From contig JAFCMP010000510.1 in assembly GCA_017506865.1 (NCBI GenBank), positions 124,001-188,000 of the forward strand: 64,000 nucleotides of DNA, given 5' to 3'. Both the position numbers and the translations under genes were made by a program. The notes under the pieces were generated by a model, which searched no databases, was not told the origin of the DNA, and saw nothing but the letters and a program-made list of their open reading frames with translations. Each line of letters begins with the position of its first letter. Position 1 is the stretch's first letter. This DNA comes from Tribonema minus (taxonomy: Eukaryota > Sar > Xanthophyceae > Tribonematales > Tribonemataceae). Of this stretch, positions 1 to 64,000 are shown in pieces.

Positions 1-167
1 AATTCACACATGCCTTTGTGGATGAATTCATGAATGAAAACTAAGTACTTGAGGGCGCGTGCCCATCCTGCAGTACGTGTACGCATGTTCATGAACATGC
101 TTGAACGCTGATTGAAAGTTACGTGAGCGCTCATCTCGCAAGCATGTGAACACTTATTGATCATCGC

Positions 168-917
168 CCCTCACCTCCGGTCCCAGGCCCAAACCGCATA
201 GACCTCGTAGACGTCGCCCATGGCGAACGCACACAGCCAGGCAAAAAAAGCACATCAATTTGAGGTTGCTACAGTTACTATCATCATCGCCCCTCCCCTG
301 CGGTTCCAGGACTGACACCGCAGAGGCCTCAGAGATCAGCTAGCACTTCAAAACGAAGTTGCTACAGTTATTAGCCAACCTCCCTCCGGTCCCAGAGCCC
401 ACACCGCGTATGTGGATCTCGTAGACGTCGCCCACGGCGAACGCGCGCACCAAACGGCAAGCAGTACTTCATGTTGAAGTTACTGCAGTTGATTTGTCAG
501 AGCTTCACCTTCTGTCCCAGGACCCACACCGCGTAGGCTTTGTAGACCTCACCAGCGGCAATGTTCGCAGCCAGTGCTTCAAGTTGTTGAGGTTGCTACA
601 GTTACTTCACGTTGCCCCTCACCTCCGGTCCCAGGGCCCACACGCGTAGACCGCAGGCAGCACTTCAAGGTGAAGTTGATACCAGTTCTTTCATGTTGCA
701 GTTGTTACAGTAAACTTGCCTCACCTCCGGTCCAAGCGCTCACACCGCGTAGACCTCCTAGACCTCGCCCGCAGCCGAACGCGCGCAGCAAACGGCAACC
801 AGTACTTCATGTTGAAGTTGCTAAAGTGACTTTCTCCAGCCTCACTTCGGGTCCCATGCGTAGGCCTTAAAGCTCAGCGAACACTTGAAGGTGAAGTTTC
901 TGGTGCATCGGCCTTAC
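168..917 (-). repeat. Tandem decayed copies of the donor edge of exon 918-1059
   Basis: Copies of the exon end plus its 5' splice site recur near 168-240, 285-320, 375-455, 500-560, 605-650, 712-800 and 838-870. The copies near 168, 605 and 712 keep the exact sense border CCGGAG|GTGAGG. No other gene is visible in this stretch. Confidence 0.8.
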
Positions 918-3900
918 CTCCGGTCCCAGCGCCCAAACTGCGTAGACTTCGTAGACGTCGCCGGCGGCGAATGCGCGCAGCAGCGGCAGCAGGTCCGCCG
1001 CGTCGCGCGCGCCGCCGACCACGAGGACCACCGGCTCGCGCGCAAACGCCCGGATGCAGCTGAACGTAGATGTGATTCGGAAGGGTGCATGAAAGTAAGA
1101 GGCACGTAGAAACCCAGGAAGGCACGGTGTACGGCGAGGTGCACACACTTTCGCTCGAACAAACATCTGGTGCGCAGCTGTTGGGTTGACGCCGTTGACC
1201 ACGAGGACCACTGGCTCGCGCGCGAATGCCCGGATGCAGCTGAGCGTTCACATGGCACGCACAGGACCGCATTGTTCATTGATGCTCCTGTATTATGCAT
1301 GACGCGATGTGTCATATGACATGATTCACATGAAGCATGCTATAACAATGAGGCCCGTTTCAATGCGTGTGTGGCCGCCGACCACGAGGACCACCGGCTC
1401 GCGCGCGAACGCCCGGATGCAGCTGAGCATTGACACATGGCACGGACAGGACCGCACTGTTAATTGATGCTCCATTTTGCATGGCATCATGTTGTGCGCA
1501 ATGAAGCATGCATATGACTCTATCATGGGGCTGTTGCAACGCGTGCGTGGCTGCCGATCACGAGGAGCACCGGCTCGCGCGCGAACGCCCGGACGCAGCT
1601 GAGCGTTGAGATGGCACGGATAGGATTGATGAACTGATACTCCTGGGTGCATGACATGATGTGTCATGATATATGGTTTTGAAGTATGTACTTGAAGTAT
1701 ATAGAAGTATAGGTTTAATATGAAGCAGGCGTACGAGTATGGGGCCCGTGGCAGTGCGTACACGGCCGCCTTCCACGAGCTCTGCCGGCTCGCGCGCGAG
1801 CGCCCGGACGCAGCTGAGCGTTGACACATGGCACGGATAGGACTGCTTTGATCAATTCATTGATGGTTGTTTGTGCATGACATGGATGTGTTAGATGAAA
1901 GTAAGCACGCAAACTGCCATGGGCCCACGGCCCGCGTCTCCGACCACGAGGACCAACAGCTCGCGCGCGAATGCCCGGAGCGCCGGGGGCGTCAGAGCTG
2001 AGCGCTGACACATGGCACAGACAGGGGGCTGCATTGATTAGTTGATTGACACTTATTTGTGCATGACATGTGTGGTACATGACATGATGTATGCATAAAA
2101 CTACGGGGCCCGGTGCAATGCGTGCATGGTCGCCAACCGCAAGGGCCACTGGCTCGGGCGCGAACGCCCGGATGCAGCTGAACGTAGGTGTGATTCAGAA
2201 GGGTGCGCAAATGTGGGAGGCTCGTGGCAAAAAGCAACAGGAGTAAATGCTAACCCTAACTCTAACCCAAGCCAAAGTGCGGAGAGATGCACACGCTTTG
2301 GCTGCAACAAACATTTGGCGAACGGCCAACCACGAGGACCATCGGCTCGCGCGCGAACGCCCTGGCGCAGCTGAGCGTTGCCACGGCACGGACAGTAGTG
2401 CGTTGATGTTCCTTTACACATGGCATAATGTGTCCATTGACATGAAGTATGCATGTGAGTATGGCCGCGCCGCCCGCAAGGAGGACCGCCCGTTCGCACG
2501 CAGAAGCCGGCCGGATGGAGCTGAGCGTTGACACAGCAGAGGCATGTCACATGCAAGTGACATGCTCTTGATCAGATGCGCTTGTACCGTCACAACTCCA
2601 TCATGAGCATACATAACCCTGTACCCCCATGCACCCACATACCTGCCCATGCCGTTCCAAGCGACTCTGCTGCGCTCGGCGGCCTTGCGATGCGGCTCCC
2701 TGACAGTAGTGATGATGAGAATCACCACTGTACATACCCCCTGTACAGATGCCCATGCTGACCAGCGCGGCTCTGCTATGTTCGATCTTGCTTTCCAGCT
2801 CCTGGCAGTGATGACTATTTCCCATCCCCTTATACATACCCCCTCCCCCCCCCCCGCCCGTCCTATATACATACCTGCCCATGCCAATGCGCGCGGCTCT
2901 GTTCCGCTTGGCGGCCTTGCGTTCCAGCTCCTGGCAGTAGCGCCGCCCCACCCGTTCGGGGGCAACGCCCTGTGAGGCAACATGTGCACGCCAGAAAATG
3001 TGAAATCAGAAAATCATTCGAATTCATTGAAACACTAGCCCTAACCGCAGAGAGCATTCACATGCAAGGAAGCACTTGCACTAAGACCCGTTCTGCGCAG
3101 CCAGTTTTCACGCTGTGCATCCACGCGTGAAATGTACAGCGCGCTAGTTTCACATACGCGGCTAACGCGACGTCACTCTCAGCGTCAGCGACCAGTGCAG
3201 GCGCAGCCTGTCGGCGTATCGCTCGTGGCGCAAGCAACGGAAGCTCAAACTCTCGTAGTCATGGCGCTGCATAGCCACTCTCAACATGTCTCAGCGTGCT
3301 GAGCTTACGCTGGGCTTGCTATGTCACCACAAGCTGCGCGCGATCTGATTGGCTGGTTTGCGATTCATTCACTTAATTGTTCGGGCGTCCAGAGGGCGCT
3401 GTGAACCCATCTGCCATGGGCCACTGCCTTCACGTGTTTTTCATCCGTGTTCCAGGCAAACAGCGCCTGCCCGAATGGCGTTGGCTCCAATGTTCATCTA
3501 GCAGGTTCGGCTTCAACAAGTGACTCACCTTGGGCGCCACGGAGCGCGCCGCGCGCAGCGCCGCGATGCGACGCCGGTAGAACTCGCTCTTGATGGGGAA
3601 CTCGGTGCGCGGCGCGACGGTCACGATGGTCCGCGACTGGGGCGTCGTCCACTCGCCTGCGTGCGTCACAGTTGAAGTTGCCATATTAAGGGTCAGCTCA
3701 CACGAACACGCGTTGTTGAAATACACAAACACGCCAGGGACGCGGGTGTTCAAGAATACCGTCTTGTCTATGATCAAGGACACTGGGCGGCTTTTTTGTT
3801 TCCGAGTAAAAACAGGGGATAAACGTCCTTCTTGTGCAGCTTGGTATGAGGGGTGGACGCATTTTGAGAGAAGCACCAAGATCGACTTCTATGCACTACG

Positions 3901-6900
3901 TTCTTCTTCAGGAATGATTATCGCTCTCTCGCGAACAGCGGAGCCGCAATAAATACGTTCCGCCCCTCACCAGTTTGTCAGGGTCCGCGTATCGCTCGAA
4001 GTGCGAAGTGCTGCTAGGTATCCATAGAAGTCAAAGCTGGTGGACAGCGCCTATTAGGCTTCAAGCCAGTCATGCAGCAACGTACAGCAGCACCGCCTGG
4101 CCAGCTCCAGCGCCACGAGCAAGTTCAGCTTTTGCTCTGAACATGCCGTGAATATAGTAATCAAACTGTGTGGCACATCAAGAGGGGTGAACACCTTATG
4201 GTTGGAACAATTGAATACGGGGTGGACATCTTTTTGACGCAGCAATCAAAAGGGTGTCCTATGTTTTGGTTCTGGCGTCAATATGTACCAACAAAAAAGC
4301 CGTCCAGTGTCCTTAATTATAGGCAAAACGGTACTTGCACTTTCATCGCTGTGCCGGTACTTCATATGACTGGGGCATCGTCCACTCGCCTGCGTGCAGC
4401 ACAGTTGAAGTTTCCTTAGAGGATCAGCCTCTACACAGGAAGTGGATGCGCTACATAGATTTGGCTCAGTTGATGGCCGAGCATGATGTCGACTTGGTGA
4501 GAGCGCTTCTCTAGCAAACTAAATCATGTGCACATTTGGAGTGACGGCAAAGCTTTAGCTTATGCCTGACTGGAGCGTCACCCACTCGCCTGTGCTATAG
4601 TTGAAGTTTCCATTGCACCGCAACAATCGCTCACATGCCCTATCTACGGAAACGCGCTTCGCGCACGCACACTGGCAAGGTGGGAGGCATCGCGCACGCA
4701 CTCACTTGTGTGCGCGTTTGCAGCCTCAAACCTCAATATAATCCTACATAATACTGACCCTAGCCCTAAGGCAGGCACCGCGCGCTCTCGTGAGCTGTGG
4801 GCCATGTATGGAGGCACGTGCACGTTACGGTCAGGTGAGGGTTAGGGTTAGGGTAAGTGGTGTTTCGCGGTAAGCACTCCGTTGTGCTACTGTGAGCGTA
4901 GTGCTGACAGGTACCTCATCTGCATGCAGCGCATCGTTAGGACAGGTGTTTGGGTTCCAAGCCCTGACGAAGCAATGCAGTCCCCAGAGTCACGGGCGGT
5001 GAATCAGGTCAAGAGTTGTGAGTCAAGAGTCATGACTCACCCGTGAACGCGTTGAACGACAGCGTCTGCGGCGCTCTCTGGAACCACAGGTACATGGACA
5101 GCGACACCACCTGCACAACCAGCGAGAGCGCATAGAGCAAGCAGCACTCAGCAATAGAGCGGAGGCACGCATATGCAAGAGCGACACACAGCAAGCGGGG
5201 CACACAGGTACATGGAAAGTGACACCACCTGCACGATCATGCGAGAGACACCACCTGCAACGCCCGCGAGAGTGACAACGCCCGCGAGAGTGACATGGAG
5301 CAAGCAGCTGGAGCAAGCAGCAACGCGCGCGCATGAGAGGAGTAAGCAGCGCTGAGCATCAGCAAAGCAGTGCTCATCAAGTACTTCAAGAAGTAACAGA
5401 GGTGTATGAGAGGGGGAACCCACGAATGGCCACGCCATTCACCATGCTAGAGCCACAGGTACATGGACAGCGACACCACCTGCACACGATCGTGCGAGAG
5501 CGCACCGAACAAGCAGTGCTCAGCATCATGGAGAGTGACACCACCTGCAATGCCCGCGAGAGCGGACACACAGCAAGCAGCGATGCGCGCGCTTGAGACA
5601 GAGCAAGCAGCGCTCAGCATCAGCAAAGCTGTGCTCATCATGCAACAGGGTACATGAGGGGGGACTGCCGACTGGCCACGCCATTCACCATGCTAGAGCG
5701 CCGTGTGGCGTCACGCCAACACACAAGCACCCTGCGGCAAGCGTTGTCTGGATCGCCCAACCCTAAACCTAACTTTGTACACGATCAAGCGAGAGCGCAC
5801 ACAGGAAGCAGTGCTCAGCATCAAAAGAGGTACGAACAAGCAAGGGCGAGACGCGCAGCAAGCGGGGCGCTCGACTCTCAATCAGAGGTGCATAAACAGC
5901 GATGCAACCTGTCAGCGCGCGGGAGCAAGCGGTACTCACAGTAGCAACGCTCAGGCGACGGAAGATACCAAACCCTAACCCTAATCCTAACCCTAAGATA
6001 GCAGGCGCTGATCCTGAGCCTAGAATAAGGGTTGGGTTAGGCAATCTCACCCTAACCCCAACCGAACTCTAACGCTCACCATGACGCAGGTGCTGAGCCA
6101 CACCCTAGCTGTCAACCTCAGCCTTCAGATGAGAGTTTCCCCATCTCAGGGTTAGGGTGAGGGTTACTGTTAGGGGGTAGGGTTAGGGTTTGACCGCACC
6201 TCTGATGAAGTGCCCTCAGCGCCAGCTACCTATGTAATGGTTGAAATGCTTCCAACGCTCCATGAATGTGAAATCTGCTCTGGTACAGTACAGTGTACTC
6301 ACCTCTGTACTTTGGCGGGTGCACTGCAGAACTCGCTTGCAACGACGGGCGCACATACTAACCCTGTACTATGCCGACGAGAGAAGGGCCGCCGCCTCTG
6401 GAACAAGTCATCACTGCACACACCGTGCGCCCTCTGGCTGAGTTCAACCCCAACCCCAACCCTCGCTCTGACCCTGCCTCGCTCCCTTCTTTTCTAATCT
6501 GACAACGAAACCTGCGACTACTCTTTTTCGATTTGATAACGAAACCTACAAACTACTCTGGTGCAGTGCAGAGTAGCTCTGTGTGCCTTTGGCTGGTGCG
6601 GCGGTTGTACCCGCACGATGACGGTGAGAATGCGGTGCCTTGGCAGCAAGCAGCGCAACAGCTGGCATACATGCATACCTGTACGATGCCGATGAGGCTC
6701 AGCACAAGGAGCAGACGCTTCTGGAACGAAGACGCGCCGCCGCCGCCAACGGAGCGCTGCCGCGTTGGCCCCTCCTGACCCCCCTGCCTGAGAGCACACA
6801 CAGAGCACACGAGAGCATTGGCATCGAAGCATAAGTTGATGTCAGGCAGTCGCTTTGCCAGGCTGTGCGGTGAGAGGACAGCAAAACCGGTAGTTTTGTG

Positions 6901-8301
6901 GACGTGGCCTCACTTTGGCGAGCCTGGCGGCGCACAGAAGTTGCCAGCGAGACACGGGTGCCTGTGTGTCAGTGCTCCACAGGGTAACCCTAACCCTAAC
7001 CTGACCGTACCCCTATCCCTATACCATCCTGACCCCCCTGCCTAAGAACACACAGACGCATTGACAACAGGGACACGGGTGTCTGTGTCAGCGTTCACAC
7101 CTAACCCTAATCCTAGTCTAACCCTAACCCTAGCCCTAACCTTAACCCTGACCCAAACCGTAGCCCTAACCCTAACCCTGCTGCTTGGGGGTTAGGAAGG
7201 GCTGAGCTGAGGTCATCGTTGTAATTGCCCTGCCCCCCCTGCCTGAGCGCAAGCAGACACGTTGACATCGAGACATGAGGTTGTCACATATCCTCTGAGG
7301 TAGCCGCTTTGCAAGGCCGTGCGGTGGCAGCGCTCCGCATGGGTATCTTCCGTGGATGAAACGTCCCTTTGGCGTGCCTGGCGGCGCACAAAAGTTGACA
7401 TTGAGACATGGGGGTGTGTCACCCCTAGCACCCGTTACCCTAACGTAACCCTCACTAACCCGAACCCCAACCCTAATCTAAGGTGTGTCAGCGCTCCACG
7501 CGCTGCTGCTGCTCGGTCCTGGCGCCCTCTTCTAACGACACACAGAAGTTGACATTCAGACATGGCGTCACGTCAGCGCTCCACATTGCGCTCAGCTCTG
7601 CCGTTGGAGTTGAGGGTAGGAATGCGAATGCCCTTGAACTACGTACCCCTGAGCATGGCCTCGGAAGCGCTTCAACAGCGCTCCACATCAGCCTGTCAGG
7701 CGCCTGCGCAACGGCCGCCGCCGCAGTCTGCGCTGTACATGTTCCTCCTGCTTCAGTGCCAGCATACTCTTGCTAGCACACGGTTGATGTTGGGTTTAGG
7801 GATAGCGTTAGGTTAGGGTTAATGCTGGGGTTTGGGTTATGCTCTGCCGGCATGCGGCCATGAACGTCGCGCAGCTCCTCCTCCGCTCACCTAAACGACA
7901 GCTGCAGCCGCAGATATGATGGGTGACAGTGGCCTCCGATCGTTTGAACAAGGGGCGCTGCCGCCGCAGCGTTTACGGTAAACGGCCGCAGCGGTTAGGA
8001 TTAATGAGAAATGAATCAAAGATCGTAGAGCTCTAAGTGACAAGGTGTGTTTAGCCGTCAAATTGAGCGCCTTCCACAAATAACCGTGGTCGCCGCTGCT
8101 GCAGTCATTGGCCATTAATATAAACGCGTCCCTCGCTCACCTGAACGATGGCCGCCGCCGCAGCGGCGACACCGGCGACGCCGGGCTCTTGGCCTGCGAC
8201 TGCGAGCGGTGCTGGCTGTTGAAGCGTGGCCGCAGCGACGGCATCTCGTCATCGACGCTCGTCGCGCGGTCCCAGTTCTGCCGTGTGTACGCCGCCGCCA
8301 T
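918..8301 (-). CDS. Unrecognised type II membrane protein gene, 5' part (seven exons, runs off the left end)
   Basis: Exons on the minus strand, in reading order: 8301-8141 (ATG in the context GCGAGGCCATGG), a tentative 10-nt microexon 6923-6914, 6783-6679, 5110-5041, 3656-3529, 2969-2875 and 1059-918. Phases interlock at each join (2/1, 0/0, 0/0, 1/2, 0/0, 2/1) and all borders are GT-AG. The protein starts with a Ser/Arg/Pro-rich cytosolic-type tail of about 70 residues. A Gly-rich stretch and one hydrophobic segment follow, split between exons 6783-6679 and 5110-5041 (core LLLVLSLIGIVQVVSLSMYL). Then comes a basic helical part (RRYCQELERKAAKRNRAA) and a segment with VVLVVGGARDAADLLPLL. One membrane segment after a soluble N-terminus suggests a type II or single-pass protein of the secretory pathway. 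I do not recognise the family. Donor-edge copies continue to about position 168, so further exons lie outside the window. The microexon is the weakest part. Confidence 0.6.
1060..2535 (-). repeat. Tandem decayed copies of the acceptor edge of exon 918-1059 (eight copies)
   Basis: A block of about 50-60 bp (plus-strand core CACGAGGACCACCGGCTCGC followed by a conserved GATGCAGCTGAGCG) recurs near 1195, 1378, 1558, 1775, 1938, 2133, 2332 and 2485, with a period of 160-210 bp. Each copy keeps the sense acceptor CTCAG|CTGCATC or a close variant. The real exon is the lowest-coordinate member, because only it continues into a long open frame and a good donor. Confidence 0.88.
2640..2874 (-). repeat. 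Two donor-edge copies of exon 2875-2969
   Basis: Blocks near 2640-2705 and 2750-2812 repeat the CTCCTGGCAG and GCGGCTCTG parts of the exon. They lie between it and the next acceptor array. A C homopolymer at about 2850-2865 sits beside the intact donor. Confidence 0.7.
3657..4615 (-). repeat. Acceptor-edge copies of exon 3529-3656
   Basis: The plus-strand core GACTGG(G/A)GC(G/A)TC(G/A)(T/C)CCACTCGCCTG, followed by a TTGAAGTT word, is seen at the real exon (about 3635-3682) and again near 4370-4415 and 4563-4612. Acceptor AG is kept in the first copy. Confidence 0.75.
4620..5034. other. Intron sequence with no exon seen
   Basis: Part of the intron between exons 5041-5110 and 3529-3656 of the first gene. 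It holds telomere-like runs (near 4838-4855) and no open frame I can support. Confidence 0.6.
5111..6200 (-). repeat. Acceptor-edge copies of exon 5041-5110, followed by degenerate telomeric repeat
   Basis: The plus-strand block GGTACATGGA(C/A)AG(C/T)GACACCACCTGCA occurs at the exon (about 5088-5115) and again at 5213-5236, 5458-5483 and, shortened, at 5528-5550. Each copy is followed by (C)GAGAG and AGCAAGCAG words. From about 5755, and mainly 5965-6200, the intron carries CCCTAA/TTAGGG units in both orientations. Confidence 0.8.
6784..7580 (-). repeat. Acceptor-edge copies of exon 6679-6783, copies around the proposed microexon, and degenerate telomeric repeats
   Basis: TGACCCCCCTGCCTGAG-like blocks recur near 7030 and 7222. 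Blocks containing TTTGGCG(A/T)GCCTGGCGGCGCAC recur at 6914-6935 and 7368-7392, with a more decayed one near 7535-7560. CCCTAA-type runs occupy 6984-7000, 7090-7180 and 7435-7475. The region 7580-7870 shows no exon I can support and ends with TTAGGG-like sequence (7795-7820). Confidence 0.65.
8016..8108 (-). repeat. Dispersed repeat, copy 1 (GATCGTAGAGCTC family)
   Basis: On the minus strand it reads GCGGCGACCACGGTTATTTG, then GTGGAAGGC, then CTTGTCAC, then GAGCTCTACGATC. It is clearly related to copies at 16186-16277, 29072-29152 and, in part, 22694-22735. Confidence 0.75.
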
Positions 8302-8952
8302 GGCCTCGCAGCTCTGCCGCCGCCGCCGCCGCTGCCGCTGCCGCTGCCGCCACTGCTGCTGCCACTGCTGCCGCCGCTGCCGCTGCCGCCGCTGCTGCCG
8401 CCGCTGCCGCCGCCGCCGCTGCCGCCGCCACCGCCGCCACCGCTGCCGCCGCTGCCGAGCGCTGCTGCTGAGCACTGCTACTGCTGCGGCGCGCTGCCGT
8501 TGGTGCGGAGCACAGGCCTCGAGTGCTGCCGCTGCTCACTTTGTGCCGCTGAGCAGTGCTACTGCTTGCTGCTGCTGCTGCGCTCTGTGATCGTCGTTGG
8601 CTCAAATTGCTGCCCGTACTCTGGCCAGAAACTCTGGCAGCGCTGATGCAACCGTGCCGCCCCTGTTGGCGCACTTTGCTGGTTCGGAGCTGCTTGCTGC
8701 GCAGCAGCACGTGATTCGCTGCTTTCGCTGCTGAGCTGCTGGTGGTGAGCGTCCACCGCTGCTGCTGCTGCTGTTGCTGCTCCGGCTGCTGATGCTGCTG
8801 CCCACGCTGGCTTTCGAACCTGCAACTTCACATGCAATGCAAACTTCTCAACTTCACATGCAACTTCAACAGGGAGCGTGGTGAACAGAGGAGTAGGGAG
8901 TGCTGCAGAGTACAGGACGTAGCAGAGTGCACGGTGGGAGCATACATACACC
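8302..8952. promoter_or_regulatory. Divergent intergenic region with GCC and CTG tracts
   Basis: It separates the minus-strand start at 8301 from the plus-strand start at 8953, so it probably holds both promoters. A near-pure GCC/GCT trinucleotide tract (about 8310-8470) lies directly upstream of the minus-strand ATG and would be CGG/CAG-rich 5' leader in that transcript. CTG-rich sequence with GAGCACTGCT words follows to about 8800. I see no TATA box. Open frames here encode only poly-Ala, poly-Arg or poly-Pro and are composition artefacts. Confidence 0.55.
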
Positions 8953-9552
8953 ATGCAGATCAATTCCACGGCTCCGAAGGCGGCGTTCTCGTTCCAATTA
9001 CCGCAGCCACAGCAAAATACACCAGGGCAACCACAGGAGACGAAGGCTGCATTCGATCTACGCTCAGCGCTATCGTCAGCCCTGCCGACTCCTGGCATCT
9101 GCCCGATGCCCACAGGGAGGCCGACAGCACCGCAACCTCAGGCATTTTTGCAAGCTTTCAACAGCATAGGTCTCAGCGCAGCGCTGGACTCATTGCCGGC
9201 ACCGGCGGCGCCCGCCAGTGCCTCGCGGGCGCTACTAGAGGCGAAGAACGCGCAGCGCGCCGCGGAGGAGACGCATGTGCCCGCGCGCTCCGCAGTCGGT
9301 GCTCCCGATGAGCCTCCGACGAAGATGGCCTATCACGCCGCACTCGGTCAGAAGGACTTGGACGACCTCGCTAGCAACGAGCACCACCTAAAAAAGGTCA
9401 GCAAAACGAAGGCGGGAGCGAGCACGAAGCAGCGGCGGCGCGGCGCGGCGGCGCGGGAGAAGGGGTCTCAGTATGAGGAGCGAAAAGCGGGGAAGGTGGT
9501 GGGTAAGGAGCGGCGGACGAATCGGATGGCGGCGTTGAAGCACATGTACTAA
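8953..9552 (+). CDS. Intronless gene for a basic 199-residue protein of unknown function
   Basis: One uninterrupted frame from ATG (context CACCATGCAG) to TAA. The first half is rich in Pro, Gln and Ala and looks disordered. Residues about 95-125 form an Ala/Glu-rich helix (ASRALLEAKNAQRAAEE). The last 60 residues are strongly basic, with clusters such as KQRRRG, KAGKVVGKERRTNR and the C-terminus MAALKHMY. A basic tail of this kind fits a nuclear, nucleolar or RNA-binding role, but that is inference from composition. I do not recognise the family. Composition and frame length differ from the surrounding repeats, and no exon-edge copies surround it, as expected for a gene without introns. It is divergent from the membrane-protein gene starting at 8301. 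Confidence 0.7.
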   Translation: MQINSTAPKAAFSFQLPQPQQNTPGQPQETKAAFDLRSALSSALPTPGICPMPTGRPTAPQPQAFLQAFNSIGLSAALDSLPAPAAPASASRALLEAKNAQRAAEETHVPARSAVGAPDEPPTKMAYHAALGQKDLDDLASNEHHLKKVSKTKAGASTKQRRRGAAAREKGSQYEERKAGKVVGKERRTNRMAALKHMY

Positions 9553-11522
9553 GCAAGAGATGCTTTACCAGAGTTGTGCCACCAGTAAATGTACATAAGG
9601 TTTGTGTCCTCTGTCATTATGGCGGTCATTCAGCGGGTTTTTGCAGTGGATGCCACTTGTCTGCCGCACACATCATCGCTATGTGCGCGAATAGCATGTC
9701 TGGTCGTTTACGGAATGCTATCATATGAACACAGCTGTGCAATCAGAGCAGGTGTAGGTGCATTGGTTGTGTGCTCTTCTGCGGTATGTAGGTGCATTGC
9801 TTGTGTGCTCTGCTGCGGTACACGTGTATCTGCTGCAGCAGCACATGTCACATGCATGCGCAACCAATGCGTCAATTTCAGCAGTTGTTTTGTCAAGAGT
9901 TGAGGCAGCACGCCTTGTGACTGACATTTCTCATCATGCATCATTACGCACTGCCGGTGTTGCAACGTAGAGAGCTGTTGCTTACTACCCTGTTGCACCA
10001 CACCCGCAGAGCTAGACGTCAAGGTGACAAATGCAACAGCAGACCGACGCCAGTCGTGTGCTGCTAGAAGTGTATGTATTGTAGTCTGTCTACCGGCAAG
10101 TGTAACTGCCGTATCCGTCAAGCTTGCAAACGGCAATCAGCATGTAACTGCCATATGCTCCAACAGCAGGGCGGCATGGCAGCAGCAGAATCTACGGGTA
10201 TCTTGTGGCACCTTGAAAGCGTCTCAAAGCGCGTTGATGAGCACTTCTAAACGACATCACTACAGAACATCCATTTTCGGCAGCTGGCTTCTGTTGCGAG
10301 ACTTCTGTTCTTGAAAAGCAGTTTCTTGAAAAATGCGACAAGCTGCACTTCAAGTATGCCCATATAGTGTCAGCATAACAGCATCGCGAATCCAATGCGT
10401 GCACACGTGAAGACATCAGCGATGTCACCGATGTGCGCCCGCTGCAAAGAAAAAGAAATTCCAGCGCTGTTCTCTGAACATGTCAGTGCTCTGCGCACTC
10501 ACAGCATACGCGTGCATGCTGTGCACATACCAGCGCTGTGCACCCACAGCAAACGCCAGCAATAAAAAGAGTCTGAAGCTTTGCAGTCCCTCGCGCTTGA
10601 GGGCTGGACTACAATGTGCGCAGCTAAAGCTGCTTCAGCCATAGTAGTACTGCAAAGCGGTCGGCCGTGCGCATTGAGATACTTTCAAGGTTTTAATAAA
10701 GACACAAGTAGATTCTGGTTGCAAGCTGGATATATCCGCCATCCGCCCATCCGCGCCCTCAGCGCTTCCATTGCCTCGCGCATGATGAGATGAACGTGAT
10801 TGCTGCACTGCAGTGCCTGAAGCCAAAGCTGCTTCAGCCAGTAGTACTGTGCTCTTTATTAGTTATGGCTGCGTGAAAAAACCAAGGTGGTAGATGTCCG
10901 GCTTGCTACCAGAATCCACATGATGTGTCTTGTGAAAACCTGAAAGTGTTTTAATGCACACTGACATCACTGGCAGTTGTAGATGATATCGCCATATGGC
11001 ATCAACCCTTCCTCTGTTCTGTACTCTGAGTGATGTCATTGAAAGTAATCGCCAGTGAGCATCGAGAAACCTTGTCGCAGCGATAGATGCACACTCTGGT
11101 GACAGGCTTGGCATCAATCAAACGGACTATTCAGCGCCCTAAGCGAGGCTTGATACAACAAGTACGTTGCGGAGCCTGCGCATACCTGAACTACATACAT
11201 ATATGTCAACATGGCATTGTTGCGTCTACCTTATATACACAAGGGGCATTGTAGTATATTTATGTGCAGTTGCTTGTCAGCGCCTTGCTGTGTCAGGCAC
11301 CAGCCTCAATGTCTTCGTGTCGTGAATGAACGACAAGTGCTTATCAGGCACACTATGCGCGTGCATGCATTGTCTCAAAGCCGATGATCATGACGCATCA
11401 GATGGCAGCACAGAACGGTCAAGTACAGTGCCGAGTTTTCAACCCTGGAGGTTTGGCCACACCAAGATGCAAGTAGGTCAGTTGAACTTGAATGCCAGTG
11501 CAGAGCCACAGAGAAAGAACTC
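9553..11522. other. Intergenic stretch with dispersed repeats
   Basis: No gene supported. Parts of 9955-10170 recur in inverted orientation at 57835-58050. A second repeat family (words TTTTAATGCACAC, CACTTCTAAACGACATC and AAAGCTGCTTCAGCC) is seen near 10190-10290, 10630-10780, 10810-11060 and again at 17640-17790. A tandem word pair occurs at 9758-9830 (TAGGTGCATTG followed by TTGTGTGCTCT). Confidence 0.6.
9955..10170 (+). repeat. Dispersed repeat, copy A (partner at 57835-58050)
   Basis: Shared pieces, inverted relative to the partner, include CATATGCTCCAACA, AAACGGCAAT, GTGTAACTGCC, GACGCCAGTCGTGTG and ACTACCCTGTTGC, in the same order. Divergence is substantial, so this is an old duplicate or a low-activity mobile element. 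Confidence 0.7.
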
Positions 11523-18044
<6,522 letters not shown>

Positions 18045-19201
18045 TAGTGACTGGCGGCGGCATCTGTGACAGCGCTCCGAAAGCCAGCTTGCAGCAGTGC
18101 TCAACTCAAACCAAGTATAGCCTGCGCCGTGCGACATGGAACATTCCCCGGAGGCGCTAACCCTAGCGAGAGGGCTTGAACTCGGCGCGGCCCAGCGCAT
18201 GTGCACGCGGAACCATCACATGGTCTGGTCGGCTTGCAACCGATCTGTCGGTCGCACACTGTGCGGAGCTCTGCAACGGCTGCGCGCGCTTCAAACTACA
18301 ACTTGAAGCTCAACAGGTCGCTCAGGCTGCGCTCGCTCGTCGGTTGACGCACGTACAGCACCCGTGCCCAGAGGCCTGCCAGGCGTTCAGACTGCACCCG
18401 CTTGCCCCCCCGTGGGTCTTTTCAAGACCGGGACAGGACAGTGTCGCTTGGTAATAGTGACGAGTGACGATGATCCGGTATTGATGCGTTGCAGAGGTGA
18501 CGCCGTACTTTTTGCGTTGAGCTTCTGCGCACGCGCGTCCGTTTCAGCAGCCTTTGTAGCAGCGCTCTGCATTAGGTAAAGCTGCTTGTCGTCAGGGTTA
18601 CCCACTTGCCTCCACTTGCTTGCACCTTGGCCGACACGTGTAGTCCTAGTAGCTTCACCCGCTGTAAACAATACAGTTGTAAAATGGTGGTGCAAGAAGG
18701 GGGCTCTGCCCCCCCCCCCCCCCCCCCCCATCCCCTGCTGCCTATACCATGACGCTTGTGTAGAGTAGCTTGGGGACGGTTTGGGGGGTAGGTGCAGCCC
18801 GGGCCAATGCTGTACAACATGCTGCACCACAGGCGAGACCCACTTGCCGACTAAGACTTTTGTCACACTGTCGCATCATGAAGAACCTGTGTTGACCACC
18901 GTGCCTTGTCACTCGGGGGCTTGCTGTTGCACACACCTGCAAGTCATACTCCATGAATGGCACAAAGAGAAAACGGCCACTTGAGCAGACGCTTCGACGA
19001 TCAACCCACCAAGGGAACGATTGTACTTTATGGCACTTCAACATCGACGACGGTGCCGGCGCCTGCGTCATCTCTCATTCAACCTCAGCAAACAGCACAA
19101 CGAGAAGCCAGCCACTTCAGCAGAAGCTCAAACACCCAAGCCGGCCGATGATGTGTGTTTGCATTGAAATATAACAGCGGCGACAGCGCTCGCATCAGCG
19201 C
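18045..19201. other. Tail-to-tail intergenic region
   Basis: It lies between the MDP-1 stop and the Hsp70-like stop. No gene supported. It contains a C homopolymer of about 18 (18712-18729) and two related ACCCACTTGCC blocks (near 18600 and 18838). Confidence 0.5.
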
Positions 19202-22200
19202 TCAACCGCCGTACACCTCGCGCCGCGCCGCGAGACTCGCGCCTAGCACGACGAGCTCCTCGGAGTGCGTGGCCACAATGGGGGTCTGCTTGAATACGCT
19301 CGCCGCCAGTGCCTGTACTGCGGGTATGCGACTGTGGAGAGAGGGGGGGGCAGGGGAAGAAAGGGGGGGGGGGGGGGGGTTACAGGGGATGAGTAATGGG
19401 GAGCGAATTAGGCTGGAACGAGGGGATGAAATGTAACGATGGGCGTGTACTTGAACATGCTCGCCGCCAGTGCCTGTACCGCAGGTATGCAACTGCGTAG
19501 AGCGGAAGGAGGGGGAGGGGGGAGGGGAAGGGGGAGCGGGGGTTAAGGGGAGCAGGTCAGGCTGACAGCAGAGTGAAATCATGGCATGAACTGCACACCC
19601 CCACACGCTTCACGCCTCATTCGGACCCTAACCCTAGCACACCTCACATCATGCACCTAAACAGAATTTGCTCACCTGCACCCGCCCACAGCAGCGCAGC
19701 TTTGATGGCATCAGTGCTCACACAACACATGCCTCATGCGGACCCTAACTGACCCTACCCCTGGCAGTAACCTGTACACCTCGCACCATGCATCTGACTA
19801 GGGTTTGCTCACCTGCACAACAGCAGCACGGCTTCAGTTTTGCGCAACTGTGCCAGCCCTGGTCCCCGGGTGAACACATCAGTCTGAGCACGTACATAGG
19901 GTATGCTCACCTGCACATACTCGCCCAGCAGCAGCACTGCTCAGACGGCACCAGCTTGCCGAACCCTAATCCTAACCCTAAGAGTGTTCTGCTCAGCGCG
20001 CACAACTAGGGCTTGCTCACCTGCAGCCGCCCACGAGCAGCACGGCTTTAACGGCATCAGTGCTCAGGCCCGCCTGCTCCAGAACGTCACGACACGGCTG
20101 AGCCGCTACCGCCATGTGGGGATCTATGAAGCGCTCAAACTGCGCGCGGGAGAGATCCATCTCCAGGTGCTGTGTGGCGGGGGTGAAAGGGGGTGGGGGG
20201 GGGGGGGGGGTTGGCAGATGTACGTCATTCGTGTGTGTTCAAAGTTCAAGTGCACATGAAGTGTAGAGGACGCTCGTCACAAGCAGCATGACGGAATGTC
20301 TCAGCTTCAGTTCATCTCCAAGGCTGCTATGAACACGTCAAACTGCGCTCATGACAAGCCCATTTCCAGATGCTGCATGTCGGGGAGCGGGCAGAGGGGG
20401 GAGGAGGGGAGGGGGGGGGGGCAATTAGCTCGTGGCAGTCGTAGATGCTCACCACAACGAGTATGAATTCTATAAACAGTCACCTTCTGTCCATGTCACC
20501 TTCTGTCCATGTCCTGCAAACAGTTTGCGAGGGGTCACGCAAAAATGCCATAGCACCAACACGTTGCAGAAGGACGGGGCCCTCTGAAGCGCAGACACGT
20601 GTCAGGGTCGTGTACGCAGTTCAAATCACGTAGCGCAAGCGGCAAACAGTAAGCCATCCCGCTGTGTGCATGTGAAGCCACATTCAAAGATTTTGGGGCC
20701 TGCCTAACAGCCGTATTGGATGAAGGCTCGGAACTGAAAACTTTGGCTTCTCATGGACTGATTTGATTTTTGATAATTGCGCGAAAATTGAAGTTCAGCA
20801 CCGGACTTGCTCTCCTTGGGGCCTGTCATATCGGCCGTGATGAAAGGCAGGCTGATGCTCATGGCCCAGCTCTCGCTGAGCTCGATCTCCGCAACGATAA
20901 TCCGCATGCCCAAGCGACCACGCTCAAGATCTGCACAAATGGATTTTCTCTCACCTTGGGGCCTGTCATGTCGGCCGTGATGAAGGGCAGATTGATGCTC
21001 GTGGCCTGGCTCTTGCTGAGCTCTACCTTTGCCGCCTCTGCAGCCTCATACAGGCGCGTCAGCGACAGCGGATCTTGTAGCAGATCGAGGCCCTTGTTCT
21101 TCTTCTTGAAGTCGGAGTTCAACTGCGCGGGCACAGAGCATGCGCAAGTTCAAATGTGAAGTTGTGAGTATTTATAAATGAAACTCTTCATTGTGCAGCG
21201 ACAGCGGGTCGTGCAGCAGATTGAGGCCCTTATTCTTCAACTAGAAGTCCAAGTTCAACTGCGGACGCAGGTTATGCACAAGTTCAAGCGTGATGCTGTG
21301 TCTGCAAATCTAGCTGCCGACGGCGTTGGTGCTGAGCTTTGCTTGTTGCGTGTTTATAAAAATCTGCCGGCTACACGTTGAAACCGTGCTGCGGATATAC
21401 TACACACCAGATGCCAACTACAACTTGCAGCCAAATCCCAAGCTCCCTAGCCTTCAGGCTCTTCTATGTACTTGCTGCAGACGGTGTTCCTACTGAGCAA
21501 CGCTATTAGCTTGCCGCGCTATGCTCCCAGCTTGTCATTTGAACACTTAAGCAAGGCTCCAAACCACACCAAGACAGCTGGAATTCCAACCCAAACTTCA
21601 AATTTCTCACCTCAGCTCCAGCGTCCGTTTGTTCCACAATGGTGCAACCTTTCTCTTTGACCATTGACTCAAACTCCAAGGCAGCAACACCAAAATTATT
21701 GAAACCCCAAGCCAAGCTTCAATTGCGCCCTCACCTCGGTCACCAGCAATTCTTCGATGTACTCGCGCCAACCGCTTTGCTGCTGAGCGATGCACTAGTT
21801 TGCCGCAAGTCTTCAACTGAAAAATTGGTGCAGAACTTCATGTTCACATGAAGTTCAACCCAAACTTCGCGGAAATTGATGCAAAACATGGAATTAATGT
21901 AAACTGCAAACCAAACTATGGAAGTTGATGCAGAACTTCAAGTTGATGTAAGCCACACTTCATGTCCGCCCTCACCTCGGCCACCAGCAGCTCTTCAACG
22001 TACTTGCCGCCAACGGCATTGCTGCTGAGCGATGCTACCAGCTTGCAGCGCAATGCCACCAGTGCTTCAATTGAACACTAACGAGTTCACCTGAAGTTCA
22101 AGCCAGACTTCGATTTCTTACCTCAGCCACAAGCAGCACTTCAATGTGCTCGCCGCCGACAGCATTGCTGCTGAGCGATGCTATCACATTGTCGCACAAT

Positions 22201-25200
22201 GCTGCAATTTTTTCAGCTGGAAATTAGCGCAGAACTTCATGCTCACCGCGTAAAAGCAAGTGAAAGTGCAACACAAACTTCAAGTTCACTCTCACCTCAG
22301 CTACCAACAGTTCTTCAATGTACTCGCCGCCAACAGCATTGCTGCTGAGCGATGTCAGTTCTTCAATTAAAAATTGATGCAGAACTTGAGATTCACATCA
22401 ACTTCAACCCAAACTTCATTCTGCCGCCCTCACCTCAGCCACCAGCAGTTCCTCAATGTACTCGCCACCAACGGCATTGCTGCTGAGCGATGCTATCAGT
22501 TTGCCACCGATGGGGGCGCCGCCACCCAAGTCCACCAGCGAGCACGACATGGTGCGGCCGCCAACGTCGACGACCGCAATTACGCCGTCACGCGCCTGCA
22601 TTTGAACCAGACAAATTCAAAAAGATCAAATCAATGAATGTATGCTTTGTAGGTATTATGTAGGTCATTTTACATGGTATTTGTTAACAGATATACATAG
22701 CTCCGCGATCTTTTGATTCGTTTTCATTGAAACTTTTCATACATGAATGGGACTATATCCGATGCTTACGCTTACGCGGCCGCCGACGTCGACGACTGCA
22801 ATCACGCCATTGCGCGCCTGCAGTTTGAGCAGATCATCGATGAAATCAATAGATTCGTTATGTGGATGAAATAAATTATTGCACATGGCATCATGCGTAT
22901 GAGATAAATTATTGCACATGGCATCACCAATGCTGAAATGAAAATATATCAAAGGTATATTTACACTGAGAAGTATATACATATACATCTCGTTGTGCGG
23001 CCGACGACGTCGACAACTGCAATTACGCCATCGCGCGCCTGCGATTTTTTTAGCATGAACACCAAGTTTATAAATTTATCATCATTTTAAAATACAGACA
23101 GGTGTGGTAACTGGCGTCCGACGTTGACGACCGCAATAACGCCATCGCGTGCCTGTCATTGAGCATACATTACAAGGAGTCCAGAAATATGTCAATGAAT
23201 GGAAAGGAAAACAAAAGATCGTAAAGCTGGCCAATGACTGGAAACGAACCAACAGAAAAGCTGTACATATAACTCAATACGTCAAAGGGTAATATTTATC
23301 GATGAAAATCTTACCCATATGCACATATGGTGGTGCAGCCGCCGACATGGACGACAGCATTGGAATTGCAAATGTTGAACTTCAAATAAATAGTCTATGG
23401 TTTTGTACATGAGAACTTAACTGCGCCTGGTAGTTGTCAATGTACTTGGAGCAATATCGGACACATATACCTGTGCGCCTTCCACGTCAACGACTGCAAA
23501 TACGCGGGTGAGTATACATATTAAATGTCAACATGTACATGTGCCGCGGTGCCAACAGCACTCAGCGCCCATTGCTACGTGTGTTGTTGAAATGAGTTTG
23601 AGTGACGTCACATCGGCAAACGCCAAATGTAGTTCAAGCTTGAGGTGCATATTCTGCACCACGAGCTCCGCATTACGCTCACGCCAAGCGTACTTCACCA
23701 TTTTCTTCAACTTTCAAGTCCGCATATTCGTCTCACGTTCAGCTGCAGCCCCATGTGCAGCGCCGCCGCGGCCGCCGCGACTGGCTCCTCGACCGTGCCC
23801 ACCACCATGATGAGAAACGGCCAGTAAGAGCCACACGGCACTGCGAGTACGCTTGTATGAAGTAGCTATTTCGAGTGTTTTTGAACTTTGAAGTGATCTG
23901 TAAGCGGGCTTTTCCTTACATCTTCCGGCAGCAGCCCCATGTGCAGCGCCGCCGCCGCCGCCACAGCCACCGGCTCCTCAACCGTCCCCGCCACCATCAA
24001 GCTTGCCACGATGCAATACGATCAGCACGAAACACGGCACTACGAGTACGGTAAAATAATTGAGAGAACTTCAAGTAATTTTCAACTGTCAAGTGCGCTT
24101 CTTCTTACCTCTTCCGGCAGCAGCCCCATGTGCAGCGCCGCCGCGGCCGCCGCAACCGGCTCCTCTACCGTGCCCGCCACCGTGAAGCCCGCCGCAGTGC
24201 CAACAGCGCTCAGCGCGGAGCGCTGCGCACCGTCAAAGTGCGGCGGCGCTGACAGCACCACTGCACCGCCGGGGCCCACCTGCAGCGGATCACGATGAGC
24301 GATGGCACGTCACATATTAAAGTTGAAGCAATGGTAGAAGCAGCGGGTCAGGCGGGCCACCGTGCTGCGTCAGGGACCAGGCGCGCTGTGCATCTCACGG
24401 AACGTTGTCACCAAGTTGAAGTGTGTTATAAGATTTGCTGCATTGTTGAGGTGCAGCGGCGCCAACAGCACCGCCGCGCCGCCGGGGCCAACCTGGGGCA
24501 GTGCGTGCGGATTGAGAAACAAAATCATTGTGATATTTGTTGAAAACCATTTTCCATTTTTAAAACCAAAGCTGTAAAGGTTTGCGGAATGAGCGGGGTG
24601 GCACGTCTCTTATTGAAGTTGAAAGAAGAATTTTATATAGCGGAAGTGACGTAAAGGCCACCGCGCCGTACCAACAGCACTCAGCGCGGAGCGTTGCGCG
24701 CTGTTGAAGTGCGGCGGTGCTGACAGCACCACCGCGCCGCCAGGGCCCACCTGCGGCGGCGCGTGCAGATCGCGAATGAGCGATGGCACGTCACTTGTTA
24801 CAGTTGAAGTGTAATACGTGCGGATCGCTGAGCGCTGTCCAAGTGCGGCAGCACCAGCGCGCCGCCGGGCCTGGCCTGCATTCAGCGCAAATGCGGATCG
24901 CGGATAAGCGATGGCACGTCTCTCACTCAAATTGAAGTAAGATGGTGGAAGTAGTGGCGTGAGCGCTGCCAGGTTGGCCAGGATGGCTGACACGACCTGA
25001 CTCCGCTGCACTGTCGCTCCCTGCCACCACCTCTGCCCCCAAGTTATTCACGCGCACAGCAATCTGACCTTAGAAGAATCGCAGTTCAAATAGTGGTGCC
25101 TACATGCCGTGTGCCCCTTGACCAATGCCACCCTGCCCAGCTTCACCCAGTGCCCCACCCCCTTCTGCCCCTAATGCATATGCGAGTGGACCTCCCACTT

Positions 25201-28200
25201 TCAGGCGCCACATTCCTGACATACCTAAGCGGTGAACAGCAAAGTGGTGCTTGCGTACCTTGTGTCCCTCGAGCGCTGCCATGCCGACTTCTGCCAATCT
25301 AACCTCTGCCATGTTGAATTTTGCCAATGTGACATCTGCCAATATGGCTTCTGCCACTCCACTTCTGAAGTGGAAAGGTTCGACCAATGAAAGGCTACAT
25401 ATGTTCTTCAACCAACGGTGCCTACATACCTTGTGCTTCTTAAGCGCTGCCATGTTGACGTCTGCTGCCAATCTGACTTCTGCCAATCAACTTCTTAAGT
25501 ATAGCTTGACCTCTGGTACCTACATACCTTGTGCTCCTTGAGCACTGCCATGTTGAAGTAGAACAGTTCAACACTTGGTACCTACATACCTTTTGCTCCT
25601 TGAGCGCTGCCATGTTGGCCAACATGTCGGATGCCACCTTGCCCAGCTGCACTGGCGCACCCCCCACATCCACCCCCAGCTCGCCCCCTCCAGCATCCAT
25701 CAATGAAAATTTGACCTTGGGGGAGGGGAGGGGGGGGGGGGAAGGGGGGGGACAGGGGCAGCACATACACCACAGTTATTATCATCAGACAGTAGAAGCC
25801 GCAGAGCGGGAGTTTTGCAACCCTCAAAAAAAGGGGCAGCGGACAAACCACAGTTATAAACATCAGACAGTAGATGCTGCAGAGCGAAAGTTTTGAGAGT
25901 TGCTGATTGCTGATTAGTATTCCTTCGGGTTGCTACATGGATGGTTTACTTCAAGTATCAGCGACTACCAGAGACAGCAGCAGCAGCAGCAGCAGCAAGA
26001 GCTATAAAAGCAAGAATCACTTTCATCCACCTCCTGCGTGTCATGCCCCTCCAGAGTATGACATACGCATTGACGACCCACGAGACAGCAGCGACACCGA
26101 TTTGTAATGTTGTACATGACACGCATGCTATACATATACTTCAAAGCATATACTTCCATGTATGTGCACATAAGGAAGCCGCCGGACAGGCAGCAGGGAC
26201 GCCCCCTAGCACACATACGTTCACGACCAATGCAATCTGAGAGTTGTAGTTGGGCAGCTACGCATTGTTGGACGTGAGCACGGGGCATCGCACACCAACA
26301 ACGAGGGAACATGTACACGTATATAATTCTGCTACTAAAAAGTAGCGTTCATCAGTGCGCTGTGCATGCGCCTGTGAACCGCGCACTTTGAAGCAGAATG
26401 CATAAAACCTTGCCAGACAGTTGCTGAACCGCCGCAGACACGAACTTCAACGCGATGCTTGTTATTTTCGTAGCTCGACCCCCGCAGATCCGAACTTCAA
26501 CCCAGTGCCTGTTATAGGAGAGAATGCACACATACCTTGCCAGACAGCTGCTCAATCGCCGACGACCCAAATTTCAACCCAATGTCTGTTATCAAAGATG
26601 AACGCGTACATACCTTGCCAGACAGCTGCACAACGGCCATTAAGTCCCAAAGCCTGTCATCAAAGTAGAACGCATACATACCTTGCCAGACAGCTCAACC
26701 GCCGATGACCCAAACTTCAACTCTGTATACATTGGTGTGCCATCGGAAGGAGTATATCTGTAGTCCTCTCCTGATTGCAAAATACCCACCACCAAAGTCA
26801 AAGAACCAGCATATATGCCATCCACAGTCCTGCTGTTGCGTGATATCCATACATACCTTGCCAGACAGCTGCTCAACCGCCGATGACCCAAACTTCAATC
26901 CGATGAACGGCTGCACGCCCAGCATTGTCGCCTGCGGCATCTGCCACCGCTGCGCCTTGGCTAACTGCCCCACAACAGGTTCCCCACCCGCCATGCTGTA
27001 GCTGACCTGCAACAAGGTACACACTAATTTAGTACATGTGGTGCCAAAATTGCACAGCAGAAGGGAGATGACGCGCGATGGTCCCGACCCTAACCCTGAC
27101 CCTAACCCTAGCCCTGCTTCTGGCCTTGGCCTGCTGCCCTACAACCGGGTCCCTCCCCGGCATGCTGTAGCTAACCTGCAACACGGAACAGAAATGGTGC
27201 GTCAATATGTAAGCTAAGTCGATGAACTTCTAAGTACTTGACACTAACCTGCAACACGGAACAGGAATGGTGCCTGATTATGTAAGCAAACTCCGATGGG
27301 CTTCGAAGCATTTGATGCTTGCTTCAGCTGCCGCATCATGGGCTTGCTGCCTTCACATTTGCCGGATGCTGCCCCACAACCGCGTCTCCGCCCGCCTTGC
27401 TATAGCTCACCTGTGACAAGGTACTGGCAGGTTTGGTGTATTCGGTGCACAACTGCACAGTAACAGGGAGATGACACGCGATGATCCTAAACTCAACCCT
27501 AACTCCCAACCCGCCCAAACCTTGGCCTGCTGCCCTACGACAGCGTGCCCGGCCGCTATGCTGTAGCTAAACTGGGACACGGCAAGTAATAGTTGGTGCC
27601 TCTGATACGCGTACTTCGGATGTACTTGACACCAGCTTCAGCTGCCACGCCATGGGCTGCATATCACTAAATTTTATACACTTCAAAATATATATGATAA
27701 GCATATTTAGCACCAGCTCAGTTGCCACATCTAAGCTTCATATCACGTGACTTCAGTTTTGGGCCACCCTATAACCCGACTCAAGAAATGAAACTGTCAT
27801 CAGACCTGATGCATTGCCATCCATGCCATAGCTCATGATCAGACGTTAAGCTTGTTCTACTGAAACACCACTGCAAGCGTTCACAAAAACTACGTCCACT
27901 AAGGCCCTCCTGGTTCTCAGCGACCTCCGGCTCACGCCCCTGCCCCACACAAATTTCTGTGCATATGACAGAAGCTTCAACTTCTGCAATAGTTCATGCA
28001 CAGCCACAACTTCAACTTCTAACGCACCACAGCGGGCGTCCACCGCAATCCCTCCCGGTTCTCCACGACCTGCGGACCCTTCCCCTCCCCCATTACCACA
28101 AATTCAACATCATTGGTGTGTGCTTCACATACCCGCGACCAAAAGTTCAACTTCACAATGACCAAAACTTCAACTTCTGACGCACCACAGCGGGCGTTCA

Positions 28201-29509
28201 CCGCGACTCCTCCCAGTTCTCCACGACCTCCAACCCTTTCCCCTCCCCCATGACCAAAATTCAACATCTTTGGTATGTACTTCACACACACGCGACCCAC
28301 TCAACTTTGCAATGACCAAAACTTCAACTCATGATGCACCACAGCGGGCGTCCACCTCGACGCCTCCTGGTTCTCCACAACCTCCAGCCCCTTCCCCTCC
28401 CCCATGACCACAACTTCGACTTGTGATGTAATACCATTGGTAACAGCGTCAACTTCTGATGCAGTGGTGTACTACCATTGATAACAACGTCAACTTGTGA
28501 CGCACCACAGCGGGCGTCCAGCGTGACCCCTCCCGGTTCTCCACGACTTCCGGCCCCTTCCCCTCCCCCTCGCACACCCCCAGCCGCATGCTGATGGTCC
28601 CAAAGTCCAGCCCAAAGGCGGGGCCCGCCATCGCCGAGCCTGCGAACTGCGACGCGTCGATATTCGGGTCCGGCGCCGTGGGATTGGCTGCCCGCTGCGC
28701 CTGTTCCTCCGCCTCTATCTCGCGCATGCGCTTGCCCGCGCGAATGAGATATCTGGGGGTAGCGCCGGGGGGGGGGGGGGGGGGGAGGGGGGGGGTCAGA
28801 TAGGGGCAGGGCTAAGGGCGATTTGAAAAGGCAACTGGGGCAACTGAGGTTGACTGCGTTTCGCGTTACCAAAGTTCATATGCAAACAAATAGTACTTCA
28901 ATAAAAAAGCATTGTATCAGATAAATAAATCGGCCGCGCGCTGTGGTCAGTTTGATTTAATTGCTGTTCACACTGCCGGCTCTGAGCAGGAGTCATCCAG
29001 AACGAACACTCATAATGACCTGCTCCAAATAGTACTCAGGCAACGGTTGAGCAGGTGTGTGGCATTATCTATTGGTGGAAGGCATTCAATATGACGGCTG
29101 ACCGCACCTCGTCACGTAGAGCTCTACGATCTTTTGATTCGTTTCCATGTATGCAGCGCAGTCTGATCGAAGTTTTGCAGAATTCGGCGTACATACCAAG
29201 GCTGCTTATGCTGCCAATTACGGCAGCAATGGGCAGCACGTCAAACCCCAAGACATAATCAGTCCCTTGAAATGCAAAGCCGTCACACATTCATATTCAA
29301 CTTTCACCAAGAACTTAAGTAACATATCATCATTTGTTTTCATTATTCTCACAAATGTACTTCTTGCTGCGGATGTACCTCAGGCCGGTGGCGGCGATGG
29401 CGATGCCGATGCCCGCCGCGATAATTGGCAGAACCTCCGCGCGGGGCGTGGCGTGGAACAGGCGCCGTTGCTCATCCAAAAGGGCCGTCTGTGCTGGCGC
29501 ATGCTTAGC
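19202..29509 (-). CDS. Hsp70-type ATPase-domain protein with N-terminal membrane segment, no substrate-binding domain (5' end not found)
   Basis: Nine minus-strand exons: 29509-29379, 28752-28506, 27006-26857, 25715-25590, 24279-24109, 22595-22434, 21122-20955, 20169-20021 and 19331-19202. All phases interlock (2/1, six 0/0 joins, 2/1). Hsp70 landmarks follow in order: [14 protein letters not shown] (phosphate 1), [67 protein letters not shown] (phosphate 2, normally DLGGGT), [37 protein letters not shown], and [16 protein letters not shown] (adenosine motif). TGA follows directly after [11 protein letters not shown], where Hsp70 would enter its linker and peptide-binding domain. Before the ATPase domain are a hydrophobic segment ([18 protein letters not shown]) and an acidic, Ala-rich spacer. 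Known ATPase-only relatives are HSPA13/STCH-type proteins; orthology is not claimed. Exons upstream of 29509 were not resolved. Confidence 0.88.
19332..20020 (-). repeat. Acceptor-edge copy of the last Hsp70-like exon and donor-edge copies of exon 20021-20169
   Basis: The block GCCAGTGCCTGTAC(T/C)GC(G/A)GGTATGC with following G-runs occurs at the exon (19305) and again at 19470-19540. GCTCACCTGCA...GCCCA..AGCAGCAC blocks occur near 19668, 19807 and 19909 before the real donor at 20015-20020. Confidence 0.82.
20170..20954 (-). repeat. Acceptor-edge copy of exon 20021-20169 and donor-edge copy of exon 20955-21122
   Basis: Block TCAAACTGCGC...ATTTCCAGATGCTG with a G homopolymer recurs at 20338-20425. 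The stretch 20805-20895 repeats the exon 7 end (CTTGGGGCCTGTCAT(A/G)TCGG) for about 75 bp. Confidence 0.8.
21123..22433 (-). repeat. Acceptor-edge copies of exon 20955-21122 and at least five donor-edge copies of exon 22434-22595
   Basis: An acceptor-side copy lies at 21195-21265. Donor-side blocks (CCTCACCTC(A/G)GC(C/T)ACCAGCAG, CAACGGCATTGCTGCTGAGCG) recur near 21732-21800, 21968-22045, 22122-22190, 22290-22358 and at the real exon (22428-22505), with a weaker one near 21470. Each is trailed by AACTTCA words. Spacing is about 110-240 bp. Confidence 0.88.
22596..23510 (-). repeat. Acceptor-edge copies of exon 22434-22595
   Basis: The block GC(G/C)GCCGACGTCGACGACTGCAAT(T/C)ACGCCAT(T/C)GCGCGCCTG recurs near 22777-22822, 22998-23042 and 23112-23157, with decayed versions at 23337-23370 and 23475-23505. 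The first three keep the sense acceptor CAG|GC(G/A)CGC. A partial dispersed repeat (GATCTTTTGATTCGTTTTCA) lies at 22707-22727. Confidence 0.87.
23725..24108 (-). repeat. Donor-edge copies of Hsp70-like exon 24109-24279
   Basis: The block GCAGCCCCATGTGCAGCGCC, GCC(G)CCGC..C(T/C)GGCTCCTC recurs at about 23742-23812 and 23930-24000 and at the real exon (24118-24180). The second copy is in a clear CTTACATCTTCCGGCAGCAG context, a near-intact donor. Confidence 0.87.
24280..25080 (-). repeat. Acceptor-edge copies of Hsp70-like exon 24109-24279
   Basis: The block CCAACAGC(G/A)CTCAGCGCGGAGCG, G(T/C)GCTGACAGCACC, GCCGCC(G/A)GGGCCCACCTGC recurs near 24455-24500 (short), 24660-24800 (140 bp, very close) and 24822-24920 (decayed). 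Each is followed by GAGCGATGGCACGTC. Confidence 0.87.
25090..25589 (-). repeat. Donor-edge copies of Hsp70-like exon 25590-25715
   Basis: The block ACCTACATACCTTGTGCTCCTTGAG(C)(A/G)CTGCCATGTTG recurs near 25250-25285, 25415-25460 and 25505-25560, with a weaker one near 25100. The copies at 25420 and 25515 keep the sense donor AAG|GTATGTAGGTACC. Confidence 0.87.
26343..27575 (-). repeat. Donor-edge and acceptor-edge copies flanking Hsp70-like exon 26857-27006
   Basis: Donor-side: ACATACCTTGCCAGACAGCTGCTCAAC recurs near 26405, 26533, 26608 and 26675 (four copies). Acceptor-side: CATGCTGTAGCT(G/A)ACCTGCAACA with upstream CTGCCC(C/T)AC(A/G)AC recurs near 27130-27185, 27365-27420 and 27525-27575. 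Copies on both sides of one exon make this a clear example of the pattern. Confidence 0.9.
27870..28505 (-). repeat. Four donor-edge copies of the Hsp70-like phosphate-1 exon
   Basis: GACGCACCACAGCGGGCGTC, CACC(G/T)CGA..CCTCC(C/T)(G/A)GTTCTC and CCCTTCCCCTCCCCC blocks recur near 28020-28090, 28180-28250 and 28330-28405, and in shortened form near 27885-27945, spaced 140-170 bp. The real exon end begins at 28506. Confidence 0.9.
29072..29152 (+). repeat. Dispersed repeat, copy 3 (GATCGTAGAGCTC family)
   Basis: Shares TATTGGTGGAAGGCA, ACGGCTGACC and CGTCACGTAGAGCTCTACGA, then TCTTTTGATTCGTTTCCAT, with copies at 16186-16277 and 8016-8108. It lies in the first resolved Hsp70-like intron. Confidence 0.8.
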
Positions 29510-31620
29510 CTGCGACGCACAAAACCGCAGCACATGCCCCCCACGAGATAATGAACACCGCGAAACTCTAGGTTATGTAAACAGCGTTTTCGCCTGCGCC
29601 GCACAAAACCGCAGCAGAAGTCCCAGCGAATAGATTGAGCATTGTATGAGGATTAAATTGTGCACAGCACCGCAGCACGAGACCCAAATAGTGAGTTGGG
29701 AATAGCGTGCATTCTCGAACTTGTGCATCAGACCGCAGCACAAGACCCAATGAATGAATGGATTGGACATCGTCTGTAATCTCAGATTTTGCACACAGTG
29801 CACACTGTGTGATTGTCATTTTTGGTGCACAGTTTTTGTTTGTGCATGTTTGGTGGTCCAAAGGTTTCTTCAGTCAACATTTATTGCTGCCAGAAAGGCA
29901 GCAAAAGCGCTGATACAGGTGCAAAAGCGGCATGTGATTGCCAACACACTGAGTGCGTCAGACAATTGATAGCATGCACCATATTGAGTAATTGGAACCT
30001 CCATACATGATTTACGGTCAAATGTGAACCATGATGATGGATGTGCAATACGACTGCGGTCTGTGTTAGTTCGAAAAAAAGGTGTAGCCGCCTGTTGCTG
30101 ACACAGGCTTGCAGCTTTTACCTGCATCACTCATGCTTCCACATACTTGCAGCAAAGCACATAGTTCTTGGATGAGACAACAGCTTTGATGTCATCGCAG
30201 CAAAGTGCATCCGGAATCGCACTGAGGTAGCCGCGCGCGCCGTCAGAGGTCGCAGGTTCTTCTCGCACGTAACTCAGGATAAATCATTGGCAGTCCGCAA
30301 GATGTGGCATGCGGCTTGAGCAACGACAGCAACCGAATTGAAATCTCAATGCTGTACTGCACCATCGCGAGAAGGGTGCCGAGGCCATGCGGCATCCAGC
30401 GACGCGTCAGATGCAAAACCACGCGACGCACACACCTCACCAGGTGTATGCGAAGGGCCTGAACACAGCTATAGATCCGCGTAGCGACAGGCTGGCACAT
30501 CACTGCAGCACTTGCGAGGTCCTCATTGAAACCTGGACCATTGATCAACCACGGCATCTCCAACAATACACAAAACTTGCATCGCTCACCAATGCTGCTG
30601 CCGCTGCTGCACGTTTTCGCCGGCCTGTTTCTCGCAACAGTGCACTGCTCCCAGCTCTCAACATCACCGCTGCTGCTGCTTTCCAAGCCTTTCCCAATCA
30701 GATGTGAACTTCAAGAGGTGAACTTCGAACTTCCGGCCTGTTCCTGGAACGTGCTTGTGAGTTCGAGGTAAAACCTCCCTCTCAAAGCCTGCCCCAAATC
30801 AGTGGCCATCTGCAGACACCAACGAGCGCTGTTTTTCCCATTTGTGCCAGCACCTGCAGCAGCGGTCACCACATACCACCACTTTTGTCACCTTTTCAAA
30901 TATACGATCGCGTTCAGCAGGCGCGGGAAGGGCAGGCGTGTGCGTGCTGATGCTGCCTGGAGTAAGAAGACGGCACATGGACGCACCAGGCGCGAAGCAC
31001 CATCAGCAGAAACATGGAGGGCATGACGACAATGCTGCATTGCTGACGCCTGCTCAGGTCAGATTTTTTGCGATCCTTCAACTTGCGCGCCAAGCAAGAA
31101 GTGTGTGTGTGTGTGGCCTGATTGGCTAGTGTCCCTGTGATGGTCTGTCTCAGAACGCTTTCCACGGGTGTCGTTGAACGATGCGGCGCTGCACGAGATG
31201 CGATCGCAACCTTCGTTTCCAGATGTAACGGGAGGCGCCTTGGCCAAGCTGCTCTAGTGGGACTGAGCACCTTGACTCGCTTTTGTCGGCAACAAATCAC
31301 TGCTATATGCCCGTGCAAGATGCCGCGTTGGCGGCCCTCGTGCCCATCCAGCAGCCTGAGCAACTACATGAAGCAAAACGCTAACAACCTGAAACCATTC
31401 GTACCCCTGGTGTTCCCTACAGCTGCCACATCACGGGTGGCACACAGCCCATACTTCAAGTATTAAAGTTCAGCGTGCTCACGTGCAGCTCACAATCCGC
31501 CCTGCGCAGAAAGGATGGTACCCAACACACAGCTATCATTCATTCTAACATGAAACGTGCGAACAATATATAACATTTTTCTAGCACATTACTCACGGTC
31601 AGCTCATCCGCCCTGCGCAG
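29510..31620. other. Divergent region holding unresolved 5' exons of both neighbours
   Basis: Decayed acceptor-edge copies of exon 29379-29509 (GC(A/C)GCACAAAACCGCAGCA-type blocks) are seen near 29600-29625, 29665-29690 and 29728-29752. A 147-codon open frame on the minus strand (30243-30686) has mixed composition but no link I can prove. An acceptor-edge copy of exon 31621-31827 is at 31490-31515. The promoters of both genes should lie here. Confidence 0.5.
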
Positions 31621-34600
31621 AAAGAGCTCATACAGTTCAGCCTCGCGGTGGCGATACTCAGGGCCAACTGGTCAGCGCAGGCCGCCCCCGCCGCCGCACC
31701 AGCGGCTCCTGCTGAGCCACCGCGCAAAGATGATGTGGCAGCGCTCATTCGCAAGGCGCAGGCGGGGGTGCTGGAGGGGATGGCGCGGGGGGTGAAACGG
31801 CCACGAGGGGGGGCCGCGCCGCCGCAGGTGACGCTCCTCTCACTCTGGCTTCTGTTAAAGCTCACTGTCATGTAGTTTTGTTATCGACAGGGCACTGTTC
31901 GGTTCGGCACGATTCGACACGTGACGCATTCACAGATGTTCAGGCCTTCCGTTAGAAACGGCCGCAGGAGGGGGCCGCGCCGCCGCAGGTGACGCTCTTC
32001 TCACTCTGCTTTTGCTGAAGTTAAAACTTCAGCTTTCATGGAATCTCGTTTCCAACAGGGCACTGTTCGGTTCGGCACGATTCAACAAGTGATGCATGCA
32101 TTCACGAAAGATCAGGCCCTTGACCTTGTGAAACGGCCGCTGGAGGGGGCTGCGCCACCGCAGGCGACGCTCCTCTCACTCTGCTGTTGTTGAACTTATC
32201 ATGGTACCAGCAGGGCACTATTTGATTCGATGCTGATGCATTCGTTCAGATAGCTGTTTGCTGAAATTATCATGGAGTTTGAACAGGGCACTGTTCGGTT
32301 CGACAGGGTTCGACGTGTGATGCATCCGCAGATGTTCGGGCCTTATGTCATGCGTAACGGCCGCGGGAGGGGGCGGTGCCACTGCAGGTGACGATCCTCC
32401 ACCGAGTCTTCACGTAACATGAATATGTTCCATTACTCAGTTCAATTAATCAGATGGAGCCAGAATCAGGTAGAACTCCCTTTTGCGCTTGACTATGCGA
32501 CCGCGCACCCTCAAGCTCGCTCGCCTGCAGACCTGACACGAACAGAACGTATATGCAGCTACTGCGTCTGTTGCGTGCAAGACACTGCAGCAGCTGGGTC
32601 CTAGAGCCGTCGCACGTACTCACCAGTAGAGTCTGAGTACAGTCTGAGTGTCTGAGTAGACCACTTTTCACACACACGGTGCTGCAGCAGCGCTCATCAC
32701 AAGGGCTTACGCCGAGATGACACCGCAGCAACCCTGCTGCAGGCATCCCTGCAGCTGCCCTCACTTCAACTGCGGATGTGCACAGTCACGCCCCGACGTC
32801 CCGCCCCCGCATTCAACATCACCAACATTAAACTTCAACTTCAACCTCCTCAGGTCCGCGCGCTCCACGCGGCAGCGCTTGCCGGCCCGTCGTGTGCGGC
32901 GTTCCACGAGGCCCTGGCGGGCGTGGCAGTGGGAAGCGGGACCCCGGCCGGCAGTTTGGCGGTTGCAGATGCGGCAACTGGCGGCGACACGCCGTCGGCG
33001 GCTGCTGGAGAGGGGAATCTTGCGCACGTGCGGGGGCTGGCGGAGGAGCTGCTGACGCAGGCGCTGCTCGGAGACGGGCGGTGTGTCACACTTGAAGTGA
33101 AGGTTAAAGTTGATACTTAAAGTGTACTGCTCTGGGCGGAGGGGCTGCTGGCGCACACTCTGTTTGGAAATGGACAATGTGTCATTAATTGTAGTCGGAC
33201 TTGAAGTTTTGTGTCGTGAGGCTGGTGGAGAAGCTGATGACGCAGGCGCTGCTTGCAGACGGACGGAGCGTTTTCAAGTTTAGAGCAGTTCAAGTTGAGT
33301 TCATGTGTCGTGATGGAGAAGCTGCTCATTCAGTCTCTGCTTGGAGCTCGGTAGTGCATGTGTGCTGAAAGACATCACTTTGCAGTGCAAGTTGAAGGTG
33401 ACATGTTGTGTCCTGGGGGTAGAGGAGCTGCTGGCGCAGGCTCTGCTCAGTACGTGTGTGCTGAAGATTTGTAGTAGTTGGAGTTGCAGTGTTGTGCCCT
33501 GAAGCTGATGCAGGTGCTGTTCACGCTGGCGGTGTTTGGAGGGGTCGGTGCTTCTTGAGTTCATATACTTCGAAGTATTGAAGTTCAAGTTGAACCTGAT
33601 GGAGAAGCTAGTCGCATGGGCCCTGCTTGGAGATGGACGGTGCCTGCACTTTTGCTAGTTGTTGTGAGTTGAAGGTGTATAGCTTACCGCCGTGCCAGAG
33701 ATGGACAACCAAGTGACCCAAGCAGACACGAGACTAGCGGCTAGTACATGTTTTGCTGAAAGAAGTGATATAGAGAACCCGCAGGCAGACATGACAGTCG
33801 CGTTAGTGCCTGACAGGACCCAACCTCAACAAGCGCTGAGCTGTGCGCTGTCAAATTGAGCTGTGCGCTGTCATGTTGAGCTGTGCGCTGTCATATTGAA
33901 GCATTTGTTCAGTGGCTCATGGAGGAGCCACTACACGAATGCTGCTCAAAAATAGGTGGTGCATGAGGTGCATTGCTCAACATCACGGCAGTGGGAAACT
34001 AAGTTCTCTGTGTTGAGGCTGGCAGAGAGAGCTGCTGACAGGCGCTGTCCAAGTTGAAGTTAAAGGTCAGCATGCGAAGCGGCAGTGCTCCAGAACCGAG
34101 AGGAGCTGCGCCGAAGAATTTGCGAAGAGACCAATGACTTCTGCGTACCGCAAATAATGCCGGCACTTCCCCTCAGGCGCAACACATGTAGTCGAATCCA
34201 AAGCACGTATCTCCAGTATCTACCAGCGCATGCGGCTGCACCACAGACCAACAGCTCCGCCGCTCAAGCTCACTACCCACCTCTCTGCGATACGCCACCT
34301 CTCTGCTGAACTTCAAGTGTACGTGCAGCGAGCGCGCCACGACCGCATGGCTATGCCGCCGATGAACGCTGCAGGTGAAAAAATGATGTTTTCTGGCTGC
34401 GCTTTCGGCGCGCAAGGACGGCAGCACGCCGGACAAAGTTCTGCAGAACGTTCTTGGTGCGTTCTCGGCGCTCGCGGAGCGTCACCCGCAGTTCGTCCCG
34501 CCGCTCCTGGAGGGGCACCACGGAGCGCTGCTGCACAGGCCCCTTACCTACCTCTCTGCTTTATGCCAAACTTCAAGTGTGTCTGCTAAGCGCGCTACAA

Positions 34601-36543
34601 CCGCACGGCTATGCCGCCGTGATGACCGCTCCTTCATATCGAAGTTAACACACTGATGTTGTCGCCGTGCGTTCGGCGCGCAGTGACGGCAGCGCGCCGG
34701 AGAAGGTTCCGCAGAACATTCTTGGCGCGTTCTCGGCGCTCGCGGAGCGTCACCTGCAGTTCGTGCCGCCGCTGCTCGAGGGGTACCACGGAGCGCTGCT
34801 GCGACTAACCCTAACCCTAACCCTGAGTTGAAAATCATGATATTCCCGCCGTGCTTTCGGTGCGCAGGGACGGCAGCGCGTCGGAGAAGGTTTTGCAGAA
34901 CGTTCTTGGCGCGTTCTCGGCACTCGCGGAGCGTCACCCGCACTTCGTCCCGCCGCTCTTGGAGGGGTATCACGGAGCGCTGCTGCGACTGGCGGCGCGC
35001 GCCGCGGCGGAGGAGCTGAGCATCGCTGCGCAGGAGAGGGCGGCACCGTTTCTATTCGCCTACGAGCAGGTATTCTTTTGAGCAGAAACAAAGCGTATGG
35101 GACAGACTACAGTTAAGTATTTGAGCGGGAAAAAGGGAATGCAGCTCAGCATTCGTCTAGATCAGGCTGAATTGCGAAGGGTTAGGGTTATCCTGAGTTG
35201 ACATTGAGCGCGCACTCGCGGAGGAGCTGAGCATCGCTGCGCAGGAGGGGGCGGCGCCGTTCCTGTTTGCCTACGAGCAGGATGTATGCGCCGCACTCGT
35301 ATATACCTACCCACGCATGCTCGACGCGCGTGTGCCCCGAGGCAGACCACACAAGTAGCGTTAGGGCTGGCCCAACCCTCACCTGAGGCGGAACACTCAC
35401 GGCTGAAGTTAGCCCAACTAACTGAGCATCGCTGCGCAGGAGAGGGCGGCGCCGTTCCTGTTTGCCTATGAGCAGGTATTAGTGACAAACCGTATGGGAC
35501 AGACTATAGCAAGTATCTGAGCGGGGAAAAGGGGAATGCGGCACAGCACTCGCCTAGATCAGGCTGGATTGCAGAGGGCTACGGTCAGGATGAGGGTTAG
35601 GGTGAATCAAGCTGAAATTGAGCACGCACATGCGCAAGTATGAATTTCTTTCTCGCTCAAATTTAAGCACGCCGCCGCTGTGCTGAGCGCTGCTGCAGCT
35701 GCTCATTGATCCTTGATGGTTGCAAGCCGTCCGTCAGCGCCCGACCAAACTGTCACACAGATATGCCACCCGTGAGCACCCGAGTCGCGCTCAAACCTAA
35801 GCTTGTCACCGCTGTGATTACCCATGCAGTATGCCAGCAGTTTCAATCCTGATCATAAGCAGTTGAGTGAGCGCACAAGACCCTGTGCTGCCCGCTGAGG
35901 CAGCTGCCAATCTCAGCTTGTCACACCTGTAATCAGGCCGCAGTATCCCAGCAATGTCAACCCTGGTTACAAGTAAGCTCACTAGACCCTTTGTTGAGCA
36001 TGGCCACAGGTGCCAAATTCTAAGCTTGTCACCGCTGTGCTGAGCGCTGCTGCAGCTGCTGGCAGCGGGCCTCTCCGACGGCGCCGTCAGCGGCCGCATT
36101 CTGCAGCCGGTGCTGTTCTGAGCGCTGCTGCAGCTGCTCATTGATCTTCATGGTTGCAAGTTGACTGTCAGCGCCTGACCACGCCACCACACAGGTATGT
36201 GGCATATATGCCACTCGTGAGCACGCGCATTGCGCTCAAAAGTGATTGTTGATGTAGCCTGTCGCCGCTGTGCTGAGCGCTGCTGCAGCTGCTTGCGGCG
36301 GGCCTCTCCGACGGCGCCGTCAGTGGCCGCATCCTGCAGCCAGCACTGGAGGCAGCGGCCACGGCGCTCATCGGCCTGCGGCCCTTCCAGGTGGCGTACC
36401 TGTTCATGTTCCGCGTCGTGAAGCGGCTGGAGCAGCACTGCATCGGCGGCGGCGGCGGCGGCAGCGGCAGCAGCGGCAGCGGAGGCGGCAGCGGCGGCGG
36501 GGGCGGCGGCGGCGGCGGCGGCGATGAGCATTGTCACCCCTGA
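31621..36543 (+). CDS. Predicted alpha-helical repeat-like protein (HEAT/ARM-like in style), 5' exons not found
   Basis: Four exons interlock in phase: 31621-31827 (0/0), 32854-33080 (0/2), 34868-35069 (1/0) and 36289-36543 (0, TGA). The product is mostly amphipathic helix: KELIQFSLAVAILRANW, DDVAALIRKAQAGVLEGM, a variable Gly/Thr-rich linker, VRGLAEELLTQALLGDG, SEKVLQNVLGAFSALAERHP, FVPPLLEGYHGALLRLAARA, then ILQPALEAAATALIGLRPFQ and VAYLFMFRVVKRLEQHC. It ends in a poly-Gly/Ser tail and DEHCHP. Pairs of helices with an LxxLLxxHxxxL look suggest an alpha-solenoid scaffold, but I cannot name the family. The third exon has two upstream near-full-length copies (34412-34540, 34670-34809), which could serve as alternative exons. 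Confidence 0.65.
31955..32400 (+). repeat. Donor-edge copies of exon 31621-31827
   Basis: The block AAACGGCC(G/A)C..GAGGGGGCCGCGCCGCCGCAG|GTGACGCTC recurs near 31957-32000, 32130-32180 and 32355-32396. Each is linked to CAGGGCACT(G/A)TTCGGTTCG words and TGATGCAT. Copies 1 and 3 keep the donor GCAG|GTGACG. Confidence 0.9.
33081..34060 (+). repeat. Donor-edge copies of exon 32854-33080 (six or more, decayed)
   Basis: GAG(C/G)(A/T)GCTG(C/A)TG(G/A)CGCAGGC(G/T)CTGCT blocks occur near 33135-33180, 33218-33275, 33310-33350, 33420-33462, 33500-33540, 33597-33650 and 34018-34050. Each is trailed by TTGAAGTT-type words. Decay increases with distance from the exon. Confidence 0.82.
34395..34867 (+). 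repeat. Two long acceptor-side copies of exon 34868-35069, one ending in a telomeric run
   Basis: Copies at about 34405-34540 and 34662-34809 repeat 125-145 bp of the exon plus upstream intron. The second breaks off inside GCTGCGACT and continues as CCCTAACCCTAACCCTGAG (about 34806-34827), where the real exon reads on as GCTGCGACTGGCGG. This is a clean junction between an exon copy and telomere-type repeat. Confidence 0.92.
35200..36288 (+). repeat. Donor-edge copies of exon 34868-35069 and acceptor-edge copies of exon 36289-36543
   Basis: GAGCATCGCTGCGCAGGAG(A/G), GGGCGGCGCCGTTCCTGTTTGCCTA(C/T)GAGCAG occurs at 35224-35282 and 35425-35478. GCTGTGCTGAGCGCTGCTGCAGCTGCT occurs near 35680 and 36035, and as a shortened half at 36118, before the real acceptor at 36266-36295. 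The 36035 copy extends 60 bp into exon sequence. Confidence 0.88.
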
Positions 36544-37972
36544 CAGGTGCTGCTGCAGCAGCAACGGTAGCGGCGGCGGCGGCGGCGGCGGCGCGCGCTC
36601 TCGCGGCCGCCTTTGTCGCGGTCTGCGCGTGTTGCAGTCACGGACGCTGCGGCCAGCGCGTGTGCCGCCGGTAGCGGCGGTGGTGATGCCCGTCATAGTG
36701 GCTACTGCAGCAGCGCTGCGCGGCACTGCTGGCTGGGCCCGTGCCATATTCAGCGCTGTGCGCAGTATGCGCTGCTGCTAGTGCTAGTGACGCTTTGGTG
36801 GGAAACAATTCGTAGCTCTGCAGCTCTGAGCGCTGCTGCGATCGCACACAGCTGGGGAGCGCGGAGCGTTGCCACGAATTGCTGCAGCACAATTTGTGGC
36901 GATGCCCCGCAGCTGTGGCGCCTGACACTGCAGCAGCACGCGTGGCGCTCGAATCAGACGTGGTTTTGCGGTCATAGAGCACTGCGCTGCGTTCCATGAA
37001 GGCGCCAGTTACAAGGCGGCAGCGACTACATGTACTAGCGCTGGCCTGCTAGGGGCTTTGTGTGCAGCTCATGAGCGCACAGGCGTATCAGTGTTGCAGA
37101 AGCAGCATGACGCTGAGCACTGCCATGACGCAACGCTCAGCAAGCGTGGTGTCACAGGTCTGGCGTAAAAAAATAGTGTTTGTAGCGGCGGCTGCTTATG
37201 ACGCGCGGGCTTGCTCTCCATGGCAGCGGCAGCGCTACGGCTGGAGCTCGTGCTGACGTCACCAGCAGAGAAGTTCAGCTGGTGCCTGGGGGCACATGCT
37301 CTTGATGTTGGTACGATGTTTTGGTGGGGTGTTTATTGTGAAAGTGATTGCAGGTATGTTTCAGCATCGGTGATAGCGCGTGCAGCAGGTGTGACACTGA
37401 AGGTCTTGAGCCATCTGAAGCCAAACCCACCCTCATTTTGACTGCAGCGCATTGTGTGGCTTTGAAGGCGTGAAGCCATCGGAACGCTATACCTACGCTG
37501 CTTCCTGAATAGTACTCAGACCGTGCCTTCAGCAGTGCTTGTGCTCGAAGTGCATGTGCCATGTGCATGCAACAGATACGTCGGGGGTCCATTGTGACTG
37601 CCCGCTGCCTTCCTTCAAGTTGTGACACACGCTATGCAGTCTCACTGGTGCAGTACAGACCATGAAATGGCGACGAAACCTGCACAGGATGTGCCATCTT
37701 CAATGCAATGGTCTCTTCTGCCTTCTGCACACACTTTTTTTTCATTTGCCATGAGTGGTGTCTGAGGCCAGTGCCTGAGCTGCACGAAGAAGGACGATTT
37801 TGACGCTCTTCAGGCAAGATGGGTTGTGCAGACAGCACCGATTGCTTTGCCTTTTGAGGCTTGACTTGGTATGGTAAAATATTCAACCAGCTATGCTTGT
37901 GGCTACCTGCCAAGCCCCATGTGATAGAAACCATGGTGCAAACATGTTGCCCGCTTCTGTGATTGGTCTGCT
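36544..37972. other. Gene-poor stretch
   Basis: GCTGCT-rich sequence directly after the helical-repeat gene gives way to mixed sequence. Several short open frames exist, none with splice or homology support. Confidence 0.45.
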
Positions 37973-37980
37973 TGTGCCTG

Positions 37981-38719
37981 CAGGGTTGTTAATTACGGCA
38001 CATCGAGGTAGTTACTTACGCGTAATTACGTCCGTCACTCGGTAAGACTGACTTACGGCATTTACGGCTACAGCCAACTTCAACCGATTGTAGTTGAAGT
38101 TCAACTTCAACACCTTGTCAACATCAAGGGTTTGAAACTTCAATTTGTGTTTTTATTGTGTGTACCTACAGCGCGCCCTCGCTGCACTAGTGTGTCTGCC
38201 GATAGCAATAAAATCAGTATCTGGCATGCGTACACCGTGACTGTAGCTGCTGTTGGCGTGGAGAAGTGGTGGGGACGAAGTTCTGTGCAAGCACTCTCTC
38301 GCGAGGTGGGCTGTGCACCTCGCTGAGGTGGCCTGCAGATATGCTTCATATGTATTTGCAGCAAGCATTCAATATGCTTTTAAGATCTGCAACAATGATG
38401 CTCTTTCTACTGAGGTTGCACAGAGATCCTGCGTGACCAAGCGCGAACGCATCTGCTCGGCCATTGCACAGTTACTATGCACAATTACAGCAACTGCTAC
38501 GCACATTCAGTTGTATACAAAGGCATTGTGCATGCAGTTTCACTTTTCCTGCATCGTATAGTAATGCTTTCACCAGAGCATCGACACAATACGTGGGGTG
38601 TTAAGTACGAAGCTCAACTTGAAGTTTGCCGTCACTTGCCATACTTTATGAATTTGCAGTAACTTACTTACTTACTTACTCTGACGTAATTTGGCGTCAT
38701 TACGCCATTAACAACCCTG
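37981..38719 (+). mobile_element. Non-autonomous hAT-type DNA transposon (739 bp)
   Basis: The ends are perfect 13-bp terminal inverted repeats, CAGGGTTGTTAAT at 37981-37993 and ATTAACAACCCTG at 38707-38719. They extend imperfectly inward through TTACG/CGTAA-rich sequence. The element is flanked by a perfect 8-bp direct repeat TGTGCCTG (37973-37980 and 38720-38727). An 8-bp target duplication with CAGGG ends is the hAT superfamily signature. No transposase frame is present inside, so mobilisation would need an autonomous relative. Confidence 0.93.
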
Positions 38720-38989
38720 TGTGCCTGGGCACAACATGCCTACTTGAAAAACACATGTGCATGTATTCTTTTGCCTAAACTGTCGATGTCCAAGTTTATT
38801 CAGTTCTGCTTGATGGGCGCAAAGCCCTGCGTGATTCACGCACAGAATATAGAAGCTGCACCGAGAGTCTCTGGACCGGTCTCAGCACGTAGGGCATGGC
38901 AGTGTCAGTGCTAGGGTTAGATTGTGGGGTTGAAGTCAGGGTAGATCAGGGTTAGGCAGCTAAGCGCACTGCCACACTACCCCCTGTGA

Positions 38990-39710
38990 GCTTTATCCAT
39001 AAACCTCACCAGCTCAACTGTTGGAAGTATACAGACAGGCCGTCCCTCAAATTACTTTTCACAGCTGCTGACCCAAAATGGCGCCGGTACGTCGCTCGCC
39101 AGGTTTTCGAAAATGTGCATTTAATTCATTGAATCTTTTTAACTTTTTGAATCACTTGGTGAGAAGCTTGGGGTGACGGTTCAAGCTAATGGGGCCTAAA
39201 GTTACCTACATGCTGTCTCCATACACTGTAGTATATTTAGGTTTTCCAAGTTAGGACACTTGAATGAAGCTGTTTACCAGCATGGGTCACATGGTGCAGA
39301 TGGGTTCAAGCTTAGCCTGCATGTAGTCACATCCGTTGGAGCTTGTTGAAGTTTACTTGTTGAAGTTAGACAGACCAGGCCATCCTTCAAAATTACTTTT
39401 TACACAGCTGCTGAACCAAAATGGCGTCGGTACGACGCTCGCCAGGTTTTTGTAAATGTGCATTAAATTCATTGAATCTTTGTAGCTTTTAGAATCACTT
39501 GGTGAGAAGCTTGGGGTGACGGTTCAAGCTGATAGACCCCAAAGTTACCTACATGCTGTCTCACTACACTGTAGTATATTTGATTTTTTGAAGTCATTCA
39601 TACCTGAATGAGCTGTTTACCAGCATGGGTCACATGCTGACTATAGCTTCAGACGGGTTCAAGCTTAGCGTGCATGTAGTCACATCCATTGATGTGTTGT
39701 TGAAGTTCAA
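38990..39710. repeat. Tandem duplication of about 340 bp
   Basis: Units at about 39030-39365 and 39370-39700 share long near-identical stretches such as CACTTGGTGAGAAGCTTGGG, AAAGTTACCTACATGCTGTC and GAGCTGTTTACCAGCATGGG. I see no coding potential. Confidence 0.85.
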
Positions 39711-40965
39711 TAGTTAAAGTTAGACAGGCCATCGACAGACAGACTCTTCCGTCCCGTCGCGATGGCAGGGTAGTGTGCGTGGGGATACCACCAAAGTACA
39801 ACACAGGATATATATCAATGATGTTAGTCTCCAGTGGTCGACTGAAATCGCGTGATCCCAAACACCAGCTGTGGGGCTGCAGTTGCTTGTGCTGAAGGAT
39901 TGATCACTACTCCTTAGCATCAACTGCAGCGCCGCGTACAACACGCAGAGCGCTGCTGGTCAGTTCGTGCAAGGGGGAATTGTCATCCACGTGGGCCTTG
40001 TGTCTACAAGCAGCTCGCTCGTGTTGCCACAAGCGCTGCAGCAAAAGCTTTGTCACAGGTGCAAAACAGGTTGGCTTGTGCCCGTTTGAATGATGCCGCC
40101 CTGCAATAGTCTGCTGCTGCAAGGAACCCTGGCAGCCAGCCTTTGTGGCCTTGAGCACATGCGCAGCAACGACGTTGCTGCGCTGGACGTCGTTGCTGCG
40201 CTGGTGTAGCGTGGCTGCTGCTCTGCTGGCAGGTGTGTTTCGCCCCAGATCCAGAAGGTCGTTGAGCAGGCAGTTGAGCCTGCCATCACCCATAAATAAT
40301 CCGCAACCACTCCAGAGCTTGATGGCAGAGTCCACCAATGATCAAAGCGCAAACATATTGTGTGTGGTCTTGGAAGCTGTGGTTATTGGGGTGACGGACG
40401 TTTCTTTGCATGCAGTTCGGCCATCGCTCTCCGCAGGTTGTTCCTCTCCTGTGCCAAGTGCAGCATGCAACGAGACACATAAAGACGGGAGGCCATAGGT
40501 CATCATCATCGGTTTCCCAGACACATTCGTTCATCACTGTGCTTTGATGGCCGTCCCACAACTGAAAAGAAAGAGTAAATTGATTTCATGCGTACTAGCT
40601 AGAAGAATCTAGCCATCGGTTGCCGTAGACGGTGCATTGCTGCGGAAGAGCAGTACTTACACAGCATGAATAGCATGTCTCCTTCACGTGATTTGATGAC
40701 GTTCCAAATCGCAATAGGTCAAAGTATCTGGCCACTGGTGGCCAGATGTACACTGCACTCTTCTTACGCAAGTGTATGCAGCTTGCGCAAGGTATACGCA
40801 GCCTTAAGAGCATAAGAGTACGGAACAACGTGCAGGACTCAAACCCATGTTTACATGCGTCATGCTGCTCGACATAAGACAACTTTGAACTCATATTCTC
40901 GTATTACGAAGGGCCGCGAGGGAGGCCGGTTGCTTGTGTGGACAACATGCAAGATCCGTGTAATT
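39711..40965. other. Gene-poor stretch with short open frames
   Basis: Minus-strand frames at 39907-40338 (143 codons) and 40286-40561 have balanced composition. No splice partner or recognisable motif was found, so neither is called as a gene. Confidence 0.4.
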
Positions 40966-41244
40966 TTAGACAGAGCCGTGTCCGAGCGGCTGTGACACCG
41001 GGCGCGCTGCGCAGCCAAGCATCGTTGCACCGCGCACGTACGCGATGACGCGCTCTGCGAGCTCCTGCGCTAACGACAGGTTCAGCGCCGCCACTATCCG
41101 CTTCTTGTTGGCCGCAGCCCTGCGCTTCACTTGCGCCTCCCTACCCCTTGTGCACAGAGCTGAGTGCATCGCTAGGTCCTTTATGAACCGGCTCGCCTGA
41201 GCCCCCAACTTTGAACGCTGCATGCTCGAGGCAAGCTGGATCAC
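40966..41244 (-). CDS. Possible small gene or last exon, basic helical protein
   Basis: The minus-strand frame has coding-like composition: MIQLASSMQRSKLGAQASRF, a Lys/Arg-rich helix (REAQVKRRAAANKKRIVAAL) and LSLAQELAERVIAYVRGA. The ATG may be internal and the true exon may start upstream. It lies below a CAG (sense) tract and could be the 3' end of a larger minus-strand gene reaching into 41.8-42.8 kb. No family recognised. Confidence 0.35.
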   Translation of the reverse strand: MIQLASSMQRSKLGAQASRFIKDLAMHSALCTRGREAQVKRRAAANKKRIVAALNLSLAQELAERVIAYVRGATMLGCAARPVSQPLGHGSV

Positions 41245-41552
41245 CTTCTAACATTGGAGCTGGTGATGCGCATCAGGTCATGCGCATTGGGTCATGCGCA
41301 TCGTTCACATACGGTACGTGCATCTGAAGCAGCAATATTTGTCCGGCGATGGCACTGCACCTATGCAACATGGTGATGTGATGCTCAAGCATATGATCGG
41401 TAGCTGGGGGCGTAGTTGAGTGTACGAAAGGATTGATATGTGGCTGATACAGGGGCTCTCGCTAAGACAATTGGTGTTACACTGCTCATATGGTCGATCT
41501 TAAACCGCATTGCTGCGGCTCGCCGCTTCTGCTTCGAGTTCTAGCTGCGGCT

Positions 41553-41553
41553 A

Positions 41554-41612
<59 letters not shown>

Positions 41613-41616
41613 ATGC

Positions 41617-41676
<60 letters not shown>

Positions 41677-41742
41677 GAGAGCACTGCTGCTGCTGCTGAG
41701 CACTTGCTGCTGCTGCTGAGCACTGCTGCTGCTGTTGAGCAC

Positions 41743-41802
<60 letters not shown>

Positions 41803-41810
41803 AGTGCTAA
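41553..41810. repeat. Long interrupted CTG/CAG trinucleotide tract
   Basis: Nearly uninterrupted (CTG)n with rare TTG and ATG interruptions from about 41555 to 41673, then CTGAGCACTTGCTG-type units, and a further run of about 20 CTG from 41744 to 41801. Frames across it give only poly-Leu, poly-Ala, poly-Cys, poly-Ser or poly-Gln. GAGCACTTGCTG and GAGCACTGCTG units continue to about 41900. Confidence 0.95.
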
Positions 41811-41899
41811 GCACTTACTGCTCAGCTGAGCATTGCTGCTGAGCACTAGTGAGATTGTGCTGTACTGCTGCTGAGCACTGCTGCTGAGCACTGCTGCTG

Positions 41900-43222
41900 C
41901 AGGCGCTGTAACGGCAGCGTAAAAAAGGTCAAGGTGGGAGAGAGTAGGAGGCGCCTACAAAGCAAGTGACAGTCGCCAGCAGCAATCCGAGCAAGTAGGA
42001 CAACCCGCGGGATCCGAGAGGCGAGCCAGGTAAGACCTTGCAGCATAGAAAGCCCCAGCCGCTGCCGTGAGAACACGAAGCTTGCAACTGCTCTGTCCCA
42101 TTTGCATTGCCACTGGATCAGAACTACACCGTCAGAGGGAGGTACTTTCGCACGGTGGGCCACCAGAGACTGCAGCAGCGTTGTACCAGGCGGCCGATCT
42201 GCCCGCACCTTCGCTTCCACATTAATGCCAGCCGCGAATGCTGTTCGTGATGGTTTTGTCAGCAGTGTTCCTGCTGCCGCTGGTGTCGGAGCATGTGAGG
42301 TTGTTTCTGCTGTGCTTGCGATGGACAAGAGCTGTGATGCAAAGGTGCGGCAGCAGTTTTAAGCGATCATGTCTTCAGAATGTTGGCTGCCCGTAGATGC
42401 TGCCCCTTCATCATCCGGCTGCTGCTGGAGGTCGATGGCACTTGGCTGCCCTGTTGTTGTGTACAACGGACAACAATGGCTGTGACGGTATAGACGCAGA
42501 GTTACAGCAGCCGTTCTGTTTCGTCCACCAAGTCCGTGTCCCGCAATGCTGGCAGCGCGCATGCTGGTTTGTCGACACTGCTGCCGCTGCAGCTGCCGCT
42601 GCCGCCGCCTGATTCGAGCATGATGGCTTCTCGCTAGCACCGCTACCGCCGCCACCGCTTTTCGAAGTACGCAGAAAGCTGATTGGCTGAGCTTGCTGCA
42701 CCGCCTGCAATGGCGCAACCTCTGCTTTGCTATAGATCCGTCGCCGACAATGCCCTGACGCATTGCGACCGATACCTGTCAAGGCTCAAAATCACTTTCA
42801 ATAAGTTTGGCTGGGAACAGAGGCACACGTGGCCCACCCCGGTTGGGAATCCGTTGGGGGTTTCAACAGCGATGTGACCGTTACCGGAGCCAAAGACCAC
42901 TGCTGCCAGCATGTGAATATGTGATTACGTCTGTGGCTTGAACGAGCTATGTCAGCTCGTGCACTCTTGTTCGTCAAACCGCTTGCGCAATTTGCGCATG
43001 AAGGCGTGGTGCGCACGTTGAGTTGTGTAAACATCGTCACGTGGCAGCAGCTTGGAGGCCCAGAACATCCGACTGTCCCCCTTTTCTGTTGTTGCTTTTA
43101 CTTCAGTGAGGGCTCTGCCCTGCAGGTAGGAAAGCTTGCTGCTACATTAGGCGACACGAGTTTTGTGAGCGCGATCTAAACAAACAACTTCCTCCTGCTT
43201 TGCTGGTCAGGCTGGTGGTGCC
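41900..43222. other. Unassigned stretch, 41.9-43.2 kb
   Basis: Overlapping moderate-length frames on both strands (for example 42102-42362 plus, 41846-42328 minus, 42359-42763 minus) have balanced composition, but they conflict with each other. I could not choose a strand. The last 200 bases should hold the promoter and leader of the gene at 43223. Confidence 0.4.
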
Positions 43223-44170
43223 ATGGACCAGGAGGAGCTTCGCAGCCTAATACAGGCGCTTGCACCAGGCGATGCCTCCCTCAGCGCAGCAGCCACGCTC
43301 AAACTCTTTGAGTTCGTTGAGGCTAACGCGGAACACATCGATCCAAGACATGGGTGGCAACCGATATCAGACGCCATGAATGAAGTGGACCGGGACGTTG
43401 CACGGAGGGTCATGCAAATCTTGCCAAGCCCGCCCCACCGCAGAGTGGGCTGCAGCATCCTGCGGCTAATGCTAGATGGTTGCAGCACAGAGAGCCTGGC
43501 AACCTTCGCACGAGGCATGGTCGACGACGACAAGGCTCGAGCGGTCCTCGCCTCAACAGTGTCGCAGGTTGGGGACCCTCTACGGCTCATCGCCGATCAG
43601 AAAACACTGCGCGTGCTGGTGGGCCGCTTGTCGAGCGGCAGCATGTGGGCCCCGCTGTGGCTCATGTCTCAGGCCACCTCCCCTGCCGGCACGCCCGCAC
43701 CGGAGCTTCAAGCGGTACCAGCGCCGCTTAGCAACACCCCCCCCTCCGCCGTTGCGACTGTAGAGTCTCAGCGTGCATCTCCAACCGCTATCAAGGCTGT
43801 TGCTGCTGCTCCTGCTGCTGCTGCTGCTGCGTCCACAAGCCAGCTCACGCCAGTTGCAATTCCAGTCGAGGTTGTGGCGTCTTCTACGCCTGCTGCAGAA
43901 GCGAAAGCGGAGCCATCCAGCACAGCACCTTATGTCTGCAAGGAGGAGCCAGAGGGCAAAGCGGTGCCCCATTTGGTGATGCTGTTCCACTCCATCGCGC
44001 GCGCCGAGATGCTCGGCGCTGAGCAGCGCGTGGGAATCCTGCAGCAGATGTCAACAGGTAAAGCCTTGGACAGGGACTGGCCCTCGCTCGCAGCGCCGGT
44101 CCGGGCGCTGCTGGAGAGCGAGCTCAGTGCGGAGCACAAAATATTGCTCATTGGGCACCTAGGGGGGTGA
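43223..44170 (+). CDS. Intronless gene for a 315-residue protein of unknown function
   Basis: Single frame from ATG (context GTGCCATGG) to TGA. The N-terminal 150 residues are well-ordered helical sequence (MDQEELRSLIQALAPGDA, AATLKLFEFVEANAEHIDP, MNEVDRDVARRVMQILP, GCSILRLMLDGCSTESLATF, DDKARAVLASTVSQVGDP). A linker of about 90 residues, rich in Ala, Pro, Ser and Thr with a poly-Ala run, follows. The C-terminal 80 residues are again helical (VPHLVMLFHSIARAEMLGAE, GLEU-poor but acidic/basic amphipathic). Two helical domains joined by a disordered linker resemble a scaffold or regulatory protein. No catalytic motif and no signal or membrane segment is visible. The start fits the strong ATG context and an acceptor-like CAG 14 bases upstream, so a 5' leader intron is possible. 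Confidence 0.72.
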   Translation: MDQEELRSLIQALAPGDASLSAAATLKLFEFVEANAEHIDPRHGWQPISDAMNEVDRDVARRVMQILPSPPHRRVGCSILRLMLDGCSTESLATFARGMVDDDKARAVLASTVSQVGDPLRLIADQKTLRVLVGRLSSGSMWAPLWLMSQATSPAGTPAPELQAVPAPLSNTPPSAVATVESQRASPTAIKAVAAAPAAAAAASTSQLTPVAIPVEVVASSTPAAEAKAEPSSTAPYVCKEEPEGKAVPHLVMLFHSIARAEMLGAEQRVGILQQMSTGKALDRDWPSLAAPVRALLESELSAEHKILLIGHLGG

Positions 44171-45908
44171 ATAGCAAGGGTAGCGCAAAGCTGCTGATAC
44201 TAGTACTAAGCCGTCTGGTGCTCCTTCAGCACATGGTCCTTCTTGATTTTCACTAGGAGGTGAGGTGCTAAATATGCGTGCCATTTGGCATGTGCAGGCG
44301 CGAAAGGACGCATGTACTGCAGCACAGTATACGCTCTCGACATACCATGATGGCTGTCTCGTGCACACTCAGAGATGGCGATGGGGAGTATATATCTACA
44401 GCCGTCACAAGGGCAACGCCTTCAACTGATGACGCATGCAAACTTAGTATATAGTACAGTTACGCGTTCTGGTCAGCTTCGGTGCACCCTGGCGGTGGCG
44501 TCAGGCTAGCAGTAGCGCAGATGTGCCTGACTCGAGTTGGCACTGCACTGCTACGCTAATGATAAAACCAACGGAGTAAAGCTGTCTGTGCCACTCAGAT
44601 CTCTGCCGTGTTCTTGTTCTCCCTGACTCGCAGTGCACTTTGGTGGACCATGCTCCAAGAAGACTCATTGCTGCTACTGCTGCCACTGCTGCTGTGATAG
44701 GCCCGTCTGCGTCGGCACTTGTCCAAATGAGAACATGATGGCCTTGCGCGCACCATCTGCCATTCCAAGGGCCAGCTGAAGGGCAGCGACATGAGACAGT
44801 AGGCTGGGCAGCACAGCAACACTGCGCATGCTCACGTGCCCCATGTGCGATCGAGTGCGACTGATATACGCCCGCAAAATGTGACATGTCAAACGCAGAA
44901 GGCATATATCATCCGCAGCAGGTGCTGCACTGTTGCTGCCCCTCATAAGACTAGTGTTCAGGTCTGACAATGTCACACATGGTGTGCAAGGTTTGCAGCT
45001 GTCGAAAGCACGCCTGCAGCCTTACCTAGCCATCAACCCTCCGATTGCAATAATGCAATGATACCACTAGCAAGCAGGAAAGTGTACAATCGACTGCAGT
45101 GCTGGCCTGCCCCTGCTGTTCGCGCGCGCGATTGGTTCGGTGTGCTTCCTGTTACGAGCCTCGTCCTGGCCTCTGCTGCTGTTTGATGCATCCCTTTGAA
45201 TGGGTTTGATCACACTGGCGAGATTACAGGACAGAGGTTGCAGGTGTAAGATGGGAGGGTTGTAGGAGCAGAAGTAGAAATAGACCATCACAAGCTAGGA
45301 GCGCCAGCTCTAGTTATATCTGGCAGATCTCGGCAGGACACAAACCTGCAATCTTCAGCTTCGGAGACTGAAACTCTATGTCGTACAGGAAGCCATGTCA
45401 TGGTGTACCTGGGCGCACACACCCGTACGCCTGACCATCTCTAGCGGCAAACATTGACGCTGGACCTATCGTCGACGGCATAAATGTCACTCGGCTACTC
45501 TATCGGCTTTATAACGCTGATTCAGTGCAGGCATTCATGTGTGCTGCTATAGGAGAGACATATGACCCGAGACGGCGCATAAAGTCATGTTAAAAATGCT
45601 GATTGTAAGAGCAGGGCCTGTATGTAAACAAAGCCCCTGCGTAGAATGTCGCAACTCAGATGCTGAATGCAACGGCGGTCCTGTTGATATGATATCGCTA
45701 GAATGTATCCCCCATGACATGTGCTGGAAGGCACCAAATGGTCAATGTCATGACCTACGGACGCTGCTGCAAGTATACCAACGTGATCCGCTCGGGGTAC
45801 TGCCAGACAGGAGCGCGCCTCTCCCATTTGCACTGCTCAATCACATGTTGCGCTGATAGAGCATGTGCGTTGCACATACACTCATGTTGCATTGATTGCA
45901 AAACTTAC
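44171..45908. other. Stretch with unresolved exons
   Basis: It holds the 3' flank of the 315-residue gene and presumably the downstream exons of the minus-strand ELM2-like gene. A minus-strand frame at 44674-44976 (VLPSLLSHVAALQLALGMAD) could be one, but its phase was not proven. A cysteine-rich plus-strand frame at 45587-45856 is discussed under rejected items. Confidence 0.4.
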
Positions 45909-46451
45909 TTGTTCAAAAAGCTGATGTTGATCCTCGTCTTCTGGATCCCTGTGGGTTGTCAAGCTGTGGTACTGCAGCTTTGCAGCTGCCAGCATGATTC
46001 TGGGCGAAGCAACCATGTCGGGACGGTCACGAAACGCGTCGGACCTGAGCCGCTGCAATGCCGTGTCGAAATGGTAAGCAGAGGTCTGCAGGGCTTGCAG
46101 CGCCACTTCCTCAGTGAAGTGGCCTATTGTATCGCTCCTCTCCACAACTTTGGTGAAGCCATACCAGTCAATGGCAGCCACACCCTCATGTACGGAGATG
46201 ATTCGTCCCCACTGCAGGCCGCCCGCGTCCTTGAACTGCACCACCTGCAGAACGCAAAGGGCATTATGCCTTGTCAGGTTTTCACTTCTTGATATGTGCA
46301 TGACGCACTATACCAGCACATTACTCACCATGTCAGGGTGCAGAATCTCATCGCGCTTCGCCACCTCCAAGAACCTGTTGACATCTGCCTCCGCCAACGT
46401 CGTCCCCCCCCATATCAAGTCTGGAGTAGATGCACTGCCACCAGCCTCCAT
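45909..46451 (-). CDS. ELM2-like chromatin-associated protein, N-terminal two exons
   Basis: Exon 1 is 46451-46329 (ATG, 41 codons, donor GACATG|GTGAGT). Exon 2 is 46244-45909 (112 codons, donor GAACAA|GTAAGT). Both are phase 0. Exon 1 contains LIWGGTTLAEADVNRFLEVA and exon 2 contains FTEEVALQALQTSAYHFDTA followed by LQRLRSD. These match the two conserved halves of ELM2 domains (LxWxxxxLxExEVxxFLxxA, and EExALxxLxxxxYxxxxALxxL). Between them lies an insert of about 55 residues including GRIISVHEGVAAIDWYGF. ELM2 proteins recruit histone deacetylases, usually with a SANT domain after ELM2; no SANT exon was identified, so later exons at lower coordinates are missing from this model. The ELM2 reading rests on motif recall. 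Confidence 0.55.
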
Positions 46452-46660
46452 AGTGCTTTATTTACTTGCGCTTGAGGGGCGGAAACCCGACGAGAATAGC
46501 AAAATATGCAAGTCGTGTACACATGTGTTATTAATAAAAAGTACACATGTGCTGTGCCAAACGTGCAACACATGCGCTATCTACACTATCAAATGGTCAC
46601 TGACTGCCAAGTCAACTCTAGATTGGCTTCCCGGACGCGCTGTACATTACTTACTTCCGC
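46452..46660. promoter_or_regulatory. Short divergent promoter region with a direct repeat
   Basis: Only 209 bp separate the ELM2-like ATG from the next plus-strand ATG. A direct repeat, TTACTT(G/C)CGCTTGAGGGGCG + GAAACCC, lies at about 46460-46488 and 46646-46676, the second overlapping the plus-strand start. GTACACATGTG occurs twice (46516, 46540). Confidence 0.5.
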
Positions 46661-47368
46661 TTGAGGGGCGGAAACCCTACTAAAAATGCGACGCGCTGTA
46701 CTAACATTATCCCTAACCCTAACCCTAAGTACAGTGCGCCCGCCCCGGAGCTGCCGGGTAGGTATTCGCACGTCGTTCCGGAAGGCCTGCAGCGCCGGCG
46801 TGCGGCGCGGCAGAGGCTGCGCCCGCGCACAGCAGGCCGCGTATCCCAGAGCATGCTCGAGAGCGGACGCCTGGTGAGCGATGTTGCATTCTCGTCTAAT
46901 GAGTATGGCGGCGCGCTGCTAAGCATCACGCCTGGAACACTTGCGGCCAATGCTGTGATGACACTCAGCACATTCGATGTGCTGCTGCAGCCGACGACTG
47001 CAGTGACACTACATGATGGTGGCGTAGATGTGCAGTCATACATAACCACACAGGGTCTTGCAGTAGACAGCGATGACGTGTCGGCGCACCTCACCTCCAT
47101 CGACGCCAATATTGCAGCACTCAACGTCACCACGGGTGTCACAGGGTTGGTTGATGCATTGCAGACAGCAGCTGCTGCCGGAGGTGGCATTTCGAGCCTG
47201 ATGCCCAAAATGGCGGGGTATGAGGTGCTGCCTGACTTTGAGGTGCCGGACGAGTTCAACAACATTTTTGACCCAGACCTCATGAGCTATGCCGTGGCAA
47301 ACACCACATTTGAGCCCGCTGGTTCATGGATCAATGCGCTTGCAATCTTAAGCATGCAACAGAGTTAG
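46661..47368 (+). CDS. Protein of unknown function, up to 235 residues
   Basis: Open from ATG 46661 to TAG. The first 24 codons run through a direct-repeat copy and a CCCTAA run (46709-46729, translating as NPNPK), so the true start may lie further in. MLESGRLVSDVAFSSNEYGG (from 46850) and an acceptor-like CTAAG|TACAG at 46730 are alternatives. The body is balanced and coding-like, with beta-rich, Thr/Ala/Val-rich sequence (AVMTLSTFDVLLQPTTAVTL, DVSAHLTSIDANIAALNVTT) and an acidic C-terminal part (PDFEVPDEFNNIFDPDLMSY). No catalytic motif or membrane helix stands out. It resembles a fibre or adhesion-type segment in composition only. Tail-to-tail with the large membrane-protein gene. Confidence 0.6.
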   Translation: MRGGNPTKNATRCTNIIPNPNPKYSAPAPELPGRYSHVVPEGLQRRRAARQRLRPRTAGRVSQSMLESGRLVSDVAFSSNEYGGALLSITPGTLAANAVMTLSTFDVLLQPTTAVTLHDGGVDVQSYITTQGLAVDSDDVSAHLTSIDANIAALNVTTGVTGLVDALQTAAAAGGGISSLMPKMAGYEVLPDFEVPDEFNNIFDPDLMSYAVANTTFEPAGSWINALAILSMQQS

Positions 47369-47828
47369 GGCGCGAAGGATGAGACGGCCCACATCTCGCT
47401 GCAGCACCGTCCATATTGATAAACCACACAAGCACTTCACATTATTGTTTCATTTGTTGCCGCACGTCATGGCGCGGCGCTTGTAGTTGAGCACTGAAGC
47501 AGCGGCAGCTGTAGATGGGGGGGCGGGGGGTGCCCTTGGCCAGCACTGCCTGCAGTGTGTGGGGCCCCTTCTCAGCTGAGCACTGGGGCGCGCCTGATGA
47601 TCACTGCCACATGGCGCAGTGGCGGGGCGGTGTTGCCGAGGCTTGCGGTGGCGGTTAGCTCTTGTGGTTGAGCACTGCAGCAGCAGCAGCCCTGCGCGAC
47701 TGCGCTTGGCGAGCACTGCCCCTATGGCACAAGCCCCCGTCACGGCGCGGTCATCGGGCACGATGTCGCCGAGTCTCCGAGTCGCGGTGGCGGCTCTTGG
47801 TGGTTGAGCACTGCTGCAGCGCTGCTCA
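47369..47828 (-). repeat. Copies of the last exon edge of the membrane-protein gene, downstream of its stop
   Basis: CG(C/G)GGT(C/G)(A/G)TCGGGCA(C/T)GATGTCGCCGAG blocks, followed by a (G/C)C(A/G)GGTGGCG-type piece, occur near 47610-47640 and 47742-47785. These lie beyond the stop at 47829-47831, so the copying also affected the 3' flank or an alternative last intron. GTTGAGCACTGC(A/T)GCAGC words surround them. Confidence 0.7.
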
Positions 47829-50800
47829 CTGCTAATGCAGGGCGCGGTGGTCGGGCATGATGTCGCCGAGCCGCAGGTGGCGCACGAACTGCGGCACCAG
47901 CTGCGCGTCGTCGCACCTGAGCGGTGCGCACGCACAAAAAAAAAATAGCGGAAAAAAATTAACAGCGGCGGGGCACTGTTGAGCAGCAGCAGTAGCGGCA
48001 TAATTCGATTCATGTCGCACCTGAGCGGTGCGCACGCACGCACACAGAAAAAAAAGGCGGTGGGGTACTCTTGAGCAGCAGCAGCAGCGGTGGCATAATC
48101 TTTTTCATATCGTCGCACCAGGGCGCTGCGCACCAACACGAAAAGAGAGCGGCAGGGCGCCGACTTTGTGAGCAGCGGGACAATTTGCAGCATCATGGTT
48201 GCACAACCTGACGCTTGTTGTGACTTGATGGCCATGAGCTACATTGACTAGAGCCTGCGCGCATGAGGCAGAGGTTGCGCACGGCGGCGCCACGCTGCGC
48301 GTCGCTGTACCTCAGCGGTGTGCACGCGCAAAGAAGTAGGACGCACTGTCATGGGCAGCGGCACACAACTGTTACCCTCATGTTTGCTCCCGGGCGTTGT
48401 CAAGACACCGCATCTTTGTACCTGAGCGATGTTGTACAGACATGATGACCGGACCCTAACTCGGACCGTCACCATAAGCAATCCCTAACCATCACTGCAG
48501 CGGGATGCATTGCAACATGAGAACACCTGGTAGCATTGGACACCCCGAGGCGCGTCATAACTTCTTTTCCCAGAGCAATGTCTCCTAGCTCAAGCCCGCG
48601 TGCACGCTTGAGGCAGAAAGCGCGCCCGGCGGGGTGCCACGAGGCGAGACATGCTGCTACGCAGTCATCTGAGGTACATCTGATTTAACAAATTGCATTG
48701 GGAGGCTGCTGCGGGGGTGGTGTTGCTCGGTGTCAGTGTGACGTCAGGATGAAACTGAAACTGAAGCTGAACTTGACGCACCTGCACGTAACTGCTACCT
48801 CACGCGCGCCCTCATTGCACGCCAGCTCAGTGTAGAAGGCGAACAGCGCCACACACGAGGTTCAGCTGAGGCGGCATCCAACTGCAGCACGCACTGCAAC
48901 TGCCCTACGCGCGTTCAAGCTGATTAAGAGGCAATGTCAATTTGCAAAGCAATGTCAAGAGGAAGATGCAGTTGACTCACCTGCACGCGACCGCCACCTC
49001 GTGCGTGCCCTCGTCGCACACCAGCTCAATGTAGAAGGTGCGCGGCAGCACACACCAGGTTCAGCTGAAGTGAAAGCCAACGAGAAGCTGCACGCAACTG
49101 CCCCCCGCGTGCAAGCTACATTGAATTTGAAAGGCAATGTCAAGTTGAAGTTGGTGGAACATACCTGCAGGCAACCGCCACCTCGCGCGAGCCCTCGTCG
49201 CACACCAGCTCGATGTAGAAGGCGCATGGCGGCGCCGCAGGGACGGGCTGCTGCGTCCGCGTCAGCGCACCGGCGCACGCGTACACCTGACAACGCGCGG
49301 AAGCGGATGCAGGGCAGCAGCGCCGCGCATCAGACATCAGCTTCTGGCGATGCAAGAGAAGTTCGTGCTTGATGGTTGCGCCAACGACGGGTGCCTGCGT
49401 AGGCAGCAGCGCAGCGCGGCCCTGCTGCTGCTGCGGCCGCGTCAGCGCCCCGGCGCACGCGTACACCTGGAACGCGCAGCACAAATTGCAGGGCAGCAGC
49501 GCCGTGCATCAGACGTTAACTTCTGCCGATTCGACCGAAGTTCGTGCGTAATGGTTGCGCCAACGATGGATGCCTGCGCAGGCGGCGGCAGCGGCGCGGC
49601 GCGGCGCTGCTGCTGCTGTGGCTGCGAGCGCCCCGGCGCACGTGCGCACCTGGAAACGCGCAGCACCGACCGCAGGGCAGCAGCGACGTGCATCAGACGT
49701 GCACTTCTGCCGGCGGTGAGCATCGCGCATCCTCATCCGTGATCATGCATACTGGAGGACGGATATTTTGCGCTGTCAATGGGTGCTGGCGCAGTGCGCC
49801 ACTGCTGCTGCGGCCACGTCGGCACTCCAGCGGGAGCACTTGTGTCTGGAGCGTGTGGCATGGGCCGCAGGGCCGCAGCTGCAGCAGCGCTCACCGGATG
49901 ACGCGCCTTCGCGCAGGTCTTCCATGAGAGTAAATTGCAGTGCTCAACAGTTCCGCTGAAGTCAAGGGCGCGCCTGCGTGGGCGCCGGGCCGGGCTGCGC
50001 AGCAGCGTGCCGTTGCGAGGCGCGTGCGATCACACTGCGAGCAATAGGGTTGGAGTAAGGGTTGGGTAACTGTTAGCGTTGAGGTTAGGGCCGGTGTGCG
50101 CATGCGCCATACAGAGGGGGGGCAAGGAGGGCTGGGGGGCACGCTGTATCACGCTGACCCGAAAGAGTCAGTGAGGCGTTCTCATTCTACGTTTTTAAAA
50201 CACTAGTCTTGACCGCAACGCCAACCCTCACCCAATCCTAACCGTTATCCTGCAAGATCGCCTTGGTCCGGCCATTGCCACTGCTGCTGGCGGCGAAGGC
50301 GAAGCGCTGGTGCCACTGATGCGCCGCAATGACGCCAACGAGGGCTCTAATCCCGCCCTTACTTATTCAACCCAATGTTATTCCAAACCCTCATACTGAT
50401 CTACTCCTAATGTCAGCAAAGGTGAATGCTTTGTTTAACCCTCATTTCGATCCCGGGCTGCCCTTAGTCAGGCCGTTGACGCTGCCGCTGGCAATGACGG
50501 CAACGCGCTGGTACCGCAAATGTGCCGCAATGACGCCCAGCGAGGCTGTAGCCCTCACTCTAATCTTAACCAACTCCTAACCATGCACGTATAGATGCTT
50601 TCCCTAACTTCAATCCTGAAACTTCAAGCTCACCTTGGTCAGTCCGTTGACGCTCCCGCTGGCGATGACGGCGAAGCGCTGGTGCCGAAGGTGCGCCGCA
50701 ATGACGCCAACGGGGGGCACCGCCCCCACTCGCACCCTGAAACTGCCGCACTCGTCCAGCCCATTCCACCGCCTGCAGTTGTGTTACGTTGGCAAAAGTT

Positions 50801-53800
50801 GTGTTACGTTGGCAGCAGAGGGTAGAAAGAGTGTTAGTCGGCAGCAGCGGGTAGGAAGAGCGTTGATAGTGTTGGGATGGGGGTTCGCGTCCCTGGCCCT
50901 GAGATAAGGGGTTGGGGTTAGGGTCTGGGTAGGGTTAGAGTCGTCAGCCATGCACTCATTTCTGCAATTGTGGCGGCCGTGCAGGCCAGCACACCGCCCG
51001 CGTGCTTATGCCATGACAATGATGCTGGAGGTACCTGCGGAAGGCGTCGGGGTCTATGACAAACTTCCCATCTAGCAGCAGCATCTGTTGGCGGCACATC
51101 ACATCACAGCACACTGCACAGTACACCACCCGAAGATTGCACTACACGATAATAATTGCAGGTGCCTGCGGAAGGCGTCGAGATCCATCACACACGTCCC
51201 ATCTCGCGACAGTATCCGCTGGTGGCACATCACTTCAAAGTATCGACAGTGTACAGTACACCACTGGCACCAGGACACTACATACTACCAGGCTAGCACA
51301 CCGTACCAATGCCGCGAGCAAAGGCAACAGAGGCAGCTGAAAGGTGACACACACAGTCCCTGTCTGATGAAAAGGAGTGATATTATATCGTAAGCATGAA
51401 AACTGGACTGTGCCAGCTCAGCATTGCTGAGTCATCGCGCTCCAAGATCTTGAACAGATCTGGAACAAATCTCAAACAAAACCACTAGGGAAAATGAAAC
51501 TTCAAGTGCACAACTTGAAGTGCAAACTGACTGCAAACCAAAACAGTGCTAATTTGAACACAACCCTAACCCTAACCTAACATCAACCCTACTCTAACCC
51601 TAACCCTCACCCGAACCCATGATACTGTTGTGTACCTGCGGAATGCATCAAACAACCAGCATCCATATATGCACTCACGCATCCAGTGTATGCGCCATGA
51701 GCTCCAGACTTCAACACGGTGCCAGGCTTGTTTTTATGAATACATAGTGCACAAATAGTGGTGCTGCACATATCATGGCATAGCAGTTGCCACTCCAAAC
51801 GGTAAGACTCAGGTGCATCACACCCAGTCACCAAACCAAGAGAGTGTGTGTCAGTCCATGCAATGCAGTGCATGCTCAACATACTAGGATCCAGCTCTAC
51901 AGGAATGTTCACCAAGCACCATGTGCGACCTCAGAAGTTAATCCCTGCAAAATGACTGTTTGTTTACAAACTCAGCCAATAAACGAAGTTCAAGTTCGAT
52001 TTTTTTTGCAATGTTCAACATCGGAAGTTTGCGGAAGTTCTGTTACGACCACAGCACGGACGCCACAAACCACCATAGCTGCAGAGGTCTCGCACAGCTG
52101 ATGATGACCGTAGCTTTACACTCATTACGCATACCATGCGTCGAGGAGGCGTTGTTGAACAGCAACGCAGGCTTGCGCTGGGAGGTCACTGCAGCTGATT
52201 GAATGGGCAAGTGAGCACAACTCACGACTAGTGCGTGCAGCTGTTGAGGTAATGCGATGTGAGTACCTTTAAATGTTTTGTCTAGCGCAGGAACGTGCGC
52301 AGCAACTCTGCGCAGCTCACACACCGCGGAACACGCCGAATAGCGGCGAAACAGGCATTATAATCCTGAGCGTATTACTGAATCGATACAACAATTATTA
52401 TAACGTATAGAAGTATATATATACTTGTAACGTATAACATACGTTATACGCAGTTGGCAACCCTAATCAGGATCCATGACGAACTTCCCATCTCGACGCA
52501 GCATCTGCTGATGGCATGTCACATCACAGTACCTACAGTGTACAATACGCCAGAAGAATATCATTTACATATAGCTATTTATAATATTTATGTTGTGTAC
52601 CTGCGGAAGGCGGCCGGGTCCATGACGAACTTCTGATCCAGCAGCAGCAGCATCTGCTGGTGACAGATCACATCGCGGCAGTACAGTGTACAGCACACCA
52701 CCAGGAAACCATATACCTCAAAGTATATCAATCATATTACTAAAATAATAATGTTGCTCACCTGCGGAAGGCGTCGGGATCCATGACGAACGTCTCATCG
52801 AGCAGCAGCAGCAGCAGCTCGTGACAGATCACATCACAGTACCTACAGTGTACAGTACACCACCAGGACACTACAGTACATGATGACACTGGTGTGTACC
52901 TGCGGAAGGCGTCGGGATCCATGACGAACTTCTCATCGAGCAGCAGCATGTGCTGGTGACGGCTGGCGCTGGGACCGCGCTTAGAACCGCGCCTGGAACC
53001 GTCCACGCCCGCCGTGAACGACTGGCTGTAGATGGCGTTGTGCGCGCTGCCGCCGCCGCCGTCGCTGCCCTGCGAGCCGCGCCTGTCGTCGGGGCCATGA
53101 CGGGGGTCCTGAGCGGTGATGACAAGCGTGGTGATGAGCAGCAGCCTTTAGAGGAGGTTGAGCATTCGTGAGTTCCTGGACGCGAAATGTCTGCAAGAGA
53201 GCGGCTTAGGGTTACAGGTCAGGGCTTGTTATAGGGTTAGGGCTAGGGGTAGGTTCAGGGTAATTACGAGCTGCGCCTGTCGTCGGAGCCGCGGCGCGGG
53301 TCCTGAGCGGTGATGACAAGCGCGGTTAACGGCAGTGGTGATGGTGACAAGCAGTGCGCTGCAGATGGGGTCGCTTCAGGTGAGGTCTCTTCAGATGAGG
53401 TTGAGCGCTGGTGCCCACGCTGGCGGCTCATGGCGCTGCACGTTTACGTGAACTTCACAAGGGGTGTGCAAGAGTGCGCGGGTCCTGAGCGGTGATGACA
53501 AGCGTGGTGATGAGCAGCGCACGTTAGGTTGAGCGCTGCATATGAAACTGCACGTTCTCGTGAGTTTCGGGGCGATAATAGTCTGTAAGAGAGCGGCTTA
53601 GGTTTTGAAGTGAAGGTAAGCGGTAGGGTTGGGGTTAGGGTAACCTCGAGGCGCGCCTGTCGTCGGAGCCATGGCGCGCTTCCTGAGCGGTGATTACAAG
53701 CGTGGCAGTGAGCAAATCTGTGGGTTTTCATGAGTTCCGGGACGCGAAGGTTTGCAAGAGAGCGGCTCAGGGTTAGGGGTTAGGGTGAGGGTTAGGTTTT

Positions 53801-56800
53801 GAGTAACTGCGAGCCGCACTTGTCGCCGAAGCCCCGGCGCCGGCCCTGAGCGGCAATGGCTGCCCCGGCTGCTCTCCCCCAGAGTAGTGAACCATCAAGT
53901 AGCGGACCAACGTTGCGTGTCATGACAGCAACAGAGTAATTGTTATAATTTGTTCTTGTCTTTTCTTCGTTCTTATTCATCTATAGAAGAAATTAACACC
54001 GTCGCAAAAAAAATGAATCGACCTTCGGCTACTACGTGCGCCTAAAATTTCATTTTATTGTGGCAGCAGCCTTGCAGGGCGCAGGTGCACCTGTCAACTC
54101 GAGCTGCCCATACCAAGGGTGTCCGATTGACTGATCGCCACAGAGGTGACCAAACACGTGGCACGCGCTGCAATGCCTTTGGCTGGTTCCTGCTTTTTGG
54201 CTCCATTTTGAGCCAAAATTGCCGCGAAAACCTTGAATTTTCAGCTTTGTTGAGCGCTGACACATGCCTGCTGTCCCACCTGCCCCCCTCCGCCGTGATC
54301 GCTGCCTCCACGGGGGCTGCCCCCGCCCCCCTCTTCAGTCTCCGTGTCGTACTCGGAGGAGCGGCGGCGGCGGCTGCGGATCTCAATGTCGCCGTTACCA
54401 ATTTCTTCATCGGGTTCTCCCTGCTTAGAGTAGGGGGAATGGGTAAGGCGTATGCGCAGAGTGAGATTGGTGGTTTGAGAAAACAGATTCATACTTCGGT
54501 GCAGATTTTGAAAACAACGGCTTTCGTCTTGCACACTTCAGTGTGCCTACTGCCAATACTGTATGTAACATCTGGATCTCAATGTCGCCATTGCCGACTG
54601 CTTCATCGGGTTCTCCCTGAGGGAGTGATGGGCCAGGGATATGTGCAGAGTGAGGTTATCGACTAGCCTTGAGAGGCATAATCGGTATGTCTGAAAATTG
54701 TACTACACATTATGATGATGCCAACACTTTCGGATCTCAATGTTGCCGATTTCTGCATTGGGTTCTCCATGCTCAGAGTGGGAGTAAGGGGCAAGCCCTG
54801 TGTTGGGCCAGGGATATGCGCAGAGTGCAACTCTTGATCAGCCTTGAGAGTCAGGGGCGGTATGTGTCTGCAAATTGACGATTGACGACAGCGGCTTTTT
54901 TTTTTCACTGCCCAGTTTGATACTGCCAACACATTTTGATGTGAATGTCGCCGTTGCCGACTTCTTTGTTGGGTTATCCCTGTTTAGAGTAGGGAGTTGA
55001 GCCAGGGATACGCGCAGAGTGAGATTATCACCTAGCCTTGACGGTTGGGATTGGTATGCCCGCAGATTGACAACAACGGCTCTCTTATTTCTCGCACTAC
55101 CCAGTACGATACTGCCAGCCTATTTTGATCTCAATGACGCTGTTGCCGATTTCTTCATTGGGTTCTCCCTGCTCGGAGGAGAGAGTTGAGCCAGGGACAT
55201 GTGAAGAGTGAGAGTGGTGGTTTGAGAAACAGGTTCATAGTTCGGTGCAGATTTTGAAATCAAAGGCTCTTATCTTGCACAACCCAGTGTGCCCACTGCC
55301 AATACTGTACATGTGCAACATTTTGATCTCAATGTCACCAATGCCGCCTTCTCCACCGGGTACCCCCTGATCAGAGTAGGAGAAATTGGGCTAAAGATAT
55401 GCGCAGAGTGAGACCATTGACTAGCCTTGAGGGTCAGGGTCGGTATACGTCGGCAGATTGAACCAAATGCATTATTTTTATTGCAATGCCCAGTGTGATG
55501 ATGCCAACACATCTTGATGTGCACGTCGCCGTTGCCGGCTACTTCACCCGGTTCTCCCTGCTCGGAGTAGGGGGCGCTGGACAAGGAATGTGCTTAGCAT
55601 ACTGCATTTGAGGTGTGTGCCTGAGGGTTCAAATGAGCGACAGGTGCTTCGCGTACAAGCAACTTTTCGCAGCGCTGCGCTTGCCAATTTGTCAACTGCC
55701 AGTGCTGATACATCTGGACCTCAATGTTGCCGCCGTGGCCTGCTTCCGCAGCCGGGTCTCCTCGATCAGAGTCAGGGTTAGGGTTAGAGCGGGGCCAGTG
55801 ACAGGAGTGGCGTGTACGGGGGATGAGTGATGAGTAAGGTTGCAAAAAAGCGTATTTTGAAGTTTATTTTGGAGTTCAAGTGCCCCTTTTGTGGCAGACT
55901 GTATGCTCGGAATTGAGCAGACTCACCGCATGCCGTACAAATACGCCTACGCCCTTCACGCAGCATACTATCATGTTGAAGTTTGCTCACAACGTATTCC
56001 TGGTTGCCAAATTCGCCCCAAATACGCCGTATTTGTGTGGCCAAATACGTTTTTGTGCAACCCTAGTGATGAGGCTGAAAGATCAACGCTGCAGTCATGC
56101 TATGCATGCTTTGGGTACTACGCCTATCGTCACATCCAGGCGTGTAGAGGCACTGGCTCACAAGGGGGTTTAGGATTTGGTAAAAGGCTAGGGCTCGGGC
56201 TAGAGTTGGGATTAGGGCTTGCCTCTCCCCGCTGCTGCCTCTTGGCTAGCCGCACAAAGCATTGGCTCACAAGAGAGAATGATGTTCAGTAGGATTTAGG
56301 GTTAGGGTTGAGGCTAGGGTGGGGGTTAGGGCTTGCCTCGCCCCTCTCCTTCCTCTTGGCCCAGGCACTGGCTCACGAGGGAGAATAACATCCAATTAGG
56401 TTTGAGGGTAGACTTAGGGTAAGGGTATTTATTAGGGCTTGCCTCGCCCCTCTCCTTCCTCTTGGCGCGCCGCAGCAGGTACTGGCTCACGAGCAGGCAC
56501 AGAACGGCGCCCAGGAACACGCTCCAGATGTCCGTCATGAACTGGACAAACACAATCCAGGAGAGCATCGTCTTCACGTTCCATCGCTCGCTGCGCAGCG
56601 CAACAGAGAGCACGTGGGCGCGTCACAGTTGATATTGGGTCTAAAGATAGGGTTAGGTTTAGGGGTTGCGACAAGTGTCATCAAATATAGTATCCAGGAG
56701 AGCATTATCTTGACGTTCCACTGCTGGCTGCGCAGCGACAGAGCATGGGGGATAGGGGCATGGGGTGACGGCTAGGGGTCACGAACAATATCGTTGAATA

Positions 56801-59800
56801 CTATCCGGGAGAGCATCGACTTCAAGTTGATGTTCCGCCGATTGCTGCGCAGCGTGAGAGGGGCAGAGCATGGGGGGTAGGGCCGTGATAAGGGTTAAGT
56901 TCAGGGGTTGCTAAAAATACCGTTGAATACTTCCCAGGAGAGCATTGACTTCAACTTGACGTTCCACCGCTTCCTGTGCAGCGCAAAAGTGACACAGCAT
57001 ACGGGATTGGGGTGAGGATTAGGTTCAGGGATCACCAGCACTATGCAGGAGAGCATTGTCTTCAGGTTGACATTCCGCCACTCACTGCACAGTGTACAAG
57101 ACCAAGCGCGTGAGGGCGTCACAACTGAAGTTGGGGTTAAGGATGTGAAGTTTAGGTTTGTGATCTCTTGGTGTGACCCGCAACAAGAGCAGCATCATCT
57201 CAACGTTCAGCCGCTGCCTGCACAATCAACTTAGGGTGGATGCCGCAAGCAGGGCTGGGACAGCGCTCAATTCCTGCCATTCTTTGGATGACTGCTATTC
57301 GAGTCGGTGTACGGCAACGGCAGGTGCAGGCACAGTTCAACTTCTGCCGGTGATCGGGACAACAAGACTGCTTGAGGCAGCGTAGTTGTGATCGCTACAC
57401 AGCAACAGCTATAATCAGAACTCAGGATAGCGCAAGAGCTACAGTACTGCAAGGCCATTTGGTGCGGAAGCAAGGGTTGCGGCTGACAGATGTCCCATCT
57501 GCATTGCGCTAGGATGCAGATTAAACCAGGGCTTGAAGTTAGCACACGCTATGTAAATCGCCTCACATCACGCTGCCCTGACAGCATGCATTGTGCCGTC
57601 TATCAGAACGGTGTTGCTGTGGCGTGAATGAATGAATGGCGCGGATAATTTTTGTAGCGAGTGAGTGAGCGGAGCAAAGAGCCCAGAGCGCACTTGAGAC
57701 AATCTGTCCTGTATATATAATATATGCTCCGGGCCTTGTGCAGCTGCCTGCTTCCCCGAACTATTTCCGAAATGGTGGTGCGCCAACGCGCGTTTGGGTA
57801 GAGACAATCATTTAGAATAGACGTGTGCATTGTACACTGTTGGAGCATATGGCAGTTACATGTTCATTGCCGTTTGCACGTCTGACAGTCACAGCAGTTA
57901 CACTTGCCGGTACGGCGACTACATGAAATGCACACACGACTGGCGTCGGCTTCTGTTGAATTGGTCACCTTGATGTCTATCTCTGCCGGCGTGGAGCAAC
58001 AGGGTAGTGAGCAGCAGCTCTCTACATTGCAGCACACACGTCACCACCAACAGTCTTTAAGTGTAAGGTTAAACATTGAAGTTGTGAAGCCTCACCTGTA
58101 CTCGCGCTCTGGGCTGAAGGACCAGCCAATGCCGGCCCAGACCCACACCCCGAACAGAAGATCCAACAGCTTCAACTTGACGCAGAGCATCACGTATTCC
58201 CAGTCCAAGACGACCTGGATGCAAGCGGCAGCAATCAATGCACGCATTGAGTGTTGCATACTTCAACCTGAACAGAAGCGTCAGAGCACCACTGACTCCC
58301 AATCCAAGATGACCTGCTTGTGGAAGCAGCGTTCCGCACATACTAGGTACAGGTGTGCCAAGATATGGTATCAGCAGAGCACAGCAATGGCGATTGTTTG
58401 GGGACATGCGCGCGGTGCTTCTGCGTGCGCCTGGTTTACACATCACGGGCCATGTGCACACCATGCATCATTGGCAATGATTCATTGCTGAGGCCAAGCT
58501 TGTACTTCAAGTGTTCAGAAAAACATGTCTGATGTGGTAGTCTCACACAAATGCCAACGAACTTCAACTGTTACCGGTACCATGCTCGTACCATTTTCTG
58601 AGACGGGGTACTCGTGCAGCAGAAGCACTCGTATACGCACGCGCCATGCCAGCACGCGTACCGTACTCGTACTCGTTTACTCGTCTTGTCCCCGCTAAGG
58701 ACGCTTACCTTGGGGACATGCGTGCCGTGCTTCTGCGTGCGCCGTGCCTCACGCATCGCGTGCCACTTGCGTGCGCGCACCAAGCGTCATTGCTGACGCT
58801 GTGATTGTACTTCAAGTACTTCATTTCTGAGGCAGTTCTTGTATGCAGATGCCTCATCCTATCGCTGACCCTAGCCGTAGTCGTTACTCGTACCATACAC
58901 ATCAACGTTTGCTCATTTCGTCACAGCTGCGAACGCTTGCTTACCTTAGGGACGTGCGTGCCATGCTTCTGTGTGCGCCGTGCTTCGCGCATTTCATGCC
59001 ACTTGCGCGCACACACCATGCAGCCAAACACCTCCAGGCTGAGCGCCAGGTCCATGTGGCTGGGGCGCGCGCGGTAAAATTTATGAACGTGAACGGCGGG
59101 GCGCATGATATTCACAAATGTGAACTGAGGTCCAAGGACCACTTTTGTTGTTGATACTGCTGATATCATGACACAGGGTCATATGATAGAGGGCGCTGGC
59201 GTTGATGGGAAAGGTGTGGGCTAGGGTTAGTCAAATCCTGAGTTTGCCGATGATCAGGCGAGGCATGTGGGACTCTACTCAAGGACTCTACTTGCAGACT
59301 TGAGTCATGCCACACTAAGAACAGCTTGCGCCAAGTCCATGTGGTTGTGGCACGCAGGGAGAAATTTACAGACGTGAACGGAGCGGCGCGTGAATTCACA
59401 AATGTGAACAGAGGGTCCGAGGACCACTGGAGTTAGTTGAAACTTATTATTAACGATTGTGTGTGAGTGCGACGTACATGTCACACATGTTATGTATATG
59501 TATGTGTGACGAATACGACTTTATGTCAGTATGCAGTGATGCACAACGTGCCCGCAAGGAATCGGCATCCGCCATTCTTGCATGGCGCGAGATGAAAACA
59601 CCGTGTCCTGACCCTGCGTTGTCCCCACCGCGATCGTGAGTCTGCAGTGCTCAGTCGATTAGCCTCGGGGTGTTGCGCGCGTGTGTGTGTGTGCTAGTCC
59701 ACAAGTTTGCCAAATCCGCAACCATGACCCTCGCCTGGTGATGGTCACACCTATCCCCTCGATGTCAACGAACTCTATCATATGAGTCTGTGTTTGTGAG

Positions 59801-62800
59801 CATAGAAGGATGTTTGTGTGTGCGTGTGTGTGTTGGGTCAAATACTGCCCAGTGTATGAACACATGACATGCACGTCACACTTACGCATCTAACACTAAC
59901 CGTAACCAACCCTGATCCTGACCAACAAAATCAAACTTGACCTCAACACTACCGCGGTGCCACATCCACATGGTCGAACAAAATGTCGCCCCGTTTCATA
60001 TGTGACTCTGCACGATGCTTGACATCATTACAGAATGCATCTCACGCTGAAGCTCAACATGAAGTTCACCTGAAGAGCGCGCCAGTCACAAAGCTGAGGG
60101 TGAAGGCCTGCAGAGAGGAGACCAGCAAGTCCAAGCACGACATTTTCAGTCTCCTAGAGGACTGCCATCATGAGTACAGCTGTGACGATGGTGCACAGCG
60201 TTACGGTTAGGGTTGACCCTAACCCTCACCCTAGGGCTATGACGTGGCCCTACAGCTGCTATGATCCTGTGGCTGAGGCAATATGATGGAGGCCAGGCAA
60301 AAGCCGCGTCAAACCATTCAACTAGGAGTAATCTGGTGGTTTGAATGCACTTTCTCCGCGCAGTGCGCAGTTTTTCTTCCGCCCTCGGCGCAGAAGCTTC
60401 ATTCACCTGCTGCGTAGATGTCAAGCAAGGCGCACATGCACGCCGATTGAAGGAGGTTGAACATTCGGCTCAACAGCGCTAAAGCCAGTGCACCTGAACT
60501 GAGCGAATTGGACTTGCCCCTTCCCTAGCCCTAGTTTCTTGAGGTACCTGCACACCCTTCCAAACACCACCAAGCCACAATTCGCACCATCAAAATGATG
60601 AGTACTGACAGCCCCCCCCCTGAAGGGGCAGCACCCCTTGAAAGAAACCGCACCCCCCGTGCATGTCAACGTCAACTCAAAAGGAGCATACATACATACT
60701 CTGTGGTAGATGAGCGCTGACAGGAGGACCCCCCCACGTCAGAAACGTGATGCATACATACCTTGCGGAAGATGAGCACTCACAGGGGGACCCCCACCCC
60801 CCCTCCATGGACCTCAACTGGGGGGGCCCACTCCAGTCAATTCATGCACTAGAAAAGGTGAAGCATACATACATACCTTGAAAAAGATGAGCACTCATAG
60901 GGGGACCCCCACCCCCTCCATAGAGCTGGACTGGGGCGCCCACCCCAGTCAATTCTCAAACATGCATGCATTGATTTCATGCAATGCATACATACCTTGA
61001 GGAAGATGAGCACTGACAGGGGGACGCCCACCCCCTCCATGGAGTTCAACTGAGGGGCCCACTCCAATCGATCCATGCATTGATTTATAAGGTGATACGT
61101 ACATACCTTAAGGAAGATGAGCACTGACAAGGGGACCCCCACCCCCTCCATGGAGCTGAACTGGGGGGCCCACTCGAGCCCGAACCCCGATGCTGCCGCC
61201 AGTACGACCAGCACGACGGCGGCGGTGAGGTGGATCCACGTCAGTGCGATGAGGCGGTTGTAGACCTGCGAGTGGCAAGGAATCCAATGTTAACTTCGAA
61301 CTCTTTGCGCCTGTGTAGTGCATGCCAGGGTGCATGGGTTCAATTGTGGCAGCACGCTGAATCCACGTCAGCGCGATGAGGCGATTGTAGCTGCACGCAA
61401 ATAATTCAACTTCAACTTGAACTTCATTGTGCTTGTGGTCTTTTGTGGCAGGATGACCAGCACCACGGCGGCGGTGAGGTGGATCCACGTCAGCGCAATG
61501 AGGCGATTGTAAACCTGCGCGCAGCGAATAATACAACTCCAACTTCAACTTCATCGTGATTGTGGCTTGCGCAAGTGCGGCTGTGGTCCCGACGACGTCG
61601 ACAGGATGACTTGCACAACGGCGGCGGTAAGGTGGATCCACGTCAGCGCTATCAGGCGGTTGTAGACCTGCGTGCGGCAAGGGATCCAATCTTAACTTCA
61701 ACTCTTGTATGATGACGGTGTGCGCAATGGCAGCTCTGGTCAGAGTGTACAGGTCTGATTGCGACTGCACCTAACTATCATGAGTAAGCTGGATCCACGT
61801 CAGCACTATAAGGATGTCAGGTTCTGACCCTAACCCAAAACCTCGACGCAACAGTTGATGAGATGGTTCACGCGCGCTTTGAAAAATGGCAGGTTGAAGT
61901 TCAAGTTGACATCACATCTCGGGAAAAACAGCTCAAAGCAAACACAGATAAGATTGTTCACGCGCGCTTTTAAGGAGTTGCAGTTGAAATTGAAGTTGAA
62001 ATTAAATAACTCTGCTCACCTCCTGCGTCAGATTCCTGGGCTCCCCCCATATGGGCAGAAACAGCTTGAAGCGGCGCCAGAAGAGGGACAGAGCTACTCT
62101 CCCCTCGGGACTCGTTGCCAGCAGCCCCTGCATAGCAAGCAGTAAACAATTAGCTTTTGAACATCCTTGCATATTTGGTGATACCAGTGTAGAAGGGTGC
62201 GTTGGTGAAGATGTTAGAGAGATAGGTTGTAAATTATCGCGTAATGTGGTTCCATGTTGCACTATACCGGTGTTGATCAAGTCGGTACTCGTTGCCAGCA
62301 GCCGATGCGAAGCAAGCAACAGGCCATCTGGAGCTGAATATCACATGGTGGTACCAGCGTAACAGGGCACCTTTTTGGGTACCTTGGCAAAGTGATTGGA
62401 TAAAACGGTCGTCTAAGTACAATCGAGTGGAACAGTTCCGGGTGTTGTTCACGTCTCACGCATGGGGAAGGAAGTAACGCTGTCGATGACTGCCTTTTGT
62501 GTGAACTTTATTTGACTTCCGCCTGAGGTGAGGAGATCCTATCATGCTGCACGTCTTATCAATACAACACAAATGCTCCCATTGAGCTTGTGCACGCCTT
62601 CTTCAGGATGGCAAAAAGTGACTCAGCTGCGGCAACGCTCAGCTAGAGCAGGTATGTTCACATGAGTGCCTATACATACATATCTGCCACATGAAGAGCT
62701 GGAGGATGATGAGCAGTGACTCAGCCGCGGCAATGCTCAGCTAGAGCAGGTTAATACACATGAGCTTTCTTGCACTTTTATACATACATACCTGCCATGT

Positions 62801-63262
62801 GAAGAATTTCAAGGATGATGAGCTTATATTTTAATCTTTTTAAAGTGAAAAACCTCGATAAATTATTTTAATATATGAATGAATACATAGATACCTGCCA
62901 CGTAATGAACTTGATGATGATGAGCAGTGACTCAGCTGTACCAACGCTCAGCTAGAGCAGGTACACATACACATGACACATGACTTTATACTTCAGGAAT
63001 ATAAGCAGTGACTCAGCTTCAGCCACGCTCAGCTAGAGCGGGTACATCCATCCATACATACCTGCCACGTGAAGAACTTGAGGATGATGAGCTTATATGA
63101 TTTTAAACTAAATAAACTATTTACAAAACATAAATACATACATACCTGCCATGTGAAGAACTTGAGGATGATGAGCAGTGACATGGCGACGGTGACGACG
63201 GTCTCCGTGTCGCCCGCAACCTTGCGCGCAGCGTCGGTGTTGTAGACAGTCGGATCCTCTAG
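47829..63262 (-). CDS. Large multi-pass membrane protein with soluble C-terminal tail (eleven exons, 5' end not found)
   Basis: Minus-strand exons: 63262-63146, 62127-62020, 61265-61107, 59124-58945, 58214-58096, 56590-56443, 54420-54280, 53108-52900, 50736-50634, 49286-49165 and 47916-47829 (TAG). All phases interlock; the intron after 56443 has a GC donor. Hydrophobic segments: VVTVAMSLLIILKFFTW, RLIALTWIHLTAAVVLVVLA, VGVPLSVLIFLKFTFVNIM, ALSLEVFGCMVCA, LKLLDLLFGVWVWAGIGW and MLSWIVFVQFMTDIWSVFLG with its continuation AVLCLLVSQYLL. A basic stop-transfer run (RRAKRKER), an acidic, Arg- and Gly-rich linker and a folded-looking tail (LLLDEKFVMDPDAFR, VIAAHLRHQRFAVIASGSVN, CAFYIELVCDEGSREVAVAC) follow. 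I do not recognise the family. Joining 54280 to 53108 is inferred: read through, the upstream exon would stop at 54241, giving a shorter isoform. Possible upstream exons near 63761-63837 and 63915-63950 could not be phased. Confidence 0.7.
47917..48440 (-). repeat. Acceptor-edge copies of the last exon (47829-47916)
   Basis: GTCGCACCTGAGCGGTGCGCACGCAC recurs at about 48013-48040, with weaker forms near 48110-48135, 48300-48325 and 48415-48432. The 48013 copy is nearly perfect, including the sense acceptor CTCAG|GTGCGAC, and carries A-runs like those at the real acceptor. Confidence 0.85.
48775..49740 (-). repeat. Donor-edge and acceptor-edge copies flanking exon 49165-49286
   Basis: Donor-side: CACCTGCACG(C/T)(G/A)AC(C/T)GC(C/T)ACCTC(G/A), then GC(A/C)CACCAGCTCA.TGTAGAAGG, at 48778-48845 and 48978-49045. 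Acceptor-side: GCGCACGCGTACACCTG, then GGGCAGCAGCGCCG.GCATCAGAC, at 49452-49520 and 49635-49695. Period about 180 bp on the acceptor side. Confidence 0.9.
49741..50633 (-). repeat. Intron with donor-edge copies of exon 50634-50736
   Basis: GGTC(A/C)G(T/G)CC(G/A)TTG(A/C)C, GCTGCCGCTGGC, GCGAAGCGCTGGTGCC and CGCCGCAATGACGCCAACG recur near 50260-50345 and 50468-50545. A CCCTAA-like stretch at 50040-50060 lies beyond them. Confidence 0.82.
50737..52899 (-). repeat. Six donor-edge copies of exon 52900-53108 in a 2.1-kb intron
   Basis: ACCTGCGGAAGGCGTCGGGA, TCCATGACGAACTTCTCATC and CAGCAGCATCTGCTGGTG blocks recur near 51030-51085, 51162-51225, 51634-51665 (short), 52465-52520, 52600-52665 and 52757-52820. 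Many are followed by ACATCACAGTACCTACAGTG and TACAGTACACCACCAGGA. Telomere-like runs lie at 51560-51605. Confidence 0.9.
53109..54279 (-). repeat. Acceptor-edge copies of exon 52900-53108
   Basis: C(T/C)GTCGTCGGAGCC, GCGCGGGTCCTGAGCGGTGA and TGACAAGCG(T/C)GG blocks recur near 53275-53320, 53478-53510, 53655-53705 and 53818-53850. The first three carry TTAGGG-like runs close by (53225-53260, 53620-53640, 53770-53790). 53850-54240 shows nothing further. Confidence 0.85.
54421..55800 (-). repeat. Seven acceptor-edge copies of exon 54280-54420
   Basis: GATCTCAATGTCGCCGTTGC, CGA.TTCTTCATTGGGTTCTC and CCTGCTCAGAGTAGGG blocks recur near 54570-54630, 54733-54790, 54938-54998, 55130-55190, 55325-55385, 55515-55575 and 55718-55775, period about 190 bp. 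Each copy also carries AGGGATATGCGCAGAGTGAG and a CTTGAGGGTCAGGG(G/T)CGGTATG tail. This is one of the most regular arrays in the window. Confidence 0.92.
55835..56065. mobile_element. hAT-type MITE, 231 bp
   Basis: Imperfect terminal inverted repeats: left TAAGGTTGCAAAAAAGCGTA, right end reading inward TAGGGTTGCACAAAAACGTA. They are flanked by a perfect 8-bp duplication GTGATGAG (55827-55834 and 56066-56073). T(A)GGGTTG ends plus an 8-bp target duplication fit hAT. No coding capacity. It sits in an intron of the membrane-protein gene. Confidence 0.9.
56190..57230 (-). repeat. GC-donor copies below, and five acceptor-edge copies above, exon 56443-56590
   Basis: Donor-side GGGCTTGCCTCGCCCCTCTC, CTTCCTCTTGGC and CACTGGCTCACGAG(G)GAG recur at 56215-56275 and 56330-56388, both with the same GC donor as the exon. 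Acceptor-side CAGGAGAGCAT(T/C)G(T/A)CTTCA, then TTC(C/T)(A/G)CCGCT and TGCGCAGCG, recur near 56693-56742, 56803-56855, 56933-56985, 57045-57095 and 57180-57220. Confidence 0.9.
57231..58095. other. Intron sequence with a dispersed repeat
   Basis: Includes repeat copy B at 57835-58050 (inverted partner of 9955-10170). Nothing else is supported. Confidence 0.5.
58215..59430 (-). repeat. Copies around exons 58096-58214 and 58945-59124
   Basis: Acceptor-side CTGACTCCCAATCCAAGATG at 58290-58318. Donor-side GGGGACATGCG(T/C)G(C/G)(C/G)GTGCTTCTG and GTGCGCC blocks at 58402-58470 and 58705-58775. Acceptor-side ACGTGAACGG..CGGCGC(A/G)TGA, then TTCACAAATGTGAAC(A/T)GAG, at 59362-59415, close to the real acceptor at 59085-59130. 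Confidence 0.85.
60680..61106 (-). repeat. Four donor-edge copies of exon 61107-61265
   Basis: CATACATACCTTG(C/A)GGAAGATG, AGCACT(C/G)ACAGGGGGACCCC and CACCCCCTCCATGGA blocks recur near 60690-60740 (short), 60748-60830, 60870-60955 and 60985-61070, period about 115 bp. Identity to the real exon end is high. Confidence 0.92.
61266..62019 (-). repeat. Acceptor-edge copies of exon 61107-61265
   Basis: GGTGGATCCACGTCAGCGC(A/G), ATGAGGCG(A/G)TTGTA(A/G)ACCTGCG blocks recur near 61358-61400, 61455-61520 and 61618-61675, with a shortened one at 61790-61815. Three keep or nearly keep AG. AACTTCAA words follow each. Confidence 0.9.
62128..63145 (-). repeat. Acceptor-edge copy of exon 62020-62127 and about five donor-edge copies of exon 63146-63262
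   Basis: Acceptor-side ACTCGTTGCCAGCAGCC at 62286-62305. Donor-side ATACATACCTGCCA(C/T)GTGAAGAA, then CTTGA(G)GATGATGAGCAGTGAC, recurs near 62605-62640 (partial), 62680-62730, 62788-62830, 62890-62940 and 63050-63095, with a reduced copy at 63000-63030. AATGCTCAGCTAGAGCAGGT tails appear in several. Confidence 0.88.
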
Positions 63263-64000
63263 CTGCAATGGCACAGTGGCAGGCCAGCGCATTTGACATT
63301 TGTCATTTGAAGTACGTAAAGAAAACTTCACGTACATCAAACAATATCATGGGACCCCAATGTCACATGGCAGCAAGATTGAACATTGTCATCTAAAGCG
63401 CCACGCAGACTAGTCGAATTGCTTAATACACCTTGATGGAAGGTGATAGCTCTCAGTGGCGCTACTTAGTGTTAGGGTTAGGGTTAGGGTTAGGGTTAGG
63501 GCTAAGTTCCTGCCCAAGGACAGCAAGCTGCAGCGATGCAGACGCACGCCAGTGCATCTGACACTTTGCAACCAAACGCACAAAAAGTGTACGCCCTGCC
63601 TGGCGTGCTTCATAACGTTCACTCTTTTAAGACTCGGTCTGGCGATGCCTCTCAGCCTCCTGTGCGGCCTTTGCTAGTGTGCACTGGTGAACCCCAACCT
63701 AACTCTAATCCTAAGCTTCATCGTTGTTTCAACACTTAGCCTAAACTTCACCATGCTGCGCCATACGGTCATGATGCGAAAGCCAGGCGCAAGCGCCGTC
63801 GCAGCGCGGCTTGTACGCCAACCACTTCTGCAGGCGCAATTCAAGAAGTCTGGAAAAACAAGATCAAATTCAAGTTCAAGCACTGCGGTGATGCTCACGT
63901 CGTCGAACGCCCTGTCGTGCAGGTACCTCAAGCACACTTCAAGAATTCTGGAAGAACATCAACTTCAATTATTACACTTCAAGAATTCTGGAAGAACATC
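63263..64000 (-). other. Unresolved upstream part of the membrane-protein gene
   Basis: A TTAGGG run lies at 63469-63505. Sense frames near 63837-63761 (WLAYKPRCDGACAW or its frame-shifted reading) and 63950-63915 (YLHDRAFDD then GTGAGC) look like exons, but their phases do not fit 63262 directly. ACTTCAAGAATTCTGGAAGA is tandemly repeated at 63935-63956 and 63977-63998. Confidence 0.4.

Follow-up and report, generated by a model that had tools for sequence, protein, structure and literature searches.

Tandem copies of exon edges in the introns of Tribonema minus suggest intron lengthening by small duplications across splice junctions

Introns of Tribonema minus (Xanthophyceae) raise the question of why an intron should hold repeated copies of the exon edge next to it, splice site included, and whether such copies are a source of intron length. 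The window, a stretch of 64,000 nt from the 158 Mb assembly, drew attention because an earlier note claimed that most introns of its multi-exon genes contain such copies, oriented with the gene and, in several arrays, decaying with distance from the real exon. One of its genes is HSP70-like and lies on the minus strand (19.2-28.8 kb); eight exons were read, and joined they encode a protein that can be aligned over its whole length to homologues from algae and metagenomes. All of its features that follow lie on the minus strand; the exons were placed by alignment to homologues and the copies by edge-copy scoring. The first exon read, E1 (28506..28752), rests on a Pfam HSP70 match, the only match above cut-off among ten frames searched, and on the exon chain; the homologues suggest that more exons lie upstream of it. 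Four E1 donor-edge copies (27891..28399) and three E2 acceptor-edge copies (27119..27570) precede E2 (26857..27006), which is followed by five copies of its donor edge (26408..26720), by E3 (25590..25715) with five donor-edge copies (24950..25556), and by three acceptor-edge copies of E4 (24435..24885). E4 itself (24109..24279) has two donor-edge copies (23740..23982), and E5 (22434..22595) is flanked by five acceptor-edge (22775..23510) and six donor-edge copies (21309..22354; repeat family D3). The remaining exons are E6 (20955..21122; one acceptor-edge copy at 21198..21260, two donor-edge copies at 20694..20873), E7 (20021..20169; one at 20326..20375, three at 19675..19954) and E8 (19202..19331; one acceptor-edge copy at 19435..19490), where E6 and E7 also have PF00012 matches in the genome search and E8 was read from the sequence, from its acceptor to an in-frame stop. 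Donor-edge copies thus occur in 7/7 introns of this gene and acceptor-edge copies in 6/7, and none of its four closest homologues has a repeated edge.

Elsewhere in the window, scoring above the null placed eight acceptor-edge (1190..2523) and five donor-edge copies (178..788) of an exon read by eye at 915-1062. By the same scoring, the exon ending near 52900 has five donor-edge copies (51033..52810, the farthest at 51033), the one starting at 54420 has six acceptor-edge copies (54574..55557), and those ending at 61107 (60705..61055) and 63146 (62684..63092) have four donor-edge copies each; all of these lie on the minus strand. Four copies of 61231-61290, a stretch that straddles an acceptor placed by eye near 61265, lie at 61358..61813 on the same strand, and four donor-edge copies of repeat family D6 lie on the plus strand near 14.8 kb (14876..15205). 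All seven arrays named in the earlier note are present in the orientation it gave: five exceeded the null, drawn up to 200 times from same-length window stretches at least 6 kb away, a copy being counted when its score exceeded the top draw, and two (21.7-22.4 and 27.9-28.5 kb) fall in the HSP70-like gene, whose exons homology fixes. Pfam searches of two of the six frames of window positions 1-15 kb, with stops written as X, and Rfam and tRNA scans gave no matches. Splice scores of ungapped repeat families were tried and rejected as non-discriminating, single random stretches reaching about 8 by chance.

The pattern is real and extends to other HSP70 and kinesin loci of the assembly. Among 51 introns (17 of the 20 such loci fetched, plus one window intron; z at least 4), 16 hold a copy of their donor edge and 10 a copy of their acceptor edge, and edges score far higher against the intron they border than against stretches taken from introns of other genes. 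Opposite-strand copies were found in 0/51 introns for either edge, and the intron on the wrong side of the exon held none (0/26 for donor edges, 0/26 for acceptor edges), in line with the claim that the copies are exon-derived, gene-oriented and on the correct side. A larger set of 57 homology-defined introns, which includes the window's HSP70-like gene, gave donor-edge copies in 22, acceptor-edge copies in 15 and a copy of either kind in 26; the threshold was the 99th percentile of 200 null scores with a minimum of 14, and the weakest copies, few in number, may be chance (for example a 15 b match in L039.4). The word "most" describes the HSP70-like gene of the window and overstates the whole sample. 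Introns with copies are longer than those without (medians 936 and 502 b, p 2e-5; 813 b for copy-bearing introns when those of the window are left out).

The similarity is neither scattered nor a product of short low-complexity words. Dust-filtered self-comparison of the window gave 131 pairs, of which 121 are direct and less than 2 kb apart, 4 direct and farther apart, and 6 inverted. Copy-positive windows make up 30% at exon positions -20..0 and drop to 0.9% at -100..-80, against a null, for windows at 28 of 40, of 0.04% overall and at most 0.9% in any bin. Decay with distance is real but modest, weaker than had been described: across 23 arrays the rank correlation averages -0.32 (one-sided p 0.004) and is below zero in 16. 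Seven of these arrays are ones that the earlier note named and 15 come from the 57-intron set, in which alone p is 0.07 or 0.04 by two calculations and the correlation is negative in 9/15.

The duplicated segment extends across the splice site, some 30-90 b into the exon and tens of bases into the intron. Copies are spaced at a median of 147 b, with 55/66 spacings within 85-230 b. Fresh units are direct, adjacent, head to tail, in sense orientation, on the correct side only, non-coding and present at many loci, and the spacer is plainly repeated head to tail in five of nine aligned pairs (L039.2, L040.3, L048.0, L051.1 and L055.2). In older units the spacers have diverged so far that their inclusion can no longer be judged. 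Unit ends, compared by eye and blurred where old, show no consistent microhomology or motif.

These units are not exons, because 43 of the 48 indels in them break the frame. Tandem exon duplication, as in mutually exclusive exons, involves whole exons with both splice sites and an intact frame; the T. minus arrays resemble it in repeating exon sequence within a gene, but each copy carries one edge only and is mostly frame-broken, and complete in-frame exons were not found. Together with the homologues that have no repeated edge, this disposes of the alternative that the copies are separate true exons. It also bears on a second possibility, that selection maintains them as alternative exon ends, splicing decoys or regulatory elements. 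GT is kept in 33/40 donor copies and AG in 23/26 acceptor copies, and differences between copies are spread evenly over codon positions (17.0/11.6/25.0%), both of which would be congenial to function. The initial excess of GT/AG retention over neutrality (56/66) was gone with a distal probe, which found both bases kept in 28/41, about 0.8 squared; with the broken frames and the absence of copies from the four closest homologues, selected function appears very improbable. Copies differ from the real exon at 22.0% of third, 10.1% of first and 7.4% of second positions. Of 182 third positions with A or T in the real exon 102 differ, the copy having C or G in 93 of the 102, a bias that, as expected, would fit retention of an older synonymous exon state. 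Database proteins of the BiP gene, one of them named as a Trinity product, show no extra sequence at its junctions.

Among known routes, introners, or repeated introns, are dispersed families of related elements, as in Micromonas, Aureococcus and Amoebophrya. Like the T. minus arrays they alter what the introns of a protist contain on a large scale, but each array here derives from its own exon, and the matches listed for a 108 b query from one array, at least 8, all lie inside that array, which agrees with the claim that these are not introners. In the tandem genomic duplication model, duplicated exonic AGGT creates the intron itself, leaving the end of the upstream exon at the intron's 3' end, and vice versa. 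Exonic sequence is indeed present inside the introns; however, it lies on the wrong side for this model, with 48/55 donor copies in the 5' half and 29/32 acceptor copies in the 3' half, and we regard intron gain by this route as next to impossible here. The Drosophila cases outlined in PMC2891723, new intron positions from tandem duplication of coding sequence, are alike in that duplication of exon-containing DNA alters intron structure, but as outlined there a position is created, whereas in T. minus an existing intron would be lengthened, with copies on the side opposite to the one that the intron-gain model predicts. Small tandem duplications at DNA breaks through Pol alpha-primase fill-in, as sketched in PMC8355091 for short (<100 b) insertions at engineered breaks, are likewise local and head to tail and need no element or long homology; in that outline they are not at splice junctions, whereas the T. 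minus units centre on 147 b and recur at one junction. The earlier note knew of no named mechanism, which holds in part: the building block has a name, small tandem duplication, and is a published route of intron gain, while its use at existing junctions, lengthening introns at many loci, was not found described, nor was the junction-edge pattern in titles and starts of abstracts among the literature matches listed.

We consider it reasonably probable that T. minus introns lengthen by small tandem duplications spanning exon-intron junctions, that exon definition lets the decoys be ignored and that selection preserves the exon. A duplication would take in the exon edge, the splice site and the adjoining intron bases, and so lengthen the intron; ordinary routes, fill-in repair of staggered breaks or slippage, would most likely be its source. 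We infer that duplicates are tolerated where splice sites are paired across a short exon, as in the exon definition that PMC3488318 reviews beside intron definition; in the outline given there it would account for choice of the outermost site, being a splicing rule and no source of repeats. Of all donors, the real one would come first downstream of the exon's acceptor, and of all acceptors the real one would come last upstream of that exon's donor, and since the real sites stay outermost relative to the decoys, inner decoys would leave with the intron. As 27/40 decoy donors equal or exceed the real donor in score, correct splicing would rest on exon definition. Duplications confined to an exon, or taking in all of it, would alter the protein and be removed by selection. 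Purifying selection would likewise preserve the exon edge as a reference by which even old copies can be recognised; part of the exon-derived look would come from selection protecting no copy other than the exon from decay. Repeated events beside the exon would leave a weak decay gradient. The head-to-tail units and longer copy-bearing introns accord with the proposal that repeated local duplication across junctions expands introns. Four observations run against this explanation: a junction excess beyond what detectability alone accounts for, spacers more diverged than neutral simulations give, the high scores of so many decoy donors, and four introns of the paralogues L041/L042 that show no junction-spanning duplication.

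The junction excess is seen in a BLAST self-comparison that overlooks some near-diagonal copies (L039.2 and L048.0, visible by other comparisons): 29/33 arrays touch a junction, against 12.3 expected under uniform placement. Ungapped pairs touch one in 41/93, 34/56 and 20/32 cases at three thresholds, against 20.9, 11.8 and 6.0 expected; a reversed-sequence null for these pairs left low complexity unfiltered and was therefore set aside. These counts weigh on the alternative that duplication is uniform everywhere and that the junction bias is an appearance, produced by the undecayed exon member, fast intron turnover and formerly shorter introns. So do donor-side windows of at least 36 of 40 identity, whose share is 8-10% over exon -60..+20 and falls to 0.4-1.3% over intron +20..100. 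On the acceptor side the share of such windows is barely raised at the exon edge (0.9-2.3%, against 0.8-1.9% in the intron), as uniform duplication would have it; exon-copy pairs diverge on one branch and intron-intron pairs on two, the 502 b median of array-free introns makes shorter older introns probable, and spacers diverge faster than simulations allow. We hold uniform duplication to be a lesser possibility.

Spacer divergence bears as well on the idea that copies are actively made or refreshed from the exon edge, by gene conversion or junction-specific copying, while spacers drift near randomness. Identity between the real junction and its copies at +25..60 is 0.595, against 0.68-0.73 simulated for ages bracketing the exon part. 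Compared with one another, copies have spacer identities of 0.61/0.52, where simulations with simple indel models give 0.70-0.84/0.64-0.81, and their drop in identity from exon part to spacer is steeper than in simulated neutral duplicates, a discrepancy that larger spacer indels could remove. Most high-identity ungapped segments stop no more than about 20 b into the intron from the splice site. The exon-derived 40 b has higher copy-copy identity than the adjoining 40 b of intron in 17/17 arrays, a result biased toward the exon side in that the copies were detected by exon similarity. Detection on exon -60..-25 only leaves +6..25 near neutral (0.677 against 0.68-0.74 simulated), and the spacer does travel with fresh units, so that active copying seems unlikely. 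An intron-side probe (+25..+60) gave 35 matches at 23 edges, which are probably mostly chance, since their exon side (0.55-0.61) is near background (0.53-0.55). The paralogue pairs L041/L042 and the near-identical L013/L015 contain four indels of at least 20 b: those of 20 and 106 b in L041/L042, where no exon-edge duplicate was among the indels of the four introns compared, are not local copies, and those of 24 and 29 b in L015 match the right flank. Given the 29 junction arrays and the over-diverged spacers, there may be junction preference, or copying from the exon. We offer tentatively, as a less probable reading, that a nucleosome-sized duplication (about 147 b), or copying from exon to intron, favours exon-intron junctions; the exon edge would then seed its own intron again and again, and introns would lengthen from either end, leaving the oldest copies mid-intron.

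The origin of the bases in long introns is often hard to tell, and in T. minus it is readable. Every copy is a relic of the exon it came from, older synonymous states included, so that intron growth could be ordered and dated. Many of the introns examined appear to hold decaying imitations of splice sites for the splicing machinery to pass over, and with so many strong decoy donors the spliceosome's choice of the outermost site becomes directly testable.

The tandem arrays of exon-edge copies claimed in the earlier note are present in the window, where they are seen both in the repeat listing and by a tandem-repeat finder. With low-complexity sequence masked, self-comparison of the window gave 131 similar pairs, of which 121 were direct pairs separated by under 2 kb, 4 were direct pairs at greater distance and 6 were inverted. 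At each of eight exon edges tested (five of the arrays in the earlier note and three adjoining arrays), 4 to 8 local copies scored above the highest null score, and a ninth tested entry, at about 32.0 kb (31794-32422), had 3 copies. This candidate array and those at 34386-34990, 39056-39594, 49247-49712 and 50256-50731 were not listed earlier and may be of the same kind. The contig also contains internal telomere-like short runs of the TTAGGG/CCCTAA type (63466-63501, 51562-51618, 7100-7179 and 14434-14467) and long GCT/GCC/CGG triplet runs (41544-41802, about 88 imperfect units; 8316-8457; 36444-36523). The assembly comprises 158,181,000 bases in 554 contigs, from an organism placed in the Xanthophyceae, stramenopiles.

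To describe the copied unit, 40 b windows were scored as copied when at least 28 of 40 positions matched in the intron (null 0.04% overall). On the donor side, an intron copy was found for 30% of windows at exon positions -20..0, 12% at -60..-40 and 0.9% at -100..-80, and for 5-9% of windows inside the intron at +20..+100; on the acceptor side, the values were 20% at exon positions 0..20 and 0% at 80..100. Copies reach a median of 52 b into the exon (range 21-118, n=60, exons of at least 120 b, search limited to 120), and successive junction equivalents are spaced by a median of 146.5 (quartiles 120 and 175, range 55-289, n=66). Base-by-base alignment of nine pairs showed units arranged head-to-tail, with the intron spacer plainly repeated in five.

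The HSP70-like gene on the minus strand reads as eight exons with one open frame through to the stop, GT at the seven donors between exons and AG ahead of all eight exons. Exon 1 has a Pfam HSP70 match, two further exons were matched in a genome search, and homologues suggest that additional exons may lie upstream of exon 1. In a search in which 7,994 candidates were scored and the best 120 considered, the four closest listed proteins (two named as brown algae, two jgi entries) aligned with 97-100% of the 401-residue chain at 42-50% identity, and none of those 120 was a T. minus protein of this gene. The possibility that the copies are true exons of a repeat-domain protein, raised in the earlier note, was checked by protein homology and is ruled out for this gene, since the repeated edge is absent from all four of these homologues. 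For the BiP gene, the 552-residue protein joined from genomic exons matches a Tribonema minus database protein at 100% identity. Copies in this gene lie in introns 2, 3 and 5, with a 15 b match in intron 4, and no extra sequence is present at its junctions in a database protein of 99% identity whose name marks it as a Trinity product; judged by that name and identity, this protein is probably RNA-derived and from a Tribonema.

The copies themselves have the character of decayed relics. Most indels in them (43 of 48) break the frame, not being multiples of three, and mismatch between real edge and copy is 10.1, 7.4 and 22.0% at codon positions 1, 2 and 3 (65 copies scoring at least 20). At the 182 third-position sites with A or T in the real exon, 102 differences are seen, and 93 of these are C or G in the copy; the copies therefore mostly preserve an earlier synonymous state of the exon. 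Copy-copy mismatch is also codon-patterned (17.0, 11.6 and 25.0%), a pattern that can result if copies were taken at different times from an exon that was itself evolving; weak constraint may be an alternative. Of the 66 copies aligned as far as the junction, 56 retain GT or AG, as do 28 of 41 copies found by a distal probe; the latter proportion is in line with plain decay.

To assess how common such copies are, we sampled two gene families, HSP70 and kinesin, in 20 fetched stretches, plus the one window. Adjacent Pfam hits placed 61 introns (8 pairs gave no placement), of which 51 were kept at a splice score of at least 6 and a profile difference of at most 3 and 10 were dropped; the kept set represented 17 of the 20 stretches and included one intron from the window. 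When 60 b exon edges were compared with their own intron against 60 null draws, copies at z of at least 4 were found for 16/51 donor and 10/51 acceptor edges, and the same numbers, in partly different introns, exceeded all 60 draws. Reverse-strand copies at z of at least 4 numbered 0/51 for both edges (3/51 for each exceeded all 60 draws), and wrong-side copies, for exons of at least 130 b, numbered 0/26 for both edges by either measure. With all seven window introns included, donor copies occurred in 22 of 57 introns, acceptor copies in 15 and any copy in 26; hence, the window gene is richer in copies than the sample. Introns with copies have a median length of 936 b, versus 502 b for those without (p 2e-5). 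Within the sample, HSP70 loci L013 and L015, which lie on separate contigs, share about 95.5% identity across 4.1 kb and are either recent paralogues or unmerged haplotypes. Paralogues L041 and L042 are 75-89% alike in long alignments, and their intron 4 with 90 b flanks is identical but for a single base in length, suggesting that gene conversion took place recently.

Arrays touch junctions in 29 of 33 cases, against 12.3 expected from uniform placement, and at three thresholds the ungapped pairs that do so number 41/93, 34/56 and 20/32 (20.9, 11.8 and 6.0 expected). At identities of at least 36 of 40, donors show a clear concentration at the exon edge, and acceptors hardly any. It should be noted that junction arrays are easier to detect because their exon member is spared from decay. 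Roughly estimated, detectability alone falls short of the observed 29 of 33, a count that fast turnover of intron interiors could reach. Neutral simulations of junction duplicates approximate the exon part and intron +6..25 (0.677 observed, 0.68-0.74 simulated), and reproduce neither the deeper spacer nor copy-copy spacer identity. The decay with distance from the exon described earlier is borne out in modest form. Scores fall with a mean rho of -0.29 in 15 arrays (p 0.07 or, under a second permutation scheme, 0.04), of -0.36 in another 8 (p 0.03) and of -0.32 in all 23 (p 0.004); these p-values are optimistic because 7 of the 23 arrays were named in the earlier note.

The simplest account of the arrays is small tandem duplication, repeated across the junction. 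The survival of the duplications would be explained by exon definition, in which donor and acceptor are paired over the exon (described in PMC3488318), so that inner copies would be expected to be passed over. In the 57-intron sample, 27 of 40 decoy donors carried by copies equal or exceed the real donor in score, compared with only 5 of 26 decoy acceptors. A greater risk from upstream decoy acceptors would fit this asymmetry, and plain decay of the longer acceptor motif could also produce it.

It is known that small tandem duplications arise at DNA breaks (PMC8355091) and that tandem duplication can create new intron positions (PMC2891723). No published description of intron lengthening by copies of exon edges was found among the literature matches listed.
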